From Zoogloeaceae bacterium G21618-S1 (GTDB lineage: Bacteria; Pseudomonadota; Gammaproteobacteria; Burkholderiales; Rhodocyclaceae): 64,000 nt of DNA. Below, piece after piece: positions 1-64,000 of this stretch. Numbering within the stretch: position 1 is the stretch's first letter; the number at the start of each line of letters is the position of its first letter. A program made the translations under genes and the position numbers. The notes below the pieces were generated by a model, which was not told where the DNA came from, made no database searches, and was given only the letters and a program-made list of their open reading frames with translations. Location: contig JAPWHF010000001.1 in the NCBI GenBank assembly GCA_027214125.1, positions 62,001 through 126,000 of the forward strand. Reading direction: 5' to 3'.

Positions 1-887
1 CGGTCATGGGTGTAGGCGAAGGGCAGCGCCAGCGCCATCATCACGAGCACGGCAAAGGGATAGACAATCTTCTTCCACAAGGCGATCTCGTAACGGTCGG
101 TCTTTTGGTTGTTGTCGATCAGATGGCGCAAATAGGCGTACAAAGTCGTCACCGACATGCGCTCGGGTGTCACCATCAGCACACTGAGCACTTCGGGCGT
201 GAGCTCGGACGCCCACGACAACTCGTCGAGCGTCGCGACCCGCGTGCGATCGGCCTCGAAAATGGTCTGTGCGATGTCGGTCAGGCGCCAGCCGGCCCCC
301 TCGACAAACAGGCCATGCTTGGCGTCGCTGATAGTCCGCAGCGTGAGCTTGTCGTCAAACTCATAGATGCGGATGCCCTGCAACTCGCGCTGCGGCGTCA
401 GTGACTGCACGTTGATGAAGCGATGACCATCCCGCACCCACAGCCCCGAGCGCAACTCGTTCGACACGGTCGATCCGGTGGCGGTCAGTCGCCATTGCTG
501 TGCGGCCTTTTCGGCGGGCGGCGCGACGTATTCGCCGAACACGAAGGTCAGCACGACAAAGAGCGAGCCAATCAATGACAACTCGCGCAGCAAGCGCGAG
601 GTCGACAAGCCGGACGCCCGCATGACGGTAATTTCGGAGTGCCGCGCCAGCGTGGTCAGGGCAAACAGGCTGCCGATCAGCACCGCAATCGGCATCAACT
701 CATACACCCGGCCAGGCAGAATCAGCGCCACGTAGACCAGCGCGTGGTGCACCTGGTAGCCGTCCTTGCCGATCGAGTCGAGTTCATTGATGAAGTCGAA
801 GAAGGCGAACAGCCCGAGGAAGGCCAGCAGCACCATGAAGGTGGCGCCGATGATTTCCCGTGCGAGATAGCGGCGAAGAATACGCAT
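1..887 (-). CDS. lptG: LPS export permease LptG, C-terminal part cut off by window start
   Basis: LptG is one of the two inner-membrane permease subunits of the LptB2FG transporter, which extracts lipopolysaccharide from the inner membrane and passes it to LptC/LptA. The visible protein begins MRILRRYLAREIIG, has the family's N-terminal membrane segments (VLLAFLGLFAFFDFINEL), the coupling stretch LPGRVYELMPIAVLIG, a periplasmic jellyroll region containing LRSGLWVRDGHRFINV, and the start of the C-terminal membrane segments before the window ends. About 295 codons are seen of a usual 355-360. The ATG at 887 overlaps the lptF stop by one base (TGATG), so the two are translationally coupled. The truncation is caused by the window edge, not by mutation. 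Confidence 0.95.
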   Translation of the reverse strand, partial: MRILRRYLAREIIGATFMVLLAFLGLFAFFDFINELDSIGKDGYQVHHALVYVALILPGRVYELMPIAVLIGSLFALTTLARHSEITVMRASGLSTSRLLRELSLIGSLFVVLTFVFGEYVAPPAEKAAQQWRLTATGSTVSNELRSGLWVRDGHRFINVQSLTPQRELQGIRIYEFDDKLTLRTISDAKHGLFVEGAGWRLTDIAQTIFEADRTRVATLDELSWASELTPEVLSVLMVTPERMSVTTLYAYLRHLIDNNQKTDRYEIALWKKIVYPFAVLVMMALALPFAYTHD

Positions 888-1969
888 CAGGCCGGCCGCC
901 TCCGCCAGATCGAATACACCGCCAGACGGCGATAGAACAACGCGGCCAGCACCGCCACCATCACCAGATGCGGCGCCATGGCGCCGACCAAAAAGCTCAC
1001 CTTGCCCTGGGCAATCCAGGCCTGACTCACGCTGATGGCATTGCTATAGATGAGATAGGTCAGAATCGCCACGATCAGATTATTGGTACGCCCGGCCCGT
1101 GGGTTCACAAACGACAGCGGAATCGCCAGCAGGGCCAGAATCAAGGAGGCCATCGGCAGGCCCACCCGCGAGGCCAGCTCGCCGAGGTTGGCCGGATTCG
1201 GGTCATCCAGCAGCGTCTTGAGCGGCAGCATGCGATTGCGCACCGGCACATCGGTGGCGCCTTGTGCGGCCATCTGCAGGGTATAGCGGTCGAAACGCAT
1301 CACCCGATAGTCGGGCGAGCCCGGGGTGCCGTCATAGCGCCGGCCACGCTCGAGCACCACAAAGCGCTCACCGTTTTCGCCAGTGCGCAGGTAGCCCTCT
1401 TCGGCCACCATCACCCCCAGCTTGCCATCTTGCACCGAACTGACAAACACATTGCGCACCCGCCCATCCTCGCCAGCGCCGACTTCGACGAAAAACACCC
1501 GCCGTGCGCCCGCCGATTCGCGAAACACGCCCGGCGCGACGCGCGCCGCGTCATCCTGATTGTTCAGCCGTTCCTTGTACTCCACACTCTTGTATTGCGC
1601 CCAGGGCGCCAGCACCAGCGTAACGCCCGCAATGACCACCGCCACCGGCACGGCAAAGCGCAGCACGGGCGAGATCCAGCGGGTCAGCGGCACGCCCGCG
1701 GCGAACCACACCACCATCTCGGAGTCGCGATAGCTGCGGGACAAGCTCATCAAAACGGCGATGAAGACCGTCAAGGACAGCACGATCGGCAATTGCGCCA
1801 GGGCGCCAAAGCCGATCAGCGCCAGCACGGCATCGGACGGCACACGCCCACCCGCCGCCTGTCCGAGCAGGCGGATCAGCACCGTGGTCACCAAAATGGC
1901 GAACAGGGCCACGAACACCGCCATGGCGGTGTTGGCGAATTCTCGCTGAGCGGCGCGCAGAAAGATCAT
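887..1969 (-). CDS. lptF: LPS export permease LptF
   Basis: LptF is the second permease subunit of the LPS extractor LptB2FG in the inner membrane. The 360-residue length is typical. The N-terminus has two membrane segments (residues about 13-35 and 50-75) with the family motif SLSRSYRDSEMVVWFAAG. The middle (about 125-260) is the periplasmic jellyroll domain. The C-terminus has three further membrane segments that include ASLILALLAIPLSFVNPR and NNLIVAILTYLIY. It is followed by lptG in the same operon with a one-base overlap and is divergent from pepA, an order common in beta- and gammaproteobacteria. Confidence 0.96.
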   Translation of the reverse strand: MIFLRAAQREFANTAMAVFVALFAILVTTVLIRLLGQAAGGRVPSDAVLALIGFGALAQLPIVLSLTVFIAVLMSLSRSYRDSEMVVWFAAGVPLTRWISPVLRFAVPVAVVIAGVTLVLAPWAQYKSVEYKERLNNQDDAARVAPGVFRESAGARRVFFVEVGAGEDGRVRNVFVSSVQDGKLGVMVAEEGYLRTGENGERFVVLERGRRYDGTPGSPDYRVMRFDRYTLQMAAQGATDVPVRNRMLPLKTLLDDPNPANLGELASRVGLPMASLILALLAIPLSFVNPRAGRTNNLIVAILTYLIYSNAISVSQAWIAQGKVSFLVGAMAPHLVMVAVLAALFYRRLAVYSIWRRRPA

Positions 1970-2002
1970 TGCGCTAATGACGGTTGAATGATGGGGTGCA
2001 TT

Positions 2003-2031
2003 TTGACGGCGTATTGCGGAGAGGCCATAAT
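2003..2031 (+). promoter_or_regulatory. Predicted sigma-70 promoter of pepA
   Basis: TTGACG at 2003-2008 and CATAAT at 2026-2031 are separated by 17 bases, which is close to the sigma-70 consensus. They lie about 45 bases before the pepA start, in the 104-base gap between divergent lptF and pepA. No experimental start site is known to me. Confidence 0.55.
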
Positions 2032-2073
2032 CGTTGCCACCCTGACCGAGACGTCGTCTTAAAGGAATAGCCC

Positions 2074-3567
2074 GTGGAATTTACCATAAAGACCGGATCC
2101 CCTGAAAAACTCAAGCGCGCCTGCATCGTCGTCGGCGCCTACGCTGAGGCGCGTCTGACGCCTTCAGCCGAAGCAGTGGATCAAGCCAGCGGCGGCGTGC
2201 TCAGTGCGCTTCTTGCGCGTGGCGACCTCGACGACAAGGCCGGCGCCACCATGCTGCTGCCCTTGCTGCCGGGCGTCGACGCCGAGCGCGTGCTGGTGGT
2301 CAGCCTCGGCGCGCAGGACGAACTCAATGACAAAGCCTATCGCGACGCGCTGAACGCCGCCGGCAAGGCACTAGCCGGCCTGCGCGGCAAGGAAGCCAGC
2401 GTGAGCCTGGCCGAAGTCGACGTACCCAACCGCGATCTGACCTGGCGACTGCGTCAGGCCGCGCGTGTCGTTGCGGCAGCAGCCTATCGCTTCGACGCGC
2501 CCAAAAAGGGCGCCGACGAGAGCGCCAAGCGCGGCATCAAGAAAATCCAGTTTCTGATTCCCGGCAAGTCCTCCAAGGCGCTGACCACGGCCGTCGCGCA
2601 AGGCCTGGCCATTGCCGAGGGCATGGCGCTGGCCCGAGACCTGGGCAACCTGCCGCCCAATGTTTGCTCACCGAGCTATCTGGCCAACACGGCCAAGAAG
2701 CTCGGCAAGGATCACAAACTCAAGGTCACGGTGCTCGACAAGGCGCAGATGAGCAAGCTGGGCATGGGCGCGCTGCTGGCCGTCGCTCAGGGCGCAGAGC
2801 AGCCGCCCAAGTTCATCATCATGGAACACCGCGGCGGCAAGGCCGACGATGCGCCGGTCGTGCTGGTCGGCAAGGGCGTCACTTTCGACACCGGCGGCAT
2901 CTCGCTCAAGCCGTCCGCCGAAATGGACGAGATGAAGTACGACATGTGCGGCGCGGCCAGCGTGTTTGGCACGCTGCAGGCGGCTGCCCAGCTGAACCTG
3001 CCGATCAACGTCATCGGTGTCGTGCCGGCTACCGAGAACATGCCCGGTGGAAATGCCACCCGGCCGGGCGACGTCGTCACCTCCCTGTCCGGCCAGACCA
3101 TCGAAATTCTCAATACCGACGCCGAAGGCCGCCTCATCCTGTGCGACGCCCTCACCTATGCCGAGCGCTTCAAACCGGCCTGCGTGATCGACATCGCCAC
3201 GCTCACCGGCGCCTGCGTCGTCGCCCTGGGCAAGATCCCCAGCGGCTTGCTGAGTACCGATGACGCCCTCGCCCGCGAGCTGACCGATCACGGCCAGAGC
3301 AGCGGCGACCGCGTGTGGCAGCTGCCGCTATGGGACGACTACCAGGAACTGCTCAAGAGCAATTTCGCCGACATGGCCAACATCGGCGGGCGCTACGGCG
3401 GCACCATCACCGCGGCGGCCTTCCTGTCGCGCTTCACCAAGGCTTACACCTGGGCGCACCTGGACATCGCCGGCACGGCCTGGATCTCCGGCGAAGCCAA
3501 AGGCGCCACCGGCCGCCCGGTGCCGCTGCTGACCGAGTTCCTGATCGCCCGCGCCGGCCAGCTTTGA
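2074..3567 (+). CDS. pepA: Leucyl aminopeptidase (M17, cytosol aminopeptidase)
   Basis: This is a cytoplasmic hexameric metallo-exopeptidase that removes N-terminal leucine and other residues; in E. coli the same protein also binds DNA. The 497-residue length fits. Residues 1-160 form the N-terminal macro-like domain and the rest the M17 catalytic domain. The metal-binding signatures VGKGVTFDTGGISLKP and the family signature NTDAEGRL are both intact. The start is GTG at 2074, supported by the ribosome site AAAGGA at 2061-2066; no ATG lies at the right place. holC follows after 7 bases, so the two are probably co-transcribed. Confidence 0.97.
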   Translation: MEFTIKTGSPEKLKRACIVVGAYAEARLTPSAEAVDQASGGVLSALLARGDLDDKAGATMLLPLLPGVDAERVLVVSLGAQDELNDKAYRDALNAAGKALAGLRGKEASVSLAEVDVPNRDLTWRLRQAARVVAAAAYRFDAPKKGADESAKRGIKKIQFLIPGKSSKALTTAVAQGLAIAEGMALARDLGNLPPNVCSPSYLANTAKKLGKDHKLKVTVLDKAQMSKLGMGALLAVAQGAEQPPKFIIMEHRGGKADDAPVVLVGKGVTFDTGGISLKPSAEMDEMKYDMCGAASVFGTLQAAAQLNLPINVIGVVPATENMPGGNATRPGDVVTSLSGQTIEILNTDAEGRLILCDALTYAERFKPACVIDIATLTGACVVALGKIPSGLLSTDDALARELTDHGQSSGDRVWQLPLWDDYQELLKSNFADMANIGGRYGGTITAAAFLSRFTKAYTWAHLDIAGTAWISGEAKGATGRPVPLLTEFLIARAGQL

Positions 3568-3574
3568 GGCCGGC

Positions 3575-4003
3575 GTGACGGACATCCACTTCTATCACAA
3601 CGCCGAGGACCTGCTCGGCGTCACCTGCCACCTCGCGGCACGGGCCTTCCGCTCGGGCCGCAAGGTGTCGGTGCTGCTGCCCGACGAGTCCATCGCGCAC
3701 CAGCTTGATCAGTTGTTATGGACCCGTCCGCCCACCGACTTTTTACCGCATACGCACTTCAGCTCGCCACTGGCCGCCGAAACCCCGATCACCCTGGGTG
3801 ACGCCCCGCCAGCGGATGGCTGGCCGCACTACGACGTGCTGATCAACCTCGCCGCCGAACTTCCGCCCGACTACGCGCACTTCAAGATGGTGGTCGAAGT
3901 GGTCGGCACTGACGAAGCCCTCAAAGTACCCGCCCGCAATCGCTGGCGCCACTACGCCAGCGAGGGGCACACCCCCTCTGCCCACAACACGGCTGCGAGC
4001 TGA
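3575..4003 (+). CDS. holC: DNA polymerase III chi subunit
   Basis: Chi links the clamp loader (through psi) to single-stranded DNA-binding protein at the replication fork. The 142-residue protein shows the family opening (TDIHFYHNAEDLLGVTCHLAARAFRSGRKV) in part and the core LLPDESIAHQLDQLLWTRPP, followed by FLPH. The start is GTG at 3575, seven bases after the pepA stop, which fits the conserved pepA-holC-valS gene order. The C-terminal tail (about residues 125-142) is low in complexity and is not conserved in families I know. Confidence 0.93.
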   Translation: MTDIHFYHNAEDLLGVTCHLAARAFRSGRKVSVLLPDESIAHQLDQLLWTRPPTDFLPHTHFSSPLAAETPITLGDAPPADGWPHYDVLINLAAELPPDYAHFKMVVEVVGTDEALKVPARNRWRHYASEGHTPSAHNTAAS

Positions 4004-4004
4004 C

Positions 4005-4424
4005 ATGTTCGAGTCCAAGGATCCGTTCATCATTCTTCCGGAAACCGAGGAGGCCGACCGCCTGCTCGACAAGGCCGACGCGCTGCTCCAGCGCCACCGC
4101 GCGCCCGGCCCGGACACCGACATTCCGGTACTCACCGAGCAGGTCGAGGACGACGACATTCCGGTGCTCACCGGCGCCGTCCGCGAAGCGCCCGCCCCGG
4201 CCGCCGGCTTTGTCGAACAACTGATTGATCTCGACGCCACGCTCAACCGGCGCATCGACGAATGGCTGAGCAACGAGCTGCCGCAAGTGCTGGCCGACGA
4301 GCTCGAACAGGCGCGTACCCGCATCCTCAATCAAATCCACACCCGCGCCCGCGCCACTTTGCTGGCCGACATCTCGCAAGAAATCTCCGAACTGCTCGAC
4401 GCCAACGATCCGCGCAATCGCTGA
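4005..4424 (+). CDS. Unknown small acidic protein between holC and valS
   Basis: The protein has 139 residues and I do not recognise its family. It begins MFESKDPFIILPETEEADRL one base after the holC stop, so it is coupled to holC. It is acidic and mostly helical. Residues 45-57 (VEDDDIPVLTGAV) echo residues 39-45 (TDIPVLT), a short internal repeat. The C-terminal half from about residue 70 is predicted as amphipathic helix and contains NELPQVLADELEQARTRI. There is no signal peptide or membrane segment. The position suggests a lineage-specific partner of the replication or translation genes around it, but nothing in the sequence names a function. Confidence 0.8.
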   Translation: MFESKDPFIILPETEEADRLLDKADALLQRHRAPGPDTDIPVLTEQVEDDDIPVLTGAVREAPAPAAGFVEQLIDLDATLNRRIDEWLSNELPQVLADELEQARTRILNQIHTRARATLLADISQEISELLDANDPRNR

Positions 4425-4442
4425 TCACCCCCACGTCAGCGC

Positions 4443-4471
4443 CGGTCAGCACGTCTGCCATCCGCTATAAT
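4443..4471 (+). promoter_or_regulatory. Possible promoter before valS
   Basis: A perfect -10 hexamer TATAAT lies at 4466-4471, 38 bases before the chosen valS start. The best -35 candidate at the right distance (4443-4448, CGGTCA) is poor, so this may be an activator-dependent or weak promoter, or chance. Confidence 0.35.
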
Positions 4472-4508
4472 CGCGGATTCGCCCCCATTGCCACGCTTAC
4501 GGAACACC

Positions 4509-7382
4509 ATGGAACTGGCCAAGAGTTTTGAGCCTGCGGAGATCGAACGCCGCTGGTACCCCGACTGGGAGTCGCGCGGTTATTTTGACGCCGGCCTCGA
4601 CACCTCCAACAAGAACGCCTTCTGCATCCTGCTGCCGCCGCCAAACGTCACCGGCACGCTGCACATGGGTCATGGTTTCAACCAGACGCTCATGGATGCG
4701 CTCACCCGCTATCACCGCATGCGCGGCGACAACACGTTGTGGCAGCCCGGCACCGACCACGCCGGCATCGCCACCCAGATCGTCGTCGAACGTCAGCTCG
4801 ATGCGCAGGGCGTCAGCCGCCACGAGCTCGGCCGCGAGAAATTTCTCGAAAAGGTGTGGGAGTGGAAGGAATACTCCGGCGGCACCATCACCGGCCAGAT
4901 GCGTCGCCTCGGCACCAGCCCCGACTGGAAGCGCGAGCGCTTCACCATGGATGCCGGCCTGTCCACCACCGTCACCGAAACCTTTGTACGCCTGTTCAAC
5001 GAGGGCCTCATCTACCGTGGCAAGCGCCTGGTCAACTGGGACCCGAAGCTCGGCACCGCGGTGTCCGACCTCGAAGTGGTGCAGGAAGAAGAAGACGGCA
5101 AGCTGTGGCACATCCGCTACCCCTTCACCGACGGCCCGATCGGCGATCTGACCGGCCTCACGGTCGCCACCACCCGGCCCGAGACCATGCTCGGCGACGT
5201 CGCCGTGATGGTGCACCCGGACGATGAGCGCTACACCCACCTGATCGGCAAGACCGTGCGCCTGCCGCTGACCGAGCGCGACATCCCGATCATCGCCGAC
5301 GACTATGTCGACCGCGAGTTCGGCACCGGCTGCGTCAAGGTCACCCCGGCACACGACTTCAACGACTATGCGGTCGGCCAGCGCCACGGCTTGGACATGA
5401 TCGTCATTCTCAATCTGGACGGCACCGTGCCGGCCTGCGCCGAAGTGTTCGATACCAAAGGTCAGGCCAAGGGCACGGTCGCCCTGCCGACCAACGTCGC
5501 CGGGCTGGATCGCTTTGCTGCCCGCGCCGCCGTGGTCGTCGACCTCGAAGCGGCTGGCGTGCTGGTTGAGGTCGAAGCGCACAAGCTCAAGGTGCCACGT
5601 GGCGACCGCACCAACGTGGTTATCGAGCCCATGCTCACCGACCAGTGGTTCGTCGCCATGACCAAGCCGGGCAATGACGGCAAGAGCATCACGCAAAAAG
5701 CGCTGGACTGCGTCGCCTCGGGCGAGATCACCTTCTACCCCGAGAACTGGGTCAACACCTACAACCAGTGGCTCAACAACATCCAGGACTGGTGCATCTC
5801 GCGTCAGCTGTGGTGGGGTCACCAGATTCCCGCCTGGTACGGCGACGATGGCCGCGTGTGGGTTGCGCGCAACGAAGCGGACGCTGTCGGGCTGGCGGCG
5901 GCCGACGGCTACACCGGCACGCTCACGCGTGACGAGGATGTGCTCGACACCTGGTACTCCTCCGCCCTGTGGCCCTTCTCGACGCTGGACTGGACGGCCG
6001 AGTGGCCGGCCAAATCCAACGACGCGCTCGACCTCTACCTGCCCTCGACGGTGCTGGTCACCGGCTTCGACATCATCTTCTTCTGGGTCGCCCGCATGGT
6101 GATGATGACCCAGCAGATCACCGGCAAGATCCCCTTCAAGCATGTGTATGTGCACGGCCTGATCCGCGACGCGGAAGGCCAGAAGATGAGCAAGTCCAAG
6201 GGCAATGTGCTCGACCCGATCGACCTGATCGACGGCATCTCGCTCGACAAGCTGGTTGAAAAACGCACCTTCGGCCTGATGAATCCCAAGCAGGCTGCCA
6301 GCATCGAGAAGAAGACGCGCAAGGAGTTCCCCGAAGGCATCCAGGCCTTCGGCACCGACGCCCTGCGCTTCACCTTCGCCTCGCTCGCCAGCCCGGGCCG
6401 CGACATCAAGTTCGACCTCGCCCGCTGCGAGGGCTACCGCAACTTCTGCAACAAGCTGTGGAACGCCACCCGTTTCGTGCTGATGAACACCCAGGACCAG
6501 GATTGCGGTCTGGGCACTGACATCGCCTGCGACGCCAGCGTGCTCGATTTCTCCTTCGCCGACCGCTGGATCGTCTCCAAGCTGCAACGCACCGAAGCCG
6601 AGATGGCACAGCACTTTGCCGACTACCGCTTCGACCTGCTCTCCAAGGCCATCTACGAATTCGTCTGGGACGAGTACTGCGACTGGTATCTGGAGCTGGC
6701 CAAGGTGCAGATCCAGACCGGCAACGAGGCCCAGCAGCGCGCCACCCGCCGCACCCTGCTGCGTGTGCTCGAAACCGTCCTGCGCCTGGCTCACCCGGTC
6801 ATGCCCTTCATCACCGAAGAGCTGTGGCAGACCGTCGCGCCGATGGCCAAGCGCAAGGACACCGAGTCGCTCATGCTTGCCCGCTACCCGCAGGCCGACC
6901 TCAGCCGCATTGACGAAGCCGCCGAAGCGGAAGTGGCCGAGCTTAAAGGCATGATCTACGCCTGCCGCAACCTGCGTGGCGAGATGAACATCTCCCCCGC
7001 ACAGCGCATGCCGCTGATCGCCGCCGGCAACACCGACACGCTGACCGCTTACGCGCCCTACCTGGCCGGACTGGCCAAGCTGTCGGAGGTCCAGGTCGTC
7101 ACCGACATCAGTGCCGACGAACTGGCCCCGGTCGCCGTGGCTGGCGACTTCCGGCTGATGCTCAAGGTCGAGATCGACATCGCCGCCGAGCGCGAGCGCC
7201 TCACCAAGGAGATCACCCGCCTCGAAGGCGAGATCACCAAGGCCGAAGGCAAGCTGGCCAACGAGAGCTTTGTCGCTCGTGCTCCGGCTGCCGTGGTGGA
7301 TCAGGAACGCGCCCGCCTGGCCGGCTTCCGCGACACCGTCGCCAAGCTCAAGCCGCAGCTAGACAAGCTACCCGCCGCCTGA
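4509..7382 (+). CDS. valS: Valine--tRNA ligase
   Basis: This class I synthetase charges tRNA-Val in the cytoplasm. The 957-residue protein has the HIGH-type signature in [15 protein letters not shown] (near residue 40), the editing domain between about 190 and 330, the KMSKS loop in [11 protein letters not shown], the anticodon-binding domain after about residue 650, and a C-terminal coiled-coil arm (about 885-957) rich in Glu and Lys. I chose the ATG at 4509 ([21 protein letters not shown]) because it matches the usual family start. A TTG 21 bases upstream would add seven unsupported residues. A strong terminator follows directly. Confidence 0.97.
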
Positions 7383-7389
7383 GTCCCAT

Positions 7390-7426
7390 CCCCGGTTCTG
7401 GCACCTGCCGGAACCGGGGCGTTTTT
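7390..7426 (+). terminator. Rho-independent terminator of valS
   Basis: The nine-base arms CCCCGGTTC (7390-7398) and GAACCGGGG (7411-7419) are followed by CGTTTTT. They begin eight bases after the valS stop codon. Confidence 0.9.
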
Positions 7427-7464
7427 CTGCGGTCGGACTGGCATCAACTTGACGAGATCAACGC

Positions 7465-7824
7465 ATGCCGATCCCCTGGCTCGCCGCCGCCAAAATCATC
7501 CCCTGGACAGAGGTCATCGCCGCCGCCCCCGGCATTGCCCGTGGCGCGCGCGATCTGTGGAAGCGCACCAAGGCGCGCGACGAGGCCCAGGCCGCGCCTG
7601 ATACCGTCATCGACGACCCGGTCGCCCGGCTGGCGGCCCTGGAACGCTGCATGGCCGACCGGACGCAGGAAGCGGAACAACGCTCCGAACTCATCGCCCA
7701 GCTCGCCGAGCAAAACGAACGCCTCGTCGCCACGCTCGACCGCCAAAAGCGCAACACCCAATGGGCACTCGGCCTGGCCATCGCTGCGTTGCTCGGGCTG
7801 GCGGTCGTTCTGATGACCGCCTAG
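7465..7824 (+). CDS. Unknown small protein with coiled coil and C-terminal membrane anchor
   Basis: The 119-residue protein is not a family I recognise. The first 40 residues contain a mildly hydrophobic stretch (WTEVIAAAPGIARGARDLW). Residues 50-92 look like a coiled coil (LAALERCMADRTQEAEQRSELIAQLAEQNERL, seen in parts). Residues 98-118 form one clear membrane segment (ALGLAIAALLGLAVVLMTA). It is probably a tail-anchored inner-membrane protein. It lies alone between the valS terminator and a convergent MaoC gene that ends seven bases away. No clear Shine-Dalgarno sequence precedes the ATG; GACGAGA lies 10-16 bases before it. Confidence 0.75.
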   Translation: MPIPWLAAAKIIPWTEVIAAAPGIARGARDLWKRTKARDEAQAAPDTVIDDPVARLAALERCMADRTQEAEQRSELIAQLAEQNERLVATLDRQKRNTQWALGLAIAALLGLAVVLMTA

Positions 7825-7830
7825 CGGGGC

Positions 7831-8283
7831 TTAGGCAACGCGCCGCTTCACGAAGTGGTTCACCAGATACGTCAGCACTGTGTCGCCATGCTGATTCACC
7901 GCCACATACTTCAACTTGAGAATGCCGCGATCGGGCTTTGAACGCGAAGGCGTCACCGCCAGCACTTCAACCTCGGTGTGCAGCGTATCGCCTGGCCGCA
8001 CCGGCGCCAGCCATCGCAACTCGTCGATCCCCGGCGAACCCATGCTGCACGCCGCCAACAAGCCGCTCTGGATGAACAGCCGGAAAGACAGCGACAGCGT
8101 CTGAAAACCACTGGCAATCAAGCCGCCGTAGAGCGACTCGGCGGCTGCGTTCACGTCCAGATGAAAAGCCTGCGGATCATACTGGCTGGCAAAATCGATG
8201 ATCGCCGCCTCGGTCACGGTGATGCCTGGCGACACAAAGCGCTCGCCGACAGAGAAATCATCCAGATAGCGCTCGGGGCTCAT
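7831..8283 (-). CDS. MaoC-like (R)-enoyl-CoA hydratase / dehydratase
   Basis: This is a single hot-dog-fold protein of 150 residues. The hydratase dyad is visible: Asp36 and His41 in FASQYDPQAFHLD. Later motifs such as GLIASGFQTLSLSFRL and LRWLAPVRPGDTL are typical of MaoC acyl-CoA dehydratases, which hydrate trans-2-enoyl-CoA to (R)-3-hydroxyacyl-CoA and often feed polyhydroxyalkanoate or fatty-acid metabolism. The substrate cannot be read from the sequence. The gene stands alone, convergent with the small membrane protein gene and divergent from the dehalogenase-like gene. Confidence 0.88.
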   Translation of the reverse strand: MSPERYLDDFSVGERFVSPGITVTEAAIIDFASQYDPQAFHLDVNAAAESLYGGLIASGFQTLSLSFRLFIQSGLLAACSMGSPGIDELRWLAPVRPGDTLHTEVEVLAVTPSRSKPDRGILKLKYVAVNQHGDTVLTYLVNHFVKRRVA

Positions 8284-8380
8284 GTCACTCTCCTGTGTGC
8301 AATGGGTAACACGCTAACAGCGTCGCCCCATCGCCGCCAAGCGGATAAGATCAGACACGCACCGCCGACAAGGACAGATC

Positions 8381-9259
8381 ATGATCGCCCTCCCGCGCCA
8401 GCGCCCCAAGCCCATCCCCGCCGTCCATCCACTACCCGAATACCTCGCCACCGGCCAGCGCGCCACCTGGTATGCCGAAATGAAGCACGCGCTGCAAGTG
8501 CCCTGGATGGGTGTGGTCACCATGGCCTTTGCGCACTACCCGACCTTCTTCGGTGAGCTCTGGCGCGGCCTCAAACCCCTGAGCGAAAGCGCTGCCTTTG
8601 TCGACACCTGTCGTGTCCTGCGCACCGAGGTCGAGCAGCGCGCCGCCGGCCTCGCGCCGCAGAAACTGAGCGCCACGTTGGTCCGGCACGGCTACGCCCC
8701 GCGCGAACTAGACGCCCTGCGCGATGTAAACACCGTGTTCTCGCACGGCAATCCGCCCTACCTGCTCATCGCCACGCTCGCCCGCCATCTGCTCGAACTC
8801 GGCGACCTGGCCGGCAAGGCCAGCGCCGAGCCCTTCAAAGGCCGCCACGCCCCTGACGTGTCGGTGCCGCCGGTACTGATGGAAGCCCACCACGCCGACG
8901 CCCCCACCCAGGCCATCTACGCCGACATCAAAGCCACGCTCAACCTGCCCTTCGTCAACACCGACTACCGCGCCTTCGCCCGCTGGCCCAGCTACTTCGC
9001 GCTGGCCTGGAACGACCTGCGCGACATCGTCGGCACGCCGGCACACGAAGCCATCTGCCAGGCCTGCCACGACCAGGCCGCCGAGCGTGTCGCCGCGCTG
9101 CCCAACCCCGGCGGACTCTCGGCCACCGCCTTGCGTCAGGCCGCCGAAACCGACGCACCGATCGACGAGGTCATGGAAGTATGCCGGCTGTTCCAGTGGC
9201 TGCTACCGGGGCTGATGACCAACGTCGCCTATTTCCGGCACCAGCTGGAGAGCCGCTGA
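8381..9259 (+). CDS. DehI-family (group I) 2-haloacid dehalogenase-like protein
   Basis: The 292-residue protein is built of two related halves, as in the pseudo-dimeric DehI family that hydrolyses D- and L-2-haloacids to hydroxyacids with inversion. Half one carries TWYAEMKHALQVPWM...FAHYPTFFGELW (residues 29-61). Half two carries AIYADIKATLNLPFVNTDYRAFARWPSYF (residues 179-207), given here in part. Asp195 in FVNTDYR sits where I would expect the catalytic Asp of Pseudomonas putida DehI; that alignment is from memory. The ATG at 8381 follows AAGGACAGATC, a good ribosome site. No haloacid permease or regulator is adjacent, so the physiological substrate is open. Confidence 0.8.
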   Translation: MIALPRQRPKPIPAVHPLPEYLATGQRATWYAEMKHALQVPWMGVVTMAFAHYPTFFGELWRGLKPLSESAAFVDTCRVLRTEVEQRAAGLAPQKLSATLVRHGYAPRELDALRDVNTVFSHGNPPYLLIATLARHLLELGDLAGKASAEPFKGRHAPDVSVPPVLMEAHHADAPTQAIYADIKATLNLPFVNTDYRAFARWPSYFALAWNDLRDIVGTPAHEAICQACHDQAAERVAALPNPGGLSATALRQAAETDAPIDEVMEVCRLFQWLLPGLMTNVAYFRHQLESR

Positions 9260-9268
9260 TCGGCGCAC

Positions 9269-9296
9269 CGGGCCGGGTGGCTTGCCGCCCGGCCCG
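9269..9296. terminator. GC-rich hairpin after the dehalogenase-like gene
   Basis: Twelve-base arms CGGGCCGGGTGG and CCGCCCGGCCCG (one G-U pair) enclose a CTTG loop in the 60-base gap before marC. There is no T tract, so it may be a weak terminator or an RNA-stability element. Confidence 0.45.
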
Positions 9297-9319
9297 ATCA
9301 GTGCCACCATCCGCCCCCA

Positions 9320-9952
9320 ATGGAATCGCTCCTCAAACCCCTCATCACGCTGCTCGCCATCGTTAACCCGATCGGCGTGGTACCGTTTTTCATTCACTTC
9401 ACGCGCAGCTTCTCCGAGCAACACCGCACCCGCACCGCGCGTGTGGCAGCGTTCTCGGCCTTTGTCGTAATCTCGCTCAGCGCCCTGCTCGGCCTGCAAA
9501 TCATCGGCTTCTTCGGCATCTCGCTGGCTTCCTTCCAGGTCGGCGGTGGCCTGCTGCTGCTGATGAGCGCTATCCAGATGCTCGGCGCCGAACCGGCCGA
9601 ATCCAAGCCGCAAGACATCGACGAAGGCGCCCACCGCGCCGACGCGGGCTCCAGCATCGCTGTCGTGCCGCTCACCATCCCGCTGCTCACCGGCCCGGCC
9701 ACCATCTCCACCATGGTGATTTACGCCGAAAAAACCGTGAAATGGTGGGAACTCGGCGTGCTCGTTCTTTACGGCGTCATCGTCGGCCTGGCCACCCTCA
9801 TGGTATTTTCGGCAGCCGAGCGCATTGGCCGCTTCCTCGGCCAGACCGGCATCAACGTCATGACCCGCCTGATGGGCCTGATCCTCGCCGCGATTGCCGT
9901 CGAAGTCATGGCCGACGGCCTGACCACCCTCTTCCCCGGCCTGCTCGGCTAA
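9320..9952 (+). CDS. MarC family integral membrane protein
   Basis: The 210-residue inner-membrane protein has about six membrane segments. The opening LLAIVNPIGVVPFFIHFT and the central VVPLTIPLLTGPATISTMVI are the two related signatures of the MarC/UPF0056 family. Family members are called NAAT transporters after one amino-acid transporter study, but the function of most is unknown. The start at 9320 (MESLLKPLITLLAIVNPIG) leaves only about 24 bases after the preceding hairpin and has no strong ribosome site. Confidence 0.92.
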   Translation: MESLLKPLITLLAIVNPIGVVPFFIHFTRSFSEQHRTRTARVAAFSAFVVISLSALLGLQIIGFFGISLASFQVGGGLLLLMSAIQMLGAEPAESKPQDIDEGAHRADAGSSIAVVPLTIPLLTGPATISTMVIYAEKTVKWWELGVLVLYGVIVGLATLMVFSAAERIGRFLGQTGINVMTRLMGLILAAIAVEVMADGLTTLFPGLLG

Positions 9953-10055
9953 ACGCCGCCCGGTCGTCTATCCTCCAAACAACGCATCCGTCATGACGCG
10001 AATGTAGATTGGCGGGGGCACCAGCCCGCGACCAACCGGCCTTTGGAGGATCCCG

Positions 10056-11390
10056 TTGAAAAAGTTTCTGGCCCTCTGCCTGATGGTGATCCCGCTGGCG
10101 CTGTTCGCGCTGGTCTTGGGCGTGGAGCTCACGCAGAACAAGACGTTGCTGACCACGACCGCCGGGCAACTCGCCAGTGCAGATGTCCGCCAGCACGATT
10201 ACCTCGCTGTCCATGGCGGCACGATCGCCCTGGAAGGGCCGTATCTGCCCCAGCGTGTCTCACACGCCGACTACGTCCCCGTCTTTGCCATCGCTGCCGA
10301 TGGTACCGCCTCCGCCCACCCCAACTTCATTGCCATCATGCCGGCCGGCACAATGGCCGGGCTGCTCCAGCCGCCGGCCAGCTCCGACGCCTTGCGGCGG
10401 GTCGACATTCTTGGCATGCGCGACGGCAGTTGCGGCGAACTGGCAAAAGCCGGTTTCTCCGACACCCCGCCGCTGCCCTGCATCACCCACGGCAAGCATC
10501 CGCATGACACGCTCGGTATGCTGATCGCCAGCAGCGTCATGCTCCTGCCTTTCGCCGGCCTTGGCCTGTGGCTGTGGCGACGCCGTGGCCCTGTCGCCGT
10601 CCCGCATCCGCCGCCGGGCTGCCTGATCAAGCTGGGCAAGGCGGTGATGGTGGCGCTGATCTTCGGCGCCGTCGCCGTCGCCAAGCTGGGCGACGATGTC
10701 TTGCCCCCTCTCGCCAAGACGGGCGCGCACTTGGGCCACGCGGCGCCCGTCGCCACCAAGGTGCTGGACACTCTGCGCACCTATCTCGGCAGTGAAAGTT
10801 TCGCTGCCGACACAATGAACTACGGCTACAAGCTGGCCTCGTTGAAGAAGAATCTCGACACCCTGAACATCCAGCCCGACGACGCGCTGGAAGTGCAGCT
10901 CGTCCAGCTCGACGCTGGCAGCATCTACACGCGGGACACGTCTGGCGCGTTTCGCCGGCGCTCCGCCAACGCGCTGGTCGAACACCAGATTCGCCTCAAC
11001 GGCGAGATCGTCGGCGGGCAGTTCTTCGCCACCGACACTGCCGACCACTGGCCGGCAGTGGCAGTGCGCCAACGCGAAGTCGGCGGACCGGTCGAACTGA
11101 TCGCCGAGCAGACGGTACGCACCGAAAAGGGCGAACGCCGCTTGCGTATCGCCGGCGAAATTGACTTCATTGAAGGCGACGCCGCCGCCTACCAGCGTGG
11201 CGACAAAGTGGTGTTTCGCTACACTGACACCGCCCTGCAGCAAGTCGCAAAAAAGCGCGAGAGAATCTTTCAGGCCGTCGGCCGCAACCCGCACCTCGTG
11301 TTCGCCATGTCAAATGTATTGTTTACTGCCGAAGGCGACACCCTCGTCGCGCGTGCCATCGGCCCCGATCGACGCATTTTCACGCCCTGA
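10056..11390 (+). CDS. Unknown membrane protein with three membrane segments
   Basis: I do not recognise this 444-residue protein. It starts at TTG 10056, supported by TGGAGGA five bases upstream. Residues 5-26 form an N-terminal signal anchor. Residues about 30-145 lie outside the membrane and contain several Cys (SCGELA, LPCITHG). Two further membrane segments fall at about 150-172 (MLIASSVMLLPFAGLGLWLW) and 190-212. The remaining 230 residues form a soluble domain, part of which (about 250-400) looks beta-rich, with RLNGEIVGGQFF and RLRIAGEIDFIEGD. The context gives no clue; the genes on both sides are separate units. Confidence 0.8.
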   Translation: MKKFLALCLMVIPLALFALVLGVELTQNKTLLTTTAGQLASADVRQHDYLAVHGGTIALEGPYLPQRVSHADYVPVFAIAADGTASAHPNFIAIMPAGTMAGLLQPPASSDALRRVDILGMRDGSCGELAKAGFSDTPPLPCITHGKHPHDTLGMLIASSVMLLPFAGLGLWLWRRRGPVAVPHPPPGCLIKLGKAVMVALIFGAVAVAKLGDDVLPPLAKTGAHLGHAAPVATKVLDTLRTYLGSESFAADTMNYGYKLASLKKNLDTLNIQPDDALEVQLVQLDAGSIYTRDTSGAFRRRSANALVEHQIRLNGEIVGGQFFATDTADHWPAVAVRQREVGGPVELIAEQTVRTEKGERRLRIAGEIDFIEGDAAAYQRGDKVVFRYTDTALQQVAKKRERIFQAVGRNPHLVFAMSNVLFTAEGDTLVARAIGPDRRIFTP

Positions 11391-11563
11391 GCACCCGCTC
11401 GTCAGATAATGCCAATCGGTTGATCCAGCGCAACGAATGCACCGCCCACCGCGCGAAGATAGACATGAGCCCACTGCCTCTGGCGCCAGTCGCCCGCGGT
11501 AGTGCAGCGCACCCTGTCTCGCCCGGCGTATCGGGTGTCAGACGCAATCTGTGGAGGTCAATC

Positions 11564-12199
11564 ATGCGACCGCGATATCCCCTGCTTTCGACAACACTGC
11601 TCGCCGCGGCGATCAGCCTGTCCTTCGCGCTGCCCGCCCACGCGCAAACCCCGCCACCGCGGGGCCCGGCGCCGTTCGCGGCCTACGACCAGAACGGCGA
11701 CGGCGCCGTCACCGAGGCCGAATTCAACGCCTTCCGTGCCAGCCGGCAGGCGGCCGCAGCGGCCGATGGCCGGCCCATGCGCGGTGCCGCCAACGCCCCC
11801 GCGTTCAGCAGCCTCGACACCAACGGCGACGGCAGCCTGAGCCCGGCCGAGTTGGCGGCCGGTCAGGCCATGCAGTTCCAGAATCGTCCCGGTGGCGGGA
11901 TGCGACCGGGGGGCGGTCGCGGACCCGGCGCCGGCATGGGTCCGGGTGGAGGCATGGGCCAAAACCAGCCCACATTTGCCGATTTCGATCTGAACGATGA
12001 CGGCAAGATCTTGCCCGAAGAACTCACCCAGGCGCGCAACCAGCGGGTGGGCGAGCGCGCCCAACAGGGCTACCAGATGCGAGGCTTGGCCAATATGCCG
12101 ACTTTCGCGGAGATGGACGCCAACGGCGACGGTGCCATCAGCCCGGCGGAATTCGCCGCGCATCAGCAAAGCCGCCGCCCCGGCCCGCCGGCACAGTAA
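11564..12199 (+). CDS. Secreted/periplasmic protein with four EF-hand calcium-binding loops
   Basis: The 211-residue precursor has a clear signal peptide ending LPAHA-QTPP. The mature part carries four canonical EF-hand loops: DQNGDGAVTEAEF, DTNGDGSLSPAEL, DLNDDGKILPEEL and DANGDGAISPAEF. Pairs one/two and three/four are separated by a Gly/Met/Pro-rich linker (about residues 108-127, repeats of GGGM/GPG). It is likely a calcium-binding envelope protein; calcium buffering or sensing is inference. I chose ATG 11564 because it gives the signal peptide and follows GTGGAGG. The frame is open 144 bases further upstream, but that extension is not needed. Confidence 0.87.
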   Translation: MRPRYPLLSTTLLAAAISLSFALPAHAQTPPPRGPAPFAAYDQNGDGAVTEAEFNAFRASRQAAAAADGRPMRGAANAPAFSSLDTNGDGSLSPAELAAGQAMQFQNRPGGGMRPGGGRGPGAGMGPGGGMGQNQPTFADFDLNDDGKILPEELTQARNQRVGERAQQGYQMRGLANMPTFAEMDANGDGAISPAEFAAHQQSRRPGPPAQ

Positions 12200-12207
12200 T
12201 TCGGCGC

Positions 12208-12251
12208 GCCAAACACACCACGGATGCCGCGGCATCCGTGGTGTGTTTGGC
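12208..12251. terminator. Perfect 44-base palindrome between convergent genes
   Basis: GCCAAACACACCACGGATGC and its exact reverse complement meet around a self-complementary CGCG, giving a perfect 22-base-pair stem. It begins eight bases after the EF-hand gene and ends against the stop of the convergent CDGSH gene. It is likely a bidirectional terminator, although neither side has a T tract longer than three. Confidence 0.6.
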
Positions 12252-12911
12252 CTAATCGGATTTGAAGCCCACTTTTATGTGACTACCGTCGCAAAACGGC
12301 TTGTTCTTCGACGCACCGCAGCGACACAACGCCACCGTCGTCCCCTGCCAGGCCAAACGGCCGGTGGCCGCGTGCACACTCAGATTTCCTTTGCACAAGA
12401 GCGGTCCATCCTTGAGTGGCGTGATCTGCAGGGCGCCGCCCGAGCCGGCGGTCGGATCCCCCCGCTCGCCAACCGCACCATAGTCCTTGAAATCCACCGT
12501 TTCATGGCTGCTGTCGCAGAAGGGCTTGTTTTTGGACGCACCACAACGACATAGCGCCGCCCGAAACTGAAGACCCGGCTGTGCCGCCGGATCGACGCCG
12601 TCGATGTGCAAGTCACCATGCACAAACAGCGGCCCATTGCAGGCCACGAACACCGTATTCACGGTGAGGGCAAGCTCCGCTGCACCGCCGCCCTTGTCGC
12701 GATAGGCCAGTGCGCCGCTCGGGCAGCGCTCGACGATCTGTTTCGCCTCGTCGGTATCTGACAGATCAGGCTGACACCATGGCTTGCGCCCGCCAACAAA
12801 CAGCTCACCCGCCGCCTGCCCGCACTCGGCCACATGGATACACAGACGGCTGTCCCATGTCACATCGAGGGTCTTGCCGGAGAACATCAATGGCTTCGCT
12901 CTGCTGCTCAT
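12252..12911 (-). CDS. Iron-sulfur protein: divergent Fer4 domain plus two CDGSH domains
   Basis: The 219-residue cytoplasmic protein has two kinds of cluster site. Residues about 10-70 match the divergent 4Fe-4S mono-cluster domain, with Cys in CIHVAECG, PWCQPD and ERCPSGAL. Two CDGSH [2Fe-2S] motifs follow: CRCGASKNKPFCDSSH (about residues 120-135) and CRCGASKNKPFCDGSH near the C-terminus. CDGSH proteins hold redox-active, labile 2Fe-2S clusters through three Cys and one His. The two motifs are almost identical, pointing to an internal duplication. The physiological role is unknown. The start ATG at 12911 has GGAG eight bases upstream. Confidence 0.88.
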   Translation of the reverse strand: MSSRAKPLMFSGKTLDVTWDSRLCIHVAECGQAAGELFVGGRKPWCQPDLSDTDEAKQIVERCPSGALAYRDKGGGAAELALTVNTVFVACNGPLFVHGDLHIDGVDPAAQPGLQFRAALCRCGASKNKPFCDSSHETVDFKDYGAVGERGDPTAGSGGALQITPLKDGPLLCKGNLSVHAATGRLAWQGTTVALCRCGASKNKPFCDGSHIKVGFKSD

Positions 12912-12974
12912 TGCGCACGCTCCAAAGGTTCAGGCCCACTACCGCTATAGACCAGCACGCGCACCGACGCGAAT

Positions 12975-13730
12975 TCAGACAGAGAACGCCTGCCACATCA
13001 GGCGCAAGGCCAGCAGCGTCAGAATGACATCAAAAATCTTGGCGAAATGTTTGTCCTGCATACGTTTGAGCAGATGCAGACCGATCCAGGTGCCGATCGC
13101 ACCGCAGGCGATCATGGCGCCGATCAGCGGTAGCAGCGCACTCAGATCGAAGCCGGCCTCCTGAAACACAACGGCCTTCATCCCGTGCTGGAAGGACATC
13201 GCCGCCGAAAAGGTCGCCACGGTCGTGAAGCGATCACGATGAATCTGCTTGATGAACGCGCCCACCAGCGCCCCCGTGGCACCCACAAACAGCGACACAA
13301 AGGTGGTCACACCACCCGCCACGGCAATGCCTGGTCGGCTCAGCACCAACTTGGGCAGCCGCGGCCCCCAGCACAGATAGAGAATGAAGCCGGCGATGCT
13401 CAAATACATGGTTTTTGGCGGCAGATTGACGAGCACCGCCGCGCCAATCAGCGCACCAACCAGCGCGCCCGGCAAAAAGACACCCAGCGTCCGCCAGTCG
13501 ATATGCCGCCAGCTCATCAGCGCGCGACCCCCGTTCGACCCGAGCTGCACCACACCATGCACCGGAATGATCACCGCCGGCGGCAAAACCTGCGCCATGA
13601 TCGCCAGCAGCATGATGCCGCCACCGGCCCCAAGACTCGCGGTCAGCGTCGAGGTGACGCAGGCACTGACAAGCAACAGCACCACCACAGCCATCGGCAG
13701 ATCACCAAACACGGACAGAGACAGGCTCAC
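12975..13730 (-). CDS. TSUP (TauE/SafE) family membrane exporter
   Basis: The 251-residue protein has about eight membrane segments and two related halves (TASLGAGGGIMLLAIMAQVLPP and TFVSLFVGATGALVGAFI), typical of the TSUP family. Members move sulfite, sulfonates or other small anions across the inner membrane. The start is GTG at 13730; an internal ATG 12 codons later would also fit. It stands between the CDGSH gene and the MacB-type permease gene on the same strand with 60-65 base gaps. The substrate is not predictable. Confidence 0.85.
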   Translation of the reverse strand: MSLSLSVFGDLPMAVVVLLLVSACVTSTLTASLGAGGGIMLLAIMAQVLPPAVIIPVHGVVQLGSNGGRALMSWRHIDWRTLGVFLPGALVGALIGAAVLVNLPPKTMYLSIAGFILYLCWGPRLPKLVLSRPGIAVAGGVTTFVSLFVGATGALVGAFIKQIHRDRFTTVATFSAAMSFQHGMKAVVFQEAGFDLSALLPLIGAMIACGAIGTWIGLHLLKRMQDKHFAKIFDVILTLLALRLMWQAFSV

Positions 13731-13793
13731 AGCGATGACTCAAGGCGGAAAACCCGCATTCTACGGGTCGCGCCAGCCCCCGACCAGTCAGGC

Positions 13794-14999
13794 TCACTCG
13801 TGGCGCAAGGCGTCGATCGGATCGAGCCGCGCTGCGCGCCGCGCCGGAAAGAAGCCGAACACCACGCCGATCAAGGCCGAAATACCAAAGGACAACAGAT
13901 TGATGGCCGGATCAAACAGATACGGGATACTCATCAGCGACGACAGCCCGATCGACGCGCCGGTGGCCAGCGCCACCCCGATCAACCCGCCAAGGCTCGA
14001 CAGCACCACCGCCTCGATCAGAAACTGCAGCAACACCTCGTGCTCCAGCGCGCCAATGGCCAGACGGATGCCGATCTCGCGGGTGCGCTCGGTGACCGAC
14101 ACCAGCATGATGTTCATGATGCCGATGCCGCCCACCAGCAGGCTGACCGCCGCCACTGCGCCGAGCAGGGTCGTCATGATGCGGGTGGTGGTCGACAACG
14201 TCTGGGCGATCTGCTTGGTGTCGAGCACGTTAAAGTTGTCGTCCTCGTTGGCGCCGATCTTGCGCCGCTCGCGCAGCAGGGTCTCGACCCGCGCCTTGAC
14301 CGCATTGGTGGCGTTGCTGTCGCTGGCCGACACCAGCAGCGTGCGTACATCCTGATCGCCGGTCAGACGGCGCTGCACCGTGCGAATCGGCATCACAATG
14401 GTGTCGTCCTGGTCCGAACCGAAGGCCGACTGTCCCTTGGCGGCCAGCACGCCGATCACCTGACACGAGAAGTCTGCCACCCGCATCGACTCGCCCAGCG
14501 GGTCGCCGCCGCCAAACAGCTCGCGCTGCAAAGTGGCGCCGATCACGCACACCGCCTTGCCACCGCGCTCCTCGGCCTCGGTGAAGATCCGGCCGCCGGT
14601 CAGCGTCCAGCCCGCCGCGGTGAAGTAATCCCGCGTGCTGCCGGTGGCCACGCTCGACCAGTTGCGCGCGCCCACCACCACCGACACCGCCTTGCGCGTC
14701 TCCGGCGCCACGGCCTTGACGCCCGACACCTGTGCCGCGATGGCTTGCACATCAGCCACTTTGAACATCGGCGCCCCGGCGCTGCCGCCCGGGCCGATGC
14801 GCTGGCCGGGCCGCACCATCAACAGGTTGCTGCCCAGGCTGGCCACCTGGTCGGAAATCGACCGCGTCGCCCCGTTGCCGAGCGTCACCATGGTGATCAC
14901 CGCCGCCACGCCGATGACGATGCCGAGGATGGTCAAGAAGGAGCGCAGCAGGTTGCGGCGGATCTCGCGCAGTGCGAGCAGGAAGGTATTCCCGATCAT
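13794..14999 (-). CDS. MacB/FtsX-type ABC transporter permease
   Basis: The 401-residue protein has the MacB fold: one N-terminal membrane helix (FLTILGIVIGVAAVITMVTLG, residues about 20-40), a MacB periplasmic core domain (about 45-235), and three C-terminal membrane helices (about 275-395) with LVGGIGIMNIMLVSVTERTREIGIRLA. MacB permeases do not carry substrate through the membrane; they use ATP-driven motion to drive a TolC-type channel. The start ATG at 14999 overlaps the ATPase stop by four bases. It is the last gene of a five-gene operon that begins with a PepSY flavoreductase. The ATPase is a separate polypeptide here, unlike E. coli MacB. Confidence 0.92.
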   Translation of the reverse strand: MIGNTFLLALREIRRNLLRSFLTILGIVIGVAAVITMVTLGNGATRSISDQVASLGSNLLMVRPGQRIGPGGSAGAPMFKVADVQAIAAQVSGVKAVAPETRKAVSVVVGARNWSSVATGSTRDYFTAAGWTLTGGRIFTEAEERGGKAVCVIGATLQRELFGGGDPLGESMRVADFSCQVIGVLAAKGQSAFGSDQDDTIVMPIRTVQRRLTGDQDVRTLLVSASDSNATNAVKARVETLLRERRKIGANEDDNFNVLDTKQIAQTLSTTTRIMTTLLGAVAAVSLLVGGIGIMNIMLVSVTERTREIGIRLAIGALEHEVLLQFLIEAVVLSSLGGLIGVALATGASIGLSSLMSIPYLFDPAINLLSFGISALIGVVFGFFPARRAARLDPIDALRHE

Positions 15000-15724
15000 G
15001 CGCCCACCTCCGCCACCGGTGTGCGCGAGTCGCGATCGACCCGGCCATCGACAAAATGCACCTGCCGGTGCGCATACGCCGCCATCTCCGGCTCGTGGGT
15101 GACCATCAGAATGGTGATGCCGCGCTGACGGTTAAGCTCGGAGAGCAACGCCATGATCTCGCGGCTGCGCTGGCTATCGAGGTTGCCGGTCGGCTCGTCG
15201 GCCAGCAACACCGCCGGATTGGTAACAATGGCGCGGGCAATGGCCACGCGCTGCTGTTGCCCGCCCGAGAGCTCGGCCGGCGTGTGGTCTTCCCAGCCGT
15301 CGAGGCCGACCTGGGCCAGCGCGGCGCGCGCCGCCGCGTGGCGCCGGGCCACCGGCTCGCCGCGGTAGAGCAGCGGCAGCTCGACATTCTCCAGCGCCGA
15401 GGTGCGCCCCAGCAGATTGAAGCCCTGAAACACAAAGCCGAGAAAATGCCGCCGCAGCAAGGCGCGCTGGTTGCGGTCCATGGTCTCGACATGCACGCCC
15501 TGAAATTCGTAGCTGCCGCTGGTGGGCGTATCGAGGCAGCCGAGGATGTTCATCACCGTCGACTTGCCCGAGCCGCTCGGCCCCATCACCGCCACGAACT
15601 CGCCGGCCTGGATGCTCAGATCGACACCGCGCAGCGCCTGGAAAGCCGCCTGCCCGCTGCCGTACACCTTGGTGATGCCGGCCAGCCGGATCAGCGCCTC
15701 GGGTGTGTCGGTCATGGTACTCAC
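14996..15724 (-). CDS. MacB/LolD-type ABC transporter ATPase
   Basis: This 242-residue nucleotide-binding protein has a Walker A (GPSGSGKST, residues about 49-57), a Q-loop (FVFQGFNLL), the ABC signature LSGGQQQR, a Walker B ([12 protein letters not shown]) and the switch His (MVTHEP). It energises the adjacent MacB-type permease. It overlaps the adaptor gene upstream and the permease gene downstream by four bases each, indicating tight coupling. MSTMTD gives two in-frame ATG starts three codons apart. Confidence 0.95.
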
Positions 15725-17010
15725 TGCGCACCGCTCACGGCTTCGGTGATCACCGCCGTGCCGGCAGGCAGATCACCCGACACGATCTCGGTCACCCGCC
15801 CATTGGTGGCGCCGGTCTTCACCGTCACCGCCACCGGCTGGCCGTCACGCAGCACCCACAGCTGGCGCTCGCCGGCGGCTGGGTCCTTCAGCTTGACGGT
15901 CTTGGCCTGTCGCGGCGGGCGCGGCATCAGGCTCGACATGAGGCTCTGCTTGCGCTCGCCACGCGCCACCGTGGGTGTATAGCGCAGCGCCGCGTTCGGC
16001 ACCAGCAGCACGCCAGTCTTTTCCAGCGTGGTGATCTCGGCGGTGGCGGTCATGCCGGGACGCAGGCTGAGGTCTTCGTTGCTCACCTCCAGCGTGGTCA
16101 GATAGGTCACCACGTTGTCGGTGGTCGTCGCGCCGTAGCTCACACGGGTGATGTGCGCCGGATAGCGCCGGTCGGTGTAAGCATCGACGGTGAAAGTCGC
16201 ACGCTGCCCTTCCTTCACTTGCCCTACATCGGCCTCGTCGACCTTCACCTGCAACTCCATTTTCGCCAGGTCTTCGGCCAGGGTGAACAGCGTGGCCACC
16301 TGCAAGGAGGCCGCCACGGTCTGGCCTGGTTCCACTGACCGCGACAACACCACGCCGTCGATGGGCGAGCGGATCGAGGCCTTGGACAGATTGGTTTCGT
16401 TGGTACGCAGCGTGGCCTTGGCCTGCAACACGCCCGCCTGCGCGCTGGCGAGGTTGGCGCGCGCACGCGCCCGGGTCGCCTCGGCAGTTTCGAGCTCTGT
16501 TTTTGACGGCACCTTGCCGCCGGAGAGCTTGAACACCTCATGCAGCCGCGACAGGCTGGCGCCCGACTCCTGCACCGTTGCCTCGGCCTGGCGTACGCCG
16601 GCTTCGGCCACTTTGACGGCCGCTCGGGCGTTGGCCACCTGGTCTTCAAGCTTCGACACATCCAGCCGGGCCAGCACCTGCCCTTTGCGGACGCGGCTGT
16701 TGTCATCGACAAACACTTGCTCGATGGTGCCGGACAGCTCGCTGCCCACGTTCACCTGGTTGGTCGGCTGCAGCGTACCGGTGGCCGACACGGTGACCAC
16801 CAGCGCCCCGGTCTCGACCGGGCTGCTCTGGTAGCGCACGGCCGTGGCCGTGCCATTGCCGGCGAGCAGCGCATAGCCACCGACGCCGAGCACCAGCACC
16901 ACGACCGCGCCCAGCCACCAACGGCCACGGCGGGGTTTCTGGGTGGTCACATCAAGGATGGCGGACGGCGCGATGGCCGCCGGCGTACCGAATTTTTCGG
17001 GCGAATTCAT
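15721..17010 (-). CDS. MacA-type periplasmic adaptor (membrane fusion protein)
   Basis: The 429-residue protein spans the periplasm between an inner-membrane ABC permease and an outer-membrane channel. Residues 31-50 form the membrane anchor (WWLGAVVVLVLGVGGYALL). The lipoyl half-motifs GTLQPTNQVNVGSELSGTI and SPIDGVVLSRSVEPGQTV flank a long helical hairpin (about 105-215). Beta-barrel and membrane-proximal domains follow. A Pro/Arg-rich insert (about residues 345-365, SSLMPRPPRQAKT) is unusual. The ATG at 17010 overlaps the stop of the outer-membrane channel gene by four bases. Confidence 0.93.
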   Translation of the reverse strand: MNSPEKFGTPAAIAPSAILDVTTQKPRRGRWWLGAVVVLVLGVGGYALLAGNGTATAVRYQSSPVETGALVVTVSATGTLQPTNQVNVGSELSGTIEQVFVDDNSRVRKGQVLARLDVSKLEDQVANARAAVKVAEAGVRQAEATVQESGASLSRLHEVFKLSGGKVPSKTELETAEATRARARANLASAQAGVLQAKATLRTNETNLSKASIRSPIDGVVLSRSVEPGQTVAASLQVATLFTLAEDLAKMELQVKVDEADVGQVKEGQRATFTVDAYTDRRYPAHITRVSYGATTTDNVVTYLTTLEVSNEDLSLRPGMTATAEITTLEKTGVLLVPNAALRYTPTVARGERKQSLMSSLMPRPPRQAKTVKLKDPAAGERQLWVLRDGQPVAVTVKTGATNGRVTEIVSGDLPAGTAVITEAVSGAQ

Positions 17011-18449
17011 GAGCGATTTCCCTGGGGGGTATCTGCGGATTCAGTTAGATCGGCACGCGACCAGCCACCGCCCAGCGCCTTGTAGAGCTGGATCAGCGCG
17101 TTCAGCCGCTCACCCTCGGCGATGGCCAGGCTATCTTCGGTGCTGAGCAGACTGCGCTCGGTTTCGAGCACGGTGCGAAAATCGATCAGGCCGCTGCGGT
17201 ACCGATCGGCGGCCAGCAGGTTGGCGTTGCGCGCCGCAGTGCTGGCCGCCGCCAGCGCCTCACGCCGGCGGGCGGTGTTGTCCAGCGCGGTGAGCGCGTT
17301 CTCGACGTCTTCCAGCGCGGCCAGCACCGTGCTGCGATAGCTTTGCAGGCGCTGCTCGCGCACCGCGCTCTGCTGGTCGACCCGCGCTGCCAGCGCACCA
17401 CCGTCGAACAACACACCGCTGATGCCGGCGGCCAGCGAACGGATCACCGAGGCGCCACTGCCCAGCGCGCCGAAGGTGGCCGCCTCCAGCCCGATCGAGC
17501 CGGTGAGATTGAAGCCCGGATAGCGTGCCGCCTCGGCCACGCCGATGCGCGCGGTCTCCGCCGCCAGTTGCCGCTCGGCGGCCTGCACATCGGGACGCTG
17601 ACGCAGCACCTCGGCGGGAATACCGACGGCGACGGCGGTCGGCAGCGCCGGCAGGTTGCCATCGGCCAGGCTCGCCTGCAAGCGGCCGGGCGCCTCGCCG
17701 GTGAGCACCGCGAGATGGTTGGCGGCACTGACGATACTGGTCTGCAGGCTGGGGATTTGCGCGCGCGTCTGCTCGGCATTGGTGCGCGCCTGCTCCACAT
17801 CCACCGAACTGGCCAACCCGGCCTGAGCACGCCAGTCGGTCAGCTGCAAGGTCTCGAGCTGGGTGGCGAGATTGCGGCGGGCGATGTCCAGCCGCGCCTG
17901 GCTGGTACGCAGCGTCACATAGTTGAGCGCCACCTCGGCCGCCAGCGAGGCATGGGTGCTGGCCAGCGTCGCACTCGCCGCCTCGCGGTCGGCCTGCGCC
18001 GCCTCGACGCCACGACGCACGCCGCCGAACACGTCGAGCTCCCAGGCGGCATCGAAGCCGGCGCTCCAGCGCTCGCTCACTGAGGCGTCACCGTACCGGC
18101 TGGCGCTCGTCGTACCCGTGGCGCCGACATTCGGTCCCTGCCCGGCCCGCGCCACGCGCTCCATCGCACGCGCGGCCTGCAGCGCCGCACGGGACGATTG
18201 CAGATCGGGATTGTTGCGCAGCGCCTGCTCGACCAGCGCGCTGAGCTCGGCATCGCCCAGCGCTTGCCACCAGCGCGCAATCGACTCGCTGTCGGTGGCG
18301 ACAGCCAAGCTCGAGGTCGCATGCCAGGCCGCCGGCGCCGGCATGGCCGGGGCGACATAATCGGGCCCCAGCGTGGCGCAGCCGCTCAGCAGCAGCGCCA
18401 ACAGGCCGGCGCCAAGCGTGCCGGGATGCAAAGGTCGCGAAGATGTCAT
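17007..18449 (-). CDS. NodT/TolC-type outer-membrane efflux lipoprotein
   Basis: The 480-residue outer-membrane channel belongs to the RND/ABC outer-membrane factor family. The lipobox LLALLLSGC sets acylation at Cys24 or so after MTSSRPLHPGTLGAG. Two repeated outer-membrane efflux domains cover about 70-270 and 280-470, with family motifs YVAPAMPAPAAW, GEAPGRL, LRQRPDVQAAERQLA and YRSGLIDFRTVLETERSLL. I start at ATG 18449, 23 bases after the flavoprotein stop; an upstream in-frame ATG at 18515 would overlap that gene and spoil the lipoprotein signal. It completes the tripartite pump with the adaptor and ABC proteins. Confidence 0.92.
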   Translation of the reverse strand: MTSSRPLHPGTLGAGLLALLLSGCATLGPDYVAPAMPAPAAWHATSSLAVATDSESIARWWQALGDAELSALVEQALRNNPDLQSSRAALQAARAMERVARAGQGPNVGATGTTSASRYGDASVSERWSAGFDAAWELDVFGGVRRGVEAAQADREAASATLASTHASLAAEVALNYVTLRTSQARLDIARRNLATQLETLQLTDWRAQAGLASSVDVEQARTNAEQTRAQIPSLQTSIVSAANHLAVLTGEAPGRLQASLADGNLPALPTAVAVGIPAEVLRQRPDVQAAERQLAAETARIGVAEAARYPGFNLTGSIGLEAATFGALGSGASVIRSLAAGISGVLFDGGALAARVDQQSAVREQRLQSYRSTVLAALEDVENALTALDNTARRREALAAASTAARNANLLAADRYRSGLIDFRTVLETERSLLSTEDSLAIAEGERLNALIQLYKALGGGWSRADLTESADTPQGNRS

Positions 18450-18472
18450 GGCAGTGGCCGTCAAAAAGGGGT

Positions 18473-20677
18473 TCAGCCGAACACGTCGACTTGCAGGGTG
18501 CCGTCTTGTTTCCATCCCTGCAGCATCCCCTCGGCGTCATCGGCGGATACCTGGCCGTGGGTCTGGATAATGCCTAGCAGCGCGGCTTCCACCGACTGCC
18601 CCAGCGTGGCGGAGCGACCACACATGTACAACACGCCGCGATCCTCGGCCAGCCAGCGGTAGAGCTCGGCGCCCTGGGCGATCAGCCGGCGATCGATATA
18701 GGCACCGTCATCGGCATCGCGCGAGAAGGCGGTGTCCAGTCGGGTCAACACGCCCTTGTCTTGCCAACGCACCAGTGCATCGCGGTAAAAGAAATCGCCC
18801 GCACGTTGGCGGTTGCCGAAAAACAGCCAGCTCGGGCCCGCCTTCAGGCTCGCCTCACGCTCCGAGAGAAAACCGGGAAACGGCGCAATGCCGGCGCCAG
18901 CGGCCACCAGAATCAGCGGTCGGCCCACGTCCTCGGGCGGATTGAACTGCGGATGCGCACGCAGGCTGGCGCGGATCTGCGCGCCTTCGGGCAAGTCATG
19001 GCAGAGATAGCCGCTCGCCGCGCCAACCCGCGTCTGGCCGGCCGCGTCGCGCCAGCGATGCAGGCTGACGGTGAGGCGGATCAGTGAATCGCCGACGCGC
19101 GAGGATGAGCCAATCGAATAGCAACGCGGAGCGGCCTCCGGCGTCGGTGCGATCAGCAATAGATCGCCCGGCCGGAATTCGGTTGTCGGGTCGCTGGGTG
19201 CAAAGCTCAGTTGCCAGGTCTCGGTCAGCCCGGCCACGGCCGGATCGTCCAGGCGCTGCCGTTCGACCAGGGTGAGCGACAGCACCTGATCCGCCGCCGG
19301 CGCTTCGACCACCTCCAAGCGACGGCCAAGCAAGGTCGCGACGCGCCCCAGCCAATCCCGCCAGGCGCTGCCGGGCTCGCCATCGGCGCGCTCGATCGGC
19401 GCCAGTTCGCAGGCGCCCTGGCCCAACAAGGCGCCGCGCAACTGCTCGCCGCCGCCGCAGAAGTTCGCATAGCGCCGGTCGCCCAGCGCCAGCATGCTGA
19501 ACCGACTGCCCGCCAGATCCGCGGCCGGCAATTGCTGCATGAAGCGACGCGCCGGATCGGGCAGCTCACCTTCGCCGGTGGTCGAGACGATCATCAAGGT
19601 CTGCTCGTATCCTGCAAGCGCGACCGGCCGCAGCGCCTCGAGGGAGGCGCAGGCCACTTTCTCACCCGCCCGACGCAGCGCTTGCGCGGTCGCCTCGGCC
19701 AGGCGTGCCGCGGTGCCGGTCTGGCTGCCAAAGGCCACCAGCGTGGTGGCGCCGATGTCGGTGCTGCCCGCCGTTTGCTGACGACGGCGACGCCACCAGC
19801 CCCACGCACCGGTCCCGGTGAGCCCGGCCAGAGCCAGCGCGCCAACAAAGCTGATACCGGCAGACCACGCGCCGCCCCAGGTACCTTCGTGCAGTTCATG
19901 CACCAGGCCCGGGCCCCCGCTCAGTCGGCTGACGCTGCCATCGGGCTGAGCCATACGCACGACCTGACCGTCCGGGCCGGCAGTGAAAACGAGCGCGCTG
20001 CCGCCACGGAAGCGTCGGGCCGACAGCACCGCAGCGCCATCGCCTTGCTCGGCCACGCGGGTGATCGCCGCCGCCAGCGCCACCGGTGGGCCGCCTTGCA
20101 CTCGCGGCAACTCGGGGCCGCCAATGTGCAGGGCCATCAGCGCACCGGTCAGCGGCGCCAGCAGCACCAGCGGCAAGGCCAGCCAGCCGATGCCCAGATG
20201 CCAGCCGGCCAGCGTGTTGCGTAGCCGTGGCAACCCGAGCAGCAGACCCATGACGATCAAGACCGTCATGGCATAGGCAGCGATCTCCACCACGATGCCG
20301 AGGCCGAGCAGCAGGTTTTTGTGCAGGTCGAGCACGACGGCAAAGACGTCGGGGCCCGGCTGCGAGGCGGTCAATTCACCGGTGGACAGCGCGTACTGGC
20401 CCGAGGGACCCACTGGATTCTTGGAGGTCACCCGCAAGGCGCTGCCATCAGGCGACACGATCACCCCGGTGGCTCGCCCGCGCGGATCGATCTTAATCAG
20501 CGCCTCGGCGACCGTCTCGGCACTCACCGATACCGATGCCGCAGGCGCGGCGGTCAGCACTGGCTTGAGCGCCAGCACCGCGCCGGACAGGATGACCAGC
20601 ACGAACACTGGCGTGAGCGCGAGCGCGATCCAGCGATGCAGTTGGCGCAGGACGGAGCGAAAACGAGCGACTGTCAT
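18473..20677 (-). CDS. PepSY-membrane / flavodoxin / FNR fusion reductase
   Basis: The 734-residue fusion has a PepSY_TM module with about four membrane helices (residues 1-320; LHRWIALALTPVFVLVILSGAVLALKP, LVHELHEGTW). It is followed by a flavodoxin domain (about 335-475, VAFGSQTGTAARLAEATAQALR) and a ferredoxin-NADP reductase-like FAD/NAD domain (about 500-734, with RCYSIGSSS for FAD and AAGAGIAPFPGFLSER and YMCGRSATL for NADPH). Such proteins pass NADPH electrons across the membrane, and relatives reduce ferric siderophores or sulfite-type substrates. It heads the operon with the MacAB-type pump. The ATG at 20677 gives the usual start; the frame runs 276 bases further upstream without homology. 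Confidence 0.9.
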   Translation of the reverse strand: MTVARFRSVLRQLHRWIALALTPVFVLVILSGAVLALKPVLTAAPAASVSVSAETVAEALIKIDPRGRATGVIVSPDGSALRVTSKNPVGPSGQYALSTGELTASQPGPDVFAVVLDLHKNLLLGLGIVVEIAAYAMTVLIVMGLLLGLPRLRNTLAGWHLGIGWLALPLVLLAPLTGALMALHIGGPELPRVQGGPPVALAAAITRVAEQGDGAAVLSARRFRGGSALVFTAGPDGQVVRMAQPDGSVSRLSGGPGLVHELHEGTWGGAWSAGISFVGALALAGLTGTGAWGWWRRRRQQTAGSTDIGATTLVAFGSQTGTAARLAEATAQALRRAGEKVACASLEALRPVALAGYEQTLMIVSTTGEGELPDPARRFMQQLPAADLAGSRFSMLALGDRRYANFCGGGEQLRGALLGQGACELAPIERADGEPGSAWRDWLGRVATLLGRRLEVVEAPAADQVLSLTLVERQRLDDPAVAGLTETWQLSFAPSDPTTEFRPGDLLLIAPTPEAAPRCYSIGSSSRVGDSLIRLTVSLHRWRDAAGQTRVGAASGYLCHDLPEGAQIRASLRAHPQFNPPEDVGRPLILVAAGAGIAPFPGFLSEREASLKAGPSWLFFGNRQRAGDFFYRDALVRWQDKGVLTRLDTAFSRDADDGAYIDRRLIAQGAELYRWLAEDRGVLYMCGRSATLGQSVEAALLGIIQTHGQVSADDAEGMLQGWKQDGTLQVDVFG

Positions 20678-20761
20678 GATTGACACCAGAAAACAGGTTG
20701 CGGTGCCGCGCATTGAGGCATTGATGCGCAGCGTCGTGAGGCCTGAAGTATGTCCCGCCCT

Positions 20762-20771
20762 CGGGTTAACC
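20762..20771. repeat. Short perfect palindrome upstream of the PepSY reductase operon
   Basis: GGGTTAACCC is a perfect ten-base palindrome about 85 bases upstream of the flavoprotein start, overlapping a promoter-like area that contains TTGACC on the minus strand. It could be an operator half or chance. I see no convincing Fur box in this gap. Confidence 0.25.
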
Positions 20772-20837
20772 CAGGTCAATGCAGTGTAAAGGCAGGTAAA
20801 GCCAGGCCTGGCAGCGCGCGCAACACAGCGCCCGGCC

Positions 20838-20865
20838 AAAAAAATGCCACCCCGGAGGGCGGCAT
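20838..20865 (-). terminator. Rho-independent terminator of the AGCS symporter gene
   Basis: On the minus strand, ATGCCGCCC and GGGGTGGCAT pair around a short loop and are followed by seven T residues. It lies 24 bases after the symporter stop. Confidence 0.88.
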
Positions 20866-20888
20866 CATCGACAACACAACAGGCGGGA

Positions 20889-22358
20889 TCAGGCCTTGGA
20901 CGGGTCCACCGCCGACCTGGACGCCTTGAGGCGCTTCTGCCAGAAACTGGCATTCTTGATGCCCAGCGCGTCCGGATCGAAAACCGGCTCCTTGCCCGCC
21001 TTCTTTTGTGACTCGTAGTCCTTCAACGCCAGCAGGGCCGGTTTTTGCAGGATCAGGATGGCCACGATGTTCAGCCACGCCATGATGCCCACGCCCACGT
21101 CGCCCAGATCCCAGGCCGCACCGGCAGTGCGTACCGAGCCGTAAGTCACTGCGGCCAACAAACCAATTTTCAGCACAAAATACAGCCAGCCGCGATGCAC
21201 CTTGCGGTTGATGTAGGCGATATTGGTTTCGGCAATGTAGTAGTAAGCCACGATGGACGTGAAGGCAAAGAAGCTCAGCGCCAGCGCCACAAATGTCGAA
21301 CCAAAGCCAGGCAGCATCGACTCGACCGCCGCCTGGGTATAGGCCGGGCCGGCCTCGACGCCGGGCAGATTGTTGACGATCGCCACGCCATCCGCGCCAA
21401 TCACGTTGTACTTGCCGGTCGACAGCAGCATGAAGGCCGTCGCCGAGCACACGAACAAGGTGTCGATATACACCGAGAAGGCCTGCACAAAGCCCTGCTT
21501 GGCCGGGTGCGACACCTCTGCCGCAGCCGCCGCATGCGGGCCCGAGCCCTGACCGGCTTCATTCGAATACACGCCGCGCTTCACGCCCCACTGCACCGCC
21601 AGGCCCAGCACCGCACCAAAGCCCGCCTCAAGACCGAAGGCGCTCTTGAAGATCAGCGCGATCATGCCCGGCACCTGCTCCACGTTCAGCAGCACGATGA
21701 CCAGCGCCACCAGAATGTAGGCCAGCGCCATGAAGGGCACCACGATCTCGGCGAACAGCGCGATGCGCTTGATGCCGCCGAAAATGATGAAGCCGAGCAA
21801 GACCACCACAAACGCCGCACTCACCGCCGGCTCGACGCCCCAGGCGGTCTGAATGCCCGAGGCAATGCTGTTGGCCTGCACGCCGGGCAACAACAAGCCC
21901 ATGGCGATGGCGGTGGCTAGCGCAAAGATCCACGCATACCAGCTCTGGCCCATGGCCTTTTCGATGTAGTAGGCCGGGCCGCCACGGTATTGGCCGTTGT
22001 CGTCTTTTTCCTTGTAGATCTGCGCCAGCGTCGATTCGATGTAGGCCGTGGACGCGCCCAGGAAGGCCACCGTCCACATCCAGAACACCGCGCCCGGACC
22101 ACCAAAGGTGATGGCCGTCGCCACGCCGGCGATATTGCCAGTACCGACCCGGCCCGACAGCGCGATGGTCAGCGCCTGGAAAGACGACACACCGCTCTCG
22201 GAGCTGCGCCCTTCAAAGATCAGCCGAACCATCTCTTTGAAACCGCGCACCTGCATGAAACGCGTGCGGACCGAAAAATACAGACCCACGCCCAGACACA
22301 GATACACCAGCGCCGGGCTCCAGATATAGCTATTGAGGATGCTGACAAACTCGTTCAC
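20889..22358 (-). CDS. Alanine/glycine:cation symporter (AGCS family)
   Basis: The 489-residue protein has about 11 membrane segments. It carries the family signature GRVGTGNIAGVATAITFGGPGAVFWMW in part, plus NEAGQGSGPHAAAAAEVSHPAKQG. AGCS proteins import alanine, glycine or related amino acids with sodium or protons across the inner membrane. The gene is monocistronic, with its own terminator. Its leader contains a terminator-like hairpin about 80 bases upstream of the start, which may attenuate expression. No ribosome site stronger than AGGAG (complement of 22368-22372) is seen. Confidence 0.94.
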   Translation of the reverse strand: MNEFVSILNSYIWSPALVYLCLGVGLYFSVRTRFMQVRGFKEMVRLIFEGRSSESGVSSFQALTIALSGRVGTGNIAGVATAITFGGPGAVFWMWTVAFLGASTAYIESTLAQIYKEKDDNGQYRGGPAYYIEKAMGQSWYAWIFALATAIAMGLLLPGVQANSIASGIQTAWGVEPAVSAAFVVVLLGFIIFGGIKRIALFAEIVVPFMALAYILVALVIVLLNVEQVPGMIALIFKSAFGLEAGFGAVLGLAVQWGVKRGVYSNEAGQGSGPHAAAAAEVSHPAKQGFVQAFSVYIDTLFVCSATAFMLLSTGKYNVIGADGVAIVNNLPGVEAGPAYTQAAVESMLPGFGSTFVALALSFFAFTSIVAYYYIAETNIAYINRKVHRGWLYFVLKIGLLAAVTYGSVRTAGAAWDLGDVGVGIMAWLNIVAILILQKPALLALKDYESQKKAGKEPVFDPDALGIKNASFWQKRLKASRSAVDPSKA

Positions 22359-22439
22359 GCGGATTGACTCCTATCGGCCCGGGTCACGGGCACACGCGCC
22401 GACTCGGAAAGGTGGTCCGGGCCGGCACATCAAACAGAA

Positions 22440-22472
22440 GGATCTGCAACAGCCAATCGCTGTGGCAGATCC
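22440..22472 (-). promoter_or_regulatory. Terminator-like hairpin in the leader of the AGCS gene (candidate attenuator)
   Basis: On the minus strand GGATCTGCCACAGC pairs with GCTGTTGCAGATCC (14-base arms, one mismatch, five-base loop) and is followed by TTCTGTTT. Upstream on the same strand are further complementary blocks (GATCGCGG near 22520 with CCGCGAT near 22484). The arrangement resembles a structured leader with a terminator. I do not see the glycine-riboswitch core sequences. Confidence 0.4.
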
Positions 22473-22583
22473 GGGCGAATCGCGGGGCCGTCAGATGGGA
22501 ACGCCCAGCGGGGCCGCGATCCTACCCGATTTCGCAGCTCGGCCGACACCCTTGCACATCAAGGCGGCGACACCCGATGTGCG

Positions 22584-24227
22584 ATGATCCAGACCATGAC
22601 CGCCACCCACACCGATCCGCTCGACGTCGTGCGCCAGTACCACCAGCGCACCAAGCACCGCCCCGATCGCTACGCCGCCTCGCTCGGCTACCTCGACTGG
22701 GCCAGCCAGCCCGACCCCTTCCGCCGCTTCGATGGCGCCGCAACGCTCGACCTCCCTCGCCCGGCCCTGCGCGCGGCGCCGACCTACGACAGCCTGTTCG
22801 CCACGGTGCCCGCGGCCGCGCCGCTCGACGCCGACACCGTCGGCCGATTGCTGCTGCACAGCCTCGCCCTGTCTGCCTGGAAGCAGGTTGGCCCCGGGCA
22901 GTCGTGGTCGCTGCGTATCAACCCGTCCAGCGGCGCGCTGCACCCCACCGAGGGTTACGTAATCAGCGGCGCCGTGCCCGGCCTGATCAACGCACCGGGC
23001 GTGTTTCACTACGCGCCCTTCAGCCACCAGCTCGAACGCCGTGCCACGCTGACCGAGGCGCAATGGACGGCATTGACCGCCGGCCTGCTGCAACCGGGCC
23101 TGCTGATGGGCCTCACCTCCATCCACTGGCGCGAGGCCTGGAAGTACGGCGAACGCGCCTGGCGCTACTGCCAGCACGACGTCGGCCATGCCATCGGTGC
23201 CATCGCCTTTGCCGCACGCACGCTCGGCTGGCAAGCACAGCTGCTCGACAGCGTGATCGACACCGACCTCGCCCGCCTGCTCGGCACCGACACGCAATCC
23301 GGCCCCGAGGCCGAGCACGCCGACTGCCTGATCCTGCTCAGCCCGGCCGGTAGCTCCGCGCCCACGCTCAGCGCCGACGCCTGGCAAGCGCGCATCCCCG
23401 CCATCGCGCCGCTCGGAACGCCCAACACGCTCAGCCATGACCACCACCCGTGGCCGGTCATCGACGCCGTAGCCAACGCCGCGCACACACCCGGCCCCAC
23501 CGCCGCCGCACACCACGCAAAGCCACACACCGACACCTCGCCCGACCGCCGCCACAGCGCCGAGCAGATCATCCGTCAGCGCCGCAGCGCGGTGGACATG
23601 GACGGCCGCAGCCCGCTCGACCGCGCCAGCTTCTACCGCCTGCTCGCGCGCACCCTGCCCGGCGCCTTTGTGGCCGATGCGCTGCCGTGGGCCCCGCGCG
23701 TCTCGCTCGCCTTGATGGTGCACCGGGTCACCGATCTGACGCCCGGCTTCTACCTGCTGGTGCGCGACCCGGCCCACGACGCCAGCCTGCGCCAATCGCT
23801 GTCTGATGAATTCGTCTGGGAAGTGCCCGAGGGCTGCCCGCCCGATCTGCCGCTGTTCCGGCTGATCGGCGACGACGCCCGCCGCGCCGCGCAGGCCGTC
23901 AGCTGCCAGCAGGCCATTGCCTCGGACGGCGCGTTTGCCGTGGGCATGCTCGCGCAGTTCGACGCCGCGCTGGCGGCCGGCGGCGCCCGCGCCTATCCGC
24001 GACTGTTCTGGGAAACCGGCCTGATCGGCCAGGTGATGTATCTGGACGCCGAAGCCGCCGGCCTGCGCGGCACCGGCGTTGGCTGCTTCTTCGACGACAT
24101 GATGCACGCGCTCATGGGCATTACCGATACCGCCTGGCAGAGCCTCTATCACTTCACCCTCGGCGGCCCGGTCGAGGACGATCGCCTGCAAACCCTGCCG
24201 CCCTACGCCCATCTGGACAGCCAATAG
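22584..24227 (+). CDS. SagB/ThcOx-type nitroreductase-like protein with two domains
   Basis: The 547-residue protein contains two nitroreductase-like FMN-binding folds. One covers about 70-285 (LLLHSLALSAWKQVGPGQSWSLRINPSSGALHPTEGY in part, YCQHDVGHAIGAIAFAARTLGW). The other covers about 330-540 (IIRQRRSAVDMDG, QAIASDGAFAVGMLAQFD, GLRGTGVGCFFDD). The family includes the azoline-oxidising dehydrogenases of thiazole/oxazole-modified peptides. Here there is no precursor peptide, cyclodehydratase or maturation gene nearby, so a free-standing small-molecule or redox role is as likely. Starts at 22584 or 22596 (MTATHTD) are both possible, and neither has a strong ribosome site. Confidence 0.85.
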   Translation: MIQTMTATHTDPLDVVRQYHQRTKHRPDRYAASLGYLDWASQPDPFRRFDGAATLDLPRPALRAAPTYDSLFATVPAAAPLDADTVGRLLLHSLALSAWKQVGPGQSWSLRINPSSGALHPTEGYVISGAVPGLINAPGVFHYAPFSHQLERRATLTEAQWTALTAGLLQPGLLMGLTSIHWREAWKYGERAWRYCQHDVGHAIGAIAFAARTLGWQAQLLDSVIDTDLARLLGTDTQSGPEAEHADCLILLSPAGSSAPTLSADAWQARIPAIAPLGTPNTLSHDHHPWPVIDAVANAAHTPGPTAAAHHAKPHTDTSPDRRHSAEQIIRQRRSAVDMDGRSPLDRASFYRLLARTLPGAFVADALPWAPRVSLALMVHRVTDLTPGFYLLVRDPAHDASLRQSLSDEFVWEVPEGCPPDLPLFRLIGDDARRAAQAVSCQQAIASDGAFAVGMLAQFDAALAAGGARAYPRLFWETGLIGQVMYLDAEAAGLRGTGVGCFFDDMMHALMGITDTAWQSLYHFTLGGPVEDDRLQTLPPYAHLDSQ

Positions 24228-24252
24228 CAGCCGGGCGCCGCGCGTTGCTGCA

Positions 24253-25260
24253 TCAGCGCACGGTATAGCCCCGCCCGTCCAGACACGCGCCCATGGCGCG
24301 GTAGTAGTCTGAGCGCGCCGAATCGGACTGCGCGCTCGACCCATCGTAAGCCGGCCGCGAGGGATCGAAGCCGGTCTGCTCGCGCGACCAGCGATGGCAT
24401 TCGTAACGGTCGTCGGCCTGCTGCGCTTCGGACTGCCCCAGGCGGGGATAGATGAATTGCTGCGGCTCGTCATCCGCCAATTCATCCTCCAGATACTCCG
24501 GTGCACCTGCCGGACGCTCGACCACCACATAACCCTGAGGCGCCGGCGCGTAGTACACCTCATTGGCGTAGTAATACCGCGACGGCCCGATGCGCAACGT
24601 CAGATAGCCCAACGGCAAAACCGGCACGACAATCCCGAAGGGCGGCGCGATGACGACAAAGCGGCTGCCCGAGGGCCGGTACCACACGCCATTGGAAAAC
24701 ATGTAACGACCGCCGCGGTGAGTCACGACGCGGTGCGCCGGCGGCAAGGCGTGAATGACCGCGCCCCGCGACGGGTAGTGCCGGCGCTCGACATGCACGG
24801 CGCGCCGGTCGTCCCAGCGATCATCCCGGCGATCCGTACGAGTGTCTTGCCGCACCACCGCACGGGTATCACGCCCGTCATCGCGGCGATCCTGTCGTAT
24901 CTCACGCGGACTCTGGATGGAGTCCCGGCGATCGTCCCGGCGATCGTCCCGGCGATCGTCCCGGCGGTCGCCCCGGCGGTCGTCCCGGCGGTCGTCCCGG
25001 CGGTCGTCCCGGCGATCTTCGCGACGGTTCTCGGTCCGTGCTTCGGTCCGTGCTTCGGTCCGTGCTTCGGTCCGTGCTTCGGTCCGTGCTTCGGTCCGTG
25101 CTTCGGTCCGTGCTTCCCGACGCTCATTCGTGCGCGCTTCGCCACGTCCGCGATCCCGCTCGCCTGTCATGTCCGCATGCGCCAGCCCGCCGGTGCCGGC
25201 CACCAGCGCCAGCGCGACCAGCATCCCGCGGGATCTCACCAAGGTTTTCGTGTTCATCAT
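24253..25260 (-). CDS. Secreted repeat protein with EART and DDRR tandem repeats
   Basis: The 335-residue precursor has a signal peptide (VALALVAGTGGLAHA-D). It is followed by seven exact EART tetrapeptides and eight xDRR tetrapeptides, each coded by a 12-base DNA repeat. The repeats form a highly charged, probably extended segment of about 80 residues. The next part (about 180-250) has the sequence FSNGVWYRPSGSRFVVIAPPFGIVVPVLP, which is seen in DUF6515-like envelope proteins. The C-terminus carries a RYECHRWSREQTGFDPS...CLDGRGYTVR domain shared with the next gene. Start ATG 25260 has GGAG six bases upstream. The function is unknown; the periplasm or cell surface is the likely location. Confidence 0.82.
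   Translation of the reverse strand: MMNTKTLVRSRGMLVALALVAGTGGLAHADMTGERDRGRGEARTNERREARTEARTEARTEARTEARTEARTEARTENRREDRRDDRRDDRRDDRRGDRRDDRRDDRRDDRRDSIQSPREIRQDRRDDGRDTRAVVRQDTRTDRRDDRWDDRRAVHVERRHYPSRGAVIHALPPAHRVVTHRGGRYMFSNGVWYRPSGSRFVVIAPPFGIVVPVLPLGYLTLRIGPSRYYYANEVYYAPAPQGYVVVERPAGAPEYLEDELADDEPQQFIYPRLGQSEAQQADDRYECHRWSREQTGFDPSRPAYDGSSAQSDSARSDYYRAMGACLDGRGYTVR
24921..25024. repeat. 12-base tandem repeat coding for DDRR
   Basis: About eight imperfect copies of a 12-base unit (CGGCGATCGTCC and CGGCGGTCGTCC variants on the plus strand) encode xDRR tetrapeptides in the repeat protein. The unit length is a multiple of three, so copy-number change keeps the frame. Confidence 0.85.
25033..25116. 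repeat. Seven perfect 12-base tandem repeats coding for EART
   Basis: GGTCCGTGCTTC occurs seven times in a row without a single mismatch, encoding EART seven times on the minus strand. Perfect identity implies recent expansion or ongoing slippage. Confidence 0.95.
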
Positions 25261-25276
25261 TGTCGACTCCATGGAT

Positions 25277-25834
25277 TCAGCGCACCGTGTAACCGCGGCC
25301 TTCAAGGCACGCGGTGGTGGCACGGCGGTAATTGTCGGCACGCTGCTCGCGCGGAAGATCGCGGCGCTCGGCCATGCGCTCTTCAATGGCCTGGGCGCGC
25401 GCTTCACGCGCGTTATCGGCGGCATTACCGGCCACGCCACCCACCACGGCACCAATGGCGGCGCCTTCCAGCGTGCGTTGCGGGTTCGCCACCGCGGCCC
25501 CCACCACGGCCCCGGCCACCGCCCCCATCGTGGTGCTCGTACCCGAGGGCGGATCGGGCTCAACGCGCGGCGCCAGCGCACGTGTTTGGGCCGACGACCG
25601 GGCCGGATCGAAGCCGCTTTGCTTGACTGCCCACAGATGGCACTCGTAACGATCACGGTCAGCCCGCCGCGCCGATTGCCCCTGCGCGGGATATACCGCC
25701 ATCTCCCGGAACGAGGCCTCGGGCGCCCCGCCGACCGGGCCGGAACGCGGCGCAGCGCACCCGGCCAGCGTCACGACTGCGAGCAATGCGACACCGGTAC
25801 GACGTGTTTGAAACAAGGCAAAACGGCCACGCAT
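25277..25834 (-). CDS. Glycine-zipper lipoprotein related to the adjacent repeat protein
   Basis: The 185-residue precursor has a lipobox (LAVVTLAGC) that places a lipid on Cys26 or so. Residues about 100-140 form a glycine-zipper (GAVAGAVVGAAVANP, GAAIGAVVGGVAGNAADNA), a membrane-inserting motif of outer-membrane lipoproteins. The domain before it, RYECHLWAVKQSGFDPARS, and the final CLEGRGYTVR match the C-terminus of the neighbouring repeat protein, so the two genes share a duplicated RYECH/GYTVR module. The two lie 16 bases apart on the same strand and are probably co-transcribed. The function is unknown. Confidence 0.85.
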   Translation of the reverse strand: MRGRFALFQTRRTGVALLAVVTLAGCAAPRSGPVGGAPEASFREMAVYPAQGQSARRADRDRYECHLWAVKQSGFDPARSSAQTRALAPRVEPDPPSGTSTTMGAVAGAVVGAAVANPQRTLEGAAIGAVVGGVAGNAADNAREARAQAIEERMAERRDLPREQRADNYRRATTACLEGRGYTVR

Positions 25835-25976
25835 GGGCGACTCCCGACAAGCTCAACTCACAGGCATCAGTGTGCGGCCCCGCCGGGTGAAGTGCTTGCC
25901 GAGCGTGGTTAAGCTGTGTAAAGAAGGAGCACTGAATCGTCTCCAGACGTAAGCCCCCAAAATCAGGTCTCCCGCC

Positions 25977-26486
25977 ATGTCCTTTGTTCACAGTTTTGCG
26001 CCCCTGGCCGACGCCAGCGCGACCCGCCTGATCCTCGGCAGCATGCCGGGCAAGCGCTCGCTGGCCGAGCAGCAGTATTACGCCCACCCGCACAACGGCT
26101 TCTGGCCAATCATGGCCGAGCTGTTTGGTTTCGAGGTCACCGCCTCCTACGCCGAGCGCTGCGCCGCGCTCACCGCGGCCGGCGTTGCGGTGTGGGATGT
26201 GCTCGCCGCCTGCACCCGCGAGTCCAGCCTGGATTCGGACATTGTCGAGGCGAGCATCGTACCCAACGACTTCACCGGTTTTCTCACGGCGCATCCGGGC
26301 ATTGAGGCCATCTACTTCAATGGTGCCAAGGCCGAGAGCAGCTTCAACACCCATGTGCTGCCCACGCTGAGCGAGGCGCACGCCGCCATCCGCCGCCACC
26401 GTCGCCTGCCCTCGACCAGCCCGGCCCACGCCGGAATGCGCTTCGACGCCAAGCTCGACGCCTGGCAACGCGCCATCGCGCCCTGA
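25977..26486 (+). CDS. Hypoxanthine-DNA glycosylase (family 6 UDG superfamily)
   Basis: This 169-residue cytoplasmic DNA-repair enzyme excises hypoxanthine (deaminated adenine) from DNA. The family signatures are visible: LILGSMPGKRSLAEQQYYAHPHNGFWPIM near residues 18-46 (the Asn of HNGFW is the proposed catalytic residue of this family) and IYFNGAKAE in the middle. The C-terminal LPSTSPAHAGM matches the usual S-P-A motif. The gene is monocistronic. The ATG at 25977 follows AGGTCTCCCGCC, a weak ribosome site. Confidence 0.88.
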   Translation: MSFVHSFAPLADASATRLILGSMPGKRSLAEQQYYAHPHNGFWPIMAELFGFEVTASYAERCAALTAAGVAVWDVLAACTRESSLDSDIVEASIVPNDFTGFLTAHPGIEAIYFNGAKAESSFNTHVLPTLSEAHAAIRRHRRLPSTSPAHAGMRFDAKLDAWQRAIAP

Positions 26487-26634
26487 GCGCTCAGAAGTCA
26501 TGAATTGATCGACTGCGCTTGGCATCTCAGGGTTGAGCGGTGCTCGCAATGCTCTTGGTCTTCAGTGCATTCCGCTTACAGCGCGCCGGCCGCCCCTCAC
26601 CTGTCGGCGCTCGCTACGATTTCTTCACAACTTC

Positions 26635-27555
26635 TCAGGCCTTGGCCGGCGCCGACGAGGGGTAGCGCACCGGCCGAGGAACACCACCGGGCGCTGCCAT
26701 CGCTCGCTGCACCACCAGTACGCTGCCCAGCACCACCACCAGCCCGACCAACGACAGGCCGCGCATGCTTTCGTCGAGCAGCGCCCAGCCGACCAGCACC
26801 GCAGTCAGCGGGCTGAGCAGGCCGAGCGAGGACGCAGCCACCGGCGACAACCGCGCCACGCCGCGAAACCACAGCGCGTAAGACACCAGCGCGCCAAACA
26901 CCGCCAGATAGGCATAACCGGCCAGGTTTGCCGCGCTGAGCGTCGGCAGCGGCGGATCGATGGCCCAGGCCACCGGCGCCAGCATCACACCGCCGAGCAA
27001 CAGTTGCCAGCCGGTGAAAGCCAGCACCGGCAGCTCGGGCCGCCAGCGCCGCGCCAGAAACGTTCCCGCCGCCATGCAGGCCGCACCGGCCAGCGCGGCG
27101 GCAATGCCCACCGGCGACCACACCGCATCGGGCGACAACAACAGCGCCGCCATGCCCAGCACGCCGGCCACGCTGGCCCACACCGCCAGGCGCACCGGCC
27201 GCTGCTGGTCGACAGCCCAGGCCAGCGCCATCACCAGCAGCGGCTGAATCGCCCCCACCACGGCCGCCAAACCGCCCGGCAACCGGTAGGCCGCCACAAA
27301 CAGCAGCGCCTGAAAGACTGCGATATTCAGCGCCGAGAGCACCAGCAAGCGCCCCCAGAACCCGACCGCCGGCAAACGGCGACACCACAGCACCAGCAGC
27401 AGCCCGGCCGGTAGCGCTCGCAGCAAAGCGGCGGTGAACGGCCGGTCCGGCGGCAGCCATTCGGTGGTAACAATGTAGGTGGTGCCCCAAATGATCGGGG
27501 CCAACGCAGTAAGCACCGCGTCGCGCCATTGGCTTTGGGATTGTGTCGTTTTCAT
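26635..27555 (-). CDS. DMT-superfamily (EamA) metabolite exporter
   Basis: The 306-residue protein has ten membrane helices in two EamA repeats (residues about 12-140 and 155-290), with the family motifs APIIWGTTYIVTTEWLPP and GALVSYALWFRGVARLSPVAASSLGLLSPLTAVLVGW seen in part. EamA proteins usually export amino acids or other metabolites. The gene is divergent from a MarR-family regulator with two palindromes in between, so it is probably repressed by that regulator until an effector is present. Confidence 0.93.
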   Translation of the reverse strand: MKTTQSQSQWRDAVLTALAPIIWGTTYIVTTEWLPPDRPFTAALLRALPAGLLLVLWCRRLPAVGFWGRLLVLSALNIAVFQALLFVAAYRLPGGLAAVVGAIQPLLVMALAWAVDQQRPVRLAVWASVAGVLGMAALLLSPDAVWSPVGIAAALAGAACMAAGTFLARRWRPELPVLAFTGWQLLLGGVMLAPVAWAIDPPLPTLSAANLAGYAYLAVFGALVSYALWFRGVARLSPVAASSLGLLSPLTAVLVGWALLDESMRGLSLVGLVVVLGSVLVVQRAMAAPGGVPRPVRYPSSAPAKA

Positions 27556-27560
27556 GGTTT

Positions 27561-27578
27561 TATCTTCATATCAAGATA
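27561..27578. promoter_or_regulatory. Operator palindrome 1 for the MarR regulator
   Basis: TATCTT-N6-AAGATA (18 bases) lies directly before the EamA start. It matches the second palindrome 39 bases away in sequence and length, as expected for MarR-dimer sites that control both divergent genes. Confidence 0.7.
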
Positions 27579-27599
27579 AAATATAGCCTGACACAGAGT

Positions 27600-27617
27600 T
27601 GTCTTGATTTCAAGATA
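27600..27617. promoter_or_regulatory. Operator palindrome 2 for the MarR regulator
   Basis: TGTCTTGATTTCAAGATA is an 18-base imperfect palindrome with TCTTGA/TCAAGA arms. It sits 18 bases before the MarR start and overlaps the likely ribosome-proximal leader, consistent with autorepression. Confidence 0.7.
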
Positions 27618-27634
27618 GTTAACGGAGGCAATCG

Positions 27635-28147
27635 ATGAACGGAAGCCCGTCCAAGGACGCAGTCGACACCATCCTGGCGCAGTGGGGCCGCGAACGGCCG
27701 GACCTGGATCTGGCGCCGATGGGTGTGATCGGCCGCCTCAAGCGATGCTCGGCACTCATGCAGCGCGAGCTCGACACGGCATTCAGCGCCTTCGACATGA
27801 GCCGGTGGGAATTCGACGTGCTGGCGACGTTACGCCGCGCCGGGGCGCCCTACTGCCTTAGCCCCACCATGCTGTTCGCGTCATTGATGATCACCTCCGG
27901 CACCATGACCCACCGCCTGCAAGGCCTCGAAGCCCGCGGCTGGATCGAACGCCTGCCCGACCCGAAGGATGCACGCAGCAAATTGGTCAAACTCACGCCA
28001 GCCGGCTTGGACTTGATCGACAAGGCGGTGGAAGCCCACTTGGAGAATGAACGACGCATCCTCGCGCCACTCGACGCCGAGTCGCTCGACATGCTGGACG
28101 CGCAGCTTGCAGAGTTACTAGCGATTCTGGAACCGCCACGCATGTGA
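27635..28147 (+). CDS. MarR-family transcriptional regulator
   Basis: The 170-residue winged-helix regulator contains the family DNA-binding region (SRWEFDVLATLRRAG, MLFASLMITSGTMTHRLQGLEARGWIERLPDPKDARSKLVKLTPAGLDLI, here noted in part). It likely represses itself and the divergent EamA exporter through the two 18-base palindromes between them. The ribosome site CGGAGG at 27623-27628 supports the start. The stop codon overlaps the start of the next small gene as TGATG. Confidence 0.93.
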   Translation: MNGSPSKDAVDTILAQWGRERPDLDLAPMGVIGRLKRCSALMQRELDTAFSAFDMSRWEFDVLATLRRAGAPYCLSPTMLFASLMITSGTMTHRLQGLEARGWIERLPDPKDARSKLVKLTPAGLDLIDKAVEAHLENERRILAPLDAESLDMLDAQLAELLAILEPPRM

Positions 28148-28437
28148 TGGAATCAAGATTAATGACAAACAAACGCACAGGCGCACAAATGGCTGCAGGA
28201 AAGCTCATTTCCGCCATCCAGAAAGAATGGGGAAATGAGCTAGGCGACGCTATCGCGCAATCGACCGAAAAGGTAATGGACTTGGCTCACGAACTACTTC
28301 AAGAACGCACACCCGAGCGCATGCGTATCTTGCTAAAAAATAGAACTCTCACAGAATATTTGGGAGAACATTGGGTCAAGCACCATCCCTCAACTGAGTC
28401 AGCGATAGCAGCGCTTGAAAAAGAGCTATACGACTGA
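28147..28437 (+). CDS. Unknown small low-GC gene coupled to the MarR gene
   Basis: This 96-residue protein (from ATG 28147; GTG 28144 and ATG 28162 are alternatives) is not a family I recognise. It is predicted to be all-helical and soluble, with KLISAIQKEWGNELGDAIAQ and a charged centre ERTPERMRILLKNRTL. Its DNA is visibly richer in A and T than every neighbour, including runs such as TTGCTAAAAAATAGAAC, and its codons are AT-ending. That suggests recent acquisition. The start overlaps the marR stop (TGATG), and it ends one base before the convergent GST gene. Confidence 0.65.
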   Translation: MESRLMTNKRTGAQMAAGKLISAIQKEWGNELGDAIAQSTEKVMDLAHELLQERTPERMRILLKNRTLTEYLGEHWVKHHPSTESAIAALEKELYD

Positions 28438-28438
28438 C

Positions 28439-29059
28439 TCAGCGCGGCTCCTGCCAGGTGCGGTGCCGCACCATCACCGCAGCAAACAAGGGCGAGGCCA
28501 GCCAGACCTTGAGCCAGCGGCGCAGCGCAAGCAGTCGCGCCGTCTCGAACCACGCGGCATCCACCGCGGCGAACTGGCGCACGAAGGGAAACAAGGCCGC
28601 ATCGGCCAGCGAGGGCGTGTCGCCAAACAGATAGGCGTGGTCAGTCAGGCGCGCCTCGAGATCGGTCAGATGCGCCGCAATCGCCGCATTCCGCCATGCG
28701 GCCGCCGGCTTCTCGGGAAAACGTTCGGCGTACTTGTAGCGGTCAAGCAGCGGCTTGAAGTCGACGTCGTTGCGGGCGATGAGTGTGGCCTGCTCAGCGC
28801 TGTCACCGGCGATCAGCCAGCCGTCCGGGTCGTTCTGCTGCAGCGCCCAGTACATGATGTCCAGGCTCTCTTCAAGCACCCGGCCATCGGGCAATCGCAG
28901 CACCGGCACCGTGCCCTTGGGCGAAATCTCCAGCATCTCTGCCGGCTTGTCGCGCAACACCACCTCGCGCAACGCCACCACCACGCCCGCCTGCCACAAG
29001 GCCAGCCGCGCCCTGATCGCGTAGGGGCATCGGCGAAAGGAATACAGCACGGGTCTCAC
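28439..29059 (-). CDS. Glutathione S-transferase family protein
   Basis: The 206-residue protein has an N-terminal thioredoxin-like domain ([17 protein letters not shown], with CPYAI replacing a two-Cys motif, then [18 protein letters not shown]) and a C-terminal helical domain ([17 protein letters not shown]). The conserved Pro-Val in TVPVL and Glu-Glu-Ser are the glutathione-binding positions. The substrate is unknown. It starts with GTG at 29059, overlapping the ABC permease stop as GTGA, so it is the third gene of the ABC exporter operon. Confidence 0.88.
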
Positions 29060-29817
29060 GGCTTGAGGCGATACCCGGTCTTGAAGATCCAGGCCACCAA
29101 CGCGATGCAGGCGGCGAGGAAAAACACCGTCATCCCCAGGCTCAGCGCCGGGCTCACATCGGCAATGCCGTAGAAGCTCCAGCGAAAACCGCTCACCAGA
29201 TAGACCACCGGGTTGAACAGCGTCACCGTCTGCCAGAACGGCGGCAGCATGTTGATGGAGTAGAAGCTGCCCCCCAAAAAGGTGAGCGGAGTGACGATCA
29301 GCATCGGTACCAGTTGCAGCTTCTCGAAGCCATCAGCCCAGATGCCGATGATGAAACCAAGCAGGCTGAAGGTAATCGCCGTGAGCAGGAAGAACAGCAC
29401 CATCCAGAAAGGATGCTCGATGCGGATATCCACGAACAGCCCCGCCGTGGCGAGGATGATCACCCCCAGAATCAGCGACTTGCTCGCCGCCGCGCCCACG
29501 TAGGCAACCACGATTTCGAGATAGGACACGGGCGCCGACAGCACCTCGTAAATCGTGCCGGTAAAACGCGGAAAATAGATGCCGAAGGACGCGTTGGAAA
29601 TACTCTGCGTCAGCAGCGAGAGCATGATCAGGCCCGGCACGATGAAGCTGCCGTAGCTCACTCCGTCGACTTCCGGAATGCGCGAGCCGATCGCCGCGCC
29701 GAAGACCACGAAATACAGCGAGGTCGACAGCACCGGCGAGATGATGCTCTGGGTCAGCGTGCGCCAGGCGCGCGCCATCTCGAAACGGTAGATGGCCTTG
29801 ATTGCGTAGTAATTCAT
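29056..29817 (-). CDS. ABC-2 type exporter permease
   Basis: The 253-residue inner-membrane protein has about six membrane helices and the ABC-2 signature ([20 protein letters not shown] followed by [13 protein letters not shown]). Proteins of this kind (YadH-like) export lipids, polysaccharides or drugs together with a separate ATPase. The ATG at 29817 overlaps the ATPase stop by four bases. Confidence 0.92.
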
Positions 29818-30734
29818 TTCTTCACCAGGCTCACGAAGATGTCTTCGAGCGAGCTTTGTGTCGTGTTCACATCCTTGAAACCGATGCCCGCCGCGTTCAA
29901 GTCGGCCAACAGATCGGTGATGCCGGGGTGCTCGCGTTCGGTGTCGTAGGTATAGGTCAGCGCGTAGCCGTCCTCACCGCGCACCAGCGCATAGGCCGCC
30001 AGCGACTCGGGCACCGTGTCGAGCGGCGATTGCAGATGCACGGTCAGCTGCTTCTTGCCCAGCTTGTGCATCAGCGCCGCCTTCTCTTCGACCAGAATGA
30101 TCTCGCCCTTGCGGATCACCCCGATGCGATCAGCCATCTCCTCGGCCTCTTCGATGTAATGCGTGGTCAGCAGAATCGTCACGCCGTCCTCGCGCAGCCC
30201 GCGCACCAGATTCCACATGTCGCGGCGCAGCTCCACATCCACGCCCGCGGTCGGCTCGTCCAGAAACAGCATGCGCGGCTCGTGCGACAGCGCCTTGGCA
30301 ATCAGCAGCCGCCGCTTCATGCCGCCCGACAGCGTCATGATCTTGTTGTTGCGCTTGTCCCACAACGACAACGAACGCAGGATCTTCTCGATATACGCCG
30401 GATTGGCCGGTTTGCCGAACAGTCCACGGGTAAAACTCACCGCCGAAAACACCGACTCAAACGCCTCGGTCGTCAGCTCCTGCGGCACCAGCCCGATCAA
30501 CGATCGCGCCGCCCGGTAGTCATCCACCGTGTCATGCCCGTCGACCGTCACCTTGCCCGACGACGCATTGACCAGCCCGCAAACAATGCTGATCAGCGTC
30601 GTCTTGCCCGCACCATTGGGCCCCAGCAAGGCGAAGATCTCGCCGCGGCGGATGTCGAGATTGATGTCCTTGAGCGCAGTAAAACCGCCCTCGTAGATCT
30701 TGGAGAGATGGGAAACAGAAAGCATGGTCGTCAT
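29814..30734 (-). CDS. ABC-2 type exporter ATPase
   Basis: The 306-residue protein has a Walker A (GPNGAGKTT), a Q-loop region (LVPQELTTE), the signature LSGGMKRR, a Walker B ([12 protein letters not shown]) and the switch His ([11 protein letters not shown]). A C-terminal accessory domain of about 80 residues (from about 225) is typical of the YadG/CcmA-like group. It powers the adjacent YadH-like permease. I start at MTTMLSV (30734); the open frame extends 15 codons further upstream without a good start. Confidence 0.94.
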
Positions 30735-30888
30735 GGGCTGGGACGATACCAGAGCCGGGCCAAAAACGTCCCGGCACAATCAGTGCGGATTGCGCCGTTA
30801 GTAGCGCTGCTTGATGAAGATGGCCTGCCACCATCGATGCCGGAAAACCGCTCCGCACCGTTCAATTGTGGGCTGCCGACCAAGGCTA

Positions 30889-30942
30889 CGCCCGAAGCAT
30901 CCGCTCCGCGTCCCCGAACCAGCCCCGGTCAGACAGATTGAG
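30889..30942 (-). pseudogene. Short remnant resembling the 3' part of a fructosamine-kinase gene
   Basis: The minus strand encodes LNLSDRGWFGDAERMLRA followed by a stop (TAG at 30886-30888). This matches LNLFGRGYLGQAERMIRG near the end of the intact fructosamine-kinase-family gene at 54049-54960. By eye, 42 of 54 bases are identical. No homology is visible on either side, so this looks like a decayed fragment between the ABC operon and the LysR gene. Confidence 0.4.
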
Positions 30943-30987
30943 ATCGTTGCCGGCAGTCGACCTTGAAGCGCCTGACACACCGAGGCC

Positions 30988-31881
30988 TCAACTCGAACCG
31001 GCCTGATCCAACACAAGATCGAAGAACGCACTGGCCGCCGGCGACAGTGTGCTATTGCGTTTGCGGAGGATGACGATCTTGCGTTTGATCGTCGGACTGG
31101 TCAGCGGAATCCGGCACAGGCCCGGTCGCGCGCCTTCTTCAAGCGTGGAGTTCGGCAAAATGGCGACGCCCACGCCGGCCGCGACGAGCCCGATGGCCGT
31201 CGACAGATGGCGAACCTCGTAGGTGCCGGACAGCTTGATGCCGCGCTTCGCCAGTTGATAGTCAAGAAAGATCCGGTTGGCACTCATGGTGCTGATGCCG
31301 ATCAACTCGGCTTCGTGCAGGTCGGACCACACGATCTGCTTCTTGCGGCTGAGCGGGTGTTCTTCGCGACAGAAGAACATGTAGGGCTCTTCGAGCAAGA
31401 GCGTCTCTTCAAGCTCGACATGACTCTCGGTCGGCAGACCAATGCCGAGCTCCGCCTGCCCATGCAGGACCGCGTCCCGCACCTCGAAGCCGCTGGCATC
31501 GATGATGCGTATGCGGTTGCCCGGATGGGTTTCGGCGTAGCGGCGCATGGCCTTCGGCAGCATCTGCGAGGCCATGGTGGGAATGCAGGCCAGCGTAAAG
31601 TTGCCGCGGCTGCGGCTCGACACATCCTTGAGCCGGCTGACCGCTCGGGTCACATCGCCAACAATGGTTTGCGCCTGAGGCAGGAACTCCCGTCCCACCA
31701 CGGTCAACTCCACGTAGCGTGTTGTACGATCCAGCAGACGCAGGCCAAGATAGGCTTCGAGCTTCTGCAGGCGACGAGTCAGTGCCGTCTGGGTCACATG
31801 AAGATGCTCGGCCGCTTTGCTGAAGCCCCCCAGCTCGGCGATCACGACAAAGGCCTGGATTCCGTCAAAGTCGATCTTCAT
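30988..31881 (-). CDS. LysR-family regulator, divergent from the first PrpF-like gene
   Basis: The 297-residue regulator has an N-terminal winged helix (FVVIAELGGFSKAAEHLHVTQTALTRRLQKLEAYLGLRLL in part) and a C-terminal effector domain (from about residue 90, with GNFTLACIPTMASQMLP). It is divergently transcribed from the PrpF-like gene across 126 bases that contain a 27-base inverted repeat, the classic LysR layout. It probably activates the tricarboxylate/itaconate-type catabolic genes that follow and represses itself; the inducer is unknown. I start at ATG 31881 (MKIDFDGIQAF), the usual family start. Confidence 0.93.
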   Translation of the reverse strand: MKIDFDGIQAFVVIAELGGFSKAAEHLHVTQTALTRRLQKLEAYLGLRLLDRTTRYVELTVVGREFLPQAQTIVGDVTRAVSRLKDVSSRSRGNFTLACIPTMASQMLPKAMRRYAETHPGNRIRIIDASGFEVRDAVLHGQAELGIGLPTESHVELEETLLLEEPYMFFCREEHPLSRKKQIVWSDLHEAELIGISTMSANRIFLDYQLAKRGIKLSGTYEVRHLSTAIGLVAAGVGVAILPNSTLEEGARPGLCRIPLTSPTIKRKIVILRKRNSTLSPAASAFFDLVLDQAGSS

Positions 31882-31907
31882 CTCAACACTCTCAATAAAC
31901 ACCACTT

Positions 31908-31934
31908 ATGCGAGTATAGAATCAATTCTCGCAT
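31908..31934. promoter_or_regulatory. Inverted repeat between LysR and PrpF genes (likely LysR site)
   Basis: ATGCGAG (31908-31914) and CTCGCAT (31928-31934) are separated by 13 bases and enclose a smaller palindrome AGAATCAATTCT. A T-N11-A box fits the left part. TTGCATTTC follows at 31938-31946 and recurs at two other promoters of the cluster. Confidence 0.6.
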
Positions 31935-32007
31935 TTATTGCATTTCCGTCAGATCTTGTCGCGCTCTACCATGCAATCAAACAAGGCATGTGGATGGAGA
32001 CAAGCAA

Positions 32008-33102
32008 ATGGAGAAAATACCCTGTGTTCTGATGCGAGGCGGTTCCTCAAAGGGGCTGTTCTTCCTCGCGCAGGACTTGCCCGCTTCAACGGCAGCGCGC
32101 GATCGCCTGCTGCTGGCGGCCATGGGGTCTCCTGATCTGCGACAGGTCGACGGCATGGGTGGCGGCGATAGCCAGAGCAGCAAGGTGGTGATCGTCGGCC
32201 CGTCGAGCCGGCCCGATGCCGATCTCGAGCACCTGTTTGCTCAGGTGTCGGTGGCGCGCAACTTTGTTGATGTGCGACCCAACAGCGGCAACATGCTCTC
32301 CGGCGTCGCGCCCTTCGCCATTGACGCGGGGTTGATCCCGACGAGCTCACCGACCACCACGGTCCGCGTGCTCAACCTCAATAGCGGCAAGATCGCCGAG
32401 GTCATCGTTCAGACGCCCGGCGGTAAACTGACCTATGACGGTCGGTGCCAGGTCGATGGCGTGCCCGGCAGCTTTGCGCCGATCGAACTGCGCTTTCTCG
32501 ACCCGGCAGGCACCCGCACCGGCGTGTTGCTGCCCACCGGCAAGGCCCGCGAAGAAATCTGCGGCGTTGAAGTCACCTGTATTGATTGCGCGATTCCCCT
32601 GGTGCTGGTCAAAGCCGAAGCCCTCGGCAAGACCGGGCACGAATCCAAAGCCGAACTCGACGCCGATACGGAATTTTCGAATCGCCTGAAAACCATTCGC
32701 CTCGAGGCCGCCAGGCAGATGCGGCTCGAAGACAGCGAGAGCGTCGCCCTGCCCAAGATCGCCATTGTCGCGTCGCCGCGCCACGGCGGCAGCATCGCCG
32801 CGCGGTATTTCTCGCCGAAATGGTGCCATGCCACCTTCGGAATTTCTGGCGCGCTGGCACTGGCCGCCGCATGCCATGTGACCGGCTCGATTGCCGAGGA
32901 CCTGGTCGAGCTCGATGTCCGAAAACTCGGCCATATCATCATCGAACACCCGAGCGGCACGATGGCCTTCGATATCGACATTTCCGAGCACGACGATCAA
33001 GGCATCCCCGTGTTCAGACAGGCCCGCCTGATCACCACCGCTAGGCCATTGCTCAGTGGTGTCGTGCTCGTACCCGAACGGCTTGACCCCCAAGCCGCAT
33101 GA
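32008..33102 (+). CDS. PrpF/4-oxalomesaconate tautomerase-like isomerase, copy 1
   Basis: The 364-residue cytoplasmic protein belongs to the PrpF family (double diaminopimelate-epimerase fold). Motifs are MRGGSSKGLFF, QVDGMGGGDSQSSKV, NSGNMLSGVAPFAI and ASPRHGGSIAARYFSP. Family members shift a double bond or isomerise cis/trans tricarboxylic acids without a cofactor: 2-methyl-aconitate isomerase PrpF, oxalomesaconate tautomerase GalD, and fungal aconitate isomerase Adi1. In this cluster cis/trans-aconitate isomerisation is the best inferred role. Database pipelines would probably call it 4-oxalomesaconate tautomerase, but no gallate genes are present. The start at 32008 has GGAGA upstream; the open frame reaches much further but has no homology there. 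Confidence 0.88.
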   Translation: MEKIPCVLMRGGSSKGLFFLAQDLPASTAARDRLLLAAMGSPDLRQVDGMGGGDSQSSKVVIVGPSSRPDADLEHLFAQVSVARNFVDVRPNSGNMLSGVAPFAIDAGLIPTSSPTTTVRVLNLNSGKIAEVIVQTPGGKLTYDGRCQVDGVPGSFAPIELRFLDPAGTRTGVLLPTGKAREEICGVEVTCIDCAIPLVLVKAEALGKTGHESKAELDADTEFSNRLKTIRLEAARQMRLEDSESVALPKIAIVASPRHGGSIAARYFSPKWCHATFGISGALALAAACHVTGSIAEDLVELDVRKLGHIIIEHPSGTMAFDIDISEHDDQGIPVFRQARLITTARPLLSGVVLVPERLDPQAA

Positions 33103-33162
33103 CGGCGACATCGCCGCACAGCAAGCACAAAAAAACGAAATGGCGTGTGAGGAGACAACTCC

Positions 33163-33258
33163 ATGAACACAACATCAATGCTTTCACATACAGCCCAAAG
33201 GTCCACAGAGATCCGGCATACCAGGCCCACCGGCCTTAACAACACAGCATCGACTTGA
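33163..33258 (+). CDS. Possible 31-residue leader or small protein before tctC
   Basis: An ATG at 33163 is preceded by GAGGAG at ideal distance and opens a 31-codon frame (MNTTSMLSHTAQ...NNTAST) that ends 12 bases before the TctC ribosome site. The peptide is rich in Thr, Ser and Asn and has no hydrophobic segment. It may be a translated leader for the transporter genes or noise. It fills most of the 180-base gap after the PrpF-like gene. Confidence 0.3.
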   Translation: MNTTSMLSHTAQRSTEIRHTRPTGLNNTAST

Positions 33259-33281
33259 ACGACACATTAGGAGGAGCAATC

Positions 33282-34385
33282 ATGACCAAAAACATTACCC
33301 ATCGACGCAATTTCCTGGGCATGTCCGTGGCGCTCGCAACCGCCGCCTTCATCTCGCCCATGCCGGCCATGGCCGACGCGGTCGACTTCAGCGACAAGAC
33401 CATCGAATTCGTCATCCCGTTTGGCGTCGGTGGCGGTTCCGACACCTGGGCGCGCTTCAACGCACCCTTCCTGTCCAAGCACCTGCCCGGCCAGCCGACC
33501 GTGGTCGTCAAGAACCAGCCCGGCGGCGGCTCGATTACCGGCGCCAGCCAGTTCGCCTCCCGCGCCAAGCCGGACGGTCTGTCCATTCTGGGCACCTCGG
33601 GCTCGACGCAGTTCCCCTACCTGCTCGGCGATCCGCGCGTGAAGTACGACTACAAGGACTGGAAAGTCGTGCTCGCCGCACCGACCGGCGGTGTGGCCTA
33701 CATCAGCAGCAGCTTTGGCGTGAAATCGCTGGCCGACCTGGGCAAACTCAAGGGCCAGCGTCTGGTCTACGGCAGTCAGGGCGCCACCTCGCTCGACCTC
33801 GTTCCGCTGCTCGGCTTCCGTCTGCTTGGCCTCGATGTGCAGCATGTGTTCGGCATGAAGAGTCGGGGCGAAGGCCGCCTGGCTTTCGAGCGCGGCGAAG
33901 CCAACATCGACTACCAGACCACCTCGGCCTACCTGAAGAGCTCGCTGCCCATCGTGCAAGAAGGTAAAGCCGTTCCGCTGTTCAGCTGGGGCGCCACCGA
34001 CGACGATGGCAAGCTCATCCGCGACCCGAACTTCCCGGAGCTGCCGCACATCGGCGAAGCCATCGAGATGGTCACCGGCAAGAAGCCGTCCGGCACCGAG
34101 TGGGAAGCTTTCAAGTCCTTCCTGATCGCAGGTTTTCCGGCACAGAAGCTGTTGGTGCTGCCCAAGGGCACGCCTGACAACATCGTCGAGGCCTACCGCG
34201 CCGCCGTGCGCAAGATGAAGCTCGATCCGGAGTACCAGGCCGCGAAAGTCGAGGCACTGGGCGGTTACGAGCAACTGACCGACAAGGCCGGCGAGTCGCT
34301 CTTCAAGGAAGGCACGACCATCGACCCCAAAGCCCGTGACTGGGTCCGCGCGCTGCTCGAGAAAGAGTACAACGCGCGCTTCTAA
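33282..34385 (+). CDS. TctC/Bug-type tricarboxylate-binding protein, Tat signal
   Basis: The 367-residue precursor is the periplasmic solute receptor of a tripartite tricarboxylate transporter. The signal peptide has a twin-arginine motif (HRRNFLGMS, Arg8-Arg9) and ends near MAMADA, so export is probably through Tat. The mature protein shows the Bug family features IEFVIPFGVGGGSDTWAR, NQPGGGSITGASQFA and VYGSQGATSLDLVPLL. It delivers a carboxylate, by context a tricarboxylate such as tricarballylate, aconitate or citrate, to the adjacent TctA-TctB permease. The strong ribosome site AGGAGGAG precedes ATG 33282. Confidence 0.93.
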   Translation: MTKNITHRRNFLGMSVALATAAFISPMPAMADAVDFSDKTIEFVIPFGVGGGSDTWARFNAPFLSKHLPGQPTVVVKNQPGGGSITGASQFASRAKPDGLSILGTSGSTQFPYLLGDPRVKYDYKDWKVVLAAPTGGVAYISSSFGVKSLADLGKLKGQRLVYGSQGATSLDLVPLLGFRLLGLDVQHVFGMKSRGEGRLAFERGEANIDYQTTSAYLKSSLPIVQEGKAVPLFSWGATDDDGKLIRDPNFPELPHIGEAIEMVTGKKPSGTEWEAFKSFLIAGFPAQKLLVLPKGTPDNIVEAYRAAVRKMKLDPEYQAAKVEALGGYEQLTDKAGESLFKEGTTIDPKARDWVRALLEKEYNARF

Positions 34386-34395
34386 CGCTGACCGC

Positions 34396-34427
34396 CGTCA
34401 GGGTAACCACCATCGGCCGCCCTGACG
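34396..34427 (+). repeat. Hairpin between tctC and tctA
   Basis: CGTCAGGG and CCCTGACG form an eight-base stem in the 70-base gap after tctC. There is no T tract. Such hairpins often protect the upstream binding-protein mRNA and lower expression of the permease; that role is inference. Confidence 0.5.
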
Positions 34428-34455
34428 CACCAGCCACTCAATACTGGAGTTTCCA

Positions 34456-36468
34456 ATGCTAGAAGCCATGCAGAGCGCCTTTGTCGGCCTCCTCTCGTTT
34501 CAGCACTTCGCCTACATGCTGCTCGGCATTGTTGTTGGCCTCGGCGTGGGCATTCTGCCCGGCCTGGGCGGCATCGCAGGCATGTCGCTGCTGATGCCCT
34601 TCATTTACGGTATGGATCAGGTCTCCGCGCTGGCCATGCTCGTGGGCATGGTCGCCGTGATCCCCACCGGCGACACCTTTACCTCGGTTCTCATGGGTAT
34701 CCCCGGCTCAAGCGCCAGTCAGGCCACGGTGCTGGACGGATTTCCACTCGCCAAGAAAGGTCAGGCCGCTCGCGCACTGAGTGCCGCCTTCTCCGCCTCC
34801 TTGTTGGGCGGTGTATTCGGCGCACTGCTGCTGACCGGTTTTGTGGTTGTCGCCAAGCCGCTGATCCTGTCCTTCACCACCGCTGAACTGTTCATGTTCG
34901 CCCTGCTCGGGCTGTCGGTGGTCGGCGTGCTGGCCGGCGAAAGCATCATGCGCGGTGTCGTCACCTGCGGTCTGGGTCTGATGGTCGGCGCGATTGGCGC
35001 CGCCCCCGCCACCGGTGAAAGCCGCTTTGATCTGGGCATCGACTACCTGGTCGACGGCGTGCCGCTGGTCATCATCGGCCTGGGCCTGTTTGCCATCCCC
35101 GAGATCGCCGATCTGATCCGCCGCTCACGCCCGATCGCATCCGACTCCGGCCTGGGTGCCGGCTGGCTGCAAGGCGTGCGCGACACCTTCAAGCACTGGT
35201 TCCTGGTGCTGCGTTGCTCGGCACTGGGCACCTTCATTGGCGCCATCCCCGGCCTCGGCGGCGGCGTGGTTGACTGGATCGCCTACGGCCATGCCGTGCA
35301 GACCACAAAGGATTCATCCAACTTCGGCAAGGGTGAGATCAAGGGCGTGATTGCGCCGGAAGCGGCCAACAACGCACTGCAAGGCGGCGCGCTGATGCCA
35401 ACCCTGCTGTTCGGCATTCCCGGTTCGGGCAGCATGGCGGTGTTCCTCGGCGGCATGGTCCTGCTCGGGCTTCAACCCGGCCCGTCGATGGTCACCACCG
35501 ACCTCGAGCTGACCTACACCATCGCCTGGACACTGGCCTTCTCGAGCATCGTCGGCGCCGCCATCTGTTTCTTCCTGGCCGTGCCCATTGCCCGACTGAC
35601 CTTCGTGCCCTTCAACCTGATCGCCCCCTTCATGATCATGATCATCTGCTTCGCGGCCTTCCAGGCGCGGCGTGATTTGACCGATCTGCTGGTGCTGTTC
35701 GCAGTGGGCATTGTCGGCATCTTCCTGCGACGCTTCGGCTGGCCGCGGCCAGCCTTCCTGATCGGCTTCGTACTCTCGAGTCAGGCTGAAAACTACCTGT
35801 ATCAGGCACTGCAGTTCTACGGCTGGGAATTCGTTCAACGCCCGGGTGTGCTGATCATCGGCGCGCTCACCATCGCCTCCACGCTGATGGCCCTGCGTAG
35901 CCGGGTCTCTGAAGAAGGCGCGGTCACCAAAGAAGCCCGCGGCGAAGAAACCGACCGCCCGGTAATCGGCGGTGCCAACAAGGCTGAGCGTCGTCCGCAG
36001 ATCGTGTTCGCCGTGCTGCTGCTGGCCACCTTCCTGTACGGCGTGATGAGCAGCGCACCACTGAGCTTCCTGGGGTCGGTGTTCCCGTTCTACACCTCGG
36101 CGCTGATGGTCGCCTTCACCGGCTACATGCTGATGATGCTGTTCGTGGCCAAACCGGGGCACAGCTCGCACTACGACCAGGAGCTGGCGGCCAAGGTCAA
36201 GGGCGCGGATGACGGCACCACCGTCTGGCCGTCCGTGGGCTGGTTCGTGTTCCTCTTCAGCATGACCGCTGTACTCGGTTTCATCATCTCGATCGCGATC
36301 TTCATCACGACCTTCCTGATGGTGCGCACCCAGCTCGGCGTGGCCCGCAGCCTGCTCTACACCGGTCTGTGCATCGCCTTCATGAGCACGCTGGGCCACT
36401 ACCTGACGCTCGACTTCCCGGCTGGCCTGCTGCAGCACTACGTCGAGATGCCCTGGCCGCTCAAATAA
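34456..36468 (+). CDS. TctA-TctB fusion: tripartite tricarboxylate transporter permease
   Basis: The 670-residue inner-membrane protein combines the large subunit TctA (residues 1 to about 500, about 12 membrane helices; motifs GILPGLGGIAGMSLLMPF, GIPGSSASQATVLDG, GAIPGLGGGVVDW) with a C-terminal part of about 140 residues. That part has four membrane helices typical of the small subunit TctB (from about 520: FAVLLLATFLYGVMSSAPLSFLG, SMTAVLGFIISIAIFITTFLM). In most TTT systems TctB is a separate gene, and no separate tctB is present here. It takes up the ligand bound by TctC, driven by an ion gradient. The start ATG is at 34456, after GGAG. Confidence 0.93.
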   Translation: MLEAMQSAFVGLLSFQHFAYMLLGIVVGLGVGILPGLGGIAGMSLLMPFIYGMDQVSALAMLVGMVAVIPTGDTFTSVLMGIPGSSASQATVLDGFPLAKKGQAARALSAAFSASLLGGVFGALLLTGFVVVAKPLILSFTTAELFMFALLGLSVVGVLAGESIMRGVVTCGLGLMVGAIGAAPATGESRFDLGIDYLVDGVPLVIIGLGLFAIPEIADLIRRSRPIASDSGLGAGWLQGVRDTFKHWFLVLRCSALGTFIGAIPGLGGGVVDWIAYGHAVQTTKDSSNFGKGEIKGVIAPEAANNALQGGALMPTLLFGIPGSGSMAVFLGGMVLLGLQPGPSMVTTDLELTYTIAWTLAFSSIVGAAICFFLAVPIARLTFVPFNLIAPFMIMIICFAAFQARRDLTDLLVLFAVGIVGIFLRRFGWPRPAFLIGFVLSSQAENYLYQALQFYGWEFVQRPGVLIIGALTIASTLMALRSRVSEEGAVTKEARGEETDRPVIGGANKAERRPQIVFAVLLLATFLYGVMSSAPLSFLGSVFPFYTSALMVAFTGYMLMMLFVAKPGHSSHYDQELAAKVKGADDGTTVWPSVGWFVFLFSMTAVLGFIISIAIFITTFLMVRTQLGVARSLLYTGLCIAFMSTLGHYLTLDFPAGLLQHYVEMPWPLK

Positions 36469-36510
36469 GCCCGACAGCTCATTTGATTTCAACACGCTTT
36501 TTCTGATCCC

Positions 36511-36549
36511 GCACCTGTCCGCCCGCACTGGCGGGCGACAGGCAGGTGC
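36511..36549 (+). repeat. Hairpin between the permease and hydratase genes
   Basis: GCACCTG and CAGGTGC form the outer stem and CGCCCGC / GCGGGCG the inner stem. It lies in the 112-base gap after tctA, with no T tract, and may be an operon-internal RNA processing or attenuation element. Confidence 0.5.
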
Positions 36550-36580
36550 CCCGCCCGTACCCGACGGAGGACGCAACACC

Positions 36581-37426
36581 ATGAATCTCAAGGACTGGAT
36601 CGGCCGCTCGGAAGCAGTCTCCGATATCGCCACTGCCACCCCCTACGCCGCCTTGTCGGCCACGTTTGACCGCCCAGCAGAGCGCCCCGCCGCCGGCACG
36701 CCGCTGCCCGGCCTGTGGCACTGGCTGTACTTTCTGCCGCTGCACCGCCAGTCGGAAATCGGCCCGGACGGCCACGCCAAGCGCGGCGGTTTTCTCCCAC
36801 CCGTGCCGCTGCCGCGTCGCATGTGGGCCGGTAGCCAATTCACCTTCCACAAGCCGCTGCGCATCGGCGACGCCATGACGCGCACCTCGACCATCCACGA
36901 CGTGACCGAAAAGAGCGGCCGCACCGGCCCGCTGGTCTTCGTCAAGGTGCGTCACGAAATCTGCCGCGACGGCGAAACCGACATCGCGCTGACCGAGTTC
37001 CACGACATCGTATATCGCGAGGCGGCCAAGCCCGACGACGTCGCCCCACCGCCCAAGGCCGCGCCGGCAACGTCCACCTGGGAAAAGCAGTGGGTGCCCG
37101 ACGACGTGCTGCTGTTCCGCTACTCGGCGCTGACCTTCAACGGCCACCGCATCCACTACGACCGCAAGTATGTGACCGAGGTGGAAGGCTATCCCGGCCT
37201 GATCGTGCACGGCCCGATGGTGGCCACCATGCTGCTCGACCTGCTGCGTCATCAGTTGCCCGATGCCGAGTTGGCCAGCTACGAGTTCCGCGCCGTTCGC
37301 CCGGTGTTCGACATCAACCACTTCTTCGTCTGCGGCGAGCCGCAGCCCGATGGCAAGACCTTCCGCCTGTGGGCGAAAGATCACGAAGGCTGGCTGACCA
37401 TGGAAGCCACCGCGGTGATCAAGTGA
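36581..37426 (+). CDS. MaoC/FAS1-like hydratase, likely itaconyl-CoA or mesaconyl-C4-CoA hydratase
   Basis: The 281-residue double hot-dog protein has an N-terminal FAS1-dehydratase-like half (about 10-150, with PPVPLPRRMWAGSQFTFHKPLRIGD) and a C-terminal MaoC half with the active-site run FRYSALTFNGHRIHYDRKY (about 185-205) and LIVHGPMVATMLLD. This architecture is shared by mesaconyl-C4-CoA hydratase and the itaconyl-CoA hydratase (Ich) of itaconate degradation. It sits directly before a family III CoA-transferase and a CitE-like lyase, exactly the enzyme set needed for itaconate -> citramalyl-CoA -> pyruvate + acetyl-CoA. The start ATG follows GGAGGA. Confidence 0.87.
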   Translation: MNLKDWIGRSEAVSDIATATPYAALSATFDRPAERPAAGTPLPGLWHWLYFLPLHRQSEIGPDGHAKRGGFLPPVPLPRRMWAGSQFTFHKPLRIGDAMTRTSTIHDVTEKSGRTGPLVFVKVRHEICRDGETDIALTEFHDIVYREAAKPDDVAPPPKAAPATSTWEKQWVPDDVLLFRYSALTFNGHRIHYDRKYVTEVEGYPGLIVHGPMVATMLLDLLRHQLPDAELASYEFRAVRPVFDINHFFVCGEPQPDGKTFRLWAKDHEGWLTMEATAVIK

Positions 37427-37436
37427 GGAATGAACA

Positions 37437-38618
37437 ATGAGACCCCTTGAAGGCATTACCGTCGTTACCCTCGAACACGCCATCGCGGCGCCCTTCGCTA
37501 CCCGCCAGCTCGCCGATCTCGGCGCGCGCGTGATCAAGGTCGAGCGCCCCGGCGTGGGCGACTTCGCCCGCGGCTACGACGAACGCGTACGCGGCATCGC
37601 CTCGCATTTCGTGTGGATCAACCGCTCCAAAGAATCGCTGACGCTGGATGTGAAGCATCCCGAAGCACAAAAGGCGCTCCTCAAGCTGATCACCGAGGAA
37701 GCCGACGTGGTGGTGCAGAACCTCGCCCCCGGCGCGGCGGCCCGTCTCGGTCTGTCCTACGAAGCGCTGTCGGCGATCAAGCCCGAGATCATCGTGTGCG
37801 ACATCTCCGGCTACGGCGCCGACGGCCCCTACCGCGACAAGAAGGCCTACGACCTGCTCATTCAGAGCGAATCCGGCTTCCTGTCCGTGACTGGCACCGA
37901 GGAGGAACCCTGCAAGGCCGGCCCTTCGATCGCCGACATCTCGGCCGGCATGTACGCCTACACCAACATCCTCGCCGCGCTGATGCAGCGCCAGAAGACC
38001 GGTCGCGGCCAGCACCTCGACATCTCGATGCTCGAGAGCCTGGTGGAGTGGACCACCTACCCGCTCTACTACGCCTTTGACGGCGCCGCCCCGCCGCCGC
38101 GCACCGGCGCCAGCCACGCCACCATCTACCCTTACGGCCCCTTCCCGGCCGGCGACGGCAAGACGGTGATGTTCGGCCTGCAGAACGAGCGCGAATGGGC
38201 CGGTTTCTGCGCCAAGGTCCTGCTGCAGCCCGACCTGGCCCGCGAGGAGCGATTCTCGACCAACTCCCGACGCAGCGCCGCCCGCGTGGAACTGCGCCAG
38301 ATCATCGTCGACGCCTTTGCCGATCTGAGCGCCGAGCAGGTGGTCGAACGCCTCGACGCCGCGAGCATCGCCAACGCGCAGGTCAACGACATGCATGCCG
38401 TGTGGGATCACCCGCAGCTCAAGGCGCGCAAACGCTGGCGCAACATCGAAACCTCGGTCGGCACGGTGCCGGCCCTTCTGCCGCCGGGCTCGTGGGAAGA
38501 AGGCGATCCGCGCATGGACCCGGTGCCCGCGCTGGGCGCGCACTCCGCCGCCATCCTCGCCGAACTCGGCTACACGGCCGAGCAGGTCGCCGAGCTCAAG
38601 TCCGCCGGCGTGATCTGA
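37437..38618 (+). CDS. CaiB/BaiF family III CoA-transferase, likely itaconate CoA-transferase
   Basis: The 393-residue cytoplasmic enzyme activates a carboxylic acid by CoA transfer. The family catalytic Asp is Asp167 in AGPSIADISAGMYAY; other marks are ADLGARVIKVERPGVGDFAR and NRSKESLTLDVK. In context it would move CoA from succinyl-CoA or a similar donor to itaconate, mesaconate or a related C5 acid, like Ict of Pseudomonas aeruginosa. It starts 10 bases after the hydratase, with GAGGAA before the ATG, and 18 bases before the lyase, so the three form a unit. Confidence 0.9.
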   Translation: MRPLEGITVVTLEHAIAAPFATRQLADLGARVIKVERPGVGDFARGYDERVRGIASHFVWINRSKESLTLDVKHPEAQKALLKLITEEADVVVQNLAPGAAARLGLSYEALSAIKPEIIVCDISGYGADGPYRDKKAYDLLIQSESGFLSVTGTEEEPCKAGPSIADISAGMYAYTNILAALMQRQKTGRGQHLDISMLESLVEWTTYPLYYAFDGAAPPPRTGASHATIYPYGPFPAGDGKTVMFGLQNEREWAGFCAKVLLQPDLAREERFSTNSRRSAARVELRQIIVDAFADLSAEQVVERLDAASIANAQVNDMHAVWDHPQLKARKRWRNIETSVGTVPALLPPGSWEEGDPRMDPVPALGAHSAAILAELGYTAEQVAELKSAGVI

Positions 38619-38636
38619 GCACCGAGGAGACGCGCC

Positions 38637-39458
38637 ATGACCCAGCCCATCAGCTACCTCTTTGTGCCCGGCAACCGCCCGGAACGCTTCGACAAAGCCT
38701 TCGCCACCGATGCCGGCGTGATCATTCTTGATCTCGAAGACGCGGTCGTGCCGGCCGACAAGGCCGGCGCCCGCGACGCCATCGCCAACTGGGTGGCATC
38801 GCACGGTGATGCCGCCAAGCGCATCACCGTGCGCATCAACGACACACAGTCCGAATGGTTTGCCGACGATCTGACGATGATCCGCGAGTCCGGCATCGGC
38901 GTGGTGATGCTGCCCAAAAGCGAATGGCGCGAGCAGATCGACCTCGTCCGCGCCACGGCCACCCAGGCGCAGGTACTGGCCCTGGTCGAAACCGCTCGCG
39001 GCATCCACAACGTCGACCAGATCGCCACCACCGAGGGCGTCGCCCGGCTGGCCTTTGGCACGCTGGACTATGCCGTCGACCTCGACCTGTCGGGCGACGA
39101 CGCCGGGCTGGCCTACGCCTCATCGCGCATCGCCATCGCCGCGCGCTGCGCCGAATTGCCTTCACCGGTGGCCGGGGTCACCCCTTCGGTCACCGACGAA
39201 GCGCGCGTGCTCGCCGACTTCGCCTTCGCCCGGGCCTTCGGCTTCGGCGCAAAGATGTGCATCCACCCCAAGCAGGTGGACTGGATTCACGCCGCCTGCC
39301 GACCCAGCGCCGAAGACCAGGCCTGGGCGCATCGCGTGCTGGCCGCCGCCGAAGCCTCCGAAGGCGCGGTGCAGCTCGACGGAAAAATGATCGACCGGCC
39401 GGTGGTGCTCAAGGCACAGGCCATTATCGCCCGCAGCCACGCAGACGAACCGAACTGA
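38637..39458 (+). CDS. CitE-like lyase, likely (S)-citramalyl-CoA lyase
   Basis: The 273-residue protein belongs to the HpcH/HpaI/CitE TIM-barrel family. Visible are the CitE opening YLFVPGNRPERFDKA, the metal-site segment LDLEDAVVPADKAGARDAI, ALVETARGIHNVDQIA and GFGAKMCIHPKQVDWIH. Members cleave malyl-, citryl- or citramalyl-CoA with Mg2+. Next to the hydratase and CoA-transferase the expected reaction is (S)-citramalyl-CoA -> pyruvate + acetyl-CoA, as for Ccl of itaconate catabolism. The ribosome site GAGGAGA lies eight bases before ATG 38637. Confidence 0.88.
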   Translation: MTQPISYLFVPGNRPERFDKAFATDAGVIILDLEDAVVPADKAGARDAIANWVASHGDAAKRITVRINDTQSEWFADDLTMIRESGIGVVMLPKSEWREQIDLVRATATQAQVLALVETARGIHNVDQIATTEGVARLAFGTLDYAVDLDLSGDDAGLAYASSRIAIAARCAELPSPVAGVTPSVTDEARVLADFAFARAFGFGAKMCIHPKQVDWIHAACRPSAEDQAWAHRVLAAAEASEGAVQLDGKMIDRPVVLKAQAIIARSHADEPN

Positions 39459-39508
39459 CACCCCATTCAAAACAACACCGAATCCCCCCCAATTCAAGGA
39501 GCAACACC

Positions 39509-40864
39509 ATGGCCGCGAGCATCATTGACTCAAGCATCTTCGGCAACATCTTCAGCACCGACGCCATGCGCGAGGTGTGGTCCGACCGCAACCGCACCAA
39601 ACACTACGTTGAAATCGAACGTGCGCTGGCGGTGGTCCAGGGCCGGCTCGGCATCATTCCGCAAGAAGCCGCGGACGAGATCATCGGCAACTGCCATATC
39701 GACAAGATCGACATGGACCGCCTGCGCGAACAGACCGAGCGCATCGGTTACCCGGTGCTCGGCGTGGTCACCCAGATCAACCAGCTGTGCCGCGACAAGC
39801 TCGGCGAGTTCGTGCATTGGGGCGCCACCACCCAGGACATCACCGACACCGCCACCGTGATGCAGATCCGCGAAGGCCTGGAAATCATCGACGGCGAACT
39901 GGCCGCCATCTCCGCCGCGCTGGTGTCGCTGTCCAAGCGCTACCGCGACACCCCGGTGATCGGCCGCAGTAACCTGCAGCAGGCGATTCCGGTCACCTTC
40001 GGCTTCAAGACCGCCGCCATCCTGGCCGGCATCGAGCGTCACCGCGAGCGGCTCACCCAGCTGCGCCCGCGCGTGCTGATGGGTGAATTCGGCGGCGCCT
40101 GCGGCACCCTGGCCTCGATCGAAACCGGCGCCATGGAAACCCAGGCCGGGCTGATGGAAGAACTGGGTCTGGCCCAGCCGGACATCGCCTGGCACACCGT
40201 GCGCGACACCATTGCCGAAGTCGGCGCCTTCCTCGGACTGGTCGGCGGCTCGCTGGGCAAGATCGCGATGGACGTCAAACTGATGATGCAGCACGAAGTG
40301 GCCGAGGTGTATGAGCCCTTTGCACCCGGCCGCGGCTCGAGCAGCACCATGCCGCAAAAGCGCAACCCGATCTCCAGCTGCTACATCCACGCCGCGGTGT
40401 CGGTGGTGCGCCAGCATTCCGCCGCGCTGATGGACGCGATGATCGCCGACCACGAGCGCTCGACCGGTCCGTGGGAGATTGAATGGATCGCCCTGCCCGA
40501 GTCCTTCTGCCTGCTCGCCGGCGCACTCAAGCAGACGCGCTTCGTACTCGAAGGGCTGGAAGTCGACGAAGGCAACATGCGCGCCAACATCGACCTGACC
40601 AAGGGCCTGGTCATGTCCGAGGCGGTGATGATGGGTCTCGGCGCCTACATCGGTCGCGAGTATGCGCACGATCTGGTGTATGACCTGTGCCGCCAGGCGA
40701 TCAAGACCGATCGCCCGCTGCTGGACATTCTGGCCGAACACCCGGAAATCAATGTGCACCTCGACCGCGCCGCGCTGGCCAAACTCTGCGACCCGGCCAA
40801 CTACCTTGGTCAGGCCGGCGTGATGGTCGACAAAGTGCTGGCCCGGGCCGCTGCGGTGAAATGA
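39509..40864 (+). CDS. Aspartase/fumarase-superfamily lyase, PcaB-like; candidate trans-aconitate decarboxylase
   Basis: The 451-residue enzyme has the superfamily motifs HWGATTQDITDTA (103-115) and the mobile-loop signature GSSSTMPQKRNP (276-287). It most resembles 3-carboxy-cis,cis-muconate cycloisomerase (PcaB) in length and motifs. At the position where adenylosuccinate lyases have T-H it reads GRSNLQQAIPVTFG (152-165), so it is not a purine enzyme. No protocatechuate genes are near. The fungal trans-aconitate decarboxylase Tad1 belongs to this same superfamily, and the neighbours are PrpF isomerases and itaconate-type genes, so itaconate formation from trans-aconitate is my inferred role. 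AAGGA supports ATG 39509. The open frame extends upstream into the lyase gene without meaning. Confidence 0.85.
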   Translation: MAASIIDSSIFGNIFSTDAMREVWSDRNRTKHYVEIERALAVVQGRLGIIPQEAADEIIGNCHIDKIDMDRLREQTERIGYPVLGVVTQINQLCRDKLGEFVHWGATTQDITDTATVMQIREGLEIIDGELAAISAALVSLSKRYRDTPVIGRSNLQQAIPVTFGFKTAAILAGIERHRERLTQLRPRVLMGEFGGACGTLASIETGAMETQAGLMEELGLAQPDIAWHTVRDTIAEVGAFLGLVGGSLGKIAMDVKLMMQHEVAEVYEPFAPGRGSSSTMPQKRNPISSCYIHAAVSVVRQHSAALMDAMIADHERSTGPWEIEWIALPESFCLLAGALKQTRFVLEGLEVDEGNMRANIDLTKGLVMSEAVMMGLGAYIGREYAHDLVYDLCRQAIKTDRPLLDILAEHPEINVHLDRAALAKLCDPANYLGQAGVMVDKVLARAAAVK

Positions 40865-41052
40865 CAATGCAACACGCACACTTCACCGAGCTAACCACGC
40901 AACAGCTCGACTGCCCGGTGCTGTTCGGCTCAATCAGCGACACGGGCTGCCGGGCACCGGGCCAGGCCGGCGAACGCGCCGACAGCGCTAATCTCGACGC
41001 GCACCGGCCATTGAGCGAACTGGCCATGGTGGCCATATTGAGCGAGAACTGA
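40861..41052 (+). CDS. Possible 63-residue gene coupled to the PcaB-like lyase
   Basis: The frame starts with ATGA overlapping the lyase stop codon, a usual translational-coupling arrangement, and ends just before the operon terminator. The protein (MTMQHAHFTELTTQQLDCPV...) has no signal or membrane segment and two Cys, and I know no relatives. It could be a small operon protein or a chance frame. Confidence 0.35.
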   Translation: MTMQHAHFTELTTQQLDCPVLFGSISDTGCRAPGQAGERADSANLDAHRPLSELAMVAILSEN

Positions 41053-41058
41053 CTCGCG

Positions 41059-41104
41059 CTTGAGGCGGGCTGGCCGCAAGGCCATGCCCGCCTCAAGCAT
41101 TTTT
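41059..41104 (+). terminator. Terminator of the transporter/itaconate-type operon
   Basis: Twelve-base arms CTTGAGGCGGGC and GCCCGCCTCAAG are followed by CATTTTT. It closes the plus-strand operon that begins at 32008 or 33282 and separates it from the second LysR gene. Confidence 0.9.
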
Positions 41105-41122
41105 GAACAGGCATATGAAGCG

Positions 41123-42058
41123 ATGGAACTGAGGCAACTGCGTTATTTCGTGCGGACCGTCGAGCTGGGCAGCATCAGTCAGGCAGCACTCGATCTGGGC
41201 GTCGCCCAGTCAGCCATCAGCCTGCAGATCCAGAAACTCGAGAGCGAGCTGTCCACCCGCCTGCTCCAGCGCAACCCCAGCGGCATCGAACCCACCGAAG
41301 CCGGGCTGGCCTTCATGGCCCACGCGCAACTGAGCCTGCGCCATGCCGACGAAGCCGCCTCCGCCGCGCAGCACTCGCGCCTGTCTGGCGTGGTCAGTGT
41401 CGGCCTGGCGCCGACCACCGCCGGCCTGCTCGGCCTGCCCCTGATGCAGGCCATGCGCACGCAGTATCCCGACATCCGCATTCGCCTGGTCGAGGCCATG
41501 TCCGGCCATCTCGGCCAGATGCTCAACGGTCGCGAACTCGACATCGCGGTGCTGTTCGACGGCCACCAGGCGCGCCGCTGGTGCATCCAGCCCATGCTCG
41601 ACGAGCGACTGTTTGTCATCGCCCGCGCCGATGCCTCGCCCACACCACTGCCCACCCGGCTCGGCGCGCTGGCCGGCCTGCCGCTGGTGCTGCCCACCCA
41701 GCGCCATGGCCTGCGCCGCGTCATCGACACCGCACTCAATGCCCTCGGCGTCGCCCCAAATGTAATCGCCGAAGTCGACTCACTCTATGTGTTGATGGAC
41801 ATGGTCAACCACGGCATTGGCGCCAGCGTGCAGCCGTGGTCGGCCCTCGCCCGCCAACCGGACGCGGACTCGCGCCTGCGCTGGAGCGAGCTTGAAGACG
41901 AAGGCACCACCCGCCGCAACCTGCTGTGCAGCCTGTCCGAAGACGAGCTCTCGCCCGCCGCCCTCGCCACCCGCAACACCCTGCGCCACACGGTGAGTCA
42001 GTTGGTCAACAACGGGCACTGGCGCGGGGTCACACCACTGCATCTCGAATCGAGATAG
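41123..42058 (+). CDS. LysR-family regulator upstream of tcuAB (TcuR-like)
   Basis: The 311-residue regulator starts MELRQLRYFVRTVELGSISQ. It has the helix-turn-helix DLGVAQSAISLQIQKLE and an effector domain from about residue 90 (GVVSVGLAPTTAGLL, GQMLNGRELDIAVLFDG). It is co-oriented with, and 83 bases before, the tricarballylate dehydrogenase gene, the same association as TcuR with tcuABC in Salmonella. It probably responds to tricarballylate or a related acid. Upstream ATGs exist, but they lie in the terminator region. Confidence 0.9.
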   Translation: MELRQLRYFVRTVELGSISQAALDLGVAQSAISLQIQKLESELSTRLLQRNPSGIEPTEAGLAFMAHAQLSLRHADEAASAAQHSRLSGVVSVGLAPTTAGLLGLPLMQAMRTQYPDIRIRLVEAMSGHLGQMLNGRELDIAVLFDGHQARRWCIQPMLDERLFVIARADASPTPLPTRLGALAGLPLVLPTQRHGLRRVIDTALNALGVAPNVIAEVDSLYVLMDMVNHGIGASVQPWSALARQPDADSRLRWSELEDEGTTRRNLLCSLSEDELSPAALATRNTLRHTVSQLVNNGHWRGVTPLHLESR

Positions 42059-42141
42059 CCCGATCTTGGGTCGGCGTTGGGTGGCCGGCGCCAAAACAAC
42101 GATAGTCGATGGCAACCGAGCAACACACAGGAGTTCGACCC

Positions 42142-43566
42142 ATGAAAGAAAAGCATCCCGGCACCGTCGACGTGCTGGTCATTGGCGGCGGCAACGCCGC
42201 GCTGTGCGCCGCGCTGATGGCGCGCGAAGCCGGCGCCTCGGTGCTGCTGCTCGAAGCCGCACCGCGCGAATGGCGCGGCGGCAACTCCAGCCACACCCGC
42301 AACCTGCGCTGCATGCACGACGCCCCGCAGGACGTGCTGACCGAGCGCTACCCCGAAGAAGAATTCTGGCAAGACCTGCTCAAGGTCACCGGCGGCATGA
42401 CCAACGAAAAGCTCGCCCGCCTGGCGATCCGCGAGTCCTCGAGCTGCCGCGACTGGATGCGCAAACACGGCGTCAATTTCCAGCCCTCGCTGTCCGGCAC
42501 CCTGCACCTGTCGCGCACCAACGCCTTCTTCATGGGCGGCGGCAAGGCACTGGTGAATGCCTATTACCGCAGCGCGGAAGCGCTGGGCGTGCGCATCCGC
42601 TACGAGGCGCCGGTCGATCGGATCGAACTGGAAAACGGCGTGTTCCGCGCCGCCTGGGTTGGCGATGAACGCATCGCTGCGCGCGCCTGTGTGATGGCCG
42701 CCGGCGGCTTCGAGTCCAACCGCGAATGGCTGCGCGAGGCCTGGGGGCAAAACGAAAACGGGGAGTGGCCGGCCGACAACTTCGCCATCCGCGGCACCCG
42801 CTTCAACCGCGGCGTGCTGCTCAAGGCCATGATCGACGCTGGCGCCGACATGATCGGCGACCCCTCCCAGTCTCATTGCGTGGCCATCGACGCGCGCGCC
42901 CCGCTCTACGACGGCGGCATCTGCACCCGCATCGACTGTGTGTCGCTGGGCATCGTGGTCAACAAACACGCCGAGCGCTTCTACGACGAAGGTGAAGACT
43001 TCTGGCCCAAGCGCTACGCGATCTGGGGTCGTCTGGTGGCGCAACAGCCCGGTCAGATCGGCTTCTCGATCATCGACGCCAAAGCCAACGGTCGCTTCAT
43101 GCCGCCGGTGTTTCCCGGCGCCAAGGCGGACACGCTTGAAGAGCTCGCCCGCCAGCTCGGCATCGACGAAGCGGCTTTTGTGCGCACCGTTCGCGAATAC
43201 AACGCCGCCTGCCACGTCGGCACCTTCGACCACACCGTGCAGGACGACTGCCATACCGAGGGCCTGTCGCCGGCCAAGACCCACTGGGCACTGCCGATCG
43301 ACACCCCGCCCTTCCGTGGCTATGCGCTCAAGCCCGGCATCACCTTCACCTACCTGGGCCTGAAAGTGAATGAGCAGGCCGCCGTGCATTTTTCGGATGT
43401 GCCGAGCCCCAACCTGTTCGTGGCCGGCGAAATGATGGCCGGCAACGTGCTCGGCAAGGGCTACACCGCCGGGGTCGGCATGACCATCGGCACCACCTTC
43501 GGCCGCATCGCCGGCGCTCACGCCGCGGCTGCCGCGCGCCAAGGAGAATCCCATGCAATCGCTTGA
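42142..43566 (+). CDS. tcuA: FAD-dependent tricarballylate dehydrogenase
   Basis: The 474-residue flavoprotein of the fumarate reductase/succinate dehydrogenase family has the dinucleotide motif [19 protein letters not shown] at its start and the C-terminal FAD contact [20 protein letters not shown]. TcuA oxidises tricarballylate to cis-aconitate; its FADH2 is reoxidised by TcuB. The internal run [12 protein letters not shown] near residue 50 is typical of this subgroup. The start ATG 42142 follows CAGGAG; an ATG 33 bases upstream is less likely. Its 3' end overlaps tcuB by 14 bases. Confidence 0.9.
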
Positions 43567-44722
43567 AGCCCTCGCCCGCGAAGCCACTGATCTGGCCGCC
43601 GGACGCAATCTGCCGGCGCTCAACGCCGATGAGGCCGAAGTCGGCCGCATCCTGCAGATCTGCAACGCCTGCCGCTACTGCGAAGGCTTCTGTGCGGTCT
43701 TTCCGGCCATGACCCGGCGCCTCGCCTTCGACAAAGCCGATGTGCACTATCTGGCCAATCTGTGCCACAACTGCGGCGCCTGCCTGCACGCCTGCCAGTA
43801 CGCCCCGCCGCATGAATTCGCGGTCAATGTGCCGCAGGCCATGGCCACAGTGCGCGCCCGCACCTACTCGGATTTCGCCTGGCCGGCTGGCTTCGGCAAG
43901 CTGTATCGCAACAATGGCATCACCGTCGCACTGGCCGTGGCGGGCGGCCTGGCGCTGTTCCTGGTGCTCGCGCTGATGGTCCAGGGCACGCTGTTTCATA
44001 CGCCGCTGGCCGGCAACTTCTACGCCATTTTTCCGCACAATCTGCTGGTCTCGATGTTCGCGCCGGTCTTCCTGTTTGCGGCGCTGGCGCTGGGTATCGG
44101 CGTCGCGCGTTTCTGGCGCGAGGCGGCCCCCGGCGCCGCCAGCGGCGCGGCCATCGCCGAGACCACGCATGATGTACTGCGCCTGACCTACCTCGATGGT
44201 GGTCACGGCCAGGGCTGCAACAACGCCGATGACGCCTTCACCCTGGCGCGGCGGCGTTACCACCATCTGACCTTCTACGGCTTCATGCTGTGCTTTGCCG
44301 CCACCAGTGTGGCCACGCTATATCACTACGTGTTTGGCTGGGAAGCGCCCTACGCCTTCACCAGCCTGCCGGTGGTACTCGGCACGCTGGGTGGCATCGG
44401 CCTGCTGATCGGTCCGGCCGGCCTGTTCTGGCTGAACCTGAAGCGCCACCCCGAGCATGGCGACGCGGCGCAAAAGCCGATGGATCGCGGCTTCATCGCC
44501 CTGCTCTTTTTCACCAGCCTGACCGGCCTGGCCTTGCTCGCCGGACGCGACACCCCCGCCATGGGCCTGCTGCTGGCGGTGCATCTGGGCGTGGTGATGG
44601 GCCTCTTCCTGACCATGCCCTACGGCAAGTTCGCCCACGGCTTTTACCGCAGCGCAGCGCTGCTCAAGTGGGCGATCGAGAAGCGGCGCCCCAATCCGGT
44701 CGGCGTCGGGAACGATGGCTAA
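43553..44722 (+). CDS. tcuB: TcuB: membrane Fe-S/heme electron transfer partner of TcuA
   Basis: The 389-residue protein carries two 4Fe-4S ferredoxin motifs (Cys37/40/43/47 in [11 protein letters not shown] and Cys71/74/77/81 in [11 protein letters not shown]). About six membrane helices follow from residue 125 onward, with candidate heme His in the helices ([22 protein letters not shown]). TcuB takes electrons from reduced TcuA and passes them to the quinone pool, so tricarballylate oxidation is linked to respiration. The ATG lies inside the tcuA end, with AAGGAG upstream. Confidence 0.92.
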
Positions 44723-46016
44723 GCCTTCGCAAGACGATGAACGTACGAGGCCGGCAACACCGGCGCGTGGCCAAGCCTGGCGCGCGCTGGCCTCGCCGGC
44801 CTACCGGCGTTATTTCTTCGGCCAGCTATTGTCACTGGTGGGCACCTGGATTCAACAGGTGGCGCTCGGCTGGCTGGTCTATCGACTCACCGACTCGACG
44901 GTGCTACTGGGCGCCGTGGCTTTTCTGAGCAACGCCCCGCAACTGCTGGTGGCGCCCTTTGCCGGCATCGTCATCGACCGCAGCGACCGCAAACGCCTGA
45001 TGCTGCAGATCCAGACGCTAATGCTGGCGCAGGCGGTGTTCCTGGCGGTGTTCACCTATTTCGGCTGGCTCGAGCCCTGGCTGATTCTCGTCGCCGCCGG
45101 CGTGCTGGGGGTGCTCAACAGCTTCGACGCGCCGCTGCGGCATTCGCTCGCAGGGCAACTTGTGGGCCGTCGCGATGACATTCCGAACGCCATCGCACTC
45201 AATACCTTGACTTTCAATGTGGCCCGCTTCGTCGGCCCGCCGACCGCCGGGCTCTTGCTTGCCGCCACCTCGGCGGCCGTGTGCTTCGCGGTCAATGGCG
45301 TGTCTTTCCTGGCCTTGATTCTGGCGCTTCGACGCATCGACAGCCCTTCGTCGCGCCCCTCGCCGGTGTCATTTCGTTCTGCCCTGCGCGAAGGTCTCGC
45401 CTATGTCCGCGGCAGCGTGCCCGTGCGGATGTTGTTGATCCAGGTTGCCTTGGTAAATTTTTTCGCCGCCAGCTATCTGCCGATGATGCCGGCCTTCGCC
45501 CGCGATGTGTTTCAGGGCGGGCCCAACACCCTCGGCGTACTGCTCGGCAGCGCCGGCGCGGGCGCACTGGTGGCCTCGGTGTATCTGATGTCACGCCCCT
45601 CCGTGCGCGGCCTCACTGGCAGCATCCTCCACGCCAGCGTGCTCGCCGGCACGGCGCTCATCGGCTTTGCGCTCACCGCCGAGCTATGGCTTGCCCTGGT
45701 CCAACTGTTCCTGCTCGGCTTCAGCATGATCGTGTGCAACGCATCGAGTAACACCATCCTCCAAACGATTCTGCCCGAGGGGCTGCGCGGACGCGTGCTG
45801 GCGCTCTACACCGCGGCCAATCTCGGCGCCGCCGCGGCCGGTGGCCTGGCGGTGGGTTGGGTCGCCGACGCGATGGGCCCCGATGCCGCCTTGCTGTCGG
45901 CCGGGCTATTGCTGGTGGCGGTGGGCGTCCGCTTTTCGCTGCGGCTCGAATTCATGCGAGTGCACCTGCGACCGCTGTATGCCGCTCAGGGCGTTGCGCC
46001 ACGCACGATAGACTGA
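44715..46016 (+). CDS. MFS transporter (EntS-like MFS_3 group)
   Basis: The 433-residue protein has 12 predicted membrane helices, opening [35 protein letters not shown] in part, with the MFS loop [15 protein letters not shown]. It belongs to the enterobactin-exporter-like group rather than to the MHS symporter group of TcuC, so it is not a clear tricarballylate importer. It overlaps tcuB by eight bases and is followed after 27 bases by the dehydrogenase gene. Export of a pathway intermediate or an unrelated function are both possible. Confidence 0.88.
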
Positions 46017-46043
46017 TTTCGCGATAGCTCCGGAGACCGACAC

Positions 46044-47015
46044 ATGAACCGAATCACCGTGCTGGACGACTATCAGGGCGTCGTGTCGCGACTCGACGCT
46101 GCACGCCTGCTCGACGGTATCGATGCCCGCCTGCAGGTGCTGCACGAGCCCATCGACACCGAGGCCGCACTCATCTCGGCACTACGCGGCACCCGTTGCC
46201 TGGTGCTGATCCGCGAGCGCACCACCATCACCGCCGCGGTGATCGCCGCCTTGCCCGAGCTTGAGCTGATCGTCCAGACCGGACGCCTGGCCGGCTGCAT
46301 CGACCTCGACGCCTGCGCACGGCATGGGGTTGAAGTGCGTGACGGCAGCGGCAACCCGATCGCCCCGGCCGAGCTGACCTGGGCGCTGATATTGGCCGCC
46401 TCGCGCCGCCTGGTGCCCTACGTCCGCCAGCTCGACGCCGGGCGTTGGCAGCGCAGCGCCGAGCGGCGCGAAGACGAAGCCCTGGGCACCGTGCTCCATG
46501 GCCGCACGCTCGGCATCTGGGGCTACGGACGCATCGGCGCACGGGTGGCGAGCTTCGGCCGCGCCTTCGGCATGCGGGTGATCGCGCATGGGCGCGAGGG
46601 CTCACGCGGCGCCGCCGAGCAGGCGGGTGACCACTTTGTTGCCGACCGCCAGCACTTTTTCTCACAGGCCGATGTGCTCAGCCTGCATTTGCGGATGACA
46701 CCCGACACACGGCACATCGTCACCGCCGAGCACCTGGCCGCCATGCCACCGCACGCCCTGCTGGTCAACACCAGCCGCGCCGAGCTCGTCGCGCCCGGTG
46801 CCGTACTCAACGCACTGGCAGCCGGTAGGCCAGGTTCTGCCGCGCTCGACGTGTTCGAAAATGAGCCGACCGGCGTGCAGGCCTATCTGAGCCATCCTCG
46901 CATTCTGTGCACGCCCCACCTCGGCTTTGTCGAGCACGACACCTACGAGGCCTATTTCGAGAACGCATTCGCGCATGTGAGGACCTTTCTGCACGAAAAT
47001 CCGCGCACCAATTAA
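46044..47015 (+). CDS. D-2-hydroxyacid dehydrogenase family protein
   Basis: The 323-residue NAD(P)-dependent dehydrogenase shows the Rossmann fingerprint LGIWGYGRIGARVASFGRAFG in part (about residues 153-173). The catalytic set is Arg in LLVNTSRAELV, Glu in DVFENEPTG and His in TPHLGF. The family reduces 2-oxoacids or oxidises D-2-hydroxyacids. Close to pyruvate-, oxaloacetate- or 2-oxoglutarate-forming genes it might handle a side product, but the substrate is unknown. GGAG lies ten bases before the ATG. Confidence 0.9.
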   Translation: MNRITVLDDYQGVVSRLDAARLLDGIDARLQVLHEPIDTEAALISALRGTRCLVLIRERTTITAAVIAALPELELIVQTGRLAGCIDLDACARHGVEVRDGSGNPIAPAELTWALILAASRRLVPYVRQLDAGRWQRSAERREDEALGTVLHGRTLGIWGYGRIGARVASFGRAFGMRVIAHGREGSRGAAEQAGDHFVADRQHFFSQADVLSLHLRMTPDTRHIVTAEHLAAMPPHALLVNTSRAELVAPGAVLNALAAGRPGSAALDVFENEPTGVQAYLSHPRILCTPHLGFVEHDTYEAYFENAFAHVRTFLHENPRTN

Positions 47016-47034
47016 TGCAATTTACGCACCAAAA

Positions 47035-47068
47035 CGACAATATATTGCATTTCTAACATTTATCGCAT
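47035..47068. promoter_or_regulatory. Regulatory-like AT-rich region before the second PrpF gene
   Basis: This stretch in the 99-base gap holds TTGCATTTC (47045-47053) and the half-site TCGCAT (47063-47068), both of which recur at the 31908 and 48232 sites of the same cluster. It is the most AT-rich point of the region and probably contains the promoter. Confidence 0.4.
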
Positions 47069-47114
47069 CACGCCAGAATGGGTTGCTCACAGTCGTTCGG
47101 ACAACGAGGAACCC

Positions 47115-48212
47115 ATGTTCAAAAACATCCCCTGCACCTTGATACGCGGCGGCACCTCGAAGGGGCCGTACTTCCAGGCCCATGATTTACCAAGCGAGCC
47201 GGCCGAGCGGGACCGGATTCTGCTCGCGGCCATGGGCTCGCCCCATATCCGCCAGGTAGACGGCATTGGCGGTGGCGACACCCTCTCCAGCAAGGCGGTG
47301 ATCGTCAGCCCGTCAACACAGACCGGCATCGACATCGAATACCTGTTTGCTCAGGTGTCGGTCGATCAGTCGAGCGTAGACACCATGCCCAACTGCGGCA
47401 ACATGCTGGCCGGCGTCGGCCCGTTTGCGATCGAGAACGGACTGGTCGAGGCTCAGCATCCGGTCACGACGCTGCGCATCCTCAACCGGAACACCGGCAA
47501 GATCGTCGAATCCATCGTACAAACGCCCGGCGGGAAAGTGACCTACGACGGCGACACCCGGATTGACGGCGTACCCGGCACTGGCGCGCCCATCGTGCTG
47601 AACTTTCTCGACGCGGCGGGCGCCAAGACCGGCAAGCTGTTTCCAACCGGGCAGCGTATTGACCGCGTCGGCGACATCGACGTGACCTGCATCGACTTCG
47701 CCTCGCCGCTGGTCTTCGTGGCGGCCGAATCGCTCGGGCGAACCGGGCATGAAACCCGGCAGGAACTCGACGCCGACAGCGACCTGAAAGCCCGACTCGA
47801 AACCATTCGCCTTGAGATTGCGCTGCGCGCCGGCATGGGCGATGTCCGCCAGTCCGTCCTGCCAAAGATCGCGCTGGTCGCCTCACCGGCGTATGGCGGC
47901 ACCATCACGTCGCGCTATTTCACCCCCTGGACCTGCCACTCCGCCTTTGCGGTGACAGGTGCGCTGTGCCTGGCCGCAGCCTCGAGCATTGAAGCCACGG
48001 TGCCATCGCGCTACGCCCGGCGCTCGGCGGATGACCCCGACTTGATCCGCATCGAGCACCCCGCCGGCGGCCTCGACATCCGCATGGGCCTCGACCCGCG
48101 CTCAAGCCCGGATGCGCCGCATTTCGCGGTGGCCGGCCTGGTCCGCACCGCGCGCCCGCTGTTCATCGGCCTCGTCCACGTGCCGCTCGACAAAGCCAAG
48201 ACCGCCGCCTGA
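47115..48212 (+). CDS. PrpF/4-oxalomesaconate tautomerase-like isomerase, copy 2
   Basis: The 365-residue protein is a diverged paralogue of the gene at 32008-33102. It has the same fold motifs: LIRGGTSKGPYF, QVDGIGGGDTLSSKAV, NCGNMLAGVGPFAI (with a Cys where copy 1 has Ser) and ASPAYGGTITSRYFTPW. The Cys in the N-C-G-N motif is the usual catalytic position of the diaminopimelate-epimerase fold; the Ser in copy 1 may change its chemistry. It is expected to isomerise an unsaturated tricarboxylate. It has its own upstream AT-rich region and a ribosome site (GAGGAA). Confidence 0.88.
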   Translation: MFKNIPCTLIRGGTSKGPYFQAHDLPSEPAERDRILLAAMGSPHIRQVDGIGGGDTLSSKAVIVSPSTQTGIDIEYLFAQVSVDQSSVDTMPNCGNMLAGVGPFAIENGLVEAQHPVTTLRILNRNTGKIVESIVQTPGGKVTYDGDTRIDGVPGTGAPIVLNFLDAAGAKTGKLFPTGQRIDRVGDIDVTCIDFASPLVFVAAESLGRTGHETRQELDADSDLKARLETIRLEIALRAGMGDVRQSVLPKIALVASPAYGGTITSRYFTPWTCHSAFAVTGALCLAAASSIEATVPSRYARRSADDPDLIRIEHPAGGLDIRMGLDPRSSPDAPHFAVAGLVRTARPLFIGLVHVPLDKAKTAA

Positions 48213-48231
48213 AAAACCGTGCCTTTTATCG

Positions 48232-48246
48232 ATGCGAACATCGCAT
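48232..48246. promoter_or_regulatory. Perfect LysR-type box before the OprD porin gene
   Basis: ATGCGA-ACA-TCGCAT is a perfect 15-base palindrome that contains the T-N11-A LysR consensus. It lies 146 bases before the porin start, and its half-sites match those of the inverted repeat at 31908-31934. Confidence 0.6.
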
Positions 48247-48377
48247 AAATAGGCACTGACAATGCATTTCAAAGCATCAATGAAGCTCGCCATACTTTGG
48301 CCAAGCTAGCGGGATCAGACACAGCTTGCCGCAGCCCTAGCCCTGACGACATACCCAGAACAAACCGAGGAGACACC

Positions 48378-49694
48378 ATGAAGCAGCAGCGCATTCCCCT
48401 ACTGATCCAGATCCTGGTCGGAAGCCTGGCCCTGGCCGGCACCGCATCGGCCGCCGACACCAAAGGCCATTCGCTGGAACTCAAAGCCCGTGGCATTTAC
48501 TTTGACCGCGACTACGAAAACGACGCCAACGACCGCAGCCAATCGGCCCTGGGTCTGCAGCTGAACTACGAGTCGCCCTACTACTGGGACTTCATCGGTA
48601 TCGGCCTGTCCGGCTACAGCGTGACCGAACTGGGCGCCAGCGGCCGCCTGACCTCCGACATCCTGTCGGTCGACAAGGACGGCGATGTGCATGACTCCTT
48701 CGGCAAGCTGGGCCAGGCCTTCATCAAGTTGAAGTACCAGGACATGGTCAGCGCCAAGCTCGGTCGCCAGGTGCACAAGAGCATGCTGCTGAGCAGCTCC
48801 GGCAGCCGTGCCATCCCCAACTCCTTCTCCGGCGGTACGGTTGAAGTGAAGCCGATGAAGGGCCTGAAATTCTATGGCGCGATGTACAACGAATGGTCGC
48901 CGCGCTCCGACGCACATTTCTACGAGTTCAAGACTGACCGCTCTACCGAAGGCGACATCGAGTACATCGGTCTGGTCGGCGTGAGCTACGACTCCGGCCC
49001 CTTCAGCATCGACTTCGAATACCTCAAGGCCGACAACTTCCTGAGCAAGACCGGTCTGGTGGCGTCTTACACCTTCGCCCTGGCCAACAAATCCAAGCTG
49101 AAGCTCACCGGCGGTGTGCACGCCTCGCGTGACGATGGCGACCTGTTCGTGACCGGCTCGGAAAGCAGCGAGCTCGATGACGAAGACGTCGCAGGGTCGG
49201 TCGCCGGCAAAACCGCCAGCGACAACGACGGCCTCGGGGTGTATGTGGCGGCCGACTGGACCTTTGGCAACGTGCTGTTGGGCGGCGCCCTGTCCAAGTT
49301 CGACGGTGCATGGATCGAAGACAACTTCGCCGGCGATCACGGCACCAACGCCTTCCCCACCGGCGGCGTGCTGGCTGACTTCTCCAACCGTGACGAACTG
49401 GTGTGGATGCTCAAAGCCGGTTACGACTGGAAGGATTACATCAAAGGCCTGAAAACCACCCTCAGCTACAAGAAAGGCACCGGCGCACGCAACAGTCATG
49501 TCCCCTCGCTGGGCGAAGCCGACGAGAGCGAATGGGCCCTCGACGTGCGCTACGCGATCCCGGTCGTCAAAGGCCTGGCGCTTCGCTACACCTACCTCGA
49601 GTACCAGTCTGACAAGACCGGCCGTCTGGATGGCGTGAAAGAGAACGAACGCGATCATCGTCTGTACCTCGACTACACGTATCGCTTCTTCTGA
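48378..49694 (+). CDS. OprD-family outer-membrane porin
   Basis: The 438-residue precursor has a signal peptide (ILVGSLALAGTASA-ADT) and an outer-membrane beta-barrel with the OprD family pattern: HSLELKARGIYFDRDYEN, LKYQDMVSAKLGRQVHKSMLL, LALRYTYLEYQSDKTGRLDGVKENERDHRLYLDYTYRF (given in parts), ending in Phe as outer-membrane proteins do. OprD-type channels admit small carboxylates and amino acids. Position after the second PrpF gene and a LysR-type box suggest that it brings the pathway substrate across the outer membrane. Start ATG 48378 follows GAGGAG; the upstream extension is not coding. Confidence 0.9.
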   Translation: MKQQRIPLLIQILVGSLALAGTASAADTKGHSLELKARGIYFDRDYENDANDRSQSALGLQLNYESPYYWDFIGIGLSGYSVTELGASGRLTSDILSVDKDGDVHDSFGKLGQAFIKLKYQDMVSAKLGRQVHKSMLLSSSGSRAIPNSFSGGTVEVKPMKGLKFYGAMYNEWSPRSDAHFYEFKTDRSTEGDIEYIGLVGVSYDSGPFSIDFEYLKADNFLSKTGLVASYTFALANKSKLKLTGGVHASRDDGDLFVTGSESSELDDEDVAGSVAGKTASDNDGLGVYVAADWTFGNVLLGGALSKFDGAWIEDNFAGDHGTNAFPTGGVLADFSNRDELVWMLKAGYDWKDYIKGLKTTLSYKKGTGARNSHVPSLGEADESEWALDVRYAIPVVKGLALRYTYLEYQSDKTGRLDGVKENERDHRLYLDYTYRFF

Positions 49695-49712
49695 CACGGG
49701 CACGTACAACAG

Positions 49713-49749
49713 AAAACCCCCGTCGGGCACAAGGCCGGCGGGGGTTTTT
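49713..49749 (+). terminator. Rho-independent terminator after the porin gene
   Basis: AAAACCCCCG...GGGC pairs with GCC...CGGGGGTTTT, followed by more T. It lies 19 bases after the porin stop and also faces the convergent racemase gene. Confidence 0.88.
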
Positions 49750-49807
49750 GTTTGTCGGCGGGCACGCCATGTCGCCCTTTTTCAATCTGCCCTCTGAGCG
49801 CGTCAAT

Positions 49808-50941
49808 TCAAACGACCCGCCCTGAATTTTTCATTCCGCTCACCCTCGCCATTTGGCGCGTCCGCGCCATTTTTGGCACCCGCGATGTGAGGCATTTAGC
49901 GACAAAGGGCGATGTCATTGCCCGCAGCAATGCCGCGTAGTTGGGCTGAAAGCGGATTTCGTCGCCGACGGCGACCGGGGTATTTCCCCCACGGACAATC
50001 AAGTGATCGCTGGACGCGCCGAGCAGCTCGAAGCCTACTGGCGGCACCAGCCCACTGGGGTCCGTGTCCTGATGGCCGACCGCAAGCAGCAGGCGGGTCA
50101 TCGGACCGCGATCCGGTTCGCGGGGCTTGCCGCCAAACGCCGTTTGCGCGATGTCACCCCAGGGTTCGGATGGTTTCCGCTTGGATTCGATGACTTCGGC
50201 GACAAGCACCGCGGCATCGCTGTGCAAGCCCTCGATGGATTGCCGATGGAGCGGTTCGCGGCCGAGAAGGATGGCTTCACCGAGTCGCAGGTCATTGATC
50301 CGGCCGGTGTCGGCGCCGCTCAGGGCCCAGTCGAGGCTGGCCGAGTTGCCGCCGGAGATGGTTTGGAGCAGCAGGCCGAAACTTGCATCGATCATATCGG
50401 CCAGTGAAGACAGCTCTGCCATGTTGCGGGCGTCCGGCACGACGCCGCTGGCGCAAGCAAGATTGCCGCCGATGCCTTTAAGCAGAATGTTGGGGAGGCG
50501 CAAGACCTGACGCACCATGTGCGCGAGATCGCCCGGCAGAATCCCCTCGCGCAGGTCGCCCAACTCGACCATCAACACGACGCCGTGAATGACACCGGCC
50601 TTGCCGGCGGCCGACGACAAGGCGTCGATCACGTCAATTTCGGTGTTGAAGCTGACATTCGCCCCAGCCACCACGCGCTTGACCTGAGACAGCATCGGCG
50701 TGCGGATCAGTGTCATCGGACCACGCACATACGCCGCACGCATCGCCTCGATGTTTTCGATCCGCGAATCGCCCAGCCCGCTGACGCCACCGTCGAGCAT
50801 GGCACCGGCCACTTCGGGCGAGCCGAGAGCAGCCTTGGTCACGCCGGTGACGCATATGCCGTGGCGTGCGAGCCGCCGCACCAGCGTGAGGGCGTTGTGA
50901 CGGATCTTGTCGAGATCGATCTCAAGCCGCGGAGCGGTCAT
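49808..50941 (-). CDS. PLP-dependent fold-III amino-acid racemase (alanine/ornithine racemase-like)
   Basis: The 377-residue protein has an alanine-racemase N-terminal-like TIM barrel. It opens LEIDLDKIRHNALTLVRRLARHGI, and the PLP lysine is expected in TGVTKAALGSPEVAGAMLDGG (Lys in VTKA). Other marks are GLGDSRIENIEAMR and MVELGDLREGI, a pattern shared with ornithine racemase and YhfX-like proteins. It interconverts L- and D-amino acids; the substrate is unknown. ATG 50941 overlaps the DUF1611 stop as ATGA. The longer open frame reaches into the upstream gene and is not real. Confidence 0.88.
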   Translation of the reverse strand: MTAPRLEIDLDKIRHNALTLVRRLARHGICVTGVTKAALGSPEVAGAMLDGGVSGLGDSRIENIEAMRAAYVRGPMTLIRTPMLSQVKRVVAGANVSFNTEIDVIDALSSAAGKAGVIHGVVLMVELGDLREGILPGDLAHMVRQVLRLPNILLKGIGGNLACASGVVPDARNMAELSSLADMIDASFGLLLQTISGGNSASLDWALSGADTGRINDLRLGEAILLGREPLHRQSIEGLHSDAAVLVAEVIESKRKPSEPWGDIAQTAFGGKPREPDRGPMTRLLLAVGHQDTDPSGLVPPVGFELLGASSDHLIVRGGNTPVAVGDEIRFQPNYAALLRAMTSPFVAKCLTSRVPKMARTRQMARVSGMKNSGRVV

Positions 50942-52134
50942 TGCAGCAGGGCAACCTGCCTCCTGTGCAACTCGGGAAACGCGGCAAGCACCATATCGAC
51001 AAGCCGCGCCGGAGTGTGGGTCAGTGCATCGGCAACCGGAATACCCAGCTCGCGTGAGTAATGCGTGGCCGCCGCATCGACCTCGGCCGTTTCCATGTTC
51101 TCGTGGTTCAAGGTGAGGCCGATGACCCGGGTGTCGGAGAAGGTCTGGATCAGATTGATCTCGCTGGCCGGGGTGGGCATCGGCATGGCCGGAAAGTCGC
51201 AACGGTGTGCGCGGCCCGGCGCATGCTGCAGGATCACCGCATGAGGATGGCTGCCGCGCAGGATCAGGCTGGAGGTTGAAAACGCCGGGTGGCTGAGCGC
51301 GCCCTGCCCTTCGATGATGATCACGTCCGGGTGCTCGCCTTCAAAGGCTTCGACAACCACCGCTTCCATTTCGCCCGAGCAAAACTGCGAGGGGACCGCG
51401 TCGAGCGCGACGCCGTAGCGGGCGCCCTGCATCAGTCCTGTCTGGCCAGTGCCGACAAGAACAGCCTTGATGCCGACCGCGTTGAGCGCGCGGGCGAGAA
51501 TCGTCGCAGTGGTGCGCTTGCCGATGGCGCAGTCGGTGCCGAGCACGGCAATGCGCGGGCAGTTGACCTGATTGATTCGGCCCGAAAACAGACGCAAATC
51601 CTTCTTTTCGCGCGGCCTGCGCACATCGATGAGTTTGACCTTGCCGGCCGCCGCCGCGGCGACGAACTCGGCGTCTTCGTTGAGGAACTCGTGCAATCCA
51701 TTGACCACGTTCATGCCCTGGCCGATGGCCTCAAGCACGATATCGCGTTCGCCTGACGACAACATGCCGCTGGCCGGCGCCATGCCGAAGATGAAGTAGT
51801 CCGGCATGTCACCGGCGAGCGCCAGCGCAGCGGCCAGGTCGGCACAGACGGGAATGGCATTGGGAGCACCGTCGAGCACGTCGCCGGCATCACGCCCGGC
51901 TTTCTCGCTATCGATGACCGACAGGATTTTGTACTTCTCTGAGTGCCGGACGAGACCATTGGCGGTCTTGCCGTCGATGGCGCCAAAATTAGCCTCGCAA
52001 TAAACGATTGCGGTGGCCCGCCGCTCGGCACCAGGCACTGGTGCGGCGGCAATGGGGCCCGCTGTCGCGCTTGCGAGCGACGGCATGGGACGGGGGATGA
52101 TCGCGCTCGGCGAGCGGAGGAACTGACTGGACAT
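50938..52134 (-). CDS. DUF1611 (DgcN-like) P-loop protein
   Basis: The 398-residue protein has an N-terminal Rossmann-like domain (about 40-190: AIVYCEANFGAIDGKTANGLVR, FIFGMAPASGML) and a P-loop domain (about 200-398) with GTDCAIGKRTTA as phosphate loop and VIIIEGQGALSHPAF. DUF1611 includes DgcN, an N-acyltransferase-type enzyme of a D-glutamate catabolic route in marine bacteria. The coupling to an amino-acid racemase gene supports a role in D-amino-acid metabolism; I do not know the substrate. I start at ATG 52134 because GGAG lies six bases before it; an upstream TTG is less likely. Confidence 0.88.
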   Translation of the reverse strand: MSSQFLRSPSAIIPRPMPSLASATAGPIAAAPVPGAERRATAIVYCEANFGAIDGKTANGLVRHSEKYKILSVIDSEKAGRDAGDVLDGAPNAIPVCADLAAALALAGDMPDYFIFGMAPASGMLSSGERDIVLEAIGQGMNVVNGLHEFLNEDAEFVAAAAAGKVKLIDVRRPREKKDLRLFSGRINQVNCPRIAVLGTDCAIGKRTTATILARALNAVGIKAVLVGTGQTGLMQGARYGVALDAVPSQFCSGEMEAVVVEAFEGEHPDVIIIEGQGALSHPAFSTSSLILRGSHPHAVILQHAPGRAHRCDFPAMPMPTPASEINLIQTFSDTRVIGLTLNHENMETAEVDAAATHYSRELGIPVADALTHTPARLVDMVLAAFPELHRRQVALLQ

Positions 52135-52500
52135 TTGGATCTCCTTTGGTGGGCTCAAAGGAAACGACCGATTGGGCCGACAGCGTATCGCTGAAGGTCA
52201 GCCAATAGTCCCCAGAAAGTCGGGTGTGTATCGCTCACCATAGCACACCGCAACGCAGCACATTTGACGCGACAACGGGCCGGCGACCTGTCGATCAGCG
52301 CCCCGCCGCAGCAAGCGCACGGGATTGAGCTGAAAAGCGCGATAACTTGAAATTAAAAGTAAATTGATGATTTTTATCAGCCTGATCGCGGCAATTCACC
52401 CGGCGGCGTGCCGGCAACCAGTCCAAGCCAAACGCATTGTGCTTCGCAGCATCGCACGCCGGATCAAGCACCAACCGCGCGCAGCCGTCGACCTCCCGGC
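52135..52500. other. Intergenic region between the DUF1611 and M81 genes
   Basis: This 366-base stretch has no frame I can support. It contains an AT-rich core at about 52343-52382 (AACTTGAAATTAAAAGTAAA...) with TGATTTTTATCA, a 12-base palindromic element that could be a regulator site, and presumably the promoter for the DUF1611-racemase pair. Confidence 0.4.
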
Positions 52501-53985
52501 TCAATCGTCGAAATCGTCCAGCGGAAAGATCGGCCGGCGCGCCTTGCGATAAGGCAGCGCGCGGTAGTCCGGGGTGCACAAGGCGCCGCTGTCGCAGACG
52601 ATGATCTGGCCAGCGATTGGTTCGAAGGCCGCACGAAAATGCTGCATCGACTTGAGCGCCACGACGCGTTTCTGTGCCGGGTCAATGCCGAAGGCCTTGA
52701 ACTGTTGCAAATCGAGAATCTGCCGGGCCAGCGTTACCACCAGGATGTCGATGCCCTTGACGCGGAGCACGGCACTGCGACCAAAGCTGCCGCTCAAGCC
52801 ACCAATCATCGGTCCGTCACCGACGAACTTTCCATCCCACACCGACACCAATTCACCTTCAAGATGAAGCGGTCCGCCGCCGAAGCTCGGATTCGTCTTG
52901 CCGCCCAGGGCAAGGCTGACAGACTGTCCGACAGACGCCTTGCCGAGCTGTTTGACTGCCTCGCTATCGACCATCGGGCCGAATGCAGCATCACCCACGT
53001 CTGCCGTCAGCAGCGCCGCCAGCAAGGCCGTGGAATCGCCATAGGCGCCCGCTCCGGGGTTGTCGGCATAGTCCGCAATGACAAAGGGGCCCTTGCCGGC
53101 CGGGTGCAACCGGGCCATGTTCGCCGCGTCGGCGACACTGAAATAGGTGTTGAGTGATTCATGCCGCCTGGCCCACAGATCGTCCGCAAGGGTCTGGGCA
53201 AACGCCTTGTGCGCATCGACATCCCCCTGCCCGGTGACCAGCACGGTGGGCCCGACCTCGGCGATATCGGCACTCGCGAAACCGGCGTTGATGCTGACGG
53301 CGAATACGTCATCGCGCGTTTCGTAAGCCCGTGCGCGGTCCAGACGCGCGATCATCGGGCCAATGTCGGTGCGCCCGCCGTTGACCTCTTCAAGCATTGG
53401 CACGCTGACCATGATCGTTCGCGGCCGGATCTCGCCGGCCATCGTCCGGTGCAGGATGGTCGCCGCGTGCCGCCCGGTGTCGCGCATGTCGACATGCGGA
53501 TAGGTCTTGAAGGAAACGATGATGTCGGCGAGCGCGCACATCTGACGGGTGACATTCGCGTGAGGATCCAGCGTGATCGCCACCGGCACCGTCATGCCAA
53601 TGGCGGCGCGCAACTGGCGCAACAACTCGCCCTCACCGTCTTCGCAAAAATCGGTGACCATCGCCCCATGCAGGCACAGGATCACCCCGTCGAACGGCGC
53701 CTCGGCGGCGCGCCGCATGATTGGCGCGGCAAAACTGTCGAAGGCTGCGCGCTTCACCAAGCCGCTCGGGCCGGCGGCGACGCTCAGTACATGCCGAACC
53801 GTCCAGTCGTGCGCACGGCCAACATCAAGCACGCCGGCCAACTCGGTGTTCGCATGCGCCCGCTCGACCAGCGCAGCTTCGCCCAGCAAAAAGAAGCGAT
53901 CTCTGAAAGCATCCGCGTCGGTCTGGCGCACGCTGAAGGTGTTGGTCTCGTGTGATACTTCAGCAGTAAGAACTTTGAACGCCAT
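52501..53985 (-). CDS. M81 family metallopeptidase-like protein (MlrC-like)
   Basis: The 494-residue protein matches MlrC, the microcystin-degradation family. It opens FKVLTAEVSHETNTFSVRQTDADAF, with later motifs GVILCLHGAMVTDFCEDGEGELL, ITLDPHANVT and SFKTYPHVDMRDTGRHAA (metal-binding Asp and His residues), ending in the C-terminal domain (about 300-494, with ADYADNPGAGAYGDSTALL). MlrC proteins are zinc enzymes thought to cut short peptides or other amide-linked compounds. It lies upstream of, and on the same strand as, the DUF1611-racemase pair, separated by 366 bases. Confidence 0.92.
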   Translation of the reverse strand: MAFKVLTAEVSHETNTFSVRQTDADAFRDRFFLLGEAALVERAHANTELAGVLDVGRAHDWTVRHVLSVAAGPSGLVKRAAFDSFAAPIMRRAAEAPFDGVILCLHGAMVTDFCEDGEGELLRQLRAAIGMTVPVAITLDPHANVTRQMCALADIIVSFKTYPHVDMRDTGRHAATILHRTMAGEIRPRTIMVSVPMLEEVNGGRTDIGPMIARLDRARAYETRDDVFAVSINAGFASADIAEVGPTVLVTGQGDVDAHKAFAQTLADDLWARRHESLNTYFSVADAANMARLHPAGKGPFVIADYADNPGAGAYGDSTALLAALLTADVGDAAFGPMVDSEAVKQLGKASVGQSVSLALGGKTNPSFGGGPLHLEGELVSVWDGKFVGDGPMIGGLSGSFGRSAVLRVKGIDILVVTLARQILDLQQFKAFGIDPAQKRVVALKSMQHFRAAFEPIAGQIIVCDSGALCTPDYRALPYRKARRPIFPLDDFDD

Positions 53986-54048
53986 CGGACCACTATGCCA
54001 CTGTGACGGCGAGCCTGCCCGCCAGTTCGCCCGGCCTTCGCGTCAAGT

Positions 54049-54960
54049 TCAGCGCCTCAACTCCATATACAAGCCCCGGATCATCCGCTCCGCCTGCCCG
54101 AGATAGCCCCGGCCAAACAGGTTGAGATGGTTGAGCACGTGGTACAGGTTGTAGAGCGTCTTGCGTTGCTCGTAGCCGTCGACGGGTGGCCAGGCACGGC
54201 GGTAGGCGACGTAGAAGCTGTGCGGGAAGCCACCGAAGAGTTCGCTCATGGCCAGGTCGGCGTCGCGGTCGCCACGGTAAACAGCGGGGTCGAAAATGGC
54301 GGGTCGGCCGGTGTCGTCCATCGCGGCGTTGCCGTTCCACAGGTCACCGTGCAGCAGGCTGGGCTGGGGGCGATAGTCGACAAACAGGCCGGGTACGCGT
54401 TCGAGCAAGGCGTCGGCATCGCGGCCGAGGGCGCCAGCGTAGCCCTTGGCGCGGGCCAGTTCGAGCTGCGGGATGAGCCGGTGCTTGATGAAGAACTGCG
54501 CCCAGCCATCGCCTTGCGGATTGGCTTGCGGCGTGGCGCCGATGAAATTGTCGCGCGGCCAGCCGTAGTGCACGCCGGTATCACGGTGCAGTTGCACCAG
54601 CGCCTCGGCAAATCGTTGGCCATCGTCGTCGCTCGCCAGCGGACGGAGTGAGAGGTGTTCGAGCAGCAAAAAGGCCTCGTCGCCCGTCGCACCACTGCCA
54701 AGCACGTGCGGGACACGAAAGGCATCGCTCGCCGCCAATGCAACGAGGCCATCGGCTTCGGCTTCGAACAGCGGCTGCGTATCGGCGCCGTTGCATTTGA
54801 GGAAGTAGGACTGCTCACCGAGATGGACGTGATACGCGCGATTGATGCTGCCGCCGCTCACGCGCTGCAGCAAGGCACGGGTCACGTCGATACCGCTGAC
54901 GTGCGCGATGGCCTGTGCAAGCGCGGCGCTCGGCTGGCTCGGGTGATTGACGTGCGCCAC
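54049..54960 (-). CDS. Fructosamine kinase family protein
   Basis: The 303-residue protein has a protein-kinase-like phosphotransferase fold. Features are GGSINRAYHVHLGEQSYFLKCN (ATP-contact Lys), LLLEHLSL, the catalytic LLHGDLWNGNAAMDDTGRPAIFDPAVYRGDRDADLAM given in part (HGDLWNGN and DPAVYRGDRD), and a C-terminal helix pair (NLYHVLNHLNLFGRGYLGQAERMI). Homologues phosphorylate ribulosamines or fructosamines on glycated proteins, reversing early glycation. It is monocistronic, 188 bases downstream of the diguanylate cyclase gene. A short fragment like its 3' end lies at 30889-30942. Confidence 0.93.
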   Translation of the reverse strand: MAHVNHPSQPSAALAQAIAHVSGIDVTRALLQRVSGGSINRAYHVHLGEQSYFLKCNGADTQPLFEAEADGLVALAASDAFRVPHVLGSGATGDEAFLLLEHLSLRPLASDDDGQRFAEALVQLHRDTGVHYGWPRDNFIGATPQANPQGDGWAQFFIKHRLIPQLELARAKGYAGALGRDADALLERVPGLFVDYRPQPSLLHGDLWNGNAAMDDTGRPAIFDPAVYRGDRDADLAMSELFGGFPHSFYVAYRRAWPPVDGYEQRKTLYNLYHVLNHLNLFGRGYLGQAERMIRGLYMELRR

Positions 54961-55148
54961 CGCTGGACTCCCTGTGTATTGGACTGCGCCGGCACAACAA
55001 ATCGGAACGCCGACAAAAAATGATTACCGGGATCGCACGCGAGTTCAAGCGGTGCGGGTGCGCGAGAGCATCAATATCCTGCTTGACCATGTGCGCGTCG
55101 ATCCGCGCCTGAACATCGGCCGTGACGACCGTCAGCCCTGTGTCTCGA

Positions 55149-56067
55149 TCAGGGATCCAGTGTGTTGTCCACCCCGGCACATAGCCGGTTGCGGCCGCCG
55201 CGCTTGGCGTCGTAGAGGCGCCGGTCGGCCTCGACGACCAGGTCGTTCGGGCTCTGCGAACCGTTCGGATGCAACACCGCCAGCCCCACGCTGATACTGA
55301 CCGCAGCCCGCACGGACGGATGCTCGTGCGGCAGCGACATCTCCGACACCGCGGAACACATGCGCCGACCGACGGTCTCCGCGCCATGGAGGTCCACATC
55401 CGGCATCAAACAGACAAATTCCTCACCGCCGAACCGCGCGAGCAAATCGCCAGCGCGCTTGACCTCCTGGCTCAGCGCCTGCGCCACACGCTTGAGGCAG
55501 TCGTCGCCGGCAGAATGACCGTGGTGGTCGTTGTAGGCCTTGAAGTGATCGACATCGACCATGATCAGCGCCAGCGGTTGTTTCTGGCGCATCGCGGTGC
55601 GCCAGGCGGTCTCCAGCGCCTCGTCGAAGCAGCGCCGGTTGGCGACCTGGGTCAGCGCGTCGACTGTCGACAAGCGCTGCCAGTGATCGCGCAGGCGTTT
55701 GAGTTCAACATGCGTGCGCAAGCGCATTTTGAGAATCGCCGGCGAAAAGGGCTTGGTGACGTAGTCGACAGCGCCGATGCGCAGGCCCAGCGCCTCGTCA
55801 TCCTCCTCGCCCATGGCGGTGATAAAAATCACCGGAATGTCTCGGGTGGCGTCGTTTTCCTTAAGCTGCTTGCAGACCTGATAGCCGTCCATGCCGGGCA
55901 TCATGACGTCGAGCAGGATGATGTCGGGTTTCACCTCGGCGGCAGCACGACGCAGAGCCGATGCACCGTCGGTGGCAACGAGCACTTCATAGGCGGGCTG
56001 GAGCAGGTTGCCGAGCAGGCTGATATTGGAGCGCTCGTCATCGACGACCAGGACTCTGGGTTTCTCG

Positions 56068-56075
<8 letters not shown>
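55149..56075 (-). CDS. Response regulator with GGDEF (diguanylate cyclase) output
   Basis: The 308-residue protein has a receiver domain (residues 5-125; phosphoacceptor Asp56 in LLDVMMPG, Lys in YVTKPF) and a GGDEF domain (about 140-300). The active-site motif is GGEEF at 216-220 and the inhibitory I-site RxxD (RAGD) at 207-210, so it should make cyclic di-GMP with product feedback. It is expected to receive phosphate from the adjacent hybrid kinase. Its ATG overlaps the kinase stop by eight bases. It is the last gene of the receptor-YfiR-kinase cluster. Confidence 0.95.
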
Positions 56076-58828
<2,753 letters not shown>

Positions 58829-58842
<14 letters not shown>

Positions 58843-59401
58843 AACGCTCCGCAATTCTCAGAAAAAAAGGCTTGATGCGAACGCCGGCAGCATCGACCGC
58901 GTCAATATTGACGTAAGGCAGTACGCGGTCGCTGACCGAGATGCCGGCGGCAACGCCGCGCTCCACGTCACCCGGAAACGGCGAGAAGCTGAGCGACTGG
59001 TGACGGCGGCTGAACGCCAGCACGGCATCGATGTCGTCACCCAAGCGCTGCGCGACGAAGATACCGGCCACTTTCGCGTTGGCGTAGCTGGCGAGCTGGT
59101 CGACCCGGACCGATTTGACCTGCAGCGCAATGCCGCGGATCGCGCCCTTGTCGCGCAATGCCACCGCGAGTTGCTCAACCAGCTCCACTTCGTCGCGGTG
59201 GACCAGCAACAACAACAAGCGCCCATTGCCGTCACCTTTGTCAGCGATGTTCTGGTCAGCGGCCAGCAGGGCGGGAAACAGGTTGAGGCCGACCGTCACA
59301 CGTCGGGCATCTTGCTCGTCGGCCGCGATCGCGCCCAGCCAGGGCGAACCGGCAATCAGCAAGGTCGCCAGCACCGAGCAGAGAATGCGACGGATACGCA
59401 C
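58829..59401 (-). CDS. YfiR/DUF4154-like periplasmic protein
   Basis: The 190-residue precursor has a signal peptide (ILCSVLATLLIAGSPWLGAIA-ADE). The body shows the pattern of YfiR/DUF4154 proteins: NLFPALLAADQNI, LLLLLVHRDEVELVEQL, AGIFVAQRLGDDIDAVLAF, FSPFPGDVERGVAAGISVSDRVLPYVN, ending RIKPFFLRIAERYD. In the Pseudomonas YfiBNR system, YfiR represses a diguanylate cyclase from the periplasm. Here it probably modulates the periplasmic part of the hybrid kinase. I start at GTG 59401 because GAGG lies six bases upstream and it gives a proper signal peptide. Confidence 0.8.
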
Positions 59402-59548
59402 CGCGCACCTCACCGCCGCCACCGGGTCACCCCGATGGCACAGCAGTGAGAGAATTCCCGGCGTCCCCGAGGCTGGGCCAAGCATGTCAACCGTGTGCTC
59501 CGCCGATGGTCTGCAGCATGTCCTCGTTTTCCTTCACCCCCGGACGGC

Positions 59549-59595
59549 GCCCTGCCCGTCGCCGATCGGCGGTCCGGGCGGCACAGCCGCAGGGC
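59549..59595. repeat. Inverted repeat between the fusion-protein and YfiR-like genes
   Basis: GCCCTGC and GCAGGGC arms enclose an inner GC-rich palindrome (around CCGATCGG) in the 196-base gap. There is no T tract, so it may be a partial terminator that lowers signalling-gene expression. The rest of the gap shows nothing I can name. Confidence 0.45.
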
Positions 59596-59597
59596 AT

Positions 59598-61538
59598 CTA
59601 AAACGCCAGGGTTCCTTCAACACCCCGGCAGAAGCCATTGAGCTCGACATAGGCCTTGCCGGGGCTGGCACCGCCGACACTGGCCGCGCCCTCCCAATAT
59701 TCCGGCCCCGGCCACAAGCCGTGCTTGGCGTGCAGTTCCTGGTCGCGCACCATGGGTTGAACCTCGAAGGTTTCGCCCTCGACGATAACACGCCAGCCCG
59801 ACGGATAGATGCATCCGGTATGCGGGCTCTTCCACTGACCGAGCACCTCGACCTGGAACTGATGCCCGGCCAGCGCACGGGTGTTGCCGTCGGCATCGGT
59901 GATCGACCCGGCGCGTTCGACCTGGTTGGACTTGCCGAGGATGTCGTACAGCATGATCTGGCGGTTGTCGGCCAGTTCGATGGCAAACCACTGCCAGCCC
60001 TTGACGATGGCCTGGTAGAGCTCGCCGTATTGGCGGTCGTACCAGCTGGTGCCCTTGACGTGATAGGTCTTGCCATCGACGGTGATGGTGCCGCGGGTCT
60101 TCATCTGCACCCGCGAGTAGTAATAGGTGTAGCCGCCGAAGCGATAGGGGTGGGCATCGCCGCCATAGTGCAGTACCGGCGCCTTGCTGGCTTCGAGCTC
60201 CAGATCGAGCACATAGCCGCCGACCTCACTGTGGAGCCGATCGACCTGGCTGTCGCCCACCGCCCGGATGATGTCGCCCGGCCCGGCTTTCAGGTCGAAG
60301 CGCTTGCTCGTGCGTTGCGGCAGGTGAAAGGCCAGATGCTCGTCGAACTTGAAGGTGTCGGCCTCCACATCGGTGATCGCCACCTGGGTGAGCTGGTCGC
60401 GCATCACCAGAAAGCTGTCGAAGCTGAAGAACACCACTTCGAAGCCGAACTTCCGCCCCTCCTCCGTTTCCAGATGGCCGGTCCAGTACCACCACTGCAC
60501 ATCCTGGCTGGGCAGGAAGGCATCGTCGCCGGGCAGATTGACCGGCCCGATCAGCCCCTTGTCGAGCGTGGCCGCAGTGAGGCCGACGCCGGCCACCGCA
60601 CCGACGAACAACATCGCCAGCATGCGCTTGCGCGACACCGACGCGGCGGCCGGATGCGCCGCCCGCGATGCGACGCCCAGCGCGTAGCGATACGGCCACA
60701 GGAAACCGGCCATGCCGAGCAGCGTGAATGCCGGCAGCACCAGCACCAGCTCCGGCTCATGCCGATGCAGGGGTGTGCCGAAAAGGATCGCCAGCGAGGC
60801 GCTGAAGAGGAACAGCGGCGCCGCCAGCGTCCACCCGCTGAGCGTGTTGTCGCCGCGCAGACGGGGCAGCTGCGGCAGGACGATGAGCAGCCACAGGCCG
60901 AAGAACATCGCCACCAGCGTCTCCGAATCGACGACGGCACGGCCTTCCAGCCACAGGTAGCCGAGCATCACGCCAACGAAGGCGCCGAAGGCCGGCGCGA
61001 TCGCCAGCCACGGCGCGAGCATCTGGAACACGCTGCGCTTCGGGCCGAAACGCGTGACCAGCTCGAAGCACGCCGTGTAGGACGCCACGATGACGAACCA
61101 GCCCACGTAGTTGGTCCACGGAATGCCGAACCACGCGCCGGGCTCGGCCCATACCCAGAAGCCCAGCGAGACGAAGGCCGGGTCCGAGACGAAATCGATC
61201 GACGTGGCCAGCAAGCCCGCCACCACCGGCGCCCAGCGCGCCGGCACGGCCAGCGAGCGGACCGTGGCCAGCACCGCGTAGATGATCGTCCCCCAGCTGA
61301 GCACCACCCCCAGCGGCACCGGCCCAGGCAGGGCAAGCAACGCTTCGGTGTAGTAATACGGCGGCACCGCTTTCGAGACCTGCGAATACTCGATCACGAA
61401 ACCGAAAACGATGGCCGCGGGGATGACCCAGAACAGCTCACGGTGCTTGCGCCAGGCATGAACCAGCAGCGCCGCAGTCAGCAGATAGTTGAGGGTCTGC
61501 AGCACGACAAAGCCGGCCGATGGATTCAAGGAGTGCAT
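59598..61538 (-). CDS. CruF-like membrane domain fused to CrtC/AttH-like lipocalin domain
   Basis: The 646-residue protein combines two parts. Residues 1 to about 320 form nine or ten membrane helices with the CruF-type motif SIDFVSDPAFVSLGFWVWAEPGAWFGIPWTNYVGWFVI in part, as in carotenoid (bisanhydrobacterioruberin-type) hydratases. Residues about 340-646 match the CrtC/AttH lipocalin-like family (VQWWYWTGHLETEEGRKFGFE, HYGGDAHPYRFGGYTYYYSRVQ, GTSWYDRQYGELYQ), which includes hydroxyneurosporene synthase. No phytoene synthase or desaturase is present, so the substrate may be another lipid. It follows the TonB-dependent receptor gene after 50 bases and is probably co-transcribed with it. Confidence 0.8.
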   Translation of the reverse strand: MHSLNPSAGFVVLQTLNYLLTAALLVHAWRKHRELFWVIPAAIVFGFVIEYSQVSKAVPPYYYTEALLALPGPVPLGVVLSWGTIIYAVLATVRSLAVPARWAPVVAGLLATSIDFVSDPAFVSLGFWVWAEPGAWFGIPWTNYVGWFVIVASYTACFELVTRFGPKRSVFQMLAPWLAIAPAFGAFVGVMLGYLWLEGRAVVDSETLVAMFFGLWLLIVLPQLPRLRGDNTLSGWTLAAPLFLFSASLAILFGTPLHRHEPELVLVLPAFTLLGMAGFLWPYRYALGVASRAAHPAAASVSRKRMLAMLFVGAVAGVGLTAATLDKGLIGPVNLPGDDAFLPSQDVQWWYWTGHLETEEGRKFGFEVVFFSFDSFLVMRDQLTQVAITDVEADTFKFDEHLAFHLPQRTSKRFDLKAGPGDIIRAVGDSQVDRLHSEVGGYVLDLELEASKAPVLHYGGDAHPYRFGGYTYYYSRVQMKTRGTITVDGKTYHVKGTSWYDRQYGELYQAIVKGWQWFAIELADNRQIMLYDILGKSNQVERAGSITDADGNTRALAGHQFQVEVLGQWKSPHTGCIYPSGWRVIVEGETFEVQPMVRDQELHAKHGLWPGPEYWEGAASVGGASPGKAYVELNGFCRGVEGTLAF

Positions 61539-61588
61539 GTCGGACTTCCGGTGATCGGCTGACGCCGGGAGTGGAAAGGAACGCGAAC

Positions 61589-63682
61589 TTACATGGCGTA
61601 GGACAGCTGCAGCCAGCCGGCGCGGCCGGGCTGCGGATAGTCGTTGGTGTAAGAGCGGATCGTCTGCCCCGCCAGGTCGAGCGTGTTGAAGGCCGGATAG
61701 CGCACGTCGCGATCGAACAGGTTGCTCACACCAATGCGCAGGGTCAGCCCCTTGACGCCCAGGCTGCCGAAGCTGGCGGCCAGATCGACGGTCTCGTAGC
61801 CCGACAGTTGCTCACGCGAGTCGCTCGCTTCCCGACCCCGCTCGCCCACATGGCGCAGCCACATCGCATAGGTGTGGGTGGAGCGCGGCTCGTAGCGCAG
61901 CACCAGATTGGCCAGCCGGTTAGCCGCCCCGGCCACCGATCCGCCGCCGGCCTGTTCGGTATCGACCACCGTCAGGTTGGCTTCGATGCGGAAGTGCGGG
62001 CCGAAGCGCTGCTGGATCTCGCCCTCGGCACCATGGGTGCGCACCGCATTGGCGTTGATGTAACCCAGAATGCCGCTATTGACGATCAAGTTGCTCAGGC
62101 GCGAGCGGAAGGCGGTCAGGCGCGCCTCGGTCTCGGCGGACTTGAACACGTAGCCCAGTTCGGCGGTGCGGATCGTCTCGGGCTTCAGGTCGGGGGCAAA
62201 GCCGGTCTCATAGAAAGTGGGCGGGCGAAAGGCCTCGGCATACTGCGCCTTGAGGATGTGGTGCCGGTCGAGCCGCCACACCGCAGCCAGGCGCGGCGAA
62301 GTGTTGCTGCCGAAGTCGTCATAGTCGTCGTAACGTGCCCCAGCGGTCAGGGTCACATTGTCGGCGAGGCGGTATTCATCCTGCACGGTGAAACTGGCGA
62401 TGCGTCGCGAGCGATGCTCCGAGGGCCAGGGAACACCATCTTCCTTGAAAAAACGCTGCGTCGTCGTCGGATTGTTGGTCGCCGGATTCACGTTGTTCTC
62501 CTGCCACGAATCGCCGACCGAAATACGTGCCAGGCCCAGACTCGCCAGCCAACGATGCCCTTCCCAGCCATCCCAGTGCACATCCAGGTCGGCCGACAGG
62601 CGCTGCTCTTCGTAGTAGCCCTTGGTGACGTAGCCGCCTGGCAGCACGGTCAGTGCCGGCGTCTTGTTGAACCAGGTGAAGCCATTCGGCAGCAGGCGCG
62701 TGTTGAAGCGGTTTTCGTAGTACTGCCAGCCCAGTGCCAGTTCAGCGCTCAGGTGCTCCGTCAATGCCCAGCTCCCCTTGCCACTGGCCATCAGGTAGCG
62801 GTTGCGGTAATCGACACCTTGGTCAGTATCGAGCACGTTGATGGTTCCAAAATGATCGCCATGGCCATCCTCCACATACACCAGCGACAACGACAGCGCA
62901 TCGCGATACAGGTCCAGCAGGACCGAGCGCTGCTCGACTTCGTCATCCACCGCACCAGGGGCGTTCGACAGGGAAGACTGGGAAGCGTTGAAGCCGTTGT
63001 ATAGCGCATCGCGACCGGCTTTGGTCCCAGCCCCGGCGCTATGCCAACCGCCCACGTTGAGGCTGCCGCCGCCGCGACCGTCCTCGCTGCGCCAGTGGGC
63101 AAACCCGCCGGCCGCATACACATCGGACTCGCCGGCGCGCAGGAACACTTCGCGCCCCTGCTTGCGGGTGATCACGTTGAGCACACCGGCGTAGGCAAAC
63201 TCGCCATGCACCGCCGAACCCGGGCCGCGCACCACCTCGATGTGGTCCACCTGCGCGATCGACAGATTCAGCACCGGGTTGGCCGACGCCGACAAGGCCG
63301 AGTTCATCGCCCGGCCGTTGAGCAGGATCTTCATGTTGCCCGAGGCAAAGCTGCCACCGATGCCGCGCACCAGGATCTGACGCGCGCCGATACTGTCGGT
63401 CGATGGCTCGATACCGGGCACCAGACGCAGGGCATCCCACACCGTGCGCGCGCCCAACGCGAGCATTTCCTCGCCATGCAGCACCGTCACCATGCCCGGT
63501 ACATAGTCCGCGTTGAGCTTGGTCTTGGTGGCAATTTCGGTCTGCTGCTCGAGCACTTCGAGCAAGCCCTGGAGCTCGGCGGCGTCATCGCCTTCTGCCG
63601 CGCCGCCCGCAAATGCCGGCGCCCCCATGAAACCGCTCAGCACCATCCCAGCCGCCCACACGCGGCGTCCGATTTTTCTCAT
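61589..63682 (-). CDS. TonB-dependent outer-membrane receptor
   Basis: The 697-residue precursor has a signal peptide (MVLSGFMGAPAFA-GGA) and a plug domain (about 45-160: PGMVTVLHGEEMLALGARTVWDALRLVPGI, ILVRGIGGSFASGNMKILLNG, VDHIEVVRGPGSAVHGEFAYAGVLNVIT, in parts). A 22-strand beta-barrel follows, ending RAGWLQLSYAM. Such receptors import siderophores, cobalamin or other scarce ligands with TonB energy. Its ligand is not evident, and no cobalamin riboswitch or Fur box is visible upstream. ATG 63682 is supported by GGGAGAAAAG. It heads the minus-strand signalling cluster. Confidence 0.94.
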   Translation of the reverse strand: MRKIGRRVWAAGMVLSGFMGAPAFAGGAAEGDDAAELQGLLEVLEQQTEIATKTKLNADYVPGMVTVLHGEEMLALGARTVWDALRLVPGIEPSTDSIGARQILVRGIGGSFASGNMKILLNGRAMNSALSASANPVLNLSIAQVDHIEVVRGPGSAVHGEFAYAGVLNVITRKQGREVFLRAGESDVYAAGGFAHWRSEDGRGGGSLNVGGWHSAGAGTKAGRDALYNGFNASQSSLSNAPGAVDDEVEQRSVLLDLYRDALSLSLVYVEDGHGDHFGTINVLDTDQGVDYRNRYLMASGKGSWALTEHLSAELALGWQYYENRFNTRLLPNGFTWFNKTPALTVLPGGYVTKGYYEEQRLSADLDVHWDGWEGHRWLASLGLARISVGDSWQENNVNPATNNPTTTQRFFKEDGVPWPSEHRSRRIASFTVQDEYRLADNVTLTAGARYDDYDDFGSNTSPRLAAVWRLDRHHILKAQYAEAFRPPTFYETGFAPDLKPETIRTAELGYVFKSAETEARLTAFRSRLSNLIVNSGILGYINANAVRTHGAEGEIQQRFGPHFRIEANLTVVDTEQAGGGSVAGAANRLANLVLRYEPRSTHTYAMWLRHVGERGREASDSREQLSGYETVDLAASFGSLGVKGLTLRIGVSNLFDRDVRYPAFNTLDLAGQTIRSYTNDYPQPGRAGWLQLSYAM

Positions 63683-64000
63683 TCTTTTCTCCCTGCGGCG
63701 CCCGACCCCTGGGGCCGCCAACGTTGATCGGCGTCTCAGATCATATCGACGGAAATTGCGACACCTTTACGCCTTGTGGCCCACGAACAGGCCTCCGCCT
63801 TGCTCACCGCTCGCTTGCCCGCCACTATGACTTACGGCAACACCACCACCGACGAGCCCGCAGCCTCAGCCTTTAGGCCCCATCCGCAGAATCTTTCCAA
63901 CCTTCGGGCTACCGGCATCGGCCCCAGGTGCATACGTCAAATGGATGAATTCGGGATCACTGTCATCTCGCGATGGAGCGTGACCCTAGAGGCAAAACAC
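63683..64000. other. Upstream region of the TonB-dependent receptor gene, no gene seen
   Basis: This stretch should hold the promoter of the receptor operon. No frame of convincing length, no riboswitch core and no repeat was found. A 39-codon minus-strand frame (63866-63985) with protein-like composition (LTYAPGADAGSPKVGKILRM) is bounded by stops and lacks a start. Confidence 0.4.

Follow-up and report, generated by a model that had tools for sequence, protein, structure and literature searches.

What does an 18-kb gene block in Zoogloeaceae bacterium G21618-S1 (GCA_027214125.1, contig JAPWHF010000001.1) do, given that it combines genes predicted to serve tricarboxylic acid uptake, tricarballylate oxidation and itaconate breakdown? 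The window, by which we mean the whole 64,000-nt stretch analysed, covers positions 62,001–126,000 of the contig's forward strand, and the block occupies 32008–49694 (+) within it. The original prediction had listed an OprD porin, TctC, TcuA, TcuB, two PrpF-family proteins, a lyase, a MaoC-type gene, a family III CoA-transferase and a CitE-like gene, and all of them are present in the 18-kb block with intact reading frames. The block ends at 49694, the porin stop codon; its start had been placed at 31908, which falls inside the 126-bp gap between a LysR gene and prpF1. We consider it likely, judging from gene content and relationships, that the block serves to break down tricarboxylic acids, by a route in which itaconate would be an intermediate.

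We begin with the lyase (39509–40864, +; Lyase_1, 134 bits), a member of the aspartase/fumarase superfamily that had been described as PcaB/Tad1-like and that trees, identity, clade residues and Foldseek all place in the Tad1 clade, not the PcaB clade. It is 55% identical to fungal Tad1 versus 41% to PcaB, and among PDB entries Tad1 is its best match (526 bits), ahead of 3c8t (456 bits) and PcaB (367 bits). The lyase tree puts it in a 40-row clade with Tad1 (support 100/99), leaving the PcaB and 3c8t groups outside; a branch with the Tad clade alone on one side is present in all of 200 bootstrap trees (100%), and a 70-row tree agrees. Eleven alignment columns, that of lyase S277 included, are conserved in at least 95% of the 41 Tad-clade rows and show there a residue found in neither the 3c8t nor the PcaB group. 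Two positions can be related to Tad1 variants known to us by the names S320A and R360A in PDB titles, our literature search having found no paper on the Tad1 structures. Lyase S277 aligns with Tad1 S320 and is serine in all 41 clade rows, alanine in 10 of 11 rows of the 3c8t group and glycine in 10 of 11 PcaB rows; R317 aligns with R360, which is substituted in the Tad1 complex with trans-aconitate, and is arginine in all three groups. A structural model (pLDDT 81.9, but below 50 in the loops 263–285 and 316–321 that carry S277 and R317) returned Tad1 chains at Foldseek ranks 1–12, with TM about 0.8. Together these comparisons argue strongly that the lyase belongs with Tad1 rather than PcaB; we call it a predicted trans-aconitate decarboxylase (Tad), and it is the single PcaB/Tad-type gene of the host genome.

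Upstream of the lyase are three consecutive genes (36581–39458), separated by gaps of 10 and 18 bp, that we assign to the conversion of itaconate. The first encodes Ich, a predicted itaconyl-CoA hydratase of the MaoC type (36581–37426, +; FAS1_DH, 45.5 bits, cut-off 22), present as a single copy in the genome and having just two PDB matches at E ≤ 0.001: 8khg, named itaconyl-CoA hydratase (234.1 bits), and 8huc, a MaoC_dehydrat_N domain-containing protein of the same length (231 bits). The second, Ict (37437–38618, +; CaiB/BaiF, PF02515, 353 bits), is placed as a family III protein only, and its use of itaconate as CoA acceptor is predicted; its best NCBIfam model, succinate-glutarate CoA-transferase, scores 253.4 bits, below the cut-off of 750. 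The third is Ccl, a predicted (S)-citramalyl-CoA lyase of the CitE-like type (38637–39458, +; 117.8 bits), whose best PDB matches, annotated as acyl-CoA lyase beta chain, are 8khl (164.6 bits) and 9nzb (164.5 bits), the next scoring 108.6 bits; against NCBIfam RipC_Ccl it scores 148.1 bits, short of the cut-off of 375. We take 8khg and 8khl to be P. aeruginosa proteins. Because neither Ict nor Ccl reached a curated NCBIfam cut-off, these two names rest on gene order, best matches and context.

Two PrpF-family isomerase genes flank much of the block. PrpF1 (32008–33102, +; Pfam PrpF, 345.6 bits), a predicted aconitate isomerase or accessory protein, keeps the catalytic lysine and has a natural serine at the usual catalytic cysteine position, a motif common to loci L048, L049 and L114 in other genomes, whereas the translation of PrpF2 (47115–48212, +; Pfam, 377.8 bits) has both lysine and cysteine in place. 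According to PMC5690661, the C107S variant of S. oneidensis PrpF had undetectable activity in vitro and retained some function in vivo. PrpF1 lacks the usual active-site cysteine, so aconitate is not necessarily a substrate of both proteins. The predicted cis-/trans-aconitate isomerase of the block is most likely PrpF2. A PrpF tree that took in YbhH, LigU, Mii and the host's methylcitrate-type PrpF, a set with no characterised aconitate isomerase, put PrpF1 and PrpF2 each in its own clade, with weak deep branches.

Uptake and oxidation genes complete the set. TctC, the tricarboxylate-binding protein of a tripartite transporter (33282–34385, +; PF03401, 39.3 bits, cut-off 27), is followed by a TctA permease (34456–36468, +; PF01970, 390.3 bits) with a C-terminal TctB-like part. 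The predicted TctA–TctB uptake system stands for TctA, but its TctB half is weakly supported (23.8 bits, below the 29.1 cut-off). TcuA, the FAD-dependent tricarballylate dehydrogenase (42109–43566, +, start at 42109 or 42142; NF006130, 773.9 bits, cut-off 369), and TcuB, its 4Fe-4S membrane partner (43553–44722, +; NF011607, 699.7 bits, cut-off 524), are adjacent and both well above curated cut-offs, and TcuA is a single copy in the genome. The block also holds a second LysR-type gene in front of tcuAB (41123–42058, +; HTH_1 74.8 and LysR_substrate 118.4 bits), an EntS-like MFS transporter that overlaps tcuB and may export or import acids (44715–46016, +; PF05977, 223.5 bits), a D-isomer specific 2-hydroxyacid dehydrogenase (46044–47015, +; PF02826, 166.7 bits) and the OprD-family outer membrane porin (48378–49694, +; PF03573, 117.3 bits, cut-off 25); of these four, only the porin had been listed in the original prediction.

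To ask whether these genes belong together elsewhere, a check that the original prediction had proposed, we compared 58 loci from other genomes whose lyase reached 72% or more; 50 of them had at least 4.5 kb upstream and were treated as informative. At least one of Ich, Ict and Ccl occurred in 47 of the 50 and all three in 36; across the 58, we found 48 Ich and 47 Ict genes, every one upstream of the lyase and on its strand. TcuA/B lay within reach in 16/58 loci, in three arrangements, and Tcu, PrpF and the complete Ich/Ict/Ccl trio in 11/58, so that the same genes do recur together in other genera. The grouping is therefore more than chance, and uniqueness of the block to this strain is rejected. 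Neither Tcu nor PrpF was seen in 9 of the 33 loci having at least 8 kb on both sides, the MFS gene was near the lyase in 3/58 and the D-2-hydroxyacid dehydrogenase in 7/58. In 37 loci we examined 40 PrpF ORFs, and 23 of these were fused to a TctC domain, which ties the isomerase to tricarboxylates. Genes, families, clade and conserved linkage are what we observe here; trans-aconitate is probably the main substrate, and a minority of loci would also take in tricarballylate.

Recurrence extends to the regulatory genes. LysR-type regulator 1 (30988–31881, −; HTH_1 72.2 and LysR_substrate 154.6 bits) diverges from prpF1 across a 126-bp control region (31882–32007), within which we noticed TTTATTGCATTTC by eye; part of it, TTGCATTTC, recurs in L048, L049 and L114 (also by eye, without statistics). 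In 34 loci a divergent LysR homologue (35–77% identity) lies ahead of one of the set's genes, at a distance of at most 400 bp in 22 of these, and a gene of the LysR 2 type precedes TcuA also in L046, L047, L049 and L114. LysR 1 is the predicted regulator of the block.

From these genes we infer each reaction in this organism, its substrate range and its regulation as follows. Acids would enter through the OprD porin and then the TctC–TctA(B) transporter. TcuA would oxidise tricarballylate to cis-aconitate and be re-oxidised through TcuB, after which a PrpF isomerase, most likely PrpF2, would convert cis- to trans-aconitate, the step at which external trans-aconitate would join. The Tad homologue would then release CO2 to give itaconate, Ict would transfer CoA onto it from succinyl-CoA, Ich would hydrate itaconyl-CoA to (S)-citramalyl-CoA, and Ccl would split the latter into pyruvate and acetyl-CoA. 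The predicted net result is conversion of a C6 acid to CO2, pyruvate and acetyl-CoA without aconitase.

Could the block instead be two modules lying side by side, TcuAB and PrpF turning tricarballylate and trans-aconitate into cis-aconitate for the TCA cycle, much as Salmonella Tcu and Bacillus TarA do, and Ict–Ich–Ccl serving external itaconate, with the lyase minor? The host does have aconitase-family ORFs, which could give aconitate a direct way into the TCA cycle, and the B. velezensis TarA, a PrpF-superfamily aconitate isomerase, feeds cis-aconitate (PMC11495376, as excerpted). We nevertheless hold this arrangement unlikely: the lyase is a steady neighbour of Ich–Ict–Ccl, as the counts and fixed orientation above attest, and a Tad-clade enzyme would use trans-aconitate and yield the exact substrate of that trio.

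Quite unlikely, too, is a different substrate for the lyase clade, as a relative of the uncharacterised 3c8t group: some other tri- or dicarboxylate, so that the route would handle a different branched acid and still end in itaconate. The sister 3c8t group lends this some weight through its different context: in L042 and L043 the lyase stands with a GntR regulator, a dicarboxylate symporter and a class II fumarase, and in L041 and L045 with a GntR regulator and the symporter. Some weight comes also from Tad-clade loci that have no itaconate genes. Where the lyase fell below 72%, just 5 of 22 loci had any of Ich, Ict or Ccl (4 of the 18 with at least 4.5 kb upstream), although all nine distinct lyases of this kind put in trees lay inside the Tad clade, eight of them grouped with L125; so few of these loci have any of the three genes that the route cannot be read from Tad-clade membership alone. 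Some neighbours of stand-alone Tad genes (L104, L109, L113) are shared, and they are not genes of this block. Against another acid, Tad1 itself sits inside the clade with strong support and has the clade-only residues, and TcuAB, PrpF and the PrpF–TctC fusions point to aconitate-like acids.

A locus that makes and exports itaconate, with the MFS protein as exporter and no degradation, is very improbable: the Ustilago cluster likewise has Adi1, Tad1 and an MFS exporter (PMC4720413, as excerpted), but here predicted itaconate breakdown and tricarboxylate uptake genes share the block, and the MFS gene is a rare neighbour of the lyase. An aromatic pathway, with a PcaB-type 3-carboxy-cis,cis-muconate cycloisomerase and PrpF proteins as oxalomesaconate tautomerases, is scarcely credible and was rejected on curated cut-offs, tree and genome searches, its support being that public annotation names relatives pcaB or 4-oxalomesaconate tautomerase and that both PrpF proteins pass the NF033377 '4-oxalomesaconate tautomerase' cut-off of 440 (PrpF1 441.9, PrpF2 484.1). 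A PrpF–TctC fusion next to a tad block in Variovorax also receives that label (488.7). The lyase, outside the PcaB clade, scores under both PcaB cut-offs (489.6 against 595; 343.1 against 355.75); intradiol dioxygenase PF00775 had 0 matches in the host genome (4/14 control genomes were positive), and a search there for protocatechuate- or gallate-type extradiol enzymes (LigAB or GalA) returned none, the sole LigB-family (PF02900) protein fitting best a 4,5-DOPA dioxygenase model (192.8, below the 233 cut-off). Best matches to gallate or protocatechuate enzymes, which the original prediction had counted as evidence against itself, thus exist by label only, for the PrpF proteins and not for the lyase, and the host genome showed no ring-cleavage enzyme of the intradiol or the protocatechuate/gallate extradiol type.

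Returning to the itaconate route, its enzyme types are known and the predicted pathway built from them is new; none of the papers listed by full-text literature searches dealt with a bacterial Tad or with an aconitate–itaconate breakdown route, and a phenotype-directed search gave nothing usable among the matches listed. We think it reasonably probable that the block represents a widespread, undescribed and aconitase-independent bacterial degradation of trans-aconitate (and of tricarballylate where TcuAB is linked) via itaconate, in which the decarboxylase, annotated as PcaB/adenylosuccinate lyase family, would be the bacterial family source of fungal Tad1 and the isomerase would be fused to TctC in many, mostly Burkholderiales, loci. 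If true, no earlier bacterial trans-aconitate decarboxylase was found by our literature searches, and bacteria would have a natural source of itaconate within the cell, so that the presence of ict–ich–ccl genes would not necessarily point to defence against itaconate from a host. The route would also offer numerous candidate enzymes for the bio-based production of itaconate, suggest a possible bacterial ancestry for the fungal itaconate pathway and correct the database labels pcaB and 4-oxalomesaconate tautomerase. Trans-aconitate is a product of maize, sugarcane and other plants, and the route would bear on how bacteria use it.

Each part of the block has a counterpart among known systems. 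Salmonella tcuABC serves tricarballylate utilisation, with transporter TcuC and cis-aconitate passing to the TCA cycle; TcuA and TcuB are common to both, whereas the window links them to TctC–TctA and an itaconate branch. The B. velezensis tarR–tarAB system (PMC11495376, as excerpted) resembles the block in its regulator, PrpF-superfamily isomerase and trans-aconitate importer, but converts trans- to cis-aconitate without a decarboxylase, and the words itaconate and decarboxylase are absent from the text of that paper. The itaconate degradation clusters of P. aeruginosa (PA0878–0886) and Cupriavidus necator (PMC9875883 and PMC12290011) have the same three enzyme types, Ict, Ich and Ccl; neither 'tad1' nor 'tricarballylate' occurs in the text of PMC12290011, and the excerpt of PMC9875883 names no Tad or Tcu gene. 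Those clusters serve itaconate or methylsuccinate use and include acyl-CoA dehydrogenase and MmgE/PrpD genes, whereas the window has tad, tcuAB and prpF beside the trio. The U. maydis itaconate cluster (PMC4720413, as excerpted) shares the step from aconitate to itaconate, pairing a PrpF-family isomerase (Adi1) with a Tad-clade decarboxylase (Tad1, the two lyases being 55% identical), but it is fungal and biosynthetic and its itaconate is exported, whereas the window block is bacterial and carries uptake and predicted breakdown genes.

By sequence, the lyase at 39509-40864 (+) of the window is a predicted trans-aconitate decarboxylase (Tad), which supports the original prediction of a Tad1-type enzyme. 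Its best PDB sequence match was the Ustilago maydis trans-aconitate decarboxylase Tad1 (526 bits, 55% identity), followed by 3c8t, from an uncharacterised lyase group (456 bits, 49%), and two PcaB chains (367 and 339 bits; 41% and 40%), and in the 58 columns where three PcaB proteins are alike and Tad1 differs, the window protein sided with Tad1 in 26 and with PcaB in 18, and differed from both in the remaining 14. A 62-row tree placed it with Tad1 and 38 bacterial proteins on one side of a branch (support 100/99), with the 11-row 3c8t group and an 11-row PcaB group both separate from this Tad clade, and a 70-row tree that still included long rows agreed. Eleven columns hold a residue that at least 95% of 41 Tad-clade rows share and that neither the PcaB nor the 3c8t group has (numbering of the window lyase: I79, L98, T112, S154, N155, G239, K257, S277, Y292, A306, S370). 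The Tad1 chains in the PDB vary at the positions aligned with S277 and R317 of the window lyase, and their titles give S320A, and R360A with trans-aconitate bound; R317 is common to the Tad, 3c8t and PcaB groups, while S277 is not common to all three. A structure search with the predicted (AlphaFold2) lyase model, whose pLDDT is 81.9 but falls under 50 in loops 263-285 and 316-321, returned Tad1 chains at ranks 1-12. Tad1's own position within the clade is less sure (forks 86/74 and 92/88 in the 62-row tree; in the 70-row tree it adjoins a Komagataeibacter plasmid protein), and because the fungal protein sits inside a bacterial clade, at a moderately supported place, a bacterial origin of the fungal tad1 gene is suggested. 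Sister-group lyases around 3c8t (L041, L042, L043, L045; L-numbers denote loci in other genomes) lie on plasmids, where their neighbours are a GntR regulator gene and a dicarboxylate symporter gene, and in L042 and L043 also a class II fumarase gene.

The gene block surrounding this lyase is present as claimed, with Pfam and NCBIfam assigning one divergent LysR gene and fourteen + strand genes at 30988-49694: prpF1 (32008-33102), tctC, tctA(B), a MaoC-type hydratase (36581-37426), a family III CoA-transferase (37437-38618), a CitE-like lyase (38637-39458), the aspartase/fumarase-superfamily lyase, a second LysR gene, tcuA (42109-43566), tcuB (43553-44722), an MFS gene, a 2-hydroxyacid dehydrogenase, prpF2 (47115-48212) and an OprD porin. 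Operons within the block are likely, because successive genes from hydratase to lyase stand 10, 18 and 50 bp apart and the tcuA-tcuB-MFS genes overlap. The EntS-like MFS gene and D-2-hydroxyacid dehydrogenase between tcuB and prpF2 (44715-47015) have no obvious step in the route. By eye we spotted TTGCATTTC in 31882-32007, and again between the divergent genes of L048, L049 and L114, as a possible LysR operator candidate. In an adjoining set at 49808-53985 (-), the genes for an alanine/ornithine-racemase-like protein and a DUF1611/DgcN-like protein overlap and are followed by one for an MlrC-type M81 peptidase. Nine of ten flanking ORFs scanned in this 4.39-Mb genome belong to ordinary chromosomal families (e.g., valyl-tRNA synthetase, M17 aminopeptidase, MacB/HlyD/outer-membrane export proteins, fructosamine kinase), and the family scan left one of the ten without any family.

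To follow the set across other genomes, we scanned 84,980 species genomes once and searched neighbourhoods by tblastn with the window proteins at thresholds of our own; all locus counts in this paragraph are of the best 80 of at least 593 lyase relatives. The closest lyases in named genomes among them were from Azoarcus sp. L1K30 (94%), a Thauera MAG (92%), Proteobacteria bacterium MAGs (91%), a Rhodocyclaceae MAG (90%) and a Betaproteobacteria bacterium MAG (89%), so the host probably belongs to the Rhodocyclales. Within its order, 28 of 399 genomes, own genome counted, held a relative at E <= 1e-100, but only five others at 73-76%. Lyase identity was at least 72% in 58 loci and below 72% in 22. 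Among the 50 of those 58 with at least 4.5 kb of upstream sequence, the hydratase was found in 46, the CoA-transferase in 44 and the CitE-like lyase in 38, with at least one of these three itaconate genes in 47 and all three in 36. Across the 58, hydratase (48) and CoA-transferase (47) lay upstream on the same strand every time they were found, and the CitE-like gene upstream in 40 of 41. TcuA and/or TcuB stood near the lyase in 16 of the 58 and, outside these, in L099 of the 22. Eleven of the 16 (e.g., L046, L067, L086) have Tcu downstream in the same orientation as the lyase; in L051, L055 and L056 it is downstream but on the opposite strand, and in L072 and L082 it is upstream, again on the opposite strand. 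PrpF was found in 31 of the 58. The predicted set recurs, with Tcu, PrpF and the three itaconate genes together in 11 of the 58 loci (L046, L047, L048, L049, L067, L071, L072, L073, L082, L086, L114). By our rough estimate, a single-copy gene in a 5-Mb genome has a ~0.4% chance of lying within 10 kb of another, and the linkage is therefore not chance. The core also occurs on plasmids: those of Bradyrhizobium sp. CB82 and Variovorax sp. SRS16 include the CitE-like gene, and two Azospirillum plasmids and one Cupriavidus plasmid carry it without a CitE-like match. Counting against the route, any of the three itaconate genes occurred in only 5 of the 22 lower-identity loci (L125 and 4 of the 18 whose upstream sequence reaches 4.5 kb), and 9 of the 33 loci flanked by 8 kb or more on both sides had neither Tcu nor PrpF. 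Many Xanthobacteraceae tad copies have none of the three itaconate genes nearby; the Tad-clade loci L104-L111, L113 and L115-L124, from this family and relatives, mostly lack them, with L117 and L119 as exceptions. A MAG titled Bordetella parapertussis (L050), a title that may be a misassignment, holds hydratase, CoA-transferase, CitE-like and tad homologues.

Within the window's putative itaconate module, the MaoC-type protein matched two PDB entries at E <= 0.001, among them 8khg, named itaconyl-CoA hydratase. The CitE-like protein best matched acyl-CoA lyase entries 8khl (164.6 bits) and 9nzb (164.5; next 108.6) and fell below the NCBIfam RipC_Ccl cut-off (148.1 vs 375), and the family III CoA-transferase reached no curated NCBIfam subfamily cut-off. 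We take 8khg and 8khl to be P. aeruginosa proteins. From clade and gene context, we infer that one route may run through the block, such that acids would enter via OprD and TctC-TctA, TcuAB would carry out its known conversion of tricarballylate to cis-aconitate, PrpF would yield trans-aconitate and Tad itaconate, and Ict (the CoA-transferase), Ich (the hydratase) and Ccl (the CitE-like lyase) would lead through itaconyl-CoA and citramalyl-CoA to pyruvate and acetyl-CoA. Excerpted sources report the Adi1 and Tad1 reactions (PMC4720413) and those of Ict, Ich and Ccl (PMC12290011, PMC9875883) for reference enzymes. Homology, tree, residues and conserved context support this predicted pathway. 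Because the host genome holds three aconitase-family ORFs (two of ~930-950 codons), a parallel route of aconitate into the TCA cycle is possible.

For the isomerase step of the itaconate route, PrpF2 is the candidate aconitate isomerase, because it keeps both family Lys and Cys, whereas PrpF1 keeps the Lys and has a natural Ser at the conserved catalytic Cys position, and a C107S variant of S. oneidensis PrpF had undetectable activity in vitro and some function in vivo (PMC5690661, in excerpt). The same Ser occurs in PrpF1 relatives of L048, L049 and L114, and that of L047 ends at a contig edge; a third PrpF of the host genome exceeds the methylcitrate PrpF cut-off (446.3 vs 440.55). Across 37 loci, 23 of the 40 PrpF ORFs are PrpF-TctC fusions, a separate hint at a tricarboxylate substrate. 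These tad-block fusions (L038, 18164-20188, and 22 other loci) carry the TctC substrate-binding domain C-terminally, an odd joining of a presumably cytosolic enzyme to a normally periplasmic protein. That the lyase is instead of PcaB type and the PrpF proteins 4-oxalomesaconate tautomerases of an aromatic pathway agrees with both PrpF1 and PrpF2 exceeding that tautomerase cut-off, but a Variovorax PrpF-TctC fusion exceeds it as well and we take the label to be too broad, the lyase is closest to Tad1 and not PcaB, a PF00775 profile search gave 0 matches in the host genome (4 of 14 control genomes match), and the host's one LigB-family protein has 4,5-DOPA dioxygenase as its best model, below cut-off. 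The host holds a single PcaB/Tad-type gene (next best match 38 bits).

Set against open-licence full-text literature, the matches listed included neither a bacterial trans-aconitate decarboxylase nor a tricarballylate-to-itaconate route. The claim that no bacterium had been described with all modules in one locus held among these matches, but the locus is not unique: the gene combination is new relative to the open-licence literature searched, draws on enzyme types already known and turns up in many species. The nearest bacterial work found (PMC11495376, PMC13188880) describes trans-aconitate interconverted with cis-aconitate, and in the excerpts of both papers the words itaconate and decarboxylase are absent.
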